NCBI RefSeq assembly: GCF_036669915.1
Contig: NC_089319.1
Location: 9,960,080 to 10,024,079 of the forward strand
Origin: Pocillopora verrucosa
Lineage: Eukaryota; Cnidaria; Anthozoa; Scleractinia; Pocilloporidae
Length of the DNA stretch: 64,000 nt
Reading direction: 5' to 3'
The position numbers and the translations under genes are program-made. Shown piece by piece: positions 1-64,000 of this stretch; positions within the stretch are counted from its first letter, which is position 1; each line of letters begins with the position of its first letter. A model generated the notes under the pieces. That model had not been told where the DNA came from. It made no database searches and worked only from the letters and a program-made list of their open reading frames with translations.

Positions 1-367
1 ATGACACACTTATCACGGGGAGTACAAGTGTTGGAAACCATGCAGCATTCTTCATCCCCAGAGCAATCACTATAGTATAGGCATTGCTTTGAGTGGACAC
101 AAGAAAAGGAAAAGATCAAGGCCAAACCAAGCACAAGCGACCACATTTTAGGAAAGAGTGTTCGACACCCGATTTCAACACGGAAAAATTGTATTATTCC
201 TTAAAAATTCCGGTTTTAATCAACATATGCGCAATAAGGCGCTAGAATTACTGAAGGAAACTGGACAACACTTAGTATCCTAGCGACTGATTGCAGATTC
301 ATCAACTTTATCGATCGCAAACCTGTTTTGATCGTAGGAGCTAAGCGCACGGTTGACCAAAAACGTG
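1..367. other. non-coding left edge
   Basis: I see no supported gene in this stretch. It ends directly before the ATG of the small Tudor-like reading frame and could hold its 5' untranslated region. No splice acceptor could be fixed with confidence. Confidence 0.4.
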
Positions 368-637
368 ATGGCACTTCCACAAACTGTTGGCTTCAAAGCT
401 GAAGCAGTCGATGAAGAAGGAGTTTGGTGTGCGTGCACTGTTGAAGAAGTCGACGATGATTACGTGATCATTTCCTTTGATGGCGGAAATGCGGAGTGGA
501 ATCGCCGCGTCTGTGATCCATGTATCAAAATGTATTCAGTTCGTTTGTTTACGTTAGGCTACAAGGACAAAATGGAATTGTGCTCTAAATCAAGAGAAAT
601 GGTACAAGATATCGAAATAAAAAAGACCAGTAAATAA
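368..637 (+). CDS. small Tudor/Agenet-like protein, or fragment of one
   Basis: The frame encodes 89 residues from the first ATG (MALPQTVGFKAEAVDEEG). Residues about 6-50 read as one compact beta-barrel-like module: a hydrophobic GFKAEAVD strand, a conserved Trp (GVWCACTVEEV), a VIISFDGG strand and an EWNRRV segment. This layout is typical of Tudor, MBT and Agenet folds that read methylated residues or act as protein-binding domains. The remainder (LGYKDKMELCSKSREM) is a charged helix-like tail with no domain I recognise. Proteins of this superfamily are usually much longer, so this may be a solo module, one exon of a larger gene, or a retrotransposed fragment. It is the only plausible host-type gene on the + strand of the window. 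The domain assignment is by eye. Confidence 0.45.
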   Translation: MALPQTVGFKAEAVDEEGVWCACTVEEVDDDYVIISFDGGNAEWNRRVCDPCIKMYSVRLFTLGYKDKMELCSKSREMVQDIEIKKTSK

Positions 638-895
638 GCACCCCTTATCTACATAACATTCCCTTCAGTGAACAATGTCTTCGCTTTAAGAAGACCGACT
701 TTTACTTTTAAATATCACCCAAACCGTTATGAAAACAACTAGACCCTGTTAGCAGGATAACTGGGATACCTGGATGGTACTGGATCCTTGGGATCAGGTG
801 TAGTGATACTACGGGTGTAGGACTAGTATACTAAATCTCTTTGAACTGAGTTTCCATGGGCTTCCTTATTAGCTTGGACTTATGATATAATCTTA

Positions 896-1386
896 TCTTT
901 GTCTGCAGGATCCAGTGTTTTATACCATTCTGCTCTGCCGGACAAAAGTTTTTCTTTTTCTTAAGGATTCAACGACTTATACCATTCTGCTATTTTTTGT
1001 TTTTGTGCAGAATTGAGCGAGTTAAACCATTCTGCTCTCTTTTGTTTTTGAGCAGTATCCAGTGATTTATACCAAATTGCTCTGCTAGACAAAAGATTTC
1101 GTTTTTCTGCAGAACCAAGTGATTTACATCAATCTGCTGATTTGGACAAAAGCTTTTCTTTTCCTTTGGGATTCAGTGATTTATATAATTCAGCTCTGAG
1201 AGATAAGAACTTTTCTTTTTCTGCAAGATCCAGTGACTCGTACCACATTGCTTTATCAGACAAAACTTTTTTTTTCATGGCAGTTTCCATTTGTGCATAG
1301 GTTTCTTTTTTCCTTTTTGCATATAGTTCTTTCTGACTATGAGACTTATGTCTTGCCATTACTCTTTGTCTTCCAGCGTTTGACAA
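896..1386 (-). pseudogene. transposon ORF with tandem WYKSLD-type repeats, stop-interrupted
   Basis: The minus strand encodes a lysine-rich segment followed by at least six degenerate repeats of roughly 23 residues. Examples are MWYESLDLAEKEKFLS, ELYKSLNPKGKEKLLS, IWYKSLDTAQKQK, EWFNSLNSAQKQK, EWYKSLNP and EWYKTLDPADKDK. In-frame stops interrupt it near 1129-1131 and in the later repeats, so it is not translated as one chain today. In related elements such basic repeats lie ahead of the helicase region and may bind nucleic acid. Relation to the 2A and protease relics upstream is inferred from order and strand. Confidence 0.6.
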
Positions 1387-1544
1387 ATTAGTTGAACAAC
1401 ATAGAAATTTGTTACAATATTCTACATCTTTACTCTGGAATTATTTTTTTACAATATCCACTAATGACTGAATAAGAAAATCTATGTCATTCATTTTTTC
1501 AAATTTATCAAGTGTGCCATTAGGACTGAATCTTATGATAGTAC

Positions 1545-1928
1545 TTAACACATTTGCTTTTTTCTTATATTATTGTGCTGAAAAATACAGCTGAAGCAAT
1601 AATTTGAAATCCACATGAACAACCCAGTATTATCCTTAGTATTATCTGTGATTAGCTTCTGAAGCAAAAATTTGCTACCGAGAGATGTACAGCATAGTAT
1701 TCCTTTTTTCTCCAAATTTAAGGCAATATGAATATCTGCATCATATAATTGAAGTGTCCTTGAGAAATTGTTTATAGTCAGTGGATGGCTATCGCCATTG
1801 AGTTTTTCTGTGTAAAACTTGTTTGCATGGTCAGTGATTCTACCTAGAGTCTGTGAATTCCAATACCCACAATATTTGATGATGGAAAAACAAATGCTAT
1901 AAAAAGATGTGGCACAACAGCATAACAA
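1545..1928 (-). pseudogene. transposon polyprotein middle region (YCGYWNSQ segment)
   Basis: This frame includes the segment KYCGYWNSQTLGRITDHA and later DADIHIALNLEKKG and MWISNYCFSCIFQ. It looks like the conserved region that follows the protease-like domain in this class of transposon ORF. It is separated from the preceding domain by a frame break and from the following repeats by about 160 bases. No catalytic role can be assigned. It has no host-gene features such as a signal peptide or splice sites. Confidence 0.5.
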
Positions 1929-2001
1929 GGGAATATGAATGGCTATAATTTCTGCATCTGCATGATTTGGACAGCTGACAACTGTTGATCAGAAATATCT
2001 G

Positions 2002-2490
2002 TCATATCACATTGTCTTTCATTAATATGTACACATTTGAGTTCAAATAAAACATTTGGATCCTGATAAAGACCTTGAAATAGTTTATCAGCTCATTTAA
2101 GGTGTTAACTTCTAACACTACACAAGTTCCTTGAGGATGGGGCATACCATATAAATCTCTACCATGAGAATCAAATATCTTAAACTTACCTTCACCATTA
2201 CAGTAAAAACCTACTGTAGCACTGAGGATTGTTAAAAGAAAGGAATTATAATTTTGTTCTGGCAAAGCCTGCATAGCATTAGCAAATGTGACACAATAAT
2301 TGAAATCTTGTACTTCACAAGTACCATGTATAGTACCAGTATAGCTTGGACTATATTGAAGCTGATGATTAATATTGAACACTATTATCATTTCAGGTAC
2401 TTCTGTTAACAATAAATAGGATTGCCTGGATAGACTAGATAGACCAGAATACAATTCATTTCCAGTGTTCATGATATTAACCAAGTCCAC
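2002..2490 (-). pseudogene. transposon-encoded cysteine-protease-like domain (OTU/C76-type)
   Basis: The roughly 160-residue frame contains LSRQSYLLLTEVPEMI, a NYNSFLLTI segment and the motif KFKIFDSHGRDLYGMPHPQG. The FDSHxRD histidine block is what I expect at the catalytic His of OTU-like or tegument-type (C76) cysteine peptidases embedded in many invertebrate transposon polyproteins. The catalytic Cys would lie upstream, where the frame is already broken. It is in the same orientation as the 2A-like motif about 140 bases 5' of it. It could be a diverged domain with no peptidase activity. Confidence 0.5.
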
Positions 2491-2630
2491 TGAGGTACAA
2501 CACCATTCCTCTTGTTATATATGAGGGAAGCAAGTGACATAGCTACAAATTATGTACCAGCATTTAACCCAAACATTGCCACGTTGTCTTGACTGTAAGG
2601 AGCTTGAATTGTTTTAGTAGAATTAATAAC

Positions 2631-2657
2631 AGGACCAGGGTTTGTTTCTATATCTCC
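2631..2657 (-). other. 2A-like ribosome-skipping motif GDIETNPGP
   Basis: On the minus strand this 27-base stretch translates to GDIETNPGP, an exact match to the D(V/I)ExNPGP core of 2A-like sequences. It follows LSNLS-type hydrophobic residues and lies upstream of the protease-like domain in the same decayed transposon. In known 2A elements the ribosome skips the Gly-Pro bond, releasing an upstream peptide. The surrounding frame has a stop shortly downstream, so this copy is probably not in use. Confidence 0.7.
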
Positions 2658-3178
2658 AGATAGATTGGACTTAAAATGATCTACCCTGTGATTCAGATTT
2701 TTATAAACATTTGGAACTGATTTAGACCTCCATGCATTCGACTGCTTTGGCTTTGGACTTTTTATTACATGTGGATATTGGTTTTATATTTTCAGTATCC
2801 TTTGTGTTTTAGACTTTGGATATTTTCTCCTGACTGCAGAAGAGGGATATTTCGTTGTTCCTTTATTCTCACATCTGATTCCATGTGCATAAATTTTTTA
2901 CAAGCTTTACTTGTAAAAAGATGCATTCGGGAAGACTTCTGTTTGCTTTTCCTGATGTACTTACTTTCCTGGATTTCTTCAAAATACGTGTAATTCTTTT
3001 CTTTGGTATTCTGCTAGGCTCACGATCACGAACACCATGCGTACGAGGGCGATTAAAATAAACAAATTTGTCGAATCGAGATCTACAGTTACATTTATTG
3101 AAAATGCTTCATCTTGCTATTATTAAGCTTATTATCATATTTAAAGAAAGCGACAAAACTTTTGAGTTTGTGAAAGGT

Positions 3179-3207
3179 GTTTCGACAGAAACTTCTGTCA
3201 TCTTCAG
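3179..3207 (-). other. hammerhead-like hairpin at the end of a Penelope-like element
   Basis: On the minus strand the sequence reads CTGAAGA, then a hairpin with GACAG/CTGUC arms, then GAAAC. This resembles a hammerhead ribozyme core (CUGANGA, stem II, GAAA). It lies beside a Penelope-like retroelement fragment, a family known to carry hammerhead motifs. An extra unpaired U before stem II makes the match imperfect, and a cleavage-site stem was not identified. Confidence 0.25.
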
Positions 3208-3244
3208 TTAATTACTGTACAAAGCGTTGAAAGTAGAATGCTAA

Positions 3245-3736
3245 TTAAGATGAATAGTGACAAGAAGAAGAGAGGTAAAGCATGAAAGTGTGAGAATTAA
3301 AAGATAGTTTTAGATTTACATGGTGTAATTGTTGATTTAAAGATGGTTGTTCTCTTTGAATATGAATAGCCTCTTTTATCTTATGCTGAAAACCGGCAGA
3401 GGCGTGATCTAAAACACGGAAGTTATCTGCTGAACATAAAGCGCGACAATGCGGAGAATCTTTCAAATGCCTGAAAACGTGAGAGGCCTTGTCACTGACT
3501 AAGTGCTCTCTAACACGTGTGGAAAAATGCAGACAACTGGCATTACAGCCAGCACGTACAAACTTGTAAACCACACGTGAACGGAGCCCATCAGGGACAG
3601 GGTCTTTCACACCAAACAAGTTACCGATTCTGGAGGAAGAGAAAACCAATTTGATATCCAAGTCATTGCAATACCGCTTAATAAAATTGCGGATCTTTTT
3701 TTGAGTGATAGCAGAAAAGTGGCCTATGCTCGACAA
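3245..3736 (-). pseudogene. Penelope-like retroelement C-terminal fragment (GIY-YIG region, motif deleted)
   Basis: The frame reads LDIKLVFSSSRIGNLFGVKD, then RSRVVYKFVRAGCNASCLHF, STRVREHLVSDKASHVF, LCSADNFRVLDHA and KIKEAIHIQREQPSLNQQL. This is the familiar tail of Penelope-like elements, where the linker leads into a GIY-YIG endonuclease. In intact elements the Cys-rich VVYKF segment is followed by a tyrosine/glycine active-site block before HFSTRVREHL. Here that block is shortened to NASCLHF, so the nuclease cannot be active. No reverse transcriptase precedes it, consistent with 5' truncation. Confidence 0.7.
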
Positions 3737-4693
3737 GAAACAACCTGATTATTCTTTTGAGCAACTGAATAAATTGCAACAGCGGCATTTCCACAGGGAA
3801 AAACAAAGGAAAAAACAACAATTGCAACACAAACATGTACACCAGAATGGATGTGGGTATACCCAGGATCACATGCAGAAGAAAATCAGAGAAGAAGAAA
3901 GAGAAAGCCACAGCGTGGATGGAGGTTAAGGAGTGAGGTGTATAATGCAGCTACCCTCAGAGCTGGCTATCAGTAAAGTGCATGAGGGCTAACATGTCGC
4001 ACTCTCTGCAAACAAGATAGGAGAAGACAACAATGACAAGGCCACCCAAGAACAAGCTTCACAAGGTATCTGAATCAAACTGCCTTTCTTTTGTGATCTA
4101 TTTCATCAGTATGTAAAGGAATCTAATGAACAAATTTTTCAATTCAACATCAAATAATTCCCACAAAAAGAATCTCAATGGTGTATTAAAAAACTCTTGG
4201 AAAAGAGCAATTATCATTACCAAGAAATCAGAACAATTAGACCTTCAATGAATTTTACACTGAATCCTACAAGTAGATTTTAGGGGAACCTAACCTCAAT
4301 TATTTCAGCATTGTGGGAACTGGATACAAAGAGTTATCATAGGAAAAAATTCAGATATAGAAACAGTTGCATAAGGCTCAAAGGTCAGACTACAGAGCTC
4401 ACAGTAAAAAAATAAGTACTTATGATTTCAACTATTGGAGGCAAGTGGCACAATTTGCACAAAAATTTAAAACAATGTCAGCTACTTTGATTTTCTAATT
4501 CCGTGTTTAGTGCCATTTGGAACATACAAAATTAAGTGTTTGTCATTCTTATCATCAAAGAATACTATTTCACTCCCAAGGAAAAGAGAAAGATAATGTG
4601 AAAAAAGCCACACTATCCAAAGTAGAGGCAATTATAAATACATTTTATTACTCCTCCCTTTCTGTGTAAATCAAAAAATTTTTTGCAGTAGAA
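3737..4693. other. unassigned, no supported gene
   Basis: A + strand frame near 3705-3929 encodes a glutamine/lysine-rich peptide (QRKKQQLQHKH), but it starts inside the retroelement fragment and shows no domain. The rest is AT-rich non-coding sequence with nothing I recognise. Confidence 0.3.
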
Positions 4694-4699
4694 CGAATA

Positions 4700-5140
4700 T
4701 TTTTCAACTAGTTGACCCAATGAGATATAAGCAATCCTTGCAGCTATGAACACTACTGAACTAGTAGTTGAAATGAGACCTGAAAAAATTTTAGGCCATA
4801 CAGGATTTGAACCATGACCTCTGCAATACCAGTGCAGCGCTCTACCAACTAAGCTAACAAGCCAACTGGGAGCTGTTCATAATGTTGGATTCAAATAAAC
4901 CTTCCAAGTGGTGAGTAATTACTGGAAATTGATGAAAATCATATAAGTGCACTGTGGTGAAGAAAAGATATAAGCGATCCTCGCAGCTATTTTTTTCAGG
5001 TCTCATTTCAACTACTAGTTCAGTAATGTTCATAGCTGTGAGGATCGCTTATATCTCATTTCTTCACTGCAGCGCACATATATAATTTTCATATATTTCC
5101 AGTAATCATTTGACCCAAATTTGTTTCATTCAAGAAGATT
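4700..5140. repeat. composite tRNA-derived SINE with inverted segments
   Basis: A tRNA-like region lies on the minus strand at about 4794-4864. It has an A-box (TTAGCTTAGTTGG), a paired anticodon arm CTGCA/TGCAG with loop CTGGTAT, and a B-box GGTTCAAATCC. The T-arm and acceptor pairing are poor, so it is SINE-like rather than a working tRNA. A flanking block (GATATAAGCGATCCTCGCAG) occurs three times: at about 4725 in one orientation, again at about 4968, and inverted near 5030-5060. The result is nested, partly palindromic copies. Confidence 0.65.
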
Positions 5141-5463
5141 TCCCTCAAGGAAATAAAAAGTTGGAATTCACTTTAAAAATTGGATTCGATTTTGCAGCGC
5201 AACTGTTCTGTAATATATATCACAGATGACATAAAAATGTGTTAAGTTAAAAGAAAAAAAAAGTGGCACACAAGACACTACTGAGTGTCATTGATGCAAT
5301 TATCCTAACAACATTTTGATCTCTTCTGTGATCAATTGCTGTTGGTTGGATATGATAAAAAAAATTTAAAATGCTGTCAATGGTGACATCATCCGTACAT
5401 CTGTCCCCCAATAGATCATAAGAAAGAACCGATCAAAGTGCATGTTTAATTCAGCTCATCATC

Positions 5464-5675
5464 TTAACCCTTGAACTCCCCAAGATCTCATTAGTAATTC
5501 TCCTTACTGTCTGCAATACAATTCTGGTGATGTTAGTTTGGAGAATTTGGAATTGGAACAATCAATAATCCCCTAATTGATATTTTTCTTCATTCTCATC
5601 ACTTGTCTGCTTGATATTGTACTTACAGTGTGAGGAGAAATTCTGTCTGGGTCACTAGTGGGACTTAAAGGGTTA
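5464..5675 (+). repeat. MITE-like repeat family 1, copy 1
   Basis: Starts TTAACCCTTGAACTCCC and ends GACTTAAAGGGTTA, giving imperfect terminal inverted repeats. The interior (AAGATCTCATTAGTAATTCT) matches the copy at 5896-6106 almost base for base. Non-coding. Confidence 0.75.
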
Positions 5676-5895
5676 TGAGGAATGGGCATTGGTGGCAAGG
5701 CGAGAGAGGTCACCTAAACCCAAAATCACCGCTAAAGGACCTGGGGATGAGTAAGGATATTCTCTGGAACAAATAAGTTTCTAATCAAGATTTTAAGGGT
5801 TAAAGCCAAGTGGAACTGAACAAATCAAGTTAGACTTCTGGTCATAAGTAGTATCATATTAGATACAAATATACTTCACAACATCATGAGCTCAC

Positions 5896-6106
5896 TTAAC
5901 TCTTTAACTCCCAAGATCTCATTAGTAATTCTCCTCACTGTCTGCTTAAAGTTCTTGTGATGTTAGTTTGGAAAATTTGGTATTGGATCAATTTATAATT
6001 CCCTAATTGATATTTTTCCTCATTTTCATCACTTTTCAGCATGATATTGTATTGATATTGTTAGGAGAAATTCTGTCTTGGTCACTCATTGGAGTTAAAG
6101 GGTTAA
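5896..6106 (+). repeat. MITE-like repeat family 1, copy 2
   Basis: Second copy of the same element in the same orientation, from TTAACTCTTTAACTCCC to GGAGTTAAAGGGTTAA. The termini are inverted repeats of each other. The interior is shared with copy 1 and, inverted, with the copy at 50461-50650. Confidence 0.75.
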
Positions 6107-8567
6107 AGAACATAATTCAACTGTGTCACTACATTAAGCATACTGACACAATTTAAGTCTAAGTTTACTTTGTGAACAGGACTTGTGGGTTACTTTTGCA
6201 ACGTTTCTGTACATTGCTTAACACTAGCAAGTAAAAGGGAATTTTTTTCAACAGAATCCTCCTAAAAAGCTCAAAAGTAAAAGAGAATAAGTTACTCACA
6301 GTATTTCTGTCATCAAATCTTTGGATAATTATAAAATATCTTTAGTCTTCTAAAAAGTAAAACCAAAAAATTTGTTACATCAGAAATTTAAATATCTTTC
6401 ATCAGCAATTACCCCCTATTTACTTGTAAGACATTTTTTACATTTCCTTTGAGTTGTGGCGTATTTTAATAAACCTCCTGGATAAAACATTCAGGAATAC
6501 TGAACACCCAATTGTCTAGAAGTTGTTTTTCATTCAACTGCTTTCATCACATGCATTCCTTAGAAACAATTAATTCAAGCATAGCCAACCTGTTAAACTG
6601 TCCAAATAACCCTACAAAATCACGAGGTATTTGTACATGAGTAGTGCGTTATTTGTACTCAACTTAATGCAGTTGGAAAATAAAAATAATTACGATATTC
6701 TCTACTCAGTTAAGGTAATACTGTTTCTGATTTAACATAAATCTAAATCCTGTTGGTCCCAGAGTTCCACTGTATTCTTTTTATACGCCATAAAATAAGG
6801 TTTGGTTGAATCAGACCAGTTGTTCTCCATTAGATAAATTACTATTTTCTTTACACAATGATTTACATCTAAATCTCTTTGTCAGAGGTGTCATCAAATC
6901 CTAACATACACTTAAATGTAATCAACAATATAAAATCAAGAAGAGAATAAGCTTAATTGTATTCATTTGGTAAACATTTGGGAAAATTTTACAATATGCT
7001 CATTAAATGTGAAGCAGATTTAGAAAATTAATCTCAGTACTGACATGTACATTAATGCAAATTCAGACAGGTTTTCTGGTATGACACTTAACTTGGTTCA
7101 AGAGGGGGGCATTGGAATTTTTGGTTAACAGTTTGGGTAACAGTTTCTCTTCGATCTGAGCAGCAATTACACGCCTCCACTGATCTCGAATTGCCATTAA
7201 ATGCAAATGTTATCAAGAGGAATGCATGACAAACCAATTAAAATATCGCAGGGATCCCTAGGTAGTCTACATGTAGCCATACCCACTCCCTCCCCCAAGG
7301 TGAGGGGGAGTGGAGGGTAAGGGTACACACAATAGGATACAGCTATGCACGGAATATTGCCAGAGTTTCTTGATCAACGCCACCTTGAAGTTAGTAACCA
7401 AGTTACAGGCCACATATGACTGATTGATTCAACATTCCTATAGAATCTCCAAACTTTCAGGTCTTACTTCACAAATGGAAATGTTAGATTAGGGATTTTC
7501 TATGAAACTTTCCAGAGCAGCTATAGCTTTTAGCAACTGCAAAATTGCAATCCTATAGAGGACTTTTGTGCAAATTTCCTTAATTTAACTAGGCTCCATT
7601 TCCAGCTGCTGAGTCCATAGAGACCATGCTCGAGGTTCTCAATAGAGCAGCTGTTAATTTAAACAGATACTAGAAGATACAAATGCCAAGTCCATGGCAT
7701 TCATAAATCCTGCAATGAAATTAGTGTAGCTAACTCTGTATGCTCCACTTGTCACCACTGTATCAGATCCATCAGGGTTTTAATAATTGGGAAGTGAAAA
7801 TGTATTGGTTTTGACAGTTTTACATGCAGTTTTCAGTTTTGATCAAATTTTTTTTTTTGCTTTTTGGTTTTGGAGGATTTTTTTCTACAGTTTTGCAGAT
7901 TTTAATAGGCCCCAATGCCCCTCTCATTCAACTATAAGACTGAAAATGATATGTTAAATTATTTTACAATCATTTACCCTGAAAAGCACATATTCTGAAC
8001 ACAATCAGTGTTGAGATTTTCTTCTGTATTTTAAATAAAGCTTTTTGAAGTATCAAAGGAGGATCAAAATCAATGGAAACTTAATAGTGAAACAGATTTC
8101 TATCCAATATCTCCAACACTCAGTGTACAACACCTCAGCCTCCCAAGCTAAATAAATAAATATCAGAAACTTATAAAAGCTTTGCAAAATTATGTAGAAG
8201 TGAAGAAATCAGTAATTTCATCTCAAAAGCCAAATTTCAAAGGTTCAACATCATATGCTGCTAAAAAGAAAGGTAACATACATGTTTAAGAATTAAAAAT
8301 AACTGAACAGATAATTTGAGGAAGTAGATCTGTATAGTATCCACAGAAGTGGAGTTGTAAAAATAAGAATCTTCAGAAGATGATGTTGTCTTACAAAAAC
8401 TTTTCCCAAAGCTTGATGCAGAGTTGCTATACCTATAAAGAAAACAGTTGATCTTAATTTCAACCCAAGAAAACTAAATAAATTATAAAATCACACAATA
8501 TCTAAAGAGTAATTCTTCCCTTTTATTTCTTCACATTTCCTTGTGAATTAGTTGAAAGAGAATTTGG
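6107..8567. other. long AT-rich stretch without a supported gene
   Basis: No conserved frame, splice pair or transposon domain was found. A short GC-rich inverted repeat occurs at about 7268-7312 (ACTCCCTCCCCC ... GGGGGAGTGGAG). The segment at 8530-8566 resembles an end fragment of the repeat that follows. Confidence 0.4.
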
Positions 8568-8769
8568 TTAACCCTTTACCTCTCAGAAGTGATTTACATG
8601 TCACATCTCCCTATAATATCTATGCATTATCCAGCAAACAGGTATTGAGAATACTCAAACTCATCAGGTAGAAGATATTACCTTCATCAAACACCAAATT
8701 CTTGTAAAAATTATCAAGGAAATGTGTAGCAGCTAGAGGGGACAATTAACAATCAAATCTTGGGAGTTA
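8568..8769 (+). repeat. MITE-like repeat family 2, copy 1
   Basis: Begins TTAACCCTTTACCTCTCAGA and ends near CTTGGGAGTTAATAG. The interior TAGCAGCTAGAGGGGA is shared with copies at 47452-47654 and, inverted, 55405-55616. Its ends resemble those of family 1, although the interior differs. Confidence 0.7.
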
Positions 8770-9506
8770 ATAGTAAACACCATAGATCTACATCAAAGTA
8801 GCTGATAGGGTTGTCTTGTGCACTTCAACTCTTTCAATTCCAAGAGTGACCAAAAAGTAACTATAGGTAAAACTATTACACATCTCAAATAAACAAATCA
8901 ACACATATTATCCACCAAGTCATGAGATCAGTTACTAATGATTTACCCATGAATTTTTGAGATAGCTTTCAATAATTAACATATAAAAATAATCATTTAA
9001 ACCCTGCATATATCATTGTGCCTTCTATATCTAACTAAAGCAAAAATATTCTTAACGATTTTTGAGTTTTGAAAGTGCAAAAAACGTTTTAAACCCAGCT
9101 AAATAGTTTGTTGCCTTTTATACAATGAATCAACTATCTTCTGTACAGCATCTTTGTGTTGCCTAGAAACTACATTTCTTTCAACCAGAAAGGAGAAATT
9201 TTTATGTATATTAATTACAATAATATCAAATTCCCTGCACATAGGGGGATACAATTAAACAAATATATCGGGCACACTATATTTCATTAATAAAGGAGTA
9301 AGTTTCTAAAGAAACTGCGGTGCTACATCGGCGGGAGAGTAGCTTTGAAACTCTTAACGGTGACCAATTTACGCAATCAACTCAGTTGATAATAACAAAT
9401 TACCTTCGTAGACCCCATTTACATAACTAAAAATTTTCTTTCTTAGATTAAGAAGAAATGCACAGCGGTTCTAACGGAGAATTGCTGAACAGATCTTAAG
9501 ATTTAC
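8770..9506. other. 3' flank / possible intron of gene A
   Basis: Gene A ends its visible exon at a splice donor (9507), so this stretch is probably intron and 3' flank. A good acceptor (CTGTTTTCTTTATAG) lies further on at 8433-8434. No other gene is supported here. Confidence 0.4.
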
Positions 9507-10256
9507 CTGTTCTTCGTCGCAAACTCTCGCAGCACTTCCACCGACTAGATCATCATAAGGTGGCGGTGATGAAGATTCCACGTCCAAACTACTGTCTAGT
9601 GTGACTGCATCATAAGCAGGAGGCGGTATTTGAGGACGAGAAAAGCCAACAATTGGATTTAATGTCGGACTGGTTCTGTTCAACGCAAACGTTTCAACTC
9701 CGTTACGTGGAGGTGAAAATAAATTTACACCATGGCCCACCTGGGTAGACGCAGAATAAACTCCTCGGGAAAATCTTTGTCTCCTACGCTTTTTGTAACA
9801 GCGATACGAACCATAACTAACAGCGACAACAAAGATCAAGACACCGAAAACGGTTCCAACTATGACGAATATGCGTTGATCAAAATGAAAGCTTACTTGA
9901 ACATTCTCTGAATTTTCAGGAGTAACAGGTCGCGGAGCTGGCTTGCATTGACCAGATTCGCATTCTTCATCTTCAGGACAGTCTGTATTATAGCTACAAA
10001 ACGCTGGAAAACTGATATCCGGATTCTCACAGCGATTACGATAACAAATCTTTCCACCATTGCAAGTATCGTCCGAGATGCAAGCATCGGGACAATTCCA
10101 CCATGGTTTGCAAGCACTTGAACAACAAATGATCCCTGCCGACGAGTTTTTTTGATCACATTCAAAGTTTTCAGTACAAGCAAGGGCAAATAGTTCCAGT
10201 TTGAGAAGGCTCTGGAGAAATGCCAAACAAGTTATAACACTGAAACCAGAGTACAT
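9507..10256 (-). CDS. gene A: cysteine-rich single-pass membrane protein with two PPxY motifs
   Basis: Starts at ATG 10256 in a good context (GCGCCATGT). Residues 1-26 are a signal peptide. Residues 27-104 hold 15 cysteines arranged as repeats of C-x5-C-x5-C-x4-C: C59-C65-C71-C76 and C87-C93-C99-C104 are exact, and the first unit carries a CC pair. Residues about 128-152 are the membrane helix, followed by the stop-transfer KKRRRQR. The tail has PPAY (212-215) and PPPY (231-234), ligands for WW domains of Nedd4-type ubiquitin ligases. The exon ends at a donor CAG|GTAAAT after residue 250. If it joins the acceptor at 8432, the protein ends one Val later (DEEQV); reading through instead adds 11 residues. 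A TATA box lies about 205 bases upstream. Probable role: surface receptor or trafficking adaptor. Confidence 0.82.
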
Positions 10257-10458
10257 GGCGCTTTAGTACAATGTACAACACTCGCACAACCCTGGATGCT
10301 ATCGTTAGCTTCCCGTCGGGATCTGGTGCGAGTAGGCCTAGAACCCATGCCTAACACTTGACAGATAAATTTACCGCGGATCATCGAATCTCCTCTCGAC
10401 AGCGAAACAGTAAAGTTTTCGATTCCGCGGCAATACGCCCGGAAACTTGAGTTCCAAG

Positions 10459-10471
10459 CCTTTATATACCG
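10459..10471 (-). promoter_or_regulatory. TATA box upstream of gene A
   Basis: The minus strand reads GGTATATAAAGGC about 205 bases upstream of the gene A start codon. This fits a TATA box with a 5' untranslated region of roughly 170-180 bases. No initiator was confirmed. Confidence 0.45.
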
Positions 10472-13400
10472 TAAAAAAAGGAAGGGTACACCACACTATT
10501 TTTGAAGATTATTGATTAAAATTTCATATCCTTTTCCTTCAAACTCATTGTGTCATTTCAATTGTGGTAAATAACCATGGTGTAGGTGATTAGAGACATC
10601 GTGTAGACTCTTACGTTTTGGGGAAGCCCCTTGTTGCATAACCTTCATACAATATCAAGAAATAACCTTATGCTTGTCATCCCAACTTGAGAATCGAACA
10701 CCAAAAAATTACTCATTCTATATAGGGGTGCATTTCTGTGAAATCTCTCGCTGAACGAATGCTGTACCGCAGTTAGTTTAGGGAGCTTCTTCAAAATGAC
10801 TCAAAAGTTAAACTTGATCACGAACATGACTTTTCCAACGTCCGCTGCCAGAGCTAGTGCGTCATGGGACGTTTTTTGCTTATTGATATTGTTAATTAAT
10901 CAAATCATGATTACTATTACAAAGAGTTTGTAATCTCTTGTTACAATACTTATTATTATTATTATTGCTTGATGCATTGATCAGATAGGATCTTAAGTTG
11001 TAAAATGTTTGCATTTTCACAAAAATGTAGGTTTTTCAAAAACCTACCTATGTGTGCATCAGATGTTATTTCTTTTTAACTATGGTTTATTACATCACGA
11101 TCCCACAAGCTGCGAAGCTTCAACCCCATCGTGTGTAAATTAAGGTTTCACTCACTTACTTACACGGATCGATCAGTTTTGTTTACGAGTTTCAATGCAT
11201 CAAGAAAACGAACTAGAGGGTTTATTGGTGCATGGCAACGAGTGGACAAAAATTATTCAAGCACTTTCCATGGTATGATGCTTTTATTGCATACACACTA
11301 CCATTTTCTCCTACAGAACGACACACTTGAAAGATTGGAAGCAATTTATTATAAACACCACCAAACACGAAAGGTGGCGCGATATTTAGTCTCAGTTGAC
11401 AACTATATATATTTTGTATTTTGTTATTTGTTTTTACACTAATTTGCCAACGGAGATTCTTTACTTTTGAAAAAGAAACATAGATAATTCATATTTTTAA
11501 AATTCAATCAATGAATGGCATCTCGAATCGCAGATGCTTACAATTATGACGTATGAAAACTTGCAAATAAAATTGGACAACCTCGGCTTAGCAAACCTGC
11601 GAGTTTTCTCAAACGCTAAATCATTGATGATACTAGCTTCATAGTTTTTTTTTCTGTTTGAGATATCGTTCAAAGCTGACAATCACTCCCCGTAATGGTG
11701 TGGGGTTGTAGTCATCTCCATCTTTGGTTCTAACAGTGAGCACGCACTTGCTCAGCAATTCATTGAGTTGAGCTAGAGGTATTTCTTCAACGTTCCTGAG
11801 CTCTACCTTCCCTTTCAAGAAAGGTTTTTAGCGGGCATACGTCCCTGTTGGTCTTTCCTCTTGTGTTTTTGTTTTCTTGCTCATCTATGAAGTCATTTCT
11901 TGTTCTTTTAAGACGAGAAAATCTTGGCATCTCTTCTTCCATTTTGTTTTTTCAGGAAGCCGAGCGCTAGTTGTCCTCTACTGTGAAGAACTATCATTCG
12001 TGTCTTTGATTGGACGAACGATGTATTTTCATAGTTGCTCGCTGTTCTGATTGGTTGGTTGGATATTTCGTACGAATTTTACGCGGGCTTTTTATTGATG
12101 TGTAAATCTCAGTATGTATGAAATAAAACCTATTTCAACCATGTCAATGGTGATGGCGAATATGACTAATCCGTTTGTAAGCATCCTTCATGACTCAAGA
12201 AACTGCAAGTAGACGTGATTATGGCAAATCGTGAGTCCACGGATCATTCCGCTACACGCGCGCGAACTAACCCAGACACTATATAAATTTGGAGTGCATC
12301 TAGAAACCCACGCATTAATTTTGGCAAAAACATTCGGGAGAAACGTGCGCGACTAAACACGGATTGGTAACTCTCCAAGTTGGGCCGTAATAAGCAGCAT
12401 GGCATCACGCAAGCTGAAATACTGTGTTTAGTCGGATCAATTATTTAATTGGGACTCTTGAGATCTGAAAAACTCATTCACAGCCTTCGCCTCCTAGTTT
12501 GCCGGCCTGAGCAAACTGAAAACTGAAGATTTTCTGTGGTTCTGTGGTTAGCAGACTCTTAAACCAAGATCAACGCCAAAAGACATCTTTCCTCTTCTAA
12601 CCGGCTCTAAATACGATTATACATTTCTGGAGTGTTTTTAGAGCTACATTGTTTACGTTTTGTCACAACAGCGCTAAATAATCACTAGATATTTTTTAAA
12701 ATGCTCAAGATGAAAATTTTATTCATTGTCATACAAATATAATTTGAGAAATTTATGACTTCATCTGTGGCATACTGAGCTAAGCTTCATGGCGTAATAT
12801 GTACTTATATTAGAGGCGAAATATTGGCCCCTTACGAGCGAATATAGAAATACATTTCTGAAAAACAACTAATTTTTTCTAAAGCGATGCTTTTAATTTA
12901 AATCGGTCGTAACCAGCAATCTACTGAACTCAAACAGGGATCTAAGCTCCGGTTACCGAGTTTCGAATTTATTACTTGTATGCAGATTCTGGAGTCTGCC
13001 TTTGAAGAAATCGTACACGCTTTCGTCGTTATAATACTTTTCTTTTATAACCTGATTTGATCAAGTTGTAAGGCATTTTCATTTTCTTTTTAGGACACCT
13101 GTATTATTATTGAAATGGAAACTCTAATCTGTTGGCGCGTCCGTGATAAATTATTCCCAATTTCTCTTTCATTATTTTCCTTTCTGTAACAGCTGATGGT
13201 ATAAGCAACAAAACTTGGCAGTCTTGGCATGTTCACCAATTTATTTATCTATACTAGTTTTATAATCTTTTCCGAGGCTGCGTGCGATAACGCTGGACTT
13301 ATCAGTCGCCTAATTCATTATCATGTCAAAAGAAAGTTCTAGTTTGTAAACCAAATGAAAATATAAAAATAGATGAAGATTAATGATTTCGACAAGTTTC

Positions 13401-13825
13401 ACTTCTGTGTTGCGCTAAACGGCCGACTCTTACTTCAAATGATAACCGCAGGTTTAAATCGCAGATTTAAGAGCTTCGTGGTTTGGAAATTGATTAAAAA
13501 ACACGGCATAATAACATGCAATATCTACCTTTGCGTACGTTGATTTTTATCGAAACCATCCTCGAGAACCACAGGCACAAAAAAAAAGCTGCGTTATTAA
13601 CCAACAGTGTGAGTTTTAATCAATAACGTGCTAATTCGCACGGAAATATGATTGTTACGAGCTTTCATGCCTGAAACTCTAGATTTTCTCGGTTTATTGC
13701 TTTCCATCGACGTTAATCGCGTTTCGCCGTTGAAGGCAACTAATCAAGTGAGTTTTCAGCTCTTTTTGACGGCGCAATAATTATTTCCACCAGCCAGGTA
13801 AACACAGCTGTTTTCACGTCGTTTT
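10472..13825. other. 3.3 kb gap between A and B, no supported gene
   Basis: No conserved protein frame on either strand. There is a perfect 10-base inverted repeat with one-base spacer at 11027-11047 (GTAGGTTTTT c AAAAACCTAC), and a + strand TATA-like CTATATAAA at about 12288 with no gene attached. The part next to 13826 is the 3' flank of gene B. Confidence 0.4.
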
Positions 13826-14626
13826 CTAAGCCTTCTCTGCTTCGTCGTCTTCTTCGTCTTCCTCGCGAATTGGAGCCAAAGCAGGTCCGCCGGTTATAAT
13901 AGAAATTAAAGCTTCGTCTTCTGCATCAAGTTCTTTTGAATCTTTCCCTTCTTTGACCGGGAAAGCCTCACTTTCAGCACCTACCAAAGCGTTTTTTGCC
14001 GCGCTATCGGCGTCTTCGCCAAGGTGGTGAACTCTCTTTAATTTGCCTTTGGCAACTCGTGTTTTCATAGAATGCCTTTCACTTTTCATTCTGCTCAAAC
14101 AACAGCAGAAAAGGCAAGAGAATATGAGCACGCCGATGATTGTTACAATTGCCAATAGTGCCGGGTTCAATTTTGAGGGTTTATTATTTGTTACGCAGCT
14201 TCCGTTGCGACATTTGGCAGGTTTCGAACATTCAAAATCTGTTACACAACGCCGACTTGACTCAAAATCGTTATGAGACATTGATCTGTTGAAACAAGGT
14301 AACGACTGAAGACACTCACAGAATCCATTGATGCATCCGAGGTTGTCTGCCAAGTTATCGCAATCCGCCTGTTCTTGACACTCAATTTTGCAAACTCCGA
14401 CGCAAACGTTACCGCAACATGTTTGCGAGTTAGGGCATTTGTGGTCTTCGGAACAGGTAGGCAATGAATCCAGTGCAACTTCACATACCATCGACAACAG
14501 GACTTGGAAAAAGACTGTCACTTTAATACACTCTTCATGTTGCGAGATCAAACTGCTCTGTTTTGGTCCCCCCATAAAGATGGTGAAGTTATTCGTTTTG
14601 GTAAACACACTCGGAACTTTGCTCAT
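13826..14626 (-). CDS. gene B: cysteine-rich membrane protein with acidic tail, no PPxY
   Basis: Encodes 266 residues from ATG 14626. A hydrophobic segment at about 36-50 (VTVFFQVLLSMVCEVAL) is the likely signal peptide; the 35 residues before it are unusual, and starting at M18 is possible. The ectodomain (58-144) has C58-C64-C70-C75 with an extra C71, then C83-C89-C98-C103, and C127-C133-C139-C144, so the first and last match the C-x5-C-x5-C-x4-C module of gene A. The membrane helix is about 155-178, ending in a Cys cluster (CLFCCCLSRM) and basic residues. The 85-residue tail is acidic (REEDEEDDEAEKA) and has no PPxY. It shares strand, topology and ectodomain with the array but not its ligase-recruiting motif. 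Either it lost the motif or it works as an ectodomain partner or decoy. Confidence 0.75.
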   Translation of the reverse strand: MSKVPSVFTKTNNFTIFMGGPKQSSLISQHEECIKVTVFFQVLLSMVCEVALDSLPTCSEDHKCPNSQTCCGNVCVGVCKIECQEQADCDNLADNLGCINGFCECLQSLPCFNRSMSHNDFESSRRCVTDFECSKPAKCRNGSCVTNNKPSKLNPALLAIVTIIGVLIFSCLFCCCLSRMKSERHSMKTRVAKGKLKRVHHLGEDADSAAKNALVGAESEAFPVKEGKDSKELDAEDEALISIITGGPALAPIREEDEEDDEAEKA

Positions 14627-14701
14627 TTACACACTACCTCGACAAGTGGTAACAATGCCACGAGCACGACTCGCAGGTGTTAATAACAGGAAATAATAGA
14701 T

Positions 14702-14709
14702 ATGCAAAT
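14702..14709 (-). promoter_or_regulatory. octamer-like site upstream of gene B
   Basis: ATTTGCAT on the minus strand, about 76 bases upstream of the gene B ATG, matches the POU-factor octamer and is followed by an AT-rich TATA-like stretch. A chance match is possible. Confidence 0.2.
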
Positions 14710-17160
14710 ATAATGTGCTTATCAATCAGCGCTGTTCTACTGTTGTTGTCTCAAAATGGGTTTCGGAAGCACGATGTCACCTTAAATAATAACTTCTAAT
14801 CGGCGATATTCGCCAATCTCAGGATGACTTTACACATGTCTGTCCGAGGCACTGCGGACGCCAAATGGATGGAAAACCGCATTTGTATCGGGAATTGATA
14901 ATTCAAGACAGATCCGTCGAAGCGTTCAATTCGCGCTCAATAGATTTGCGTTTGATGGATGCCAACTTGACAAGTGATTAAGTCAGAAGGTTTCAAATGA
15001 CGTGTACGGGCACGTATTGCTGGGGAGAATCACGCACTTCCCATTGTAAAGTATAAGCATATTTCTCTAATTTCTGTTTGCCTTGGCTACGCTATCTCGT
15101 TCCGCTTGAAACAACTGTTTTTGTTCGCACCGACCACAACAAACTCAATATTCCCGCCTACTTGGTTTCCACTCGGTAAAGAAAACAGTATTGGACGATG
15201 AAAAGCGACTTTAGGCCAAACATCGATGGATTTTTTGGCTACTAATTCTAAAATCGCTGGTCCGACTTTCTGCTTGGAGCCTACAACCTATAATTTCATC
15301 CACGCTATATCCTTACCTTCGGTTTGAAATTCTAAAGAAACGTTTGACTGAACGAACAAGATGAAATTTCAAAAGTCCATACGTTTCAAAGCAGTACCCA
15401 AATCAGGTCTATTCAGCAAGGCATTTCTCGTTAAGCTCTTAAGCTTAATTGGAAAGTTCGTTTTCATTCAAGCAATAGGCTTCAGCATTTGAGGAAAACT
15501 CTTTTCCACCTTGTGGCAAATTAAAAGAAAAATAATTGCGAAGACAATACAATTTCTAACAATATAATGCATAATTTGTAAGTGTTCTGTGGTGCGTGTT
15601 CTTTGTTTATATTTTCGATCGCTAAGCAAATGTTTAGAAATGGGATTCAGTGCATGTCTATAGCTAAAACTAGCGGAGAGTGTCAAAACAAATGGACAAT
15701 AATGCCGATGTTTTGAGGAAATTATAAATTTAGCTTTGTCTCCATGTGTTTATTTATTTTCTTTTTTATTAAATCGACTTGACCGCAGGGTTAACCGGCT
15801 CTGTAACAATCATAATTAGTTTTCATACAACAGCTGGTCGTGCTTATAGTTTGTGTTTTTCCGGATTTTTGGGCCACTTCACATCTCCAATTTTGGTCAT
15901 AAACACCACCTCATCTCGGCATCATGAACAAACATTTGTTGGTATTTTTAATGTGTGCTCCAGGGCAGACTTGTCAGATTTTTCTTTATCACTAATCGGC
16001 TTCGCCGCGGCTGACAAAGGAAAAAATTTGCATACATTTTTTTGGGGTCAACCATTAGGTTGAGAGGATCAAAGAAGATAACATAGCCAGACAAATGTTC
16101 CCCCGTTGTCTAGTCAATGCTAAGAGTTGGACTATAGTTAGTCGGTCACACTTTGCACGAAGAATGACACAAGCGTTTGTCTAATTCCATAGCTGACTGA
16201 AAATAATAAACAACTCGAGAAGTTCCACAAGTACTTTTCTTTTTCAATTCGACATGGGAAAAACAGTGGAGGATTACTACCACTAAATTCACATTTTTAG
16301 CACCTAAGAAAGGACTTCAAACAAAGATTCATCGCCCTAGGGTTGGATTTCACAGACTCCCTACTGTGATCCAACGCATGGTTGACATCTACCCTTTCCA
16401 CAAGATTTAATCGAAGTCAGATTTTATAATTATTCATTATTTTAAAATAATGCCAATAATAGTGTCACTTGTCGATAAAATAGCCATAAAGTTGAACAAG
16501 AATATTAAATGGTCAGGTACTGAATTGCACAAAAGCTAAGAGAAAACAGACTAAACTCGTTATTCAGACATTTTCCCTTTCCACTAAATTTTATCACGTA
16601 GGTAGGGTCAAGACTGGTTTATTAATTGTGTCACTGGCCGATAAAATGGCTGTGAAGTTGATATAGAATATTTAACGGTCAAGTACAGGATTTCTTAAAT
16701 AACATACCAAAACCCGTTACTTTTACTCCCATAGATGGGAAAGTGGTGTGTTTCATAAGTTACGCGTTGCAGAGCTCACAGTGGACTCCATGAGCTAAAT
16801 TTTGTATTTTTCTAGTCAAATAAAAGAAGACAGGCCATTACCGAAGTGAAAACAACTCCAGGGTTTTGCGTTTCGTTTGTTTGACTCTCGTTCCTCGTTC
16901 GCACTATAAGATTATTCAAAGAAGACAGGCTGCTGACTATTGTGGGATTCATAGTTCCTCTTCTTGGGGCAGTTTATGCGTTTGCTCCCTTCACCTGAAA
17001 ATCTGGTTGAAAACTGTCAATGTAAAAAAAAAAAAAAAAAAAACTAGAAATTGATCGTTCGCTGAAAGACCTAATTGTTTAAGGCAATTTCACATAGACA
17101 GAACAGCAAGATATCTCTTGAGAACAGCTATAAACAAGAACATAAGGCAGCCACGTCTCG
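14710..17160. other. non-genic stretch with a local duplication and poly-A
   Basis: No convincing gene. It contains a diverged direct repeat (16463-16530 and 16629-16696) and a run of 20 A at 17024-17043, which could mark the end of an old retroposed sequence. Open frames near 15779 and 16866 lack ATG starts or recognisable domains. Confidence 0.4.
16463..16696 (+). repeat. diverged direct repeat of about 68 bases, two units
   Basis: Units at 16463-16530 and 16629-16696 share TGTCACTTGTCGATAAAAT / TGTCACTGGCCGATAAAAT and continue with GTTGA..AGAATATT and GGTCA.GTAC. Spacing is 166 bases. Origin unknown; no coding frame is conserved. Confidence 0.6.
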
Positions 17161-17166
17161 TCCCTA

Positions 17167-17397
17167 ATGATATCTTGGATAAGTACAGTAATATGCATCC
17201 TATCTTCTGCTCTTCATTTTGAGAGAAACGCAGTAACCAGCGCCAGTGACAAAACCGCAGTGAACAGTAAGGCTACTCTCGGCGACTGTTTTCAGGTCGA
17301 ATTCAAATTCAGAGAGGTAATTTTTGCCGAGGGAAGGAGACCTCCAGAAAATCCGGAAGAAAATCGTTCTGCCAGGGTAATAACGCGAACCAACTAA
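17167..17397 (+). CDS. possible small secreted-protein frame, + strand
   Basis: ATG-initiated 76-residue frame with a hydrophobic start (MISWISTVICILSSALHF) resembling a signal peptide, then a polar, basic remainder with a single Cys. It lies opposite the 3' flank of pseudogene C. It has no domain, no clear promoter and only weak internal splice donors. It may be chance; kept because of the leader. Confidence 0.2.
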   Translation: MISWISTVICILSSALHFERNAVTSASDKTAVNSKATLGDCFQVEFKFREVIFAEGRRPPENPEENRSARVITRTN

Positions 17398-17570
17398 AAC
17401 CTCGAATCATATGTTTCGTCAAGCACGAGATTCAAATGCCCAAGGAAGCCCAAGGAGTGTTGGAGAAAAGGATTTTAGTTCCCAATCGTTATTTGGGAGT
17501 GCCAACATAGATCTCCATGACCACAAGCCGTTGCTTGTTCGCGGGTTCGTGGTTCGTGGATAACAGTCTC

Positions 17571-18649
17571 CGGTGAAGCCCTCATGACTTCTTCGTAGCT
17601 TGGCTGGAGGTGCTTCAAGTTTCATGTCCCCAACGTCACTGGTAGGACTGTGGGGCCACTAATTGTGACAAGAGAAGAGCATTGTGATGTGTGCGCGATT
17701 CTAACAGCGTTCCGGCTGTTCGTTCACTGAGCTCATTGCCTCACTTCGAACCTTCCTATTTTGCTGGGAAGCTTCTTTTCCTGTGGAACTTCTATCCATG
17801 GGGGACCAATCCGAAAAGCGTAGTGTTAACGTTATCATTTCGTTCATTTCGGCGTTGCCTCGCGCAACAACAAATGAGAAATATCAGGGCTGCGATTAGC
17901 TCCACTCACATTGCGTATCGTGTTACTTGACAACGAGATCTTGGAGGAATCATTGCCCTTGCGCTCACCTCGAATGCCTACCCCCTTTGACCGATGTGTC
18001 CCCTTGGCCCCTGTGCCTTCTGGTCCCATTCTGTTTCGCCGCCCGCCCCTGTAGTTCCCCCCTCCTTTCATGTAGCCAGCTCCGGGCTCTGCGCCCTGCC
18101 TCCTGAGCTATCCATTCATCTGGGAAGTGGCCAATGCAATGATACCCGTTATTAGAGAAACCAATGAAGGGAATGAAACAACATCATACACTTGAGCTGC
18201 GACATAAAGATCTTGATAAAAGATATGATTGCATTTACGACAACAATTGCAGTATAGTTTGGGACTATGAATAAAGCCTTTAAAAAAAATTCAGGTTTGA
18301 ATGGGAGTCGAACCTTTGACGGGCTTGACGGACCTTCAAATCAAACTTAACAGAAGCTGGTTCTTATGTAATATCTCATTTTTTATGTACTATCCCACGG
18401 GAAACATCATTTGGTGCATATTTTTCGACGTGTCACTTGTGTTTAATAGAGGACAATTGTAGATTAGAAGACACAAACGCTAAAACGTGGATCATTCAAT
18501 GATCCATGTTGTTGTCAGTCTCTGTTTTACTGATTACAGCAGAAAGACTCACCATAACAGCCCTCGTCGTAACTACACGCTAAGGTGGCGTACTTGTTCA
18601 TAAGACAGTACAAAATCTGGCAAACAAGAACTCTTCTTTCCATTCTCAT
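17571..18649 (-). pseudogene. gene C: two-exon PPxY-array member, pseudogene
   Basis: Exon 1 (18553-18649, 97 bases) is intact: MRMERRVLVCQILYCLMNK leads into LACSYDEGCYG and ends at a GTGAGT donor in phase 1. It has the same length and phase as exon 1 of gene D and is clearly related in sequence. The matching exon 2 (about 17571-17935) is recognisable but broken. A membrane-like stretch (ELIAALIFLICCCARQRR) is followed by stops, the AATGAGCTCAGTGAACGAAC block matches gene D, and the tail GAAGCACCTCCAGCCAAGC has one base more than the gene E equivalent, which shifts PPPSYEEVM out of frame. The Cys-rich start of exon 2 is not recognisable; a C/G-rich stretch lies there. The intron carries a SINE. 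A transcript may still be made, but no intact receptor. Confidence 0.75.
18285..18352 (-). repeat. tRNA-derived SINE fragment in the gene C intron
   Basis: The minus strand has a B-box-like AGGTTCGACTCCCA followed by CAAACCTGAATTTTTTT, the same junction type seen in the SINEs near 22.6 and 58.4 kb. The 5' half is eroded. Tail sequence may extend to about 18200. Confidence 0.55.
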
Positions 18650-18777
18650 GTACAGTTAGGGTATATTCTAGATCATGTTTCCTCAGAGCAAAATAGAATC
18701 TGTTTTCTCGCCGTTTCGGTATCTGATCTTATGCAGACTGTGGCCATATTTTAGGAAGTATTTTTCAGATATTCGTG

Positions 18778-18815
18778 TTCAGCTGATGCACTTCTGAATA
18801 TTGTTTTTCAGAATC
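18778..18815 (-). promoter_or_regulatory. conserved upstream block of gene C
   Basis: On the + strand it reads AGCTGATGCA followed by TCTGAATATTGTTTTTCAG, about 145 bases upstream of the gene C ATG. Nearly the same words occur at a similar place upstream of genes D and E, so the tandem duplication carried the upstream region with it. This is a candidate shared promoter element. Confidence 0.5.
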
Positions 18816-19503
18816 AAAGATATCAACGCACGCTGTTGTATGGTTTTAATCAAGGGGAAGTAAATTATTCTGGGTATTTCGAATTGTAAATAAGTTAAAA
18901 GACAGAATTTCCTTTAAATTTTGACGTTTAGTACAAAAATTGACAAATATTCTTTCTCAAAACATGCTTTCCTTTGCATAGCCTATTCGTGGTGAAAAAG
19001 ATTCGTTTATTTGCATATCAGCAATATATACTATGAAACAGACAGTTCTATATTTGACCCGAGTATACTTTTTTACACGAGGGTAATTTACCACATTCCT
19101 GACCCCTTCTAAATCCGTATTGCGTGGCTGCTTTTCTTTCGTAGCTACACCTTCGTTCATCTTTGTGTGACAATGGAGACCAAATATTAGTATACTCTTC
19201 GGATAGACTGGATCAAAATGTTTATTTATTAACGGTTCACTGAAACAAATTAAACAACAAATGAATATGCGAAATTGATTAACAGTGACTTGAAATAACA
19301 AAGCCAAAAGCCGAATGAAAATCAGTTGAATAAACAACCGGCAAAAATACGAAGCAGTTGAAAGGGCTTTCCAGAGCCATATCATACAGCTAAGCTGTAT
19401 GATATGATAAGCTACAAAGCTTAGTCTATGCGGTTACTTCTTAGCTTCGAATAATCATGGTGACATGTTGCTGATTTGGCAGAGGTCTTGAATGAACAGC
19501 CCC
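18816..19503. other. intergenic, gene C promoter region to gene D 3' end
   Basis: Holds the upstream region of gene C and the 3' flank of gene D. No further gene is supported. A near-perfect palindrome lies at 19378-19406. Confidence 0.4.
19378..19406. repeat. perfect 14-base inverted repeat, one-base spacer
   Basis: CATATCATACAGCT, then A, then AGCTGTATGATATG. The arms are perfect complements. It sits about 100 bases 3' of the gene D stop codon, so in the transcript it would form a hairpin with almost no loop, or extrude as a cruciform in DNA. Confidence 0.85.
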
Positions 19504-20758
19504 CTATGACGCCCCCATAACTTCTTCATAACTTGGTGGAGGTGCTTCAGTGTTATATCTGTCGTCAATGTAAGATTGGAGACAGCTGTAAGCGATAGTA
19601 TCAGAAATTTGATTACGAGCTTCTTCGTGTTGCGGTAGTTCGTTCACTGAACTCACTTCATTGCTTCCCATCTGTTCATTTTGCTGAATGTGTCTCATCC
19701 TAGAAGTTTCCGCATCCGTTGTGACAACTCTTGGTGTGATTTTTCTGTTGCCTTGTGCTTCATCTTTTAGCATTATACAACAACAACAGAGAAATACAAC
19801 GATGACAACTATTAAAACTCCAAAGACGAGGGACACTGTTGTGTCCCTTCTGCCACCTGGTATGCAGTGCCCATCATCACACATATACCCGCTGTTACAG
19901 CTTGGATCCTCATAACATTCTGTTTTAAAAGAAGAAAGGACACTGCACTTTCACAAACCACTCATTAAAAGCAGCTGAAAAAAAAGGTCACCACATTTAC
20001 ATAACAAGTAGGGGAAAGAAGAACCTTCGTGTGGCTTCGTAACTCAGTTGGTACCGCGCATCACTATCTGGGAAGCACAGGTTCGAATCTTGTCTAAATC
20101 TAGTTTTTTTTAAGGCCTCCTTTATGTAATTGCCTAAATTTCAGCACACCTGCTTCACTTCTTCTTCAAAAAAGGTTGAATGATACTTTCCGAATCAAAC
20201 TTGTAGGTATTCTAGCACATGTTTATAGAGCTTTCAAAACAATTGACTGAGAAGTGGAAATTGTTTAATTTCGCAATGATACCTACGATGAATGAATACA
20301 TTCAAGGGAACATATGAGCATAATGTGTTTGATCTGTGATAGAGGAAAGATGATCAGATAATACACGACTTTTTTTGAAGTACCTGTGAAAGTGAAGCTT
20401 GCTAAAAATAGATACAGGCTTAGACTAGATTCGAGTCTGCGAATTTATCCAAATGGAAGCTAGGAAGTGATTGTGCGATACATGATTTTTATTTTTTTTG
20501 TCCCTTGACAGTAACATTTCATGGCACAGAATCTTTGAAATTGTTCTCGTTTCTGGTGGAAAGCAATCGTTGATTTGATGATGCCAACGATAGGACAAGA
20601 ATCACAGATGTGAGCTCATCTAATACGCCTTTCAATCTGTAATTACAGGAAAGAGACTCACCATGACAGTTGTTGTCATATTTACAAGTTGAGGTCGCGT
20701 TATTGAGCATAAAACAGTATAGAATCTGCCAGACTAGAATTTTGGTTTCCATCCTCAT
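19504..20758 (-). CDS. gene D: two-exon cysteine-rich membrane protein with terminal PPxY
   Basis: Exon 1 is 20662-20758 and exon 2 is 19504-19919. The donor CATG|GTGAGT and acceptor TTTTAAAACAG|AATG join in phase 1, giving 170 residues. The protein starts MRMETKILVWQILYCF, a signal peptide cleaved near ATSTC. The mature ectodomain has CKYDNNCHGEC followed by the module C-x5-C-x5-C-x4-C (CYEDPSCNSGYMCDDGHC), which is the same spacing as in genes A and B. A membrane helix follows (TVSLVFGVLIVVIVVFL) with a CCCC cluster at the inner face, a likely palmitoylation site. The tail of about 100 residues ends PPPSYEEVMGAS, with PPSY at about 160-163. The intron contains a SINE on the opposite strand. 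This is the best complete two-exon member and the reference for the damaged neighbours C and E. Confidence 0.85.
20031..20165 (+). repeat. tRNA-derived SINE in the gene D intron
   Basis: A-box-like GTAACTCAGTTGGTAC and B-box AGGTTCGAATCTTG lie in tRNA-like spacing, followed by a T-rich link and ATTGCCTAAATTTCAGC. The tail is shared with the SINE near 58.4 kb. It is antisense to gene D. Confidence 0.65.
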
Positions 20759-20883
20759 TTAAAACTAGGGTAGGATCTCAATCAGTGTACTCTTACGACT
20801 AAATGGAACCCTGTTTTCGTCAGTCAAGCTGGTATTATTCAGTTGGCGTCGCAATATTTTGGCAACAATCTTAATATTTGGTT

Positions 20884-20920
20884 CTAAGCTGATGTAAATC
20901 TAAATATTGGTTTTCAGAAT
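20884..20920 (-). promoter_or_regulatory. conserved upstream block of gene D
   Basis: The + strand reads AAGCTGATGTAAATCTAAAT then ATTGGTTTTCAGAAT, about 145 bases upstream of the gene D start. It is the same block as at 18778-18815 and, in part, 23970-24003. Only the motif is shared; the bases around it are much more diverged. Confidence 0.5.
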
Positions 20921-21022
20921 TTCACATATCAATTTCGACATTTGGTTCGATTTCCATCCAGCAAGTAAAGAACATTACTTGAGCATTTCAAATTGACAAT
21001 ATTTGCAGAACTAAAAACCTTT

Positions 21023-21078
21023 GGAACTTAAGCAAAAACAAAGCAGAATCTGACAATAAGTAGAACTTTCCTTTTCAT
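21023..21078 (-). pseudogene. fragment of another array first exon
   Basis: ATGAAAAGGAAAGTTCTACT and the following TCAGATTCTGCTTTG align with exon 1 of gene C (ATGGAAAGAAGAGTTCTTGT ... CCAGATTTTGTACTG), with one extra base and then a stop. The GAGAATACC words upstream also resemble the gene C 5' flank. No donor or second exon remains. It is probably a relic of a duplicated copy between D and E. Confidence 0.4.
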
Positions 21079-22124
21079 TCGCGTAAGGACGGTATTCTCG
21101 TACGTTCTTTGATATGCATATAGCTAGTAATAGAAATGAGGAAGTCATGGAGGAAAATCCCGAGCATTGGCTGCAATATCTGATCGATTCCACTCGAGTT
21201 ATTTTTGGACTGTAAGGGGTAATTTGCACGAAATTATCCTTTTCTCTTCACAACTGTTCAAAAACTTTCCAAACATACGCCCACAGAAACAGACCGGAGG
21301 TTTTTCTTTTTCCTAAGCAAGGGCAACGCGAAACGGAGAGCCAAACGATACTTGAGTTGATGCAATATTTCATGACGACCTTTTGCATGGACGAAATGTA
21401 AATCTTCCATTCATTAAAAATTCGCTGTTTACCCAAGGGTTTCGCTCAGCAAATAGGGATTTCCGACTTATCACGACAGATCTTACGACAAAATATCGAT
21501 GTTTTTACGCCACGTCACTGGTTACGTATTCTTGTCATAGTTGTGTTACGCGATGATCGCTTAGTTCACGTAGTCTGTCACGTACGGTAAACTTCACAGA
21601 AACCATAACAGCGATACGTCATTTGTTGTCCAATATGAATCACCCACTGAATCTCTTACTGCTCATGCAAGGTGCATAGTTTCTATGGGCTAAACACAAT
21701 AAGTATCAAAGAGTACATTCGGTAAAATATGCTCTCTTATTGCCCCTCTTCAGAGAAAATAGCTCCGGTCTGAACAGACGAAAACTTTTAGCCCCTTGTA
21801 ATGCAAAAGTATTTTACAACCAGCTATGATCTGGATAACCTTCCATTTTCAAAGAAGTTTCATGGTAAGCATATTAATACTTGCCTTTAAATCGCGCATG
21901 ACACATGAAAAACTCCATAACGCCATTTATTTTTTTGTCTTATTAACAATTCCACCAAACAAACAAGATATGGCTGTGGAAGCCCTCAAGGGCTCCTCAC
22001 AGTTTGGTGGAGGTAGCCAGTCTCAAGTCCTCGTTCGGTAAAGACCAGTGAAAGAGCGGGTGAACGACTGACAGTGGTTACGGTTGTCAGGGAAACAGCC
22101 GCGTGAACCCTTCACATATAAAAT
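21079..22124. other. intergenic D-E
   Basis: No supported gene. Short frames here lack family features. A + strand frame at 21826-22041 has no signal or domain. Confidence 0.35.
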
Positions 22125-22525
22125 TTAAATATACGTGGTAACATGATGATCGTTTGACGGTGTTCTCGAATGAGGAGCCTCCTGTGAAGCCCTCATAACG
22201 TCTTCATAACTTGGCGGAGGTGCTTCCGTCTCATCTTCGACTTCAATATATGATCGAGGGGCACTGTCTGCAACGGGATTAAAAATTTGATCAAACGCTT
22301 CTTCATGTTGCCAAGGGTCGTTCATTGTACTCATTACCATCCTTTCCACCTGTCCATCTCGTTGAATTTCTGCTTCCCTTTGAATTCCATTCGTGTTGAC
22401 AGTTCTTAGATTGGTGTTAATGTTGTCATTTTCTTCGTCTTCCTCCATTTGTCTTATGCAATGACAAACAAGAAGCATGAAGAGTACTGCGAGGGAAGCT
22501 CCAATCCAATAATATATCGTTTCAC
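22125..22525 (-). CDS. gene E, exon 2: membrane helix and PPxY tail
   Basis: The exon encodes ETIYYWIGASLAVLFMLLVC (membrane helix) followed by CIRQMEEDEEND, a long acidic/polar tail and EAPPPSYEDVMRASQEA, then a 16-residue extension. There are two overlapping acceptors: CTTTCAG at 22530-22536 and CTAG just after it. Use of the second gives phase 1, matching the donor phase of the array first exons, and 401 bases in frame. Unlike gene D, the exon has no Cys-rich stretch before the helix, because a SINE lies immediately upstream. PPSY resembles the D motif almost residue for residue. Whether a protein is made depends on the damaged exon 1. Confidence 0.65.
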
Positions 22526-22574
22526 CTAGCTGAAAGAATAAAAGAAAGGAAGAAAGACTGAAGCAGTTGTGGAC

Positions 22575-22650
22575 AAATAGCCTGAAAAAGAAATTCAGCT
22601 TTGAACGAGACTCGAACCTTGGACCGTTCTGCAAACGTAGCTAAGTGGAT
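22575..22650 (-). repeat. tRNA-derived SINE 3' half abutting the gene E exon 2 acceptor
   Basis: The minus strand has B-box AGGTTCGAGTCTCG followed by TTCAAAGCTGAATTTC and a pyrimidine-rich tail running into the acceptor of gene E exon 2. The SINE tail therefore supplies, or lies next to, the polypyrimidine tract. Confidence 0.55.
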
Positions 22651-23736
22651 GCTGGTTATTATCTAATATTTTCATATGCAAGTTTCATAAAGTAGAAATC
22701 TAAAGTGCATAAATTTAAGTTTATTTCTTATGGGGTGTCAAACGCAACTGTTTGGGAATGAAGCGGTTGAAGCGTGCCAATCGATCACCATATCAATCGT
22801 TTTGGGTTGAAACACAGTAATCCAGATTTCTCCTCGTTCAAATGTTAAAGGTAAACAACGAAGTGGCCAATTAAAGTCTTGTAACACGACTCCTGCTTTT
22901 ACCCAGATTTCCACGCCTCTCACGCCCCATCCAAGTGTTTTCGTTCAAAAACACGCTTTTTAACTGCTTGATGACACGTTCTTACCTAACATCAACGCCC
23001 GAAAAGCTTTTGAATACGAAGAGTTTCGAGGATCGTGTCAAAAGTGGTGTGTTTAGAAAGTGCATCGTGCTGTAAACGCTCCTCTCAAGCGTGGACAAAT
23101 GAAAACAGAGAGAATGCCGAAAGATGCGTCACATTCTGACATTACGAAGGCATTACCGTTTTGGGGCGTTTAAATGTGGGTGATTGGCGAAATCGCACCA
23201 AAAGGTACGCGTTTTCAAAGAAAATGCAGAAGTATGGACAAATGAGAGCAAAACTAAAACGCTAATGTAGTGAATATACTTTGCTTTGTTTTGTTTTTGA
23301 GACGAAGACGAACATTTCCGAAAACGCATTTGTGGTTGGAACCTCCATTCATTTACTTCTTCCTAGCATATCCAGCGTATCGAAAGAGCACGAGTAAGTC
23401 GCCATGTTGTTTTTCTTAACAACATGCGTTACGGCCGGCAAGTTAATTCCGCATAACTTCAGCCGACCTGGCGCAAACGACAACGGTCGCTACCTATGCT
23501 TATTCGACCGTCTCACAAGGTACGTAAACCAGCTAAATCATCCTTAAACGGATTCTTTTCATGTAGAAGCATGAAACCAAACCAACATTAAACAGTTGAT
23601 TCTCGCGGAATATGAATAAGTATCTTAAGTCTTTGGTGGACCACAATCGCGGATTTCGATTCACACGTTCAGACAAGTATCATGGATATAAGAACAAGTA
23701 ATCCCTTGCTTTGGTAATCACTGCAACGAAACTCAC
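22651..23736. other. gene E intron with repeat-like sequence
   Basis: No exon is supported. The stretch 22930-23345 has words such as AAACGCTTTTT, GTGGACAAATGAAAAC and CGTTTTCAAAG that look like remnants of a non-autonomous hAT-type element. The frame at 22738-22923 belongs to the same repeat-like stretch. Confidence 0.35.
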
Positions 23737-23834
23737 CATTACAACGGCTCGGAAATTCCATCTGACACCCTGAAGTCGTGTACTTGTGCTTAGAACCGAA
23801 CAGAATCTGATAAAATCCGAAATTTTGTTACCAT
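23737..23834 (-). pseudogene. gene E, exon 1: frameshifted
   Basis: It aligns with exon 1 of genes C and D from the ATG to a GTGAGT donor but is 98 bases instead of 97. The extra base lies in the signal-peptide region before CAGATTCT. Downstream of it the family frame is kept (TSGCQMEFPSRCNG, matching TSTCKYDNNCHG in D), but from the ATG the frame stops after 14 codons. A different open frame starting upstream (ATG 23898) runs through to the donor in phase 0 and would join the alternative acceptor CAG|CTAGGT in frame. That would give a protein without a signal peptide. So E is either dead, or re-framed, or the extra base is a sequence error. Confidence 0.6.
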
Positions 23835-23969
23835 TATAATGTAAACCTCGTGAGGTGTCTGTATCAGTAAACCTCTGCGGTAAAATGACATCCCGCATTC
23901 ATTCCGTTAGTTTTAAAGTCTTCTGTCAACGTCATCAATATTGTTTGGAACACTTTTCAGTACATTTTC

Positions 23970-24003
23970 GATTATTACGCATTTGAATATTGGTTTTCAG
24001 GTT
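23970..24003 (-). promoter_or_regulatory. conserved upstream block of gene E
   Basis: TTTGAATATTGGTTTTCAG on the + strand, about 150 bases upstream of the gene E exon 1 ATG, matches the blocks upstream of C and D. The adjoining AGCTGATG word is lost here. Confidence 0.45.
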
Positions 24004-25210
24004 GCTGTGTTCCTTGTCCGCATCTTTAATTTTTTAGTATTTAGTGCAGACTTTCACCTTGTAATTTAACTGTTTACAGACAGGAATCCCTTTAATGCTT
24101 CAATTCTCAGAAAAACGGGACACATTCTGATCAAACACAGCTTTACTTTTCATTGCATTTACGTGTGAGGGAAGATATAGTGGATAAAGAGTATAAAAAG
24201 TCCTATATTTGTCCCTCGTCATTTTCCTCATATCATGGTAATTAACCTTAGCCTTGAGCTGATTACGTACATCTTAAGCGGTTATATAATGGATGATTTT
24301 AACATTTATGGAGCTGGAAATGGAGGTTCTTGCAGCAGAGAATGCCTGTCAGCGGAAAAACGATCGTAACTTGACAGGTTGATTAATTGATCGATTCCTT
24401 GACTGATTGATTGAATGACTGATATTTTCTTCTTAAAACCTTGCGTTGAGGAAAACTTTAATTTCTCTCTTCTTGCTTGTTTTTGTTCAAAAATCTCGTG
24501 ACTGAGATGCTCCACAGTTACACCATTTCAAACCACTTCCCGATAGCTGCGATGCGACAGATTGCGTAACCGAAGTGAGTTGCGTAATGTCTTGTCCATA
24601 CCGCGTACAGCTTTGCGACTTCAGCCGTAATGAAAATTTACTTTGAGGAAAGTTGTTGCTACGATCATCAGTTACGTGCGGCGCGGAAAAAGTCGGTGAC
24701 AGACTTTTGAGAGTAAAATAGCGGTATTACTCGGGTAACCTTGCTCGTTTCCTATGTTAACCGAATCTTAAGAGCCGTGAGTCACCAACCGTCAAACATG
24801 AAAACCCGCCAGAGGAATGATTCAATGGAAACAGAGTCAGTTAACCGTGACAACAAACTTCATAACGTGGTCGCCAAACTTCCATCACGCCTCAATCGAC
24901 TGGAAATCGAAGTCAAAACAAATCTTGACTTAAATCTTACACTACCATACACATACAATCTAAATAAACATGATATTATAATTGCTATAATATGCTCTCT
25001 TTGTTAAATGGTTTTCTCTGTTCGAAGAATATACTCCCGAACCTGTAAAATAAGAAAATATTGGCATAAATATCCCGCTTTATAAAAACTTTACGACATT
25101 GTAAATTGGTAAAGGTGTGACACGAGAAGCGATAACCTTCGACTTCCTTAGCTAAATATTTCCCAAAACTGTGAACAAGTTGCCCATTTATGTTGATACG
25201 AGACTTTCAG
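24004..25210. other. intergenic E-F
   Basis: No supported gene. A GATT/TGAT-rich patch lies at about 24375-24425. The segment next to 25211 is the 3' flank of gene F. Confidence 0.35.
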
Positions 25211-25621
25211 TCATGTCCCGGCTATATCCTCGGTAGAAGCTCTCATGGCTTCTTCATAGCTTGGTGGAGGCAACTCATCTGAAGCTGCTAAACATCTGTA
25301 AGACGGGGGACCGCAGTCTGCAATAGCATCAGGGCTCGTAGGCACACACACTTCGGCTCGATCTTCAGCTGAATGCGACTCTTCGCCAGCAGCACCAGTT
25401 GAATTCGAAGTTCCAGTAGCACCTTGCAATCCAAATAAGTATACAGGACCTGTGCTTTCGTTGTGGTTTGCAGTAGGTCCAGCCGCTTGCTGCGATGCTC
25501 TAAGATTGGCAGCACGTTCTTGGTCTCTTCGCTTTAGCGAAGCAAAATGACAACAAAATCCAATTACAATGGCGACCACAACAATCAAAACAATGACAAA
25601 AACTTGGCCGATATCGGCCAT
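25211..25621 (-). CDS. gene F: ectodomain-less membrane protein with two PPxY motifs
   Basis: Single exon, 136 residues, ATG at 25621 with an in-frame TAA five codons upstream, which fixes the start. Only six residues (MADIGQ) precede the membrane helix (VFVIVLIVVVAIVIGFCCHF), so it is a signal-anchor protein with practically no extracellular part. A basic KRRDQER stop-transfer follows, then a Ser/Ala-rich linker, PPSY at 105-108 and PPSY at 119-122 within LPPPSYEEAMRAS. The C-terminus matches gene G closely (SPDAIAD-GPP-Y then PPPSYEEA), so F and G are recent duplicates. With WW-binding motifs and no ectodomain, it may be a pure membrane-bound E3-ligase adaptor, or may pair in the membrane with the receptor-like members. 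CC at the inner face suggests acylation. Confidence 0.8.
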   Translation of the reverse strand: MADIGQVFVIVLIVVVAIVIGFCCHFASLKRRDQERAANLRASQQAAGPTANHNESTGPVYLFGLQGATGTSNSTGAAGEESHSAEDRAEVCVPTSPDAIADCGPPSYRCLAASDELPPPSYEEAMRASTEDIAGT

Positions 25622-27317
25622 ACCGACTGAAGTTTAAAGCGAACTCTTTAAAGGCACACTTTGAGTACAATATCCAAGATGGAGGTTAGACATCTTCTTC
25701 AATTTTTCTTTAATTCATTTCGAAAGACTTTGATCACTATCACAGCTGGTTCTCGATCCGTTCTGAACCCTTTGCTTACCAATCTAGTCTCTCATATTCT
25801 CCCTTGTTAATCAATCGAAGTATCAAATGTTTTTCTCAAGAAGTTGTTGACCCAAACTTAACTTCCAGTGAAAAGTCCGGCGCACTTTTTCAGTTTTCAA
25901 CGCCGTCTCAATGTCGATCGTAACTACTGTAAATTGATATGATGGCCGCCATCTTGATTACGAAGTCACGATTGGTAATTTATGTAAATGCTGGTCATGT
26001 TTATTTTAAATTGTTGCACTGTTTTTCCGAAACTATTTGAAAAATGAGCACCTGATGTTTCATAGCATATAATAATTTGACCACTGAATGTGATTTCCCA
26101 CTGAATGTGATTTCCAACAAAAAACAAGTAAGTTATCGAAAACACATCCCCGCCACCTGCAGTCACAAATACGCACGTTCAAAATCTAATGTAAACAGAT
26201 ATTAATTAGAGACTGGCTTGAGCAAATAGGCAAATCCATTGGTTGCAGAATGAGGGGAAAATTCAACAATTTAAGAATATGCGAGTTCAATGTTGAGACA
26301 GAGTGTAGAAAAGTTGTCTATGAGTCCTTCGATCACAAACTGCAAGACTCAGAGTTCCCCGTCCCCTCGCTTCGATTCTTGTTCTAGTCACGCAACACTC
26401 TCACTTCCAGAGTATATTGCGTGACAAAACCAATCGGGACAACAACAATAACTACGACAGTGGAGGCAGCTGAAGTTGAAGTGTCAACTACTTTGCAAAT
26501 GACAACGTGTGGAGCTCACCTTCAAATTTTTAAATCAAAGCTTTTTCAAGTTTCCAAAATAATGATATTTACTTACAAATACGGATGAAATGGAAAATGT
26601 CCCAGAGCATATCAAGAGCATGAATACATATGCTTTAGTAAACAAAAAACCAGCTGGCAAGTTCAATTGCAGTTCTCTTCTTACTACTTAAGTGGTTAAC
26701 TTAAATACAGAATCAACCTTACGCAGAAATGTCAAGCAATTTTCCACCTTTTCCGTTGTCACTGTTGGTTATTACAAGAAAAATCGACGAAATGTTTCAA
26801 CGCAATATTACAGGGGTTGTAGACAAACAGAACGACTCTCCCGTGGTTTAGCCAGCGAGAAGGCTTTCATTGCGGCGAGACACGCAGCTTTCCAGCCACT
26901 GAGCGATGCGAGCGATGCGAGCGCGCGAGACGTGTGAGGTCTGCGTGTGTTCTGACGCGAAAATGTTTCCTGCCAGAACCCTCGCAGATTTCTCGCAAGC
27001 TCGGACGAATCTCGCGGACTTCGACGAAGCGTTAGCGAAACTTAATCGAAGGCTACCGTTCGGCGATATAAAATTCAACCACTGTTGTGTCGAAAGCACT
27101 AAGATTTTTCTCCAACCTTTGATAGCGACTAGAAAGATTAACAACCGCTTTGGAATATTATATCGGACTTAAATAATTTAAACGGTCTTATTATAGGTTA
27201 CGTGTTCGATGATGTTCAATTTCCAAACACAATCAATTCTCCGAAAATTCTTAGAATTTCCTTCCTATTACCAATGTCGGTCATCATTTCAGAGCAACCC
27301 TACCCGTACTGTCCACG
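25622..27317. other. intergenic F-G
   Basis: The first 100 bases hold the gene F leader. The interval 26825-27060 is a CpG-rich patch described separately. The remaining AT-rich sequence shows no gene. Confidence 0.4.
26825..27060. repeat. CpG-rich patch, repeat-like
   Basis: Contains GCGAGCGATGCGAGCGATGC and many CG steps (CTCGCAGATTTCTCGCAAGC, CGGACGAATCTCGCGGACTT) in otherwise AT-rich, CpG-poor surroundings. Open frames exist on both strands, but only as a side effect of the composition. It looks like a dispersed GC-rich repeat comparable to 63540-63640. Confidence 0.45.
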
Positions 27318-27734
27318 TCACATGGCTAAATTCTCTTGGGAAACCCTAACGGCTTCCTCATAGCTTGGTGGCGGAGGTTCATTTGAAACCGCTATGTACG
27401 GTGGTGGGCCACTGTCTGCGATAGCATCAGGGCTTCTTGGACTTTCATCGTGATTCTGACAAACATCTTCAGCCACGCTCGATGACCGTTGATGTCCAGT
27501 TCTAGTCGAGTCTGAAGTTGAACTAGCTCCCCGCAGTCTTAAGATGAAAATAGAACCTGTCTCGCTTTGATTTGTATAACCAGAAGGTTGAACTTCACCT
27601 TGTTGCGTGGTCCTTCGCCTCGCAGCGATTTCTCCTCTTCGCTTCTGAGCAGTTATGTGACAACAACAACCAATTACGATGGCGAAAAGCACGATGACCA
27701 AAACAATGAAGATAGTTTGAACGACTTCAGACAT
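27318..27734 (-). CDS. gene G: ectodomain-less membrane protein with two PPxY motifs
   Basis: Single exon, 138 residues, ATG at 27734 with an in-frame TAA five codons upstream. MSEVVQT is followed directly by a membrane helix (IFIVLVIVLFAIVIGCCCHI), then KRRGEIAARRR. The tail carries PPPY at 110-113 and PPSY at 122-125 (PPPPSYEEAVRVS). It is the paralogue of gene F about 2.1 kb away, and even the bases before the ATG are related (CTTCAGTCGGTATG versus CTCTATTCCGGTATG). The conserved parts are the helix, the CC(C)H edge and the two PY motifs; the linker differs freely. That pattern implies selection on membrane anchoring and WW binding. Confidence 0.8.
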   Translation of the reverse strand: MSEVVQTIFIVLVIVLFAIVIGCCCHITAQKRRGEIAARRRTTQQGEVQPSGYTNQSETGSIFILRLRGASSTSDSTRTGHQRSSSVAEDVCQNHDESPRSPDAIADSGPPPYIAVSNEPPPPSYEEAVRVSQENLAM

Positions 27735-29899
27735 ACCGGAATAGAGTTAAAAGCACAATCGACAAAAGAATCGAAAGGTTCAAAGTCCTGAACGAAAAAA
27801 AAAATCCAAAATCCTTTCGGATATTTGTTCCGATTTGAGTTATCTTTTCACGGCGAAGTACATGAATACTATGAATAGCTATTCAAGCAGAACTTATCGT
27901 TCCTTGAGCTTGAGATTCTTTAACGAAATCACTGGGAAGAATTACTCCTCTTTTCGATGGGGTCTCTAACAAAGAACAGTCCTGTTTTGCTCTTATAAAC
28001 AGAGTTCGGTCTGCTGACCGCCATTTTAAAATTCTCATTAAATCAAAGTAGTCACGCAACGCCAACCGAATTTGGACCATTAAGCGGCATCCTATGTAAC
28101 AACTACTCTCGACAGCCAGCTGCTCGCTTTTTAAAACTCTATTTCATAGGGTAACTTAGAATTATAACCTGAGTTGATAACGTAACAGGCCACCGTAAAG
28201 AGTTTAAAAGCTGACATCTCGAGCGTTAGCCCTTCACCATTCGCTGTGACCAACACTGATATTGATCCACTGTTGGGTTAGGGAAGGGGTAGGGATAGGT
28301 GGGCAGTTGCCCAGCTACTGATATTGATCCTAACTGGTTTATTAAAAAACGCCCAAAAATATAGATAACTCTTCCCAACTTTATTTTGTAAGAACAAACA
28401 GAATGTTCAATGTACAAAAAAACACTTTCGCTTTAACTCGTCTTCATGCGCGCACATTGTATAATTGTACATAATCCACGATGGAAACTCATAATGAAAA
28501 CTTTTGAATTACATTATCAAATGATCCAGTTTTTAATATTCAAAAACTATTCCAGGAGTGCGCTTCGGATATAAGATGGTAAACAAACGCGACGCATAGC
28601 GCCGACTTGGCTATAACTAATCTTGTTTCCAACGAGCGCGAATGGAATAGTTGTTTTATTAAATTTCTTTAAATCCTGAATGTTTGGATACCCTTAGCTC
28701 CGCAAAAGTTGGCGCAAAACATTCATACAAGTGGACACGAAAAAAGAGCCGATAACCGGAGTTGCGTGAACCAAGCAGGATTGCAGTATTAGAAGTTAAA
28801 AATTTCATGATGCAATATGCTGAGAATTTCGACGATCATTCATCACCGCTTCACTCCAATACCCTCCACTACATTTCTTTGAGCGCTCATTTACGATCAG
28901 CAAGTCAAGTAAGGAGTCGCGTTTGATTAGTGTTTCACTCATGATCAATAACTTAATGTAAGAGGGACTTTTTTCCAAGGTCAACTTTCCATGAAGAAAA
29001 GCAACTAAAAGGGCGCTGTAAATATCTTGCACAGATCAGTATCGCCATGTTTAGAAAGTTTGGTCATACAACTACGACCTGAGTGTGCAACATTCTAAAT
29101 GCATATTTTCATAATTAAAATCCCTATTCTTCAAGAAATTTGTGTATAATATGCAAGGTATGTCACGTAAAACTGTGCACATTCACGACTGTTTATAGTA
29201 CTTTTTACACTTTTTAAAACGGTGGTCACCCATTTCGAATCGCGGTCGCTAGTACTTCTCCGCTGATGGTTCAAGGCGGAGACCTTCTCTCAATAGAAAT
29301 CAGTGTCCATCGGCCGTAACAGAACACCATAAATATGTGCGTATCCACCTCGCCGTGACTCAACGTGAAAAAGATCCTTTGATCTGCATACTTGTTCGAC
29401 GATTCGTCCAAAGGTTACGATTGCTTGATGATAAAAAAAATTCCAAATTATGATCTGGGTTATTCAACCATTGACGTTTCACAAAGAGTCGGATTTACTT
29501 TGCTGAAGTGACAAGGTTGCAAATTATGTCACTTAGGGCTAAAACTGAAACTTGTTTCTAAATTTGCCCTCTTGTCGTCAAGCTGACATCCTAGAGAATT
29601 AGCCAGAGAAATTTTTGTGGTTTTCATTGAGCTCTAGGCAGCTTTAAGCGGTCAAATATCAAGGGAAGATGATAATCCGGTTGCTTTCAAAATTTTAAAC
29701 CACTGAGAGCTTCAGCACGGAAGACTTTTTTCGATTTCATTTCGCGCTAGATGCATTTTTAGGCTCTCCACTCTATTACGCCCATGTCACATATTCTCTG
29801 ACCAGACTGTCTATAGTCAGCCATGCTTTATCGCATTCCGTTGTCGTGCGACCGGCTCCCAAGTCTATAGTAGGTCTTAATAGTTGAGATTGCTTATTA
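27735..29899. other. intergenic G-H
   Basis: No supported gene. A short direct repeat CTGATATTGATCC occurs at about 28256 and 28318. Frames at 27883-28080 and 28226-28417 have no family features. Confidence 0.35.
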
Positions 29900-30250
29900 T
29901 CATGAGCTCGACTGTGAAGAGACTTGCGTTAGATCTGATAGAACACCTCGTCCGGGATGCTCGTACCTACGAACAACTCTTGACAACCTCGATGGATCGC
30001 GTGGCCATAATCTGTGACAGAGAAACCCGACTAACATAAGCAGCAACACGAGTAATACCAACACGACACTGAGAACCAACCAGTTGTACAACTTGTGCTT
30101 TTCAGTCAGCTCACACGCCGCACAAGCTGCTTGCTCCGTGGCATTTTTTTCGCAAAAAGCAAAGGGAAGCATCCATGAAGAAAACCCCCCAACCACAAAC
30201 ATTGACACCGTGAGTCGCTTCCATCTCGTGACAATGACATGTGCGTCCAT
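29900..30250 (-). CDS. gene H: small single-pass membrane protein, no PPxY
   Basis: Single exon, 116 residues, ATG at 30250. Residues 13-32 (LTVSMFVVGGFSSWMLPFAF) form a signal peptide. The mature ectodomain is only about 24 residues with three cysteines (C33, C43, C46) and one N-glycosylation site (NAT). The membrane helix is 57-78 (a long Leu/Val run), followed by HRLWPRDPSR and a short basic tail ending LTQVSSQSSS. It shares strand, size and topology with the array but lacks PPxY. The serine-rich end could be a phosphorylation or binding site. It may be a very diverged array member or an unrelated small membrane protein. Overlapping + strand frames here look like shadows. Confidence 0.6.
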   Translation of the reverse strand: MDAHVIVTRWKRLTVSMFVVGGFSSWMLPFAFCEKNATEQAACAACELTEKHKLYNWLVLSVVLVLLVLLLMLVGFLCHRLWPRDPSRLSRVVRRYEHPGRGVLSDLTQVSSQSSS

Positions 30251-32502
30251 TTTTCACCTTAAGAATCTAGTTATCATTTGACCAGAATAAAAGCTCTCTT
30301 TGTGAAAACAATTCGCTGTTTACATGACACTTCACGCTGATAAAAAGAATAATGAACTTAATACCCAGAGACGTGAGTAGGGTCTTGAGGAGGGCTTGTA
30401 TGTCAGCAGATCAGTACCATACAACAGATGATTGGCTATTTGGAAACATTCACATATCATGGCATTCATTTCGGCCGGCTTTCTCAGGTTATTTTCCTCT
30501 TTGCAGCGATAATGCACAAACATGGCGCCGGATAAGATTATGGTTGTCAACGAGATGGTTAGCTTTGAAGGCGGTGTTTGAATAATATGTTTACATAGAG
30601 CGAGTCAATGCATCCTCAGGGCTTACACTAGCTTTAATTTGTTGGTTTATAAACAATTTAACAACGTCATTAGGCGGAAAGTCAAGGATTGACTACCTGA
30701 TGTTGGACTCGTCATCAAAACTCAAATCCAAAACTAAGAGCGCACGTGTAAGTAAGGTGTAAAGACAACCACCCTTCTTCTCTGACTAACCAATTTAGAC
30801 AGCCCTCGAGAAAATCGGATGTAAATGCTTGCGGTATAAGTGCTGGTTTTGACCTAGGCCAGTTTTGGTATTATTTCGCTGAAGTGTGCGAATAACATCT
30901 GACCGAAATGATACTTCGGCTCGTGTTAGATAACAGATGGAGTGCGGTTTCCCGCTGAAATGCAAGTTTGTCTTTAAGGCTGCAGAAGCTGAGGTGTTAG
31001 TCAACTCAGAGGTGATTGAAATTTGCTGAAGAAGGTCGATCTAGTGGAAAAATTTGCTAGATAACATCGAGGAAAAATGGCCGAGTAGGCGCCTGGATTT
31101 GTCTTTACCCTCCGGGCTCACTGATGCAATTATTACCATTAACACCGTTAATTTCAAAAATTAAATTACCAAAACAAGATCAGATAAAGAACAGATGCGA
31201 AACCTATATTATACTGATTACAACAAAGTGCGAGGAACCGTTTGCTTCGAACCAAAAAGAAAAAGGATTCCGTGGAAAGAAGGCGCATCGATCCCATTAG
31301 CCCAAAAACTCTAAACTCTTTAGTGCCTGAGGAATGGCTGGTCAGTCATGAGGGCTATTCTTTCAGATATGTCTATGATGATAAAGAAAATGACGTCAGC
31401 AAGAATCGGACACGGTGACTGAGGGGATAAAGAAAAAAGCTGCATATCAGGAGAAATGATTGTCATTGATAAGAAGACGTTAATAGCTCTGGGAAGAATT
31501 CAACGGAAATTCTAATGAGTAAAGTCAGAGAACAACAGACTGAGGGCGGCCGAGATTGTTAGTGATATTGGGCAAGCGAAGGCAAAAACTTGGATCTGAT
31601 CACCAGTTAAAAACGAAAAAAAAAACGACGCAAGAAGCCCTGTCGTATGTATTCTTAGACTAAGTTTCTTCAATGGAACAAAAACGTGCTCTGTAATATC
31701 AAAGTTTTCTACCCTTGTAAATTTACACAAGGAGACAAAATGTTGCCGTGTTAACGTTGCGACAAGATAAACAAAGCCAAAATTTCAGGGGATCTTTTGA
31801 TGAGTTTTAAAATATCATTTACGGTGTTCATTGCTTACACAATCAGATTATCTTCTACAGTATCTTATATTTGGACAGCTGCAAACAAGTAAAGGAATGA
31901 AAGAACCGCTTCCTGCCGCAAATTATTTATCGTGTTGTAATTCTTGTCATGAATCTGGCAAACGATGTAAGAAAACTTGGCTCAAGCAATATTCAAGAGT
32001 ACCTCATCACTCAACGTGTCAAAACAATCACTTATCATCTTTAGATCCATAGTGACTTTTCATGCAGCCTACGTGATTTACACTGGATACCTAGTGTGTA
32101 CGGCGGAAGTCTGACGCGATCTATTGTGTTCGTCTATTTAGGAACAGAGAAATATTCACACTAATTAACTGATCCAAAACACGTACATAAGTTGCAAAGA
32201 AGTAATTACGGTTTTTTTTCTATATTTCTTGTGGTTCCAGACGATGGATTCATGTATGTACAGGCTTATTCAATACATCGTCCTCTTAAAAGCCACTTGT
32301 GGTTGATTCACTCAAGTGTTCGGATTGGCCTTCCCGGTTAAATGTTATAAGGAAATATAGACTGGTTTCTATCTGCTTCAAAGGGATTACCACTCAAAAC
32401 TGTTATTTCTCGTTCTGACATGAAATACTAATTTTTACTCTCTAATTTACACGTTCCTTCTGTACATGCCTTTGTTGCACATGATTCAAGTTTGTCTTTA
32501 AA
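30251..32502. other. intergenic H-I
   Basis: Contains the gene H promoter side and the gene I 3' flank. No protein frame with ATG, domain or splice support on either strand. Confidence 0.35.
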
Positions 32503-33360
32503 TCATAATCCTGAGGAACTTTCCTCAATGTTGGACACCGCTACCTTTAAAACATCTTCGTAGCTTGGCGGGTTGGACGTATTTCCGTACCGCTGATCGC
32601 TGTACGGAGGAGGTTCCTCGTTAATGCTTTGAGTATCGGGAGGAGGTTCGAATGCTTCTTCGTCATCTTCGCCTTCTTCCGATCTGGGTCGAGGTTTATC
32701 GTAAGCCGAGTAAAAATCGTAAGGCGGTAAGCGCGCGTGAGGGACATAAAAGCCGTTTGAAAATCCATCCAAATCTCCATTGAGTGCAAAATTATCAATT
32801 CCCATATTTAATTCAACCTGCGACGTATCGTGTCCAGTCAAGTGACTTTCATTCCAATAATCCTCCCCTGTTTGTGATCCTTGTGTCGTTGCCGAGCGCC
32901 TCTGTTGATTTCGCCTTTGTTTTGCCCGGGCCAAGCAGAACGAAATCAAGCAGAAATTTATAAATAGAATTGAAAATCCCACAAGAGCGATAGCAAATTC
33001 TTGGTTTCCTGAGAGCAAACTGTGGCTCGTGGAAGTTGGTTTCCCAATTCCGTTTGACCCTGTAGAGATCGTAGTCTCCGCTACTGTTTTGTATTCCATT
33101 GACACGTCAGTCGACGGAATCCGACCTTCTTGACTGTCCGACTTTGACTCGACGTAAACGCAATGTCCTTGTCGACAGACCTTGCCAGAGCCACAGGAAA
33201 TGTTCAAAAGATCGCAGTCAATAATGTCGATAACTCGACTGTTGTTTATCCGCGTATTGTTTCCGCAATTGCTCTGTGGAGGTGGGCATTTTACAAAACT
33301 TAACGTCAGCTTTGCTTCGAAGGAAATAACTAAAAACACAACCAAATTTACCGACGTCAT
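32503..33360 (-). CDS. gene I: membrane protein with three PPxY motifs
   Basis: 285 residues from ATG 33360. The frame is open further upstream but without ATG, and starting here gives a clean signal peptide (MTSVNLVVFLVISFEAKLTL). The ectodomain has C25-x6-C32 and then C49-x6-C56-x5-C62-x4-C67, one residue longer than the A/B/D module. It continues with a Ser/Thr-rich stalk and N-glycosylation sites. The membrane helix is about 121-144, followed by KQRRNQQRR. The cytoplasmic tail of roughly 140 residues has three PY motifs: PPYD preceded by Leu (LPPY, 211-214), PPPY (250-253) and PPSY (264-267, NPPSYEDVLK), plus an acidic EEGEDDEEAFE stretch. Multiple PY motifs favour tight binding to the multi-WW Nedd4 ligases. 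Confidence 0.83.
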   Translation of the reverse strand: MTSVNLVVFLVISFEAKLTLSFVKCPPPQSNCGNNTRINNSRVIDIIDCDLLNISCGSGKVCRQGHCVYVESKSDSQEGRIPSTDVSMEYKTVAETTISTGSNGIGKPTSTSHSLLSGNQEFAIALVGFSILFINFCLISFCLARAKQRRNQQRRSATTQGSQTGEDYWNESHLTGHDTSQVELNMGIDNFALNGDLDGFSNGFYVPHARLPPYDFYSAYDKPRPRSEEGEDDEEAFEPPPDTQSINEEPPPYSDQRYGNTSNPPSYEDVLKVAVSNIEESSSGL

Positions 33361-35304
33361 TTCTAAGCTTGAATCCTTAACAACAACTCTGTCATCAATC
33401 CTACCGACAACATCACATAGCTTTTTCACTCCATTTCTGCTTCGTCACAGCAGCCTGGCATATTTCCTCGTAGATATTCCACTCCACTATTCATGTTTTT
33501 GTGATTGACTAACGATGCGGTAACGTTTTCTCAACTCCCGTTGGCTCAAGCTGCACTTAATACAAACTACAATTTGCATGTGAATGACATGTTCGCCGCG
33601 TAGCCACGTAACAAACAATAACAAGGGTTTATTAGCATTTACAGCGCACACTTCAAATTTAGTTTTATTGTTCAAATGTGTGAAACGACAATTGTATTTT
33701 TGCTGGAAAAACACGATCAAAAATGGTGCAGTATTTTAAAGCTTAACATAAACCACTTTCAAAGCGTGCTGATTTGAACTAAAAACTCACTGCGTAATAG
33801 AATACACTAGGAAAGCCGTGAAAACGTGGTAATTTACGGTAATGTTTGCGATGCAATCATTACCTGAACATGCAAATTTTAATGGCAATAGCAGTTAACA
33901 ACACAGCACCATTTGCGACGTAAACTCGTGCTCACACATTTTTCATTAGTACACCGTTGTTACACGTCCATGGATGGAAATGTAGTTATCATAATCTGAT
34001 GTCATCCAGTAAACTAAAACACACCTTCACGTTTTTAACTGTTTTGCAGGTCTTAAATTTGGCGATAACAAAAACAATAGCGAAACTTCTAGTTCGCGGA
34101 AAAAAGGTTACCAAAATAGGAACTTTGAAGAAATATTCTATTTATAACTATAACCTTGAGCGTCAAAGGGGAAACTATATTATTAGACATCCTTTTTAAA
34201 GTTACGGAAGAAAATTAACATATTCTTAACTTTCTACACAGGAAATTTATACCAGCACCCAAATGGTATCATTTCTTTCGTGATTTCACATTTTTATTTA
34301 TCCACATAATGTTTTAGCCGGGAAAACTTAATTCAAAATCCAACACACATAGATTGGACCTAGAGAGAGAAGTGCTATCGTTTTGTCACGAGCCTGCAAC
34401 AAAGAAAAGACCCGAGTACCCGACGAAGAATCGAACCCAAGAGCTTCGGATTTGGCCCACACGATGCCACTGACTGCCACTGAGCAAAAGGCATTCCCCT
34501 GGCTGGGAAGTGCATCTTACACCCTCGGTTTAAAAACTTCTGTAACTATGAAGAACTTCCGACTGTTATTTTTCCAATATATGGTGTTGCACTGTTTACT
34601 TGAAATTTTCAAAACATACTCTTTAGTTACTTAGTTAGTTATGCCCTAAGCTTTTCCCAGAGCATAGGCCATCGATCATCACCCTCCTTCACCTCCTCCT
34701 GGGCCTGCCCTGGGCTGGCGTTTTAAGTGTGGTTCAGTTTTGGCCCCAATTCTTCATACCAGCCAGAATACCTCGCCCCCAGATGTTTTTTGGTTGTTCT
34801 CTAGTCCGTTTGCTCTGTGGATTTCGTTTCATTTTACGACTATCGGCTAAATTTTTTTGGCCGTTTTACGACTATCGGTTATCCCCATTAAGACCTCTCG
34901 TAACACCGTCGGGATGTTTCCTCGAGGTGCGGCCACTCCCTCCGACTGATTTGTGATTGAATTGGTTCCTGTCCTGATCTTTCCCATAGCACCTCTTTTG
35001 CTTTTCTCTCTGTTCATGTTATGTTCAGAATTCTTCTCAAGCAGTTGTTGATAAGTGATTGGAACTCATTACTTTTTAGACCAAGTATTTTTTCATCATG
35101 AGGCTTATTTTCCCTGTAATAATAAATTGCAGTTTTGGTCGCCCGCTTGAAGAGGGATCAGTTCTTCCTCAGTTTTGTAGGAGATTTTATCCGGATGCCA
35201 GAAACAGATTTTATACTTTGAATACACTTTTCCTGTAAACATTTTCATGTTATTCGCAATGCAGGATGTCTACTTAAAAACATTTATTGCGAGTAGTTTA
35301 AAGT
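33361..35304. other. intergenic, repeat-rich, no supported gene
   Basis: Includes the gene I upstream region, a SINE-like remnant at 34390-34490 and a less AT-rich block at about 34650-35000 with words such as TTACGACTATCGGCTAA repeated twice (34836 and 34866). The latter resembles a retroelement end, but I could not classify it. Confidence 0.35.
34390..34490 (-). repeat. tRNA-derived SINE remnant
   Basis: The minus strand shows TGCTCAGTGGCAG (A-box-like) and GGGTTCGATTCTTC (B-box) about 45 bases apart, followed by GTCGGGTACTCGGG. The tRNA fold is incomplete. Confidence 0.5.
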
Positions 35305-36887
35305 GTCTGTGACACGAAATTTTTTTTTGCGTAAATATTCAGCTCGTCATATATACAAACCAATTCCGATAGAATAAAGATTTCAAAAAACTTAAAACTC
35401 GGTTTTTTCGGGCCCTAAAGTGCACTTATTTTGTCTTCAAGCATCCCGTCGACTGGTAACGAATTAGCGAGTGATGACGTAGAAAACTGTGAAAACTCTC
35501 CGTTGACACTCACAAATCTCTCACATCTCTTGTAATTTTGTATCGGTCAGCGTTGAAATACCATTGCAATAATGTCCGATAGTGATGTATACCTACCTTC
35601 AGCAAGCTCTACCGAGAGTTTTGATAGTAAAGAAGAAATGGGAGTTGCGAGTACGGTTCAGCCCTATGAAGGAGAACCGCGTGCATCAAACAAAGATTTC
35701 GGCGAAGAATGACTAGGACGGTTTCTCGCGTGCGGTGTTCAGGTCAAGATTAGAACAAAAAACTCCCGTCACTGAATGTTTAGTTTGATGCGTTTGTGTC
35801 TTGTTTTCTATGGCGAAATCTATGTTAAGAATGGGTAGCTGTGTTCGTTTTTGTAGACAACATTTTATTCCTTCGCACAAAGAGCGGCAAGGGTTCCCCT
35901 TGCTCAGTGTTCTAGATTTTCGTTGCTTTAGAGGGATTCCTTTAGCAAACCACGAGCTAACTTTTGACGAAAGAATCGGCTGTATCACGAGGCACGATGA
36001 TTTTGTGCCGAGAAGTCATCGGGCAGTTTTTACCGCAAGCCTATCCTTTCCTCAAAGATTGCAAAGACTGAGGCTGTCGCCGTGGAGCCGGTCAAACAGA
36101 AAACGAGTGAGTTTACCTGATTCAAGTTTACACGGCCCCTTCGAGCTTGTGTTTATGACAGTATCCGCCAAAGGTTTCGCACTGTTCTCGCAACAGGATA
36201 TTGGTCAGTTCAGGAAAGAGCTTGACCTTTATCACAAATTATGTATTCCTGGTGACAAAATACGATGGAAACTACAACTGGTAGGATTTTCATACGATAA
36301 GAAAAGCGCTAATGTAGTCATGTGGAAAGACAAAGAGTATGAGTACGTCTCAAGCGCGTGAAATAAACCTGAACGATAAGGAGCTCACCATTCTTCGCTT
36401 GCGACATGTCAGCCGAAAATAGTGATGAACAATCGTTTACGGTATGGAAACAGGCCCCTTAATGAGCATTCTTTTAAGCTGAATTCTTCGGTTATCTTCC
36501 CCTGATTTGTCCAGTGGTATGTGTTCGTATTATCCATACAGCTACATCCTTTGGAGTGTATTGCATAGAAATATACTGTATATGTTTGTTATTCTCGTAG
36601 CTGACATCATTTGGCTCTCCGGCCACGCATTACGTTCGTTCTCTCTTCCAGATTACTCCTTTCTCCACTATAGTCGCCGACGTGTCTTCACAATTTTCTA
36701 CGTCACAACGATGTAACATGATCGTTTTGGCCGCGCGCTTGATGGAGACACTTTTTGGCCGCCAAATCGTACTTTCAATGTACAAAAAATGTTCAAGGAG
36801 AACTCGCTAATTGCTTAAATCGATTATTTCTAATTTTGAATAAGGCGATTAACCAAAAAATGCAAAAAAAAAATTCGTCTCATAGGC
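35305..36887 (+). mobile_element. about 1.6 kb DNA-transposon-like element with terminal inverted repeats
   Basis: The left end GTCTGTGACACGAAATTT continues into a T-run and TGCG. The right end, read on the minus strand, is GCCTATGAGACGAATTTT continuing into a T-run and TGCA. The two ends therefore match as imperfect inverted repeats of about 25 bases. Between them lie remnants of a coding region (separate entry). A target-site duplication could not be fixed. The element class is not certain. Confidence 0.5.
35572..36361 (+). pseudogene. remnant ORF of a P2X7-C-terminus-like transposon-associated family
   Basis: A 46-codon start (MSDSDVYLPSASSTESFDSK, then VQPYEGEP) ends at TGA 35710-35712. 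In another frame a second open stretch from ATG 35810 to 36361 contains IGCITRHDDFVPRSHRAVF. Acidic/Ser-rich starts with a PY-x-EP block and a later CITxHDDF segment recall uncharacterised cnidarian proteins related to the zinc-binding C-terminus of P2X7 receptors, which are often spread by transposons. The 3' part (HKLCIPGDKIRWKLQLVGFS) is open but unrecognised. Frames are broken, so it is a pseudogene. Identification is by memory of the family pattern only. Confidence 0.4.
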
Positions 36888-38874
36888 AATCTCAGTTCTG
36901 TGGAGTGATATAAGCAAAGAACATTGCAGTATCGTATTTTAAGCTGCACTCCGTCGCGACAGAGTATTCCAGAAATGTGCCACGAGCTATGCCAATCGCT
37001 GTAACTGGATTAAAATAAAAGAATGGTACAAAATAATTATAGGGTTCAAAACCTGGGAGTTAATTGAGCCCTCTTAAATGAAAGCTGGTTAAAACAACGC
37101 GTAACCAAGTTTCTCAATCTCTCAAACAGGACCCGCATCAAGTGGCATTCTTTTGATAATTTTTCTTTGAAATATATATTTTTGAGATAATAATTGCTCA
37201 GATAATAACGACTGGATTCCGTAAGCATATTGCACAGCGGTTGGCAGCGCAGCCGACTCTGTTGGAAAGTAACAGAAAATATTATATAAGGAACAACAAC
37301 AGACGAATGAAAAATTGAAAGTTTTTATTCTACACAGCTAGTGACAGCAACAAAATTTAGGACGCACGGACAATAGGGTGAACAGCGCAAGGGAGATAAA
37401 AGTTACCGCTTCTTCTAGAAATATAAAACTAATCATGTCGAGAGGATATTGAAAGAATGTCGTCCAATGTAATGAAAGTATTATCGTTTTCCCCTGCTAT
37501 CCGCCCACTTACTTCCCCATTTGCCATGGAGTTTATCTAACTTGAATCATTTCCTCGCGCAAACCAAGTCTAAACACGAAAACAACATTTTTTTAAATCG
37601 GACCGCATTGATCATTGTTACTTACAAAACAGGAAGCCTTAATCTTATTACCTCATCACCAACGTTTACAAATAAAATAACTGAACTGCTGTTGCGGGGT
37701 TGGACCATCTGCACAATGTTGTTGCAACGAATTTCTTTCACGTCTATTGACATTACGAAACGATTCCTCACATAAATTTGTGTACTCTTTATTTTGAACC
37801 AAATAAATTAAAGTTAAATAATATATACAACTTTCAACGTGTGCATGAATAACGAATACTTGCTCAACTATTTACAATCAATAGCAATAAATAGAAACGA
37901 ATAAAATTCACCTTTTACAAAGTTGATCCGTGCAATGGCAATAAAGGCTGTGCCCGCTAGTAAGTTAAAAGAAGTAAAATCAAATCTAAAAAAAAGGATT
38001 CTTAGATCTTTGAAATCAAAGATTTAAAAGGATATTTGAACGTAGAAGAATTAGCAAGTAAATTCTTAAAACTACAAAATTCACTTATAATAAGACTTTG
38101 TAATTAACTCGTGCGGTTTTACTAGGAGATTACGTAAAAGCCGTTTAATTTGAAACCCGAAGGTCGATTTTCCGGACTCGCCTTTTTCCGGCCCCTCCGC
38201 CACACGACGAGATGAAACAAAAATGCAAATCCTGTTAATTTTTTTTTTGTTTTGATTTGTTTGTCTTTCGTCCAAGTTTTGTACAGTAACAAGAGTGAAA
38301 AAGACAGATGTTTTTTAAATTCTTATTTTCAGTGAAATACAGTAATCTAAAAAAATACGGGAGGGCATTGCCGTCAAAATTACTTGAACTGCACATATAA
38401 CTAAAGACTATCTTCTAAGGGACTTTCTTTTGAAAGACTATCTTCTGAACGAAACTGAAAATTAAAGGCATTCTTCAAGTTATAACTTACAGAGTCGTCT
38501 TCGAAGTACTCATCGAAAGCAAATTAAGTTAACAGGCGAAACATGAATAGAATAAATAAAAGCGACCCTTCATTTTAGTTTGTGGGAGCAACATAATCGC
38601 CGTGAATTTAATTATTTCGCATGAATTTTTGGATAATTAACAGGAAAAAAGATCAAAATTGCCGTTTGCAGTATGATAAATTATTTTAAACTTTACCATT
38701 TGACACAGACTTTAGCCTCTGATAGACTGCCACTGTGAGCTTACATAACTGTACAGTGAGACCATTGCGTGCCACCGCGTGCAATCTTAATCACATCGCG
38801 TGATTCAACAGTAACGAACACGTTTAGTTCTTCACTTGGACAGCACCGCACTTAAACTTTGAGTAAATTTTTCA
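36888..38874. other. intergenic, no supported gene
   Basis: AT-rich; contains the gene J 3' flank near its right end. AGACTATCTTCT occurs twice (about 38404 and 38437). Nothing else recognised. Confidence 0.35.
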
Positions 38875-39474
38875 TCAGCCAGCGGTGGTGATAACAGTGG
38901 TCCCTGTTTCTAAAGGCTTTAGTAACTGCGAAATCTTCACCACATGCTCATACGGAGGGGGAGAGTTTCCGAACAAAATACCATACTCTGGCGGTTGTTC
39001 ATTTGATGTTTCAGTCCCCACGTTTTCTCCTACAACCGTACTTTGCATCTCGCCAATACCGTTTAAATTGAAGCTAAAAAGACTAAAATAAGGCGGAGGA
39101 CCAGCAGTCATACTGAGCGACGAAAATCGCCTTCGCATTAAGTAGTCTGGAATTTCCACACCCGTGCTTGAATCGCATGTGGTGCTCTCATTCGATGGTG
39201 CGTCGACACTTTGTGACCAAGGTCCTTGTTTAAAGCACACGTAAACCAAAACGATAGCAAGTCCAATAATTAATGCCACAGATATACTCATAATGATTAC
39301 AATGATCTCCACTCCGCTGCCTGAAGCATTCGAGTTTTCGCATTCATCGCTACATAGTCCGTGAGAGCATGATTCCAATTCACCATTACACTGCGATGAC
39401 ACACCGATCGCACATGAAACTAAAACCATCGCTGGATAGAAAACGAAAAATTTCATGATTTGATTAAGTCCCAT
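38875..39474 (-). CDS. gene J: membrane protein with three PPxY motifs and a compact Cys ectodomain
   Basis: 199 residues from ATG 39474 (or 193 from ATG 39456). The frame stays open 330 bases upstream, but a TATA-like ATATAAAAAG at 39578-39588 lies about 105 bases 5' of this ATG, so the upstream part is probably untranscribed or leader. The signal peptide is about residues 7-27 (MKFFVFYPAMVLVSCAIGVS). The ectodomain has C29-x6-C36-x4-C41-x3-C45 and a Ser/Asn/Gly stalk. The membrane helix is about 56-80. The tail has PPPY (126-129), PPEY (161-164) and PPPY (172-175, NSPPPYEHVVKIS). Motif placement near the end matches genes I and A. This is a single-exon member with the shortest ectodomain among the signal-peptide-bearing PPxY genes that are complete. 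Confidence 0.8.
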   Translation of the reverse strand: MGLNQIMKFFVFYPAMVLVSCAIGVSSQCNGELESCSHGLCSDECENSNASGSGVEIIVIIMSISVALIIGLAIVLVYVCFKQGPWSQSVDAPSNESTTCDSSTGVEIPDYLMRRRFSSLSMTAGPPPYFSLFSFNLNGIGEMQSTVVGENVGTETSNEQPPEYGILFGNSPPPYEHVVKISQLLKPLETGTTVITTAG

Positions 39475-39576
39475 CTTATTAAGATTATAAAAATCCACGT
39501 CGAGGTTTATCTCCCCTTGCTTGGCTCGCTCGCGTGAGGTTGTTTCTTCCCAGTTGTGACGGTATGAATGAAGTAT

Positions 39577-39589
39577 CTTTTTATATTTA
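39577..39589 (-). promoter_or_regulatory. TATA-like element of gene J
   Basis: The minus strand reads AAATATAAAAAG about 105 bases upstream of the chosen ATG. It supports the shorter start over the longer upstream-open frame. Confidence 0.4.
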
Positions 39590-42500
39590 AGTTGTTTATG
39601 TATTATGACTTTATACATACCTTTCACACTGGTTAAAGGACTTCCGGTTTCCATGACGTCACAGGCGTGTGTCATGCCTTCCTTTCTTGTCAACGGAAAA
39701 CTCTTGAAAGAAAGGGATAAAAACTTGTTTATTGAGATCCGTAGTATTCGCTTTGGAAACGCTTGCCCACAAACATACTGTACTGAAAGAACAAACCCCA
39801 TCATCGGTCAAAAGGCGTAAAAGATATTGAGTAAAGTTCTTAACAGGATTTTTTTTTGTAAGTTACTAAAATTGTTAACACTTTGGGGCCGCTGTAACCT
39901 TGACCAGTGACCGCACACAGACCAAAACCTTTCAGGAACCTGCCCGATTTCACGTTTCGCTATACCCCGACAGTAGGGCGCCCACAAAACTGTCTCTTAA
40001 ATGGTATGGAAGTGAAATGACAATAAAGAATCATTAATTCTAATAAAATAAGTGTTGAGTCAATTAGAGTTTGAAATTGGACTATGACGCAAACGTGACT
40101 ATGTATTGCTAATTGTGGTTAAGAATCCAGCTAAGGAGTTTTTAAAAATGTGTTGCTTAAGAGTTTAATTTTCTTTATGTTCTAACATGTTTTGAGCTCT
40201 TTTGTCAAACAATCGTTCTGGTTTTTTAAGATATTGGACTGGAGCTTACGGGATGGAATTCAGTATATTTGCCCCACTAACGTGACATCGAAAATGAAAC
40301 CAACTAGATCGGTTCTATTAATACTGATATGACATTTTCACGAGTCAATAGTCGGAAAGCCATTTCATCAACTAGTTTCAGCTTTCAACCTATGCCAGCC
40401 ATCTACAAGACAAACCCTTCTTTTGCAGCAAAGAAATTTCTAGCCTGATAGGTTCTACCTACACGTTTAGTCGAGAAACCACAACAATACTCAACCACAC
40501 GTTCGCGAATCCCTCAAGAGCAATATTTTCTTCATATATTGAGCGCGTATATTTTTTAGGCAATTTCTGGAATAGAGTGGTTCGTAATTTATATGCCTTT
40601 TTTTTTCTCCGAGGTTGTAAGAAGCGTGTTTCAGGTTTATTTTGGATGGGAAAGTCTCCTTTTCTTCGCTCAGCGTACGGTAAACTAGCGAATTTAAATT
40701 CTTAATTTTCTAGTTGAGCGACCCAGCTGAAAAGCTGAAATTTTCACGAGGTTTAATTATCAAAAGAACGTCAGGAATCCGCGGTACATTGGTAAATTAT
40801 GATAGCTGAAGTTAGGTAAACAGCATGGAGTGCTACACCGCGCAACCACTGATAACCACAAGAATCAGAATTCTGATATTTCCCACAATGCTTTATCTCA
40901 CTGAACTATCTTTGATTGCCTTTCTGAAATAGTAGGCAGCGATTAGAACATTCCAGCTGAATTCGAACATAGCTACAAATTCAGTTACTACTGTTGAGTT
41001 TTGCTTTGCTGACTTGAAAATTTTATTTCATTTTACTTGGCGAATTCTCCCAACCAATTGAAGCCAAAAGGGAGAATACCGAATTATTAAAAAAAAAATG
41101 ATTTAAACGTTGCCTATTTTCAACATTACCTGACGGGGAATTTTGATGTCATATAACTAACTTCAATTTTACTAAAACCGGTAATGATGACGATTCCCCA
41201 GCAGTTTTGCCGACGTCGAATCATTTTAGGAGGAATAGACCTTTTTCTTGGAATCTTTGACTTACTGAAAATTATTATTAAATCCGGGCTAACGACGATT
41301 GTAACAGGGTAATTTCGTATTATCAACTGAGAGTAGTTTGAACATCAAAACCTAGAATACTGAGTCTTATAGACCGTAAGTTGCAAATTGTTTGTGATTC
41401 TTTAATATTATGCTATTTAATCCAAATTTATCCCATTTCAACCGAGTTAGTGAGAAATTGGACCACAACGCACAGATTGCAGTTTAGTGTACATAAAATA
41501 CGACAACATGAAAATCGAAAGTATGTAGAGATTGTTGATTAATTTCTGCAAATGCTGTAGTGACGTTTTTATAAAGTTCAAGAATCGAAAGAACCTCTTT
41601 ATTTACTATGGTTACTTGGTTTTGAACTCTATCTCCAGACATCAAACCAGCCCATGCTATCCTTAAAAATCATTTTACAACACAGGTGAAACGAAACCAG
41701 CCTTTTTGGCGATGATTTTACAGACTATGCAACCCAAATAAGGTTGAAATACACCGTTCAAGGCAATCTACTTTAACATCTGGTTCTTGTATTGAGCTCG
41801 TGTGTCTGCGCTTGAATGCAGAGGTTGATATGTTTCGTCACTCTGTGGTCATTCAATGAGGGTTTTTCAGGTTTGTTTTGAAGGAAAAGACCCTTTAGAT
41901 CGTCAACTAATAGTTTGTGTACTTAAAAAAACAATTTTCCACCTGAACGACTAAGAGAAATTCAGGCTCAGGAACCTAAAACTGTGACGGAAAGCTGAGA
42001 TGCGCTTGAAGTCTAATGATCAGAAAAAACACAAGAATCTCAAGTAGTTTTATATTTTTAATTTATAAAAACACTAGAACAATTGACGACAAGGCACCAA
42101 CCCACGTTTTCATCGAATATTATCTGTAATATAATCAAGCACTAAATACTAGGGCGATATTTGTTCAAATACTTCAGATTATTGATTGTTATCCGTACTT
42201 CTTCTTAATTACTTGGCGTACTTGTAAACGTTCGAAAATAGCAACTCTTAGAAACATTCAAATGCACAGTTTGAGAAACACCGCGTTAACGCGATGCTTT
42301 CACTCCCTCCTTTGGCAGGATTTGTTCACTTTATTCGCTCCATGTAGAGCCCATCCTATTTATCATCCGCAGTTGAATTTCTAGCTTCATTACATTTTAT
42401 TTTAGCGTCCGTGGTTATCTTGTAAACATTGAATGATTTTTCCCCGGCAATACAAAAACCATTATCGTAACTTGCTGTGGGAGTGAAAGTAGAAGACGTA

Positions 42501-45500
42501 AAAGTATATAAGGGCAAACCAATGTTGGCCAAATTTTAGAATAGAAGGCGGAAAATGTTTGTGAAAACTTTCCATAGAAGCCATTTAAAGACGTAAGAGA
42601 TTGTAAGATGAGAAGTGTTCATTAGTGTTTCCCGAATTAGCAATGACTCCACCCTGTGTCAACGTTGTAGGACTTCTGCTGACCATTAATCAATGAGAAA
42701 AAGAAAAAATAAAGTTGTATGTGTGAGTGCAGGCATTATTTTAAACAAATCCAGACTTTCAGGTCAAACCTTGACCTATTTCGTCACCGAAGATAAGAAT
42801 AATTCAACCGAGAGAGTGTTTAGTCACGAAGCTGAAATATTACGTGATAATTTCCTTGAAAACGACGTCAGCAACGCCCATGAGAAAGTAGCGAAACAAA
42901 AGATTTAATGCGCAAAACAACAGTCCAACATGTGCGTTTTAAACTGTTTTGTACATTTCTTAGCCGCTCTATGAAAACAATAACGTGAAACCCCCAAATT
43001 TTGTGAACTCTTAGAGCGGAAGCCTCGATGACGAATCAGTCTTCACTGCATTTCCATATTAGGCTAATGGTGGGATCTTGCGCTGTCAGAAACGGTAATT
43101 ACATCAAATTTCTGGCAAAATTTTCGGGGGAAATGGAAGTTGATTTTCTAGGCGACGTTCTCCTGGGACTTCACCTTCGTGAGATCTTTTACCTCCTCTT
43201 GTTAAGTTCTTTACACGACATAAACGAGTTATCGCGGTTAATTTAGCTTACGACAATTATTAGAGAACACCTTTGATTAATAAAGACATGTTGTGTCTTT
43301 CTAAACAAAGAGATGTAAAAATAAACCCCGCAGGGATTGGTCACTGGCGTTCTCCAGCGCTTCAGGCAGTTTGTCACTACTTCGTTTAAGTTCTTATTAG
43401 CTCATAATGATCTTTTCTTTCGTTCTGTTTAGTCATTGTGATAACTTTGGTTTTGTTTTAGGATGAGCCAAGTCATTAAGACTTTTGAGAATTTTTCCTC
43501 TCCGTTTCCCTCTGAGCCATTACCTGAGGATGATCACAATGACAAAGCCTTCGTCAAAGTCGATTCAAAATAAAATTGCTCTCTTCCTCGAAATTCTTAA
43601 GAACAACACAATGATTTGATTCCGAGAAACTTGTTGCGACAATTCCTCTGTCATCATCAGTTTCAATCAACGCAGAGTACAAAGTTCAATATATATCATT
43701 ACAAGGAATTGGTGCTATTTGGTACAACCACGGACGAAAACGTGGCGATGAATGGTTACAAAGACTTAAATCAGCATGATACAGTTCATGCGGATTCAAT
43801 GTGGATTTGCTTCAGTTGAATATGTAAAGCTAGATTCTCTGATATTGAAATTGTTTATTAAATGGGTGACTTCGATGTTTCCTAACTTGAAAATTGGATG
43901 AAATTTCATTCGGCCAAAATGGTCTGTAAAATGTCATTTGAAACCAGCGTAAACTTTCTCTACTTCAGTGCGTGATTTAGAACACGACTTCAAAATGACA
44001 GATATTTAAAAATATCAAGTACACTCCCAATGTTAGTTAACACTGACCAGGTGTTCTTTCTCGGGATTTCTTCCCTCGCTGGATATTTCCATCAATAATA
44101 TCAGAATCGTTAGCCTTCAAATTTGTCAAACGTCTCCCAAGAACTCATTCATTTCATCCAACCATGAAAAAAGTCTCGAAAATTGGTGGTTATCAGCATT
44201 GGACGATGCACGTAATTTTTGGGTCCTCTCATATAACAAACTGCTAGGTTCATATTCCCGTGGACATAAAAAAAAATTGAGCACGTTTCACTGATGGTAT
44301 TTTGTTTCTCAAATGTTGACATAGTTTTGATTAAGTGGTTAGCAGGCCTCTCTGTGGTCCAAATATAAATCAAATATAAAACTATCAGTACACTTGGCAT
44401 TAATTACTTTTTACTGCTATCATCATATCCTAAGTGTATAATGAGCTTAAGTCTCAGTTTAGATAATACAGTCATACCGTGCGGTAAGTCACAAAATTTT
44501 GCATTACTTAGTTCCTCTATATTCGATGGCGTTACAATATCTTGTCACTAAGTCTTCGTTACGTTATAAAATAACGTTGCTTTCCATCCTTTTTGCAACC
44601 TCGCTTTGAAGAGCCCTAAATTACAGGAGAAAGGGCCAAAATTGGCCCATTAGGCTTCGTAAAACTCATTTTTCTGAGTTTAAGAAGAGCTTGCTTCTAA
44701 ATCAACGCACGGCTTTTTGAAGATTTAAGCTGCATCTACAATTTACACCTAAAATGAACGATTTTTATGAGGTAGAATGATTATCCTTTTGCACTTGAAA
44801 ATACTCAAAATCCGGTCATTTTTAGCAGGAAAGTCATTTTCAAGAGCGATTTTATGAAAACTCCTATTACCTACGACAAATCAACACACGGCAAATGATA
44901 GATCAATCTCTTCTCTAAAAGAAACCGTTTTAATTTTGAAAATTGGCCAACGGGAACCTTTATCCTTTTCAGTTTGAAAATTTTGTAGTCGAAGTTGCGT
45001 TCAAAAATGGCGCGTTTTGAGCAAGCGAGCTATTGTCTTCAGCCCAGCCATGAATTACAATGCAGCCTGTCAAACTAAACAGTGCTCATTGCTGAAACCC
45101 TTTCGCTTGTAAAATTATTCTCAATTACAGACTCAGTCAAATCATGACGGCGTCCATCGACCAACAAGCTGTTCGTGATCGGGAGCCGGTTCTTTTCAGA
45201 GCTAACTGAATCCCCGATTGCCCTGCAATCTGTATGCGATCGGGAGCTGATGATCAGTTCCAGTCCAGAGATAGCACTAGCATAAAAAGCTCGATAGTAA
45301 CTGTGATCCTAAAATAGCGAATGTGATCGTATGCTCTGTTTCGTTCGCTTCGAAAAAACTTTGAGCGATTCAGAGACTTAATTTTGTGCTTCATTTACGA
45401 TAAAAGAAATTTTTCGATGAGACAATCGAATTCTTAGTGGGAAATTATAGCAAACACCCGCTGAAGCGAAATGTGTGTTGATTAAGTTTTGGCGAGATAT

Positions 45501-46008
45501 GAACAAGTAATTTTCTACGATAAATATCGAACGCATATGGTCATTACAAATTCAACGCTTGCGATAACCAGAGTGTGCGCGCTAAGTGTGATGTCAGAAA
45601 CAAAAGATGAAACAAAACGTCACGAAGCCTTTGTTTCTTTGCTCCACCTTGACAAGTTAATGAGCTAAGGCAGTATTCCCTTTGGAGGAAAGCGCACGTG
45701 ATCTGCGACTAATGAAAGCCTTCCTGTTTACGCTTCACCGCTAGTATTACAGATCTATGATATTTTCGCCACTGCGAGTAAACGTTGCGAGAACAATAGG
45801 CATTCTGCCCATTGATGTCTTCGTTTGAAGGTCTACTCTCTCAACCAGTGCGAAAAATTTACTGGAGAAGATTGTTGAAAACTACATTATTTCACAAACC
45901 AATACAACAGGTGTTTTGTAAAATTCGCTTTTTGAGTTAATGGTCTTGAGGAGATGAAAACAATTTTTAATTCTAAATAAAGGTTTCCTTAAACTTAAAA
46001 CTACTTAC
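39590..46008. other. 6.4 kb stretch without a supported gene
   Basis: Short frames occur (for example 42693-42908 and 43028-43246, both +), but none shows a domain, a signal peptide with splice site, or a PPxY tail. ATCGGGAGC recurs at about 45180 and 45239. The downstream exon expected for the orphan exon K was searched for on the minus strand and not found. Confidence 0.4.
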
Positions 46009-46198
46009 CTTCCCCCCTAACTTGTGGCAAGCCGAAAACAGTGCCACATGCCGAGTTAACTCTTATGCACCGCTGCAGAACAGTTTGCCGCCATCTTGGG
46101 TTTATGATGGGGGTGAGAACGTTGGAACTAGCACAGGCAGCCCAAGTTCCAGCTGTGAGGAAAAAAAAGAACAGAATCCATTTTAGCGAGTTATCCAT
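46009..46198 (-). CDS. gene K: orphan signal-peptide exon
   Basis: ATG at 46198 starts MDNSLKWILFFFFLTAGTWA, a strong signal peptide, followed by ACASSNVLTPIINPRW and a segment with C44 and C51 (RCIRVNSACG). The exon ends at a good donor GGGGAAG|GTAAGT in phase 1, the same phase as exon 1 of genes C and D. It therefore fits the start of another secreted or membrane protein of the array, but no second exon was found in the 6 kb downstream. The reading frame is open further 5' without need. An inverted, broken copy lies just upstream. It could be a live first exon with a distant partner or a relic. Confidence 0.5.
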
Positions 46199-46850
46199 TT
46201 CTGAAAACCAGCTTGGTAACCCTCTTGCCTCCTTTGTAAACCGTGCCTCGCCGGGGACCACACCGTCAATTGGCGTCAATAGATTGTTTTAGAACCACGG
46301 GTGCTAAGTGACGGTGGGGTCCCCGGTGAGGCACAGTTTGCAAAGGAAGCAAGGTTACTAAGCTGCTTTCAACAGTCGTGTGTCGCGATGAATGTGTACG
46401 CGGGCCGTTATAAACGACTAAACTGGAAAATTTTGAAGCAAACTGCGACTTTGCGTCGGTTTCACGGGGAGGACTGAATTTGCAGTAAATTGAAATTAAA
46501 CTACAGTATATATGCTTGGATTATGCGTTGGATTTGTGGCCGCACGGTCATTCTGAGCTTGGATTTCTCGCTTCTCGGATCGGGCGTTCGGAAATGGAGT
46601 GTGTAACATTGGGCTTCTCTTACGTAGTAAACCAAGAAATGGATAACTCGCTAAAATGGTTCTTTTCAACATAGTAAGCGGTCAAATAACAAGTGATGCT
46701 CTGTGGAAGTAAGGTGAGAATTTTTTTTTCCTAAGAGCGGTCGTAAATATTCCCATGCAAACTCTTATAATTTCTCCAAGGCTCTTATTTCGCAAGATGA
46801 TTATCGCACAGCTGGAGCTTGGGCCGCCTGTGGAATTAGTGAATGGGAAT
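46196..46850. repeat. inverted duplication around exon K
   Basis: Minus-strand sequence at 46196-46280 recurs on the + strand. GACGGTGTGGTCCCCGGCGA matches GACGGTGGGGTCCCCGGTGA at 46310. GGATAACTCGCTAAAATGG recurs exactly at 46641, and CAGCTGGAACTTGGGCTGCC matches CAGCTGGAGCTTGGGCCGCC at about 46808. The + copy gives only MDNSLKWFFST before a stop (46639-46674) and is split by unrelated bases, so it is a decayed exon copy. Confidence 0.75.
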
Positions 46851-47451
46851 GGGGGTGGAGGCGTGGTAGGGACGGCAGAGGGGAGGAGTGGGGAAAGAAT
46901 TGTCTCTTCCCTTCTAATGTATAAAGTAAAAGCTGGAGACGCTGTTTGAGCAAATAAAATGAGAACATCATGAAAGTTAAATTCAAGTAATATTAACATT
47001 AACGTGTTTCCAAGTGTTTCCATACATTTCAAAATGGGCACTTCATACCATCTCGTCTCATGAAAAACTAGATGTGAACGTGATGTAAGGCGCAAACTGT
47101 TTTGATATCAAGCTCTTAGTTGAGATACTACTCACCCCCACTCACCCCACTCCCTCGATACACGCTTTGTCATTTTCATTTAGTTCCAATATTCAACAAT
47201 CAGAACATTGGGAAATAATTTATAAACTAGTAACGGGATAAGAACCATCCATTTTTTTTTACATGAAGTTTAAAAAACACGACGAGAAGTAGGCTCCTCA
47301 TGCATTAGGTCTATTCTTTGTATAGTTCGACGCCAAGAATTGATCGAAATTTAAGACATTTCACTGAAAATCTATCGTTTCGTAAAGTATTTTAGATAAA
47401 TCTGAAATAGTGGTGTCGTTAAATGTATAGATATGCTTCTATGATTCAACT
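46851..47451. other. intergenic, no supported gene
   Basis: A minus frame through 46682-47095 includes TTPPPPFPFTNSTGG, but it starts without ATG and overlaps the inverted exon K copy, so it is regarded as chance. Confidence 0.35.
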
Positions 47452-47654
47452 TTCCTTTTAACGTCCCAGAAGTGATTAACATCTAACCTCTCCTCATAAT
47501 ATCCATAGATTATCCACTAAACAGGTAATGAGAATTTAACAGTTTGAAGTAGCTATCTTGATCTAACACGAAAATCTCGTAGTTAACTAACAACGAAATC
47601 TGTAGCAGCTAGAGGGGAGATTTAACAATATGATCTTAGGAGTTACAGGGTTAA
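47452..47654 (+). repeat. MITE-like repeat family 2, copy 2
   Basis: From TTTTAACGTCCCAGAAGTG to GGAGTTACAGGGTTAA, with interior GTAGCAGCTAGAGGGGAGA shared with 8568-8769. Same orientation as copy 1. Confidence 0.7.
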
Positions 47655-47971
47655 GTCCAAAAAAATTTGAAATGCGTTGAAATTAACGCGCCATTCGTAA
47701 AATATTTAGAAACATATTGGTTTTTACATTCAGCAGACACACCTGAGTATAAACATTAAATATTAATTTCTTTCCTAAAGTAAGTTCTTTCATTTCACAT
47801 GTGTCAAAAGACGAGCCTTTCCGTGAATATTCAATTTAGAGAAAATTAATGTTTACATTTAGCTATTAGAATCTCCTTGCCACGTTCTGGCAACTCAGAT
47901 TCCACCAGTTTGCATTGGTACTATCCTTGTCTCAGTCATATCTTACCATAATGTCATTCGTAATACATCTG

Positions 47972-49348
47972 TCACTGCTGAGTATCCGCGCCTGATTTCA
48001 TTTTTGTATCCTCCCGTGCCCACCATTCTACCCACCAGACTCGTCCCAGCATGACGTTTCTCTTTCGGCCAGGATGCGCCGCGCTGGCTGGGGTCGAACG
48101 ATAGGACGGCAGCGCTTCAAAATTCTTTGGGATTGACGCCTCGTGACGTACTTCTTTCACATAAAAACTGGAAAACGGCCACCGAAGGTCCTGTGCTTTG
48201 CTATCGTCCAAACTTGAGGCCAAGTTATCTTCACGGTGGTTTTCCGTCGGAGGATTTCCGGTATCTTCCGATTGATTAGCGATTGGATCTTGTTTGGAAC
48301 CGATCTTTCCTTCATCGGGCATGAAACATTTATAAATGGTGCGATATTTGTTTGCGTCGGATGAATCTCCGTTTGGATGAATAATGGGCCCACCGTCCAT
48401 GAGTTCTTGGATCTCAGGGTCCACATCTCGTGCCATTTCAAAGCTGCCAGCCCCACTGGAGTTACCATCGTCATTACTTTCGTCGCTAGATTCTGAAGAA
48501 GAACCGTCGCTATTCGGCGGTCGTTCGTTTTCCGTACCCTTCATGGATCCGTTATCGGAATCGGCTAGTTCATCTGATCGTTCTCGCTTTATTTTCCTCA
48601 TTGCCTTACGGACGGCAGTTTTAAATACTTTTTCCGAGTTGTTACTTCCGTTTCCGTCCGACTCGCTGTCACTTCCGTTGTCGTGTTTACAGATTTTCCT
48701 GACATGCGCCTCCAAATCAAACTCGTCTTCGGTTTCTTCGTCCGATGATTCTTCGTCGGACAAAATGGGGGATTCAGTTTCCAAGTTTTCAGCTGTGGAG
48801 CTTCCAGAGTCGCTAGAAGCCTCGCTGTACTGCCGTAAGATGGAGGCCACAACCTTCTTGACATGAGCCGTCGTTTCGGCATCCATCGGATCTACATGAC
48901 GCTCTTCTTCCTTAGCAGCCTGTCTCCCGCTCTGAGCAAGCTTATCCTCGTTTATTTCTACTTGAATCTGCTGCATTGTCACTGATGGTTTCCTGAAACT
49001 ACCAAGGAGCCGAACGGTTTGTTCTTGTACAGAGATGGAGTCCCACACTTCAATGTCATCGTCCAACGACCCTACAGAGCTTGTCAAACCATTCTGGTGT
49101 GACTTGGACACGGAACGAGTTGCTATCGAGCCCGCTCTCGATAGCTGATAGCTCCTAGCATCTTCAGATCCTCCAGGCGTGGCTATACTGCCAGCAGAAC
49201 CGATACTGCCCCTGGGATCGGAGTTGTAAGATCCCGCGCGATTTCTTGGACTGTTTTTACCCGTTGATGATTCATTATCATCCGAACTTACCATGTAAGC
49301 GCCCTCTTTACCTTTGCTCCAGAAGCGTTTGCGTCTAAAAATGGGCAT
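47972..49348 (-). CDS. gene L: large serine/acidic-rich soluble protein, unknown function
   Basis: 458 residues in one exon from ATG 49348. An acceptor (TTACAG) lies two bases before the ATG, so at least one non-coding 5' exon exists upstream. The start is basic (MPIFRRKRFWSKGKEG), then Ser/Gly-rich (SIGSAGSIATPGGSEDARS). A more ordered segment DDDIEVWDSISVQEQTVRLL leads into a predicted helix (TAHVKKVVASILRQYSEA), followed by long Ser/Asp/Glu tracts, a basic helix (VFKTAVRKAMRKIKRERS) and a C-terminal part with MARDVDPEIQELMDGG and a YRTIYKCFMPDEG stretch. It has no signal peptide or membrane segment. An LPSY motif occurs at about 413-416. Acidic low-complexity regions suggest a nuclear or scaffold protein with many casein-kinase-type sites. 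I do not recognise the family; it breaks the membrane-protein pattern of the array. Confidence 0.75.
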   Translation of the reverse strand: MPIFRRKRFWSKGKEGAYMVSSDDNESSTGKNSPRNRAGSYNSDPRGSIGSAGSIATPGGSEDARSYQLSRAGSIATRSVSKSHQNGLTSSVGSLDDDIEVWDSISVQEQTVRLLGSFRKPSVTMQQIQVEINEDKLAQSGRQAAKEEERHVDPMDAETTAHVKKVVASILRQYSEASSDSGSSTAENLETESPILSDEESSDEETEDEFDLEAHVRKICKHDNGSDSESDGNGSNNSEKVFKTAVRKAMRKIKRERSDELADSDNGSMKGTENERPPNSDGSSSESSDESNDDGNSSGAGSFEMARDVDPEIQELMDGGPIIHPNGDSSDANKYRTIYKCFMPDEGKIGSKQDPIANQSEDTGNPPTENHREDNLASSLDDSKAQDLRWPFSSFYVKEVRHEASIPKNFEALPSYRSTPASAAHPGRKRNVMLGRVWWVEWWAREDTKMKSGADTQQ

Positions 49349-50460
49349 GACTGTAATCAGAAGTAAATCTGAGCATATTTTTGATAAACAAAGCTGAGCT
49401 CAAACGGCATAGATCGCCGCAACCAAGCACGGCGCATAGGTACAATCGTTCTGAAAGAGAACAAACGTTCGCAATTAGTTGAATTTCTTTCGCTCTTTGA
49501 GAGATCGAAAAACAATTAGGCTGCTTTTAAAGCCAGCTGTACGTCAAAAACGTGACTTTTATTATTTTTATTACTTTTATTTTAGTTTCTTTGCATTAAC
49601 AAACATCAACCAGCCGACAAGTTAGACTTCCTGTCGTCAGAAAGGGAAATTTTCCCTAAAATGACAAGTTTTAATTTCCTCTCTCGTTTTTTCATGTTAA
49701 AAACGGAAAATCTCTTATAGACGATGAAAAAAATATTTTTAGCGTCCGTGACTAAGAGAGACGTTTTAAGAATTACTCCTTCACGTAAAATTACAAGATA
49801 AACATCAGCTCCGTTGCCTTCACTACATCGACTAATTGAGAACTTTTTGCGTAGGCGTCATGGTATGATATTGAGATGACGCGCAGGTGCTAAAATAAGT
49901 CGTTTAACCGGCACGATATATCTCACTCGGTTATTTCTTACTTCACAAGTAAATGTTAGCTGAGAATCTTTGTATGAGAGTCACCTGTTTTCACACCGCT
50001 AACAGGATCTGGAAAAATTTAAGGCACCTTACCAAAAGAGAGGTCGAAAACTTCCGCAAAAAGCCGTAAAACAAACCGTTGAGAGATGTCTAAAGTAGTT
50101 AAACCACCCGAATCTACCGACGCGTTATAAGAAGCAAACTGACCACCATAACGAATTTTTAAAAGCTGGCGCTTATTACGTACATTAAACTACATTTAAG
50201 AGCTAAAGGACCAAACGAAAGCTTGACATTCATAAAATTTAAGGCAATATGTAGAAAAGAGAATAGATAAATAGATCGAATTCGATTGGGTAAATAAACT
50301 ATAAAACACGAAGATGCAATAAAACGCAATAAGACTGTAATAAATCAGAAAGAAAAAGCTACCAGGTAAAAACTAAGAGCTCCACCATCAAAAGTTAAAA
50401 TTTCGCCCATATCCGTTTATGGGAAGAAACCAGATTTTGATCTGGCTTTCGCAAGCTGAC

Positions 50461-50650
50461 TTTTTAACTCTTTAACTACTATGAATGACCAGAACAGAAT
50501 TTCTTCTGGCAATATCAATATAATAACGAGCCGACAGGTAATGAGAGTAAAGAAAAAAATCAATTAGACTACTATTAGTTGATCCAATACCAAATTCTCT
50601 GAACTAACATCATAAGAATTGTATGACAGACAGAGGGGAGAAGTAAAGGA
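50461..50650 (-). repeat. MITE-like repeat family 1, copy 3 (inverted)
   Basis: Reverse complement of the element at 5464-5675 and 5896-6106: TTTAACTCTTTAACTAC at one end, CAGAATTTCTTCT and TTAGTTGATCCAATACCAAA inside. The far end is diverged. Confidence 0.65.
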
Positions 50651-51667
50651 AACAGAAGTGGGAAATGAAGCGCAGTCTTGGTGTGGGGGAAAAAAATTGG
50701 TAAAATTCATAGACCCTGCTGGTCGCGCTCTGCGTTCGGATTCATTTTCTTCTCTCTGTTATTTTGTTGTACACTGAGCAGACAAGCTCTTAGAGTTATT
50801 GCTGTCCACATGTCTTTAAAGAAGTTCAAGTTAATGAATCATTAAAGGCAGATGAAGTTTTTCACAATTACCAGGTGAGATGCGTCAAAAACGCGTCCTA
50901 TGTTTTGCGGGCCTTAATTTGATTGTAGCTGTGAGGCAACAGTTTTTATTAACACCCAATGGTAGCTGGGAGAATATTGTAATAGCACATTAATTAATCG
51001 GCGTCTTGTAAACGTTATGAAAATTATTTTCGGCTTCTAGAGACATTAGAACGTTAATCAGAAGAAATGCCATGTGATTAAAATAAAACTTTTCTTATGA
51101 CGAGAATTATGTCGAGAAATGTTGAAGATATATCCTCTTTGTACAGGATAACCCATGTAATATAGCTTGAAAACCGAAAGGAGTTTGACTTCAAAAACAA
51201 GAACAATAACAGAAGAATTTCTTGTTCAAGTGAAAATAAAGTGCAGCTCTTATGTCGCCTGAAATCTGCCCTTTGCGTGTTGGATACACGAATTCTATTT
51301 AAAAAAAACGAATAATCCTTGACCTTGCAGATGACTATTGACGAATCGAAACTCGTTTGCAAACATAAATTTAAAATAATCCAGAAAGAAGTGCTTAATT
51401 TAAGAAACTAAGTTTTAACTTAGCTTGTACCTGGGTCTCCCAGGTGCTCGTCCAGAGCTACTGCAACCGACTTGCAAAGCCTCGTGTTGGGATCGAGGCA
51501 AAATGTAACTTGGCTCTGTGTCCCCGTAGATAGAATTGATTTCAGGCAAGATTTTATATATGAAATAAATTGTATACTGCATTACCACCGACTGAGCCTC
51601 GAAGGACATCGCATCGTTAAGGGTTTAATGGCTGGTCGGAGCTTAAATTCTTCTTTTACCATGTAAA

Positions 51668-51858
51668 CGCACATCTTGCACACCTCGTAAACATATCGCA
51701 CACATATCACACATATATCGCACAAATATTTCACACATATCCCACACATATCACACATATATCACACAAATATTGCACATATATCACTCACACATCACAC
51801 ATATATTGCAAGCACTTTGCGCACACATCGCAAACATTTTGCACACGCATAGCACACG
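51668..51858 (+). repeat. CACACATAT minisatellite
   Basis: About 190 bases built from drifting units of 9 to 11 bases such as CACACATAT, CGCACAAATATT and TTGCACACATCG. The units vary too much for a fixed period, which suggests an old array. It could form alternating purine-pyrimidine (Z-DNA-prone) structure. Confidence 0.8.
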
Positions 51859-53055
51859 TTGAGGGCGGAAAAAAACGGAAAGAAAAGCCATTACTGGCCA
51901 ACACATTTGTCACTCGACAGCCCCAGAGGCTAAAATGCCCCGAATAAATCAAGTGATAATTCAGGACAGAATTTATTTTATTTTGGAAGGTACAACACTA
52001 CACAATATATACAGAACCGACACCAGAAGGCAAAAAAAACACACTCACAAAAAAATATATTGATGTTTCTATGCAGCAAACAAACAGAGCTCGATAACGA
52101 CATGACCGATAAGATCGTAACCATAGTTGGAAATAATTCAAGGCAACATTCATTAATTGTGCAAAGCACAAAACAAATAGGACAATTGTACTTTGCACGT
52201 TGACAGTAGTTCAACACAGATGGTTTTTCAACTTCTATTCCCGTTCAATATTGACAAATTCTTCAATATCAAAACCATGTTTATATTTATACCTATTCAG
52301 ATCCTTTCTTTGTGGCAATGCTAGCCAAATAATTGAAATCAACTTTGATAGAGTTTAAATTACGAAGACTTGAATTTTAATTTGTTAAGGGACGAGCCGA
52401 AGTTAAAAATATCATCGGAACCTGGTTCCATTACACCTGTCTCGAACAGTTAGCAATTTAACATCCACTTTCAAGATCACTAAAAGCTTCGTCGAATCCA
52501 GTCAATTCAAACTAAATTTGTTGTATAACCAGCTTCATTGCATAAAATTATTGATCGAACGATCGATAAAATGGACCTCGACGATAAATATTCGTCGATG
52601 TATAGAAACATGATACGAAATTCCATACCAAGCAATTTGTCGAAATTTTTCGTCGACTTTTGGTGCCTCTGGCCCTTAAAGCTAAACCCTTTGCGGTAAT
52701 TATAAACGTAATAGTTTTATTTAACTACGACGGCAAAATCAGCCGAACTTTTGCTACGTTAAAACATTGAGGTTTCCTGCATTGTTATTAGAATAAATGG
52801 GAAGATGGCTTCGTACCAGAAATGCTGGCCTGTTATCATGAAAAACTTTAAAAGTTACAGAAACACTTAAATACTATTGTTTGAACAGCCACACTTCGAG
52901 ACTATTTTACCTAAACTTACTTCCAAGTATTCAAGCTCTGAAATACTGGACACTCTTCGCCTCTGATTTCCAAGTCAATTCTATCTCAGCCAGCTCGGTT
53001 TCGAAATTAACAGTCACACGTATTCTTGCCTTAATGAAAATTGTAATGGTCTCAC

Positions 53056-53194
53056 CTGTCACTTTATGCAAAGGCGATGTCATTGCCATGGAAACGACTC
53101 CAACCCGCAGGTGTATTAGAAGGTTTTGGTCACTTTCAATTATGTGAACAAAGCTCTTCTCCTTCGCTAATACTTCTATTGACAAAACAGACAT
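53056..53194 (-). CDS. possible first exon of a secreted protein (weak)
   Basis: ATG 53194 gives MSVLSIEVLAKEKSFVHIIE, and the open sequence just before it (LLFVL) extends the hydrophobic leader. The body IHLRVGVVSMAMTSPLHKV is beta-like, and the exon ends at CAG|GTGAGA in phase 1. No partner exon was found and there is no Cys pattern, so this may be chance. Confidence 0.22.
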
Positions 53195-54613
53195 TAACAC
53201 AAACAGAAGACCAACGTGCTACAAAACATTTGTTATTTTCACTTCTTTATTCAAATTAAGCTATGCAACTACTGACTCAACTAAAAACTTTTCTGGTTCC
53301 ATATTGATTAAGCCGGCTAAAATGAAAACGAAAGGTAAAGGAATCTTTACCACAAAAAATTCCTTTTTTTTTCTCTCGTAGGTATTCTCTTGGCCCTCAA
53401 AAAACGCAAAAGGAGATTAAAAAAATCAACAATGATGAGAGCAAAGCCAGCGTCGTGCCATTGTCTGCGTCAGTTTCTATTTTGTAAAAGATGAAAGAAA
53501 AAACATGCAAAGACAATTTTAAACACGAGTAATTTTAAGTGCAAGCGGTAAGCATTAATTTGTTTTAAATCAACGATCTTCTGACGTATTTGCTTTTCAG
53601 GACGATCCTTGAAACGAAAAACACACATTACTGAACTGTTACTAACAATAGATTCATGTATGTTTTGAAATCGCCTAGTTTTCCTATGTCTGAAACACGT
53701 ATGTTTTGAAGAATACGACCTTTAAATAACCTTTGAAGTCGGTTTTACCTCTGCCTTTGAACCTGAGAGCGGAAAATTTAACCGTGAGAGCAAACAAAAT
53801 GTGACAGACATTCATATCACATAATTCTGCTTCAAAGTCAGGTCAAATGATAAAAATTATAGGGGGTAAAAGAAAACCAGCAATGTAATGCACTTAAAGA
53901 ATGACTGCAAACAAACAGAGATCTGAAAGGTACTTACTGAATTTTTAAGGGAACATTTTGTGAGTGAGTGGGCAACTTATTACATCATATACCTCTAGTT
54001 ACTAATTTTTTTTTTTTTTTTCATTTTTGCATTTTTCTTTCAATATGCATCATTTTTTTGTCAGGTTTTTGTTTTACTTTCTCAGTCTTGTTTTGAGTTC
54101 TGCCAATCAGTACCACAATTCCATGCTTCTTTCAGTTGGTGTTCCTGGAAGGCAACAAGGATCTCGTCCGTAAATACGATTTATAACTTGAAGATAGCCT
54201 CGGCACATTCAATATTTGTTAGCAAAGTTTGCCGAAATCTTTGCTAGGATATTTTTGATGAGCTTTACTAACATTTATCGATTCATTATCAATAATCGAT
54301 TTTGCCATGATGTCTCCACAAATTGAATAAAAATTCACTGAGCCCTCTCAGGCAGTTTGATACTGAATTAACTCACCCACCCCTTGTGGTTTACGTCACG
54401 TTAAACATCCCCCGCCCCCTCCATGAGCTTCGGTAATCATCACCGACAATCAGTCGATCACAACCGACCAAACGCCAAATCGAGATGCACTCCAGAAATT
54501 ACCAAACCAAAGCCTTGCTGTCTTCCGTAAATAAAACCATAGCAACAACAACTAGTTTGACAAGGTAATGAAATAGTGTTAAAAACCAATTTCATTCAGT
54601 CAACGGCTAATAA

Positions 54614-54637
54614 TTTTTTTTTTTTTTTTTTTTTTTT
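54614..54637 (+). repeat. poly-T run of 24
   Basis: An uninterrupted run of 24 T followed by AAAGAAAAC. Possibly the poly-A tail of a minus-strand retroposed copy; no body could be assigned. Confidence 0.7.
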
Positions 54638-55404
54638 AAAGAAAACAGCCTTTAAGTCACGGAAAATTCAAAATAATTTGTCTACTTAACAGTCAAAAAT
54701 TATAAATCATTTTTACTTACAGATATTAGGCATCAGTCGTTGGGCAATTCTGTTGATTTAAAATCTTTAAGAACAGTCTGATCGTAGGAGAATTGCTTCC
54801 TTACAAATAAATTTTTAAAAACAAATATTACTTAATGGACGGACGCACTTGGGTCCAGTTCCTTCCGCTAATGTCCTCATTTGGTGTTCCTTCTATTTGG
54901 ATGCGCTGTTAATGAAAGTGCTAAGATCACGAAAGAAAATGACTGCAACAATATCAAGGGATTATAATATCTTGAACGATATTTGTTTGAATTTGGTTTT
55001 AAGGTTTGGTATTAGCATGTGAAAAGCTTTTAGCATGGAAAATGCGCCATCAACACCTCGTGAATTAATATTTACGATTTTTTTTCACGTTTGCTCATTA
55101 TTTTAACGTGATGTCAATATTGTCAATGTGGAACAATGCCAGGGTTTGCCGGTGTCATAGTTTTGATGTTCCCTCCAATAATCGATAATCAGACATTACT
55201 TTCAAGCACACTACTTGTTAAACAAAAAACAGTTAGCTGTTGCGTATGCATTATGTTACATTCAGTCTGTGAATGATATTTGTTAGTCTGCAGAACTGCA
55301 GTAGCTAAAGAGTCGCGCTTTTCCGATGCTCCTGCGTGATTTTTGACCCTGTCGATTCCGGCAGAGTCTAACTGAAGTTAATTACTACTCGCAATATCGC
55401 GACA

Positions 55405-55616
55405 TTTTAACCCATCACCTCCCAAGAGCTGATTGTTAATTCTCTCCTCTTGCTGTTACATAATTCCTTGTAAATTAGTCACGAGAATTTGGTGTAAGAT
55501 CAAGAAAACAACTTCCTGATAAGTTTGAGTATTCTCATCAACCGTTTGCTAGAAACCGTATGGATATCTTAAGGAGAAGTTACATGTTTGTCACTTCTGG
55601 GAGTTAAAGGGTTAAA
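55405..55616 (-). repeat. MITE-like repeat family 2, copy 3 (inverted)
   Basis: Inverted relative to 8568-8769 and 47452-47654. It runs from TTTTAACCCATCACCTCCCA to CTGGGAGTTAAAGGGTTAAA, and these ends are inverted repeats of each other. Confidence 0.7.
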
Positions 55617-56633
55617 AGTAGAAAAGTGATGATATGAAATAACATAAATTAAGGCCAGGATAAAATTTAATTTATAACCAAATTATTAGAGCTGAAGTTG
55701 CGGTAAATTTCTCGCAGACAAAACGGAGAATTTAATTCCAAATTTTAGTAGTTGAAGAGTTTAATGCCAAAACACACCTGGACACGTACAACTGTGATAG
55801 GCAGCGCGAAAAAACCGTGGCAACAATTCGCTTTGTGAAACGATGAGGATTTTTGTAAAAATAATATGTCCCAACAGGTTGCGAAGACTCAATTTGGCTT
55901 TGGTACCTTTATTTCAGCGACATACTTAGTCCCAGCGACTTGCAATACATGCAAAGCTGTTTGTTGGAAATAACTGCTGCGGCGACTAATCGCCTGGTGA
56001 CTTGAATTGGTAGTTCGTCCGTACATTGATTTGTAAGTCACGCAATGATAGACTAAAGAAACTTTTACTTCATTAAAAACGCTGCGTACAGTGAAACAAA
56101 ATAAATTAAATAGCTTTTCATCTGAGCTTAAAAGTCTTTTCCTATTTTTTTTTCTTCTTTCATAATCATTTTCTCTAAGTGTGGCCGCGATATTTTGAAT
56201 ATTTCAAACTGGCATAAAAATTAGACAATGTTGTCTCCGTTGTGTACGAAAATGTCATGGGAACACTTGACCTCAACAATATCAGCCTCTTACGATCACG
56301 CAAAAGTAGAATTGTTTTGTAAAAAATATTTGACTTGTCATCATGATTATGTAAATGTTTTGATCTCCTTCACAGTTCACTTCTTCCAATCTTCTTTGAT
56401 GTTATCGAAGCCTTTTTCTTCTTATTTTCTTTTACCAATGGTTCGTCGCCTCGATAAAAATATTTACAAATAAGCTCTATAAAAAATCGTTTCATACTCT
56501 CTTCTTGAAATAATTTAAGGTGTGATCAATAGATGCAAAACTATAATACATATCTTGCTAGTCCATTGTTTTTGCAGATGAATACAGCTCCTCGTACTCT
56601 CAGTAAAAATTCTCATCCAGCGCTTATCAACTC

Positions 56634-57146
56634 TCACTGTGCGCTCACCACGACATCTTCGTATTTAGGCGGTGGACAATAAAACAAGGAACTGTATGAT
56701 GGTGGAGGCATTTCCATACTGTACGAGTCTTGGTCGCTTGTTATAGCTTGATTTGTGCTTCCGCGAACCAGTGTACCATTGTAAGGAGAGGAAATAATTC
56801 TTATGGCGCTATTTGAGTTTGGAGGCATCCAGTCCTCAATTCGGCGATCTTGTTGTCCATTAGAGAATTCCTCCACATCAGTCGATGAAGAAATTGTTCC
56901 TTGATTATTGGTGTTACTGTCGAACTCGCTGTTTCGTCGATACGTTCCAGATTCGACACTGTTTTGTTTACTTTTCAAACAACTGAAGAGACGCTTACGA
57001 AAAAAGCATGCCATGATCACTAACGCCGCCAGCAACAAGCCAATGGGAACAGGCCAGATTGAGTTAAAGATCGAAGAGAGTCGCATAAAGCTTCGATTGC
57101 ACTGTGTTTGTGCTTTTGTAAGTAGTTCAAACCTCCTCTGACACCG
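56634..57146 (-). CDS. gene M: terminal exon of a PPxY membrane protein
   Basis: The exon starts after a good acceptor (CTGTCTCGCTTTGTAG) in phase 0 and encodes 170 residues to the stop at 56634. The first 20 residues (RCQRRFELLTKAQTQCNRSF) include two cysteines and look like the end of an ectodomain. The membrane helix is VPIGLLLAALVIMACFF, followed by RKRLFSCLKSK. The tail is polar and ends MEMPPPSYSSLFYCPPPKYEDVVVSAQ in two pieces: PPSY and then PPKY, so there are two PY motifs 7 residues apart. An internal ATG (57086) could start a shorter form of 150 residues, but the open frame back to the acceptor and the cysteines favour an upstream signal-peptide exon. The phase-0 exon at 63857-63962 is one candidate partner. 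Confidence 0.7.
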   Translation of the reverse strand, partial: RCQRRFELLTKAQTQCNRSFMRLSSIFNSIWPVPIGLLLAALVIMACFFRKRLFSCLKSKQNSVESGTYRRNSEFDSNTNNQGTISSSTDVEEFSNGQQDRRIEDWMPPNSNSAIRIISSPYNGTLVRGSTNQAITSDQDSYSMEMPPPSYSSLFYCPPPKYEDVVVSAQ

Positions 57147-60100
57147 CTACAAAGCGAGACAGGAAGAGGAACAACTTAGGCAAGCTTCGTGGAAAAATCT
57201 GACGATTATTCCAAAGAACCAACTCAGTGAACAATGCGACCTTCCTGTTTTGGTGATCTCTAAAAAGGAACTGTATTGACCCCGTTTAAACGACAACAGA
57301 TATTTCCTATTTTGGGGCTGATTGTTACATTCATACTTATTTAATTGTTATAAATGACGACAACTGGTTCTTGGAATATCTCCAAGTGCGTCCAAACGCA
57401 CCAGCTGTTCCAATTCAGTCGCAATATCACATTCAAGCCACGTGGGTTTATGATAAACAGCCATTTTTTTAAACAGCCAAAATTAATGTTACATCCACAG
57501 AGTAGTTTAAAGTTTATCAAGCTTAAAGTATCGTGTGTCTTTCCATTATTCAGTAGCTGCCTACATTTTCTTTGCTCACATCGGTTCAGCTTGGATCCCA
57601 TTTGTTCTGATTCGCTTCAGTTAGTTGATAATAAAAACAAAAAAATTAATTTGACAACTGACTGACGGTGCAATATTGCGCGTTGAGATGTATTGTAGCG
57701 GCACAGAGTCCACTTAAAATCAAAGTAGACAATTTAGCGGCTACCACGAGATTTTGAAACCAAGAATCGGAGCTAAAAAGCATTTTGATAAGCCTTGTTT
57801 GTAAAGGACATGGTAAATTCTTTTTGGAGTCTATAACTTTCTTGTTTTCGTGTTCTTCACCAAAGTTCGATCAATAACTTGGAACTAAAAGCACCATCCG
57901 GTGGTTCTATTTACGGAAACGGAAATAACAATTTTTGAATAGTCGCGTGAAAAAAAATATTTGTGTTTCGAAAACTTTCAATAAAGAATTATCACTTCCA
58001 TCTGCTCTGCTCCTGTAAATAACACCAGTCCACAATAAACTAATTACGTAGAAACTACTGTATGGTTTACAATTAACGCCTTTATTTCCACGGGCTTTCC
58101 TTTGATCTCCGCGGAATTTTTATTTGAATTTTTTCTTCTAAATATTTTTGTCAAAATTTAAAAGAATCATGAACTATGCTATAAAGAGAAGAATGAATAC
58201 TAAATTTGGTGACACTTTATGCCAATATTTCACGCTATTGCTTTAGGCGCATGTCAATTTTCCGATTTTGGACCGTTCTATTTTTCGTTGATCTGATCGC
58301 GGAGGAAGCTAATCACAACGAGATAGAAGAACCCTCTAAAATGTGCCCCGCTCCCAATGCGTAGCTTCGTAGCTCTGTTAGTAATGGCGCCTAACAAGTA
58401 TCTGGGTTCGAATATCGTCGAAGCTTGAAATTTTCTCAGACGTCTTTTCTACAATTGCCTAAATTGCAGCTCACCTCTGTGGGTCATTGCTTTGCTTGAT
58501 TTACTCATTTCATTATTCATCACCCAATCAAAGTGGAGCATCCGCACTCACCACGGCGAAGAGAACCACATTTCAAAATACTTACGCCAAAAGAGTACGT
58601 CACCTCAGGAATTGCGTCACGGAAGGAGACCGGAAAGAGGCACTCACTCACCATCAGTCACAACTGACTGGCTTGAGCTGTCCATACATAAAGAGAATCG
58701 TGTTATTAATTAAGGTGTAGTTGTCTAAAGGGCAGATGAACTGCCCATTTCACAGAATAGAGACTTATCAAGTGGACAACGCTATCCATCCTTCGAACAA
58801 CCGGGGCCAGAACTTCCCAACAGATCGACTTTTTGATTACTGAAGTGTATCTCTTGCACAGGCGGCGGAGTAAAGAGGCTGGACTGAGAGGCTGTATCTG
58901 TTAATTACTGCCACCTTTATGCGTCGTCACAAATCCATGGACTTCTATGGACATGCGTGTGTCAACGAACTGCGAACAAGAATTTTGGGAAATCCGAGTG
59001 AAGATACGTTCTTAGTTTAAAGTAAGATGAGCCCTTCATCTTTTCAAGACGGAACGTCGCCAAGGCACTCCTCTAATGAATCATTTAAAGAAAAAAAGAT
59101 AGCCTAAAGAAAGTCTCATCTTAAGCATCTCTTTGCCCACTTTTCAAAGGCTTGGTGGTCAGTTCCGAGTATAAGTGCCCCCAGTTAGGCGCAGAAACCG
59201 GAATCTGCTAATGATTGTTTTAGGAGCGAGAAAGATGGAATGTCGAAAATATTCCTTGAGTTTCTGAAGTACTCTAAGTACTCGACGGGTTCACGTCTTC
59301 GTGACAGTCATATTGGTCGTGAGAAACACAAAAAACTATAAGGCCATATTAGCAGTCTGCAGTACAAGCTTGTAGGAAAACCTTTTCAAGTGTAATGTGT
59401 AATACAAGCTAGTGATCGTTTAGCAGGCGCCAGGTTGGATGGTTGGTTTTGAGTTTGCAGAAGGAATGGGTGTACAAAATTACTCTTATGAAAGCTAATC
59501 CCTTATAGTTTGTACTGACAGTTACATTGCTTAGGGTGACAAATTTAAGTCCATCGCGGTAGATACATTTCTTTCTACGAAGCTCAGTTTCCTCGGGCGG
59601 CAAAAAATCTTGGAGATAGGCAGATGGCAGTGAACTACCTCGCTTTGATGCAAATTATTAGGCTGAAATTATGGCAAACAAGCACGGGTATGAACAGTTT
59701 CCAGTAGGCAAGATCCAATGAGTAGTTTGACCACAATCGCATTTAGTAAATGAAGCAAAACAAAAACGTCCTCTCTTTCAATTAACAGCGACTAGAATTG
59801 GAGAAAAAACGGTTAAGATTCCGCACAGACCCGTACTACTGTAAACCAGAGACGTAGTCCCAAAGGCAATCTGTTTTTCTTTATCCAAGAGCTGTATACA
59901 TGATGAAGTGTGTGGCTATCACGAAATCTTACTGAAAAACAGCCACTCACCTTAATGCTTCAGTTCATCTTGTAGGGTATTGTAACTCTAAATAGTTTTC
60001 AAAGATTCCCTCATCACCTTTCATGCAAGCTTCGTGTTCGAAGTCTCGAGTTTTCCTTATCCCAACTTTAGTTTCTTTTAACAGATTTCTAACAATTTTT

Positions 60101-63095
60101 GTGTCACAGCGATAGTATTTAAGTTTTCCTCTGAAAATTTTCGCGGGAAATCGCTGCGTGACCAGCCAATTTGATCCTTATGCGCATACCCAACGTTTGA
60201 CCGCTGTCTTCCCTTGAACAGGATACGTCACCCACAACTCAGGACACAATCATTACCTCTGAAAATCTTGTTAAAATTTTATGAATCATAATTTATTTTA
60301 AAAATTCGTTCTGTACAATTCTATGTTACTTAATTCAAAATTGACGTTTCTGATGCAAATTATTTACAGATCGTATCTGACTTTCAATTTCTTTTTCACT
60401 CGATTTCTAAGAACGCGTACAAAATTTACCATATATTTAGTGCATCAACATAATATTCACTTATACGGACCCATCTGAATGCATTAAAATTCCCCTTGGA
60501 AAAAGCAATATACGTATGTTGAACCAAAGTGGAATTTTGTTACATCGACTTGAGCCAGTTTTATAAAATCCTACACCATAGCTAACTCAGGCCCCTCGCT
60601 CAAAATAGACGCGGGCAGGTACTGGGTCCAGCAATGGGTGCTTCCACAATTAATTGATGAATTATTTTTAACGATAGAAATTTTCAGGCCGTTTATAAAA
60701 TTATTAGAACCACGAAGTTCAAATGCTTGTTAACTTATTCCTTTGTTTTAGAAATTGATTTATGTTCCATGAAACATAAACTAGTGTATGAGCAGTTTCT
60801 CCTTTTGGCGAAGTTCCTCGCGCTAGTGAATAAAATTTAGCGAAAAAAATTATGCTCACGCGCCGCGTGAAACTCTAGGAATGAAAACCAATTATGTCAC
60901 TTAGTATGTTAAATTCGACTGATAGCAATCACTTACAACGCGATCGATTTGCTTTTGAACTTCGTGGTTTGCTTAATCAATAAAACCGCCACTATTTCGT
61001 TACGTAGATTAATTATAAAATTTCCATTTAATTTCGTAATAATGCCATAAAATTACTGAATGAATGATATATTGGGATACGAATGAAAACAAACAAAAAA
61101 AAGAACTGTTCTGTGCCTAAGATAAAAACATCTTAACTTAAAACTATGACTTTTTCTAGTAGGTGTCTACAACATAACTTCCAGTTTAACATTTTGACTG
61201 TTCTCAATCTCGAAATTTCTCTTGCCACCAAAAGTAAAATAAACAGAAAAATTCCGATGACAAAAGACACTTCCTTTCCAATCACAGATACTGACTTTCT
61301 AGGTGCACGTTAGTCAAAGGGCTTTCAATAACCGTTTTCCATGAGCGGCAGCCGATGGTATAACAGGCTTTTCATGAAACCCCTGATTGAATACACCTTC
61401 AAGTTAAAAACCTTTTAAGCTAAGAAAAATTTGATGAGAATGCGTTTGACTGTGCCTAAAACAGCTCATCCAACACGACTTAATCTAAATCACAACAACA
61501 TCAGTTTTGAATGCGCTTAAGTCTCTTTCGCAACGATGCCGTTGCTTCTATGCTCGTACACACTGGAGCAAACTAACACTTCAACGAATGATTCGGAACA
61601 AAGTATACGGAACTGGTAAGCTCTTGATTAATCGTACAAGAAAATAAAAAGGCGGAGAAAGACGGTTGCGAAAAAGTAACTACAACGCCTAGCCCTTCCC
61701 CTCCCCCCCCTTCCTTAACTTCAATTGTAACTTACTTGAAAAGAAAAAAATCATTTGCAAAGGAGACTTGCAAAGTGTGAGCGGCTTCTATGCCACTTAA
61801 GAGATTGTTTCGATAATTTTGGGGTAGCAGATCCACCCACACTCCCAATACTTGGTTGTGCTGTAGCCTTGAACACATGTAACTAATCTTCTTCGAAACC
61901 TGTAAGGTTTAACTAGTGTCTATCTAGTAAACAACTACGAAACTAACATGAAAGTGTCCTACTACACTGCCTTAAAAAATTCTCGCCAGGAAGCGATCGA
62001 GAATTTGTTTTCAAAAAACATGCTTTAAAGCTTACGTCTGTGGGTATGACGTTACTAGTACACGTATAAAATCATTTGTCTGTAGGAATGAGGTAACGAA
62101 CACAGTGCCAGCTGTAAAATCCTCCGTAATTTTAACCAATCATTGAAATAGTGACATTTATGTATGATAATTAAAATACACTAACAAATGTGAATGCAGA
62201 TTTAAAACAAATTATACGAATATTGAGAGTTGGCTAGAATGCATAGCGTTTCTGACTGAATGGAGGAGCAAAAAATATTTAACTACAACTTCACAAGTGG
62301 GAGATATATCCAAGATTTATCATAGAGTCGAACAACAATTGTCGACCACTCACTTAAGTTGATTTGCCTTACAAATTAAGGATTATAATCGCAATTTTAG
62401 AGTGTGATGGGGCGTGGTCTTAGCCGACTAATTTGTTTCGTACGCTGGTTTTGGAAAAAAAAACCTTGGAAGGTTAAAAACCAGGTTTTTTTACACACAA
62501 TACAAAGGTACAAAACTATATACCTAGCTACGGAGACTATTCACGAGTTTGTTCTAAAGCACGACATACAGTACCCTCTACAAATACAACACAAAACCTT
62601 CACTTGAATGCCCACGAAGCAGAAGTACACGCAAATACTCAAAAGTTATTTTCAATTGAGAATTTTCTATGAAGCGTAAAAGGTTCGAAGCTAAAAATGT
62701 AAAGGATATTCTTTTACTGAAAAAAACCACTTTTATAGAGAAATTCCTAAGTTCATCGATTCTCTTAAACCGTGCTCTACGTTAGATTTCGTTTCCAGAA
62801 CTGATCCTAAGACGCGTAGGTTTATAATAAAGGAATTGAAGTTGGAGAGAAATAATACACCGGTAAAAAAGCTGTATCACACCAAACGACGCCAACTGAC
62901 AGAAAAAGCTATTAAACGCGCGACAAAATGATAAAGTAATATTTAAATAAGCAAAAAAATAGTTTATGCAATAATATTTTACCACACAAAGCGACCCCAA
63001 CTCACAAATACACTTAATACCCGAACGTTAAAATAATAAAATAACACGTACATATTCAACGAAAAATGGTTTAGGCAACGTAACTGTTGGTTACA
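57147..63095. other. 5.9 kb stretch, probable intron/intergenic, no supported gene
   Basis: Contains one SINE and AT-rich sequence. A GTGAGT donor at about 58645 (minus) follows ACTGATG but has no signal-like exon before it. If gene M starts at the right edge, this is its intron. Confidence 0.35.
58365..58525 (+). repeat. tRNA-derived SINE
   Basis: GTAGCTTCGTAGCTCTGTTA (A-box side) and GGGTTCGAATATCG (B-box), then GAAATTTTCTCAG and ACAATTGCCTAAATTGCAGC. The tail words match the SINE in the gene D intron. It is one of at least six tRNA-derived pieces in the window. Confidence 0.7.
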
Positions 63096-63275
63096 TCAAT
63101 TACTGCACTTGCGTATGAAGTGGAAATGGTAGTCCTGAAATAGTGGACCATTCGGCGGGAGAACTGTGGTACAGGTAACATTAGCTATAGGCGACAATAC
63201 CAGACGAAAATGATACGTACTCTGGAAATAATAAGCAACAGGAAGCTTCCATCTGTGACTCATTGTCCATATGTC
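63096..63275 (-). CDS. possible terminal exon downstream of the right-edge exon (weak)
   Basis: A strong acceptor (TTTTTTTGCTTTCATAG) is followed by 59 open codons in phase 0 to a TGA: DIWTMSHRWKLPVAYYF and so on to HFIRKCSN. It could follow the phase-0 donor at 63857. It has no membrane helix or PPxY, so if used it would give a short secreted form, while joining to gene M would give a membrane form. A chance frame is possible. Confidence 0.25.
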   Translation of the reverse strand, partial: DIWTMSHRWKLPVAYYFQSTYHFRLVLSPIANVTCTTVLPPNGPLFQDYHFHFIRKCSN

Positions 63276-63539
63276 CTATGAAAGCAAAAAAATAAATTTT
63301 AAAAATAGACAAAGGTATGAGATTTAGGGCAGACGGAAGTCGATATTTACCTTAACTTTCGCTGCGGAATAGCCGGTGACCCAAAAGTTAACAAATTAGA
63401 CTTCGGGTCGAGAGGTCTGACTTTTAACGCAAACCACTTTACTGTTCAAGTACTCCTCTCAATCAAACACATATAAATGTGTTGAAATATTTTTTTTCTC
63501 TTAAGTTGGCCCTAGAGTAACCTAGGCTGCAAAACAGAC

Positions 63540-63640
63540 GTACGTTTTCCAGTCGAACGAAGGCAAGTGCGAGGCGAGCACGAAGCGCGTCCTCCCTCGC
63601 GGGTCACACGCGCTTTGCGCTTGCTTCGCGTTCGCCTGAA
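63540..63640. repeat. CpG-rich dispersed repeat
   Basis: GCGAGGCGAGCACGAAGCGC and the near-inverted GCGCTTTGCGCTTGCTTCGC form a partly palindromic CpG-rich block in AT-rich surroundings. The open frame through it is compositional. Confidence 0.55.
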
Positions 63641-63856
63641 AAAAGAAAAAATTTAAAACTGTTCTGCAGGCTGGGAGTAACATTAAGTCCCTCGAAAAGT
63701 TTTCTTCAGCAAAAACCACCTAACAAATAACTAGCCTCAAGAATGCATAAAAGTATTTAAAAAAATAAACCTTTACAAATGCTGGGGAACCTAAAAAATA
63801 AGAAAAAAGGCGAGACAAAAATGCTGTGTGAACTTGTGAATAAACAGCCATCTTAC

Positions 63857-63962
63857 CTGATCCTTTTCAGTATCAAGTTTTGGCGGATTCGTGCTGTCTT
63901 GGCAGCTATCCTGTGGATTGCATTTCGTGTTACACAACAACACCAATGAACTTCTAGTGGAG
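63857..63962 (-). CDS. internal exon of a Cys-rich secreted/membrane protein at the window edge
   Basis: Bounded by a good acceptor (AATTTACAG at 63963-63971) and donor (GATCAG|GTAAGA). In one frame it reads SSLVLLCNTKCNPQDSC followed by QDSTNPPKLDTEKDQ, a hydrophobic leader end plus a C-x3-C-x4-C cluster, as expected for the start of an array ectodomain. It enters in phase 2 and leaves in phase 0. The start codon would lie beyond the window. The phase-0 exit fits the acceptor of gene M (57146) and also the nearer acceptor at 63275. Confidence 0.5.
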
Positions 63963-64000
63963 CTGTAAATTATGTAACAGCTATGTATTAGACTCAGTTA

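Follow-up and report, generated by a model that had tools for sequence, protein, structure and literature searches.

A linked array of coral single-pass membrane proteins with PPxY tails, likely an old locus of NEDD4-family ligase adaptors

The window analysed here, a 64,000-nucleotide stretch of the stony coral Pocillopora verrucosa (contig NC_089319.1), contains a row of genes whose products each have a membrane helix followed by PPxY motifs. Are these genes one family, is their neighbourhood recent or old, and with what might the tails connect them? An initial annotation had read the row as a lineage-specific expansion of ligase-recruiting surface adaptors with variable ectodomains. By analogy with characterized adaptors, we consider it likely to be an old coral locus of single-pass membrane proteins that bring NEDD4-family ligases to membrane cargo. 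A literature search, covering few subscription papers, found no account of an array of this kind. The array comprises the following features.

1–146, minus strand: beginning of a further Cys-rich protein with signal peptide (CLYYSDC...CC), cut off by the left window edge
9471–10256, minus strand: gene A, an open frame with signal peptide, 14-Cys ectodomain, transmembrane (TM) helix, PPPAYDAV and PPPYDDL
13826–14626, minus strand: gene B, with A-related Cys-rich ectodomain, TM helix and acidic tail, no PPxY (tblastn with A, E = 1e-4)
17492–17954, minus strand: gene C exon 2, decayed by several frameshifts and stop codons; record P0041 has an intact copy
18554–18643, minus strand: gene C exon 1, intact, 97% identical to P0041 residues 1–30
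19504–19923, minus strand: gene D exon 2, with a C-x5-C-x5-C-x4-C module, TM helix and one PPxY (PPPSYEEVM)
20662–20758, minus strand: gene D exon 1, with signal peptide, C-x5-C (two further Cys) and phase-1 donor GTGAGT
22125–22529, minus strand: gene E TM and tail exon, PPPSYEDVM (relatives P0054 and P0038)
23737–23809, minus strand: relic of the gene E first exon, ectodomain lost; the frame homologous to that of D exon 1 lacks a start codon
25211–25621, minus strand: gene F, with N-terminal TM helix, no ectodomain, GPPSYR and PPPSYEEAM (relative P0036, 136 aa)
27318–27734, minus strand: gene G, with N-terminal TM helix, no ectodomain, GPPPYIA and PPPPSYEEAV (relative P0032, 138 aa)
32503–33360, minus strand: gene I, with 4-Cys module, TM helix, LPPYDF, PPPYSD and NPPSYEDVL (start at 33360 inferred from orthologues)
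38875–39474, minus strand: gene J, with small Cys ectodomain, TM helix, PPPYFSLF, PPEYGILF and PPPYEHVV (start at 39474 or 39456, inferred)
56634–57086, minus strand: gene M, an open frame with N-terminal TM helix, PPPSYSSLFYCPPPKYEDVV

The eight PPxY genes (A, D, E, F, G, I, J, and M) are open reading frames that all lie on the minus strand, and A, F, G, I, J, and M are single open frames. Apart from the signal-like N-termini of A, I, and J, each gene encodes one helix-length, strongly hydrophobic segment (8 of 8), the weakest being that of gene E (2.07, Kyte-Doolittle). Together the eight hold 15 PPxY motifs: two each in A, F, G, and M, two plus LPPYDF in I, three in J, and one each in D and E. 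Shuffling the residues of the eight proteins, with D and E entered without their first exons, yielded 0.19 PPxY per run on average and never more than 3 in 2000 runs. A PPxYE pattern in the DNA occurs seven times in the window, always on the minus strand, versus 0.09 expected, and none of 100 shuffles reached seven. A six-frame scan found five further PPxY strings outside the eight genes, in frames of 22 to 97 residues. These results uphold the eight single-helix, PPxY-tailed minus-strand genes of the initial annotation, and every PPPSYEEVM-like ending it cited was found in the window.

To the account of those eight genes we add the separate exon 1 of D, the relic first exon of E, the decayed gene C, the PPxY-less gene B, and the Cys-rich start at the left edge, beyond which the array may continue. 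Gene B, with WAP and DUF7107 Pfam matches that both fall below cut-off, belongs to the array, the output motif having been lost from it or never present. F and G lack an ectodomain, since their relatives begin a few residues ahead of the helix. M has no sizeable ectodomain either, its start being nine residues before the helix; in other corals, some relatives of M are longer by about 20 N-terminal residues (MEVWIEHGS...), perhaps a leader or untranslated, and the 20 open codons upstream of the window's M include no ATG. A scan for internal phase-1 Cys exons returned ten candidates; each overlaps a frame of gene A, B, D, F, J, or M, and none supplies E, F, G, or M with the Cys exon it lacks.

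The window also holds a tRNA-Thr (GGT) gene at 4791–4864 on the minus strand and, between J and M, a 458-residue Ser- and acid-rich open frame (47972–49348, minus strand) with no Pfam match at E ≤ 0.01. Pfam searches of six neighbouring open reading frames gave one weak match. The open reading frame at 2002–2490 (minus strand), perhaps part of a mobile element, weakly matches a herpesvirus tegument N-terminal domain (E = 6e-4, below cut-off).

To place the array in time we turn to other corals. Three protein searches gave 30, 59, and 73 matches (162 in all), the organisms named being Desmophyllum, Porites, Pocillopora, Oculina, and Stylophora; such a search picks up only relatives sharing short exact words and is silent on absence outside stony corals. 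Sorted by best match, 26 fell to A, 30 to I, 29 to J, 19 to M, 23 to D/C, 21 to F, 11 to G, and 3 to E, counts that take in nine doubtful relatives (P0079, P0081, P0082, P0083, P0085, P0086, and P0088 in D/C, P0080 in A, and P0089 in E). From the kinship, region, and ectodomain tests and the trees, 21 of the 162 were dropped as fragments, read-through models, E-type sequences, or doubtful relatives (P0031, P0037, P0038, P0042, P0054, P0074, P0075, P0077, P0079 to P0089, P0091, and P0154), and P0071 and P0072 were reassigned to F/G. Orthologues of A, F/G, I, J, and M were found in other corals; Stylophora pistillata LOC111338628 is an A orthologue, and relatives of I include Desmophyllum pertusum and Porites lutea sequences.

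The orthogroups also share contigs. At least two occur together on 12 of 35 contigs above 20 kb (13 of 35 with F and G separate), where contigs are told apart by the exact size of each cluster's longest contig and linkage means co-occurrence, not order; one of the 12 is 33.5 Mb long, and linkage there says little. The other 22 contigs have one orthogroup each, which is no sign of absence, as one contig is reported per cluster. Contig 1217422 carries A, F, I, J, and M; contig 917861 A, F, I, and J; contig 695912 A, F, I, and M; and contig 665734 A, three D/C, I, and J. The Desmophyllum locus tags for M and I are OS493_021038 and OS493_021042. In the midpoint-rooted tree of I, P0019, which lies on contig 665734, falls with Porites lutea (support 0.952), the window's I with Desmophyllum (support 0.864), and this suggests that contig 665734 comes from a complex coral. 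If so, A, D/C, I, and J were already linked before robust and complex corals split, an event for which PMC10236652 gives ~245 million years. The orthogroups are shared and co-linked in other corals, and the array is therefore an old shared locus.

This bears directly on the idea that surface receptors expanded recently, and in Pocillopora only, under diversifying selection in the style of an immune repertoire. Tandem duplicates are reported to be common in corals (PMC10236652), and C, D, and E do cluster together in the tree (support 0.74–0.81, with P0041 in place of C), C being decayed in the window and intact in P0041. That other corals have orthologues of A, F/G, I, J, and M and that the ectodomain of A is conserved (mean identity 0.69, 14 invariant Cys) nevertheless makes such an origin highly improbable. 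With C, D, and E excepted, we reject the lineage-specific expansion of the whole array that had been proposed, on the linkage of orthogroups elsewhere and the tree of I. The tandem-gene criterion given in PMC10236652 (E ≤ 1e-20, 80% coverage) would presumably miss an array this diverged.

C, D, and E alone look, from their sequences, like a recent local expansion. P0041 shows, for gene C, the exon junction of D with no intron in between, as expected of a spliced transcript, and the decay of C in the window (P0041 is intact, with 87 member sequences) reflects either the recent loss of a gene or poor assembly at this place. The P. verrucosa model P0054 (LOC131778910) reads the first exon of E in another frame and matches gene E and its first-exon relic in three pieces at 88–98% identity. 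The D, E, and C proteins have one PPxY each and their relatives have two; because of this single motif and the decay of C in the window, constraint on these copies appears weaker (dN/dS of D–E is 0.61). For F–G, dN/dS is 0.29.

How far the array is a single family was judged by profile comparison (hhalign) with the PPxY motifs masked. D/C–F/G reached 96.8%, A–D/C 97.0%, and I–D/C 75%, and A against D/C reached 95.7% on the ectodomain alone (reversed controls at most 3.5%); reversed-sequence controls overall gave at most 6.3%. Eight other PPxY hits, compared unmasked, score 95–98% against the D/C and F/G profiles, and unmasked scores were therefore discarded as evidence of kinship. Masked, the same eight reach at most 89.5% against F/G and 31.8% against I and, leaving aside P0080 and P0086, at most 52.7% against D/C and 29.1% against A. 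These two themselves reach up to 97.9% (91.9 for P0080 and 95.8 for P0086 against D/C) and are probably true relatives, by their similar Cys modules. A, D/C/E, F, and G are, by these sequence comparisons, kin outside the PPxY region. The I–D/C score exceeds eight of eight controls against I and six of eight against D/C; as controls reach 89.5% against F/G, we grade the kinship of I to that group as suggestive only. J and M, masked, give at most 9.5% against any other group and would be kin to each other at most through the tail pattern they have in common, a spacing of 11 and PPxYxxLF...PPxY.

The isolation of J and M, together with the way the motif inflates unmasked scores, is what one would expect if the PPxY proteins were several unrelated families that converged on a motif and became neighbours by chance. 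We regard this as rather unlikely for the array, given that A and D/C match on the ectodomain alone, that the masked D/C–F/G score stands above both the reversed controls and the other PPxY hits against F/G, that J and M have their spacing and pattern in common, and that the orthogroups remain linked. The initial annotation had named unrelated families as grounds for abandoning its proposal, and in part this is what we found, J and M being unlinkable to the rest outside the PPxY region.

The tails are well kept across orthologues, in tallies that again include the nine doubtful matches. PPxY motifs are retained in 30 of 30 I sequences (two plus LPPY) and 28 of 29 J sequences (three), and both are retained in M (19/19), F (21/21), G (10/11), and A (23/26). 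Measured start to start, the last two L/PPxY stand 11 apart in all 19 M and in 26 of 28 J, 19 apart in 20 of 23 A, and 14 apart in 21 of 30 I, with more variation in F (13–19) and G (12–23); the distance is at least 10 in every match with two. An extended form, [PL]PxY[DE]x[AVIL][LMVIF], occurs in 126 of the 159 matches that have L/PPxY but is rare in A (2/26), and many I orthologues end in PPSYDEAL. Retention of PPxY across orthologues supports the reading of a co-oriented single-pass array with a conserved output motif.

Mean identity in the PY core exceeds that of the ectodomain in I (0.81 vs 0.48), J (0.82 vs 0.65), A (0.74 vs 0.69), and D/C (0.65 vs 0.40), and reaches 0.96 in M. The tail ahead of the PY core is less conserved than the core in six of six alignments (141 of the 162 matches), and TM identity in I (0.85) and J (0.92) equals or exceeds that of the core. 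The claim of variable ectodomains thus holds between genes, and within I, but hardly for A, and a sizeable ectodomain is absent from F, G, and M. In A, 14 Cys are invariant across 23 sequences (22 of the 26 A matches plus the window's A), of which 19 match Pfam DUF7107 at E ≤ 0.01, the window's own A falling below cut-off. The low-confidence model of A (mean pLDDT 54.8) has three hairpin modules in the ectodomain. That of a D-type protein is also of low confidence (mean 59.3), and the two are alike, with three hairpins, one long helix, and a very low-confidence tail; disordered tails are modelled at low confidence in this way.

In the adaptor reading that we favour, the PPxY tails would bind WW domains of NEDD4-family HECT ligases (NEDD4, or WWP/ITCH type), and binding would relieve ligase auto-inhibition, an effect of PPxY binding reported in PMC11399591. 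The ligase would be brought to a membrane protein chosen by the ectodomain or helix, and that protein would be ubiquitinated and sent to lysosomes. F, G, and M, without an ectodomain, may choose cargo through the helix or only set the level and place of the ligase, and PPxY number and spacing may tune which ligase engages. Comparable proteins speak for this reading: WBP1L recruits ligases of the NEDD4 family, and CXCR4 rises when it is lost (PMC6991692); in CYYR1, several PPxY motifs mediate binding to WWP1, and deleting pairs of them abolishes it (PMC11399591); and the GLPSYDEAL extended motif is critical in Commissureless (PMC5578492). Four NEDD4-family genes are assigned to the cnidarian ancestor in PMC2837046.

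PPxY is, however, a general WW ligand, YAP included, and the tails might instead recruit other WW proteins (YAP, WWOX, KIBRA, or MAGI types), linking surface contacts to Hippo or polarity signalling rather than to ubiquitination. A PPxY pair with a short linker modestly suits a YAP-type tandem (PMC6744271), and the spacing and extension seen here are both compatible with YAP. The tight KIBRA/MAGI mode demands exactly two residues between motifs according to the same source; start-to-start spacings of at least 10 leave at least six residues between the last two L/PPxY, and we therefore reject that mode. The acidic and hydrophobic extension is Commissureless-like, and we hold recruitment of other WW partners to be quite unlikely.

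The NEDD4 adaptor reading may be carried further, to a stable multi-gene cassette of stony corals whose linkage would be older than the robust/complex split and whose genes would each join a cargo reader of their own (or none) to a gene-specific PPxY spacing code, sharing few NEDD4 ligases among many membrane cargoes, perhaps with joint expression. This extension is speculative, and we think it unlikely in its full form.

Among known systems, the likening of the array to Commissureless, Shisa, and PRRG proteins in the initial annotation was apt, and from sequence we file the coral proteins among single-pass PPxY adaptors, outside the Shisa-like and Commissureless groups. WBP1, WBP1L, and VOPP1 (of the Shisa-like STMC6 group, with CYYR1 and TMEM92) have the same Cys-rich ectodomain, one helix, and PPxY tail; they differ in that the coral F, G, and M have no ectodomain and the coral genes form a linked, diverged array. 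Gene D (ORF 19504–19884) matches Pfam WBP-1 (PF11669; E = 5.1e-7, 30.7 bits vs a cut-off of 28.1), F and G match it below cut-off, and at E ≤ 0.01 it is found in 19 of 31 chosen D-type and F/G sequences, in none of 23 A, and in none of a chosen set of 33 J, M, and I. The array proteins have the STMC6/Shisa-like single helix followed by a PPxY tail, but the six-Cys pattern C*C*CC*CC by which PMC5578492 defines STMC6 occurs in 0 of 90 ectodomains (25 A, 30 I, 27 J, and 8 D/C) in a strict test that allows no other Cys between and includes some fragments. Shisa proper is similar in its Cys-rich ectodomain, one helix, and proline-rich tail, and a survey with two corals and a sea anemone in its sample reported it in bilaterians only (PMC7653359); with no Shisa Pfam match among the window genes and orthologue sets, and that Cys pattern absent from the same 90 ectodomains, we reject Shisa membership.

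Commissureless and PRRG4 are likewise short single-pass proteins with an extended PY motif of the LPSYDEAL kind (PMC5578492); unlike PRRG4, the coral proteins have no Gla domain match. Membership of Commissureless by Pfam Comm is rejected, with D at E = 0.0047 and 17.6 bits vs 27, and E ≤ 0.01 in 1 of 31 sequences. PDB sequence searches gave no clear relative, the best match (E = 0.0016) being to the TMIE helix region. NDFIP, with three helices, and ARRDC, with an arrestin fold, are structurally unlike the single-pass array proteins. Both are PPxY adaptors of NEDD4 ligases (PMC11399591), the kind to which the array proteins are likely to belong. With at least five conserved, linked orthogroups of gene-typical spacing, the array would be a natural test of how PPxY number and spacing affect ligase choice, and a lead on coral control of surface receptors. 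Single-pass PPxY adaptors have mostly been described from bilaterians, as lone genes or in small families.
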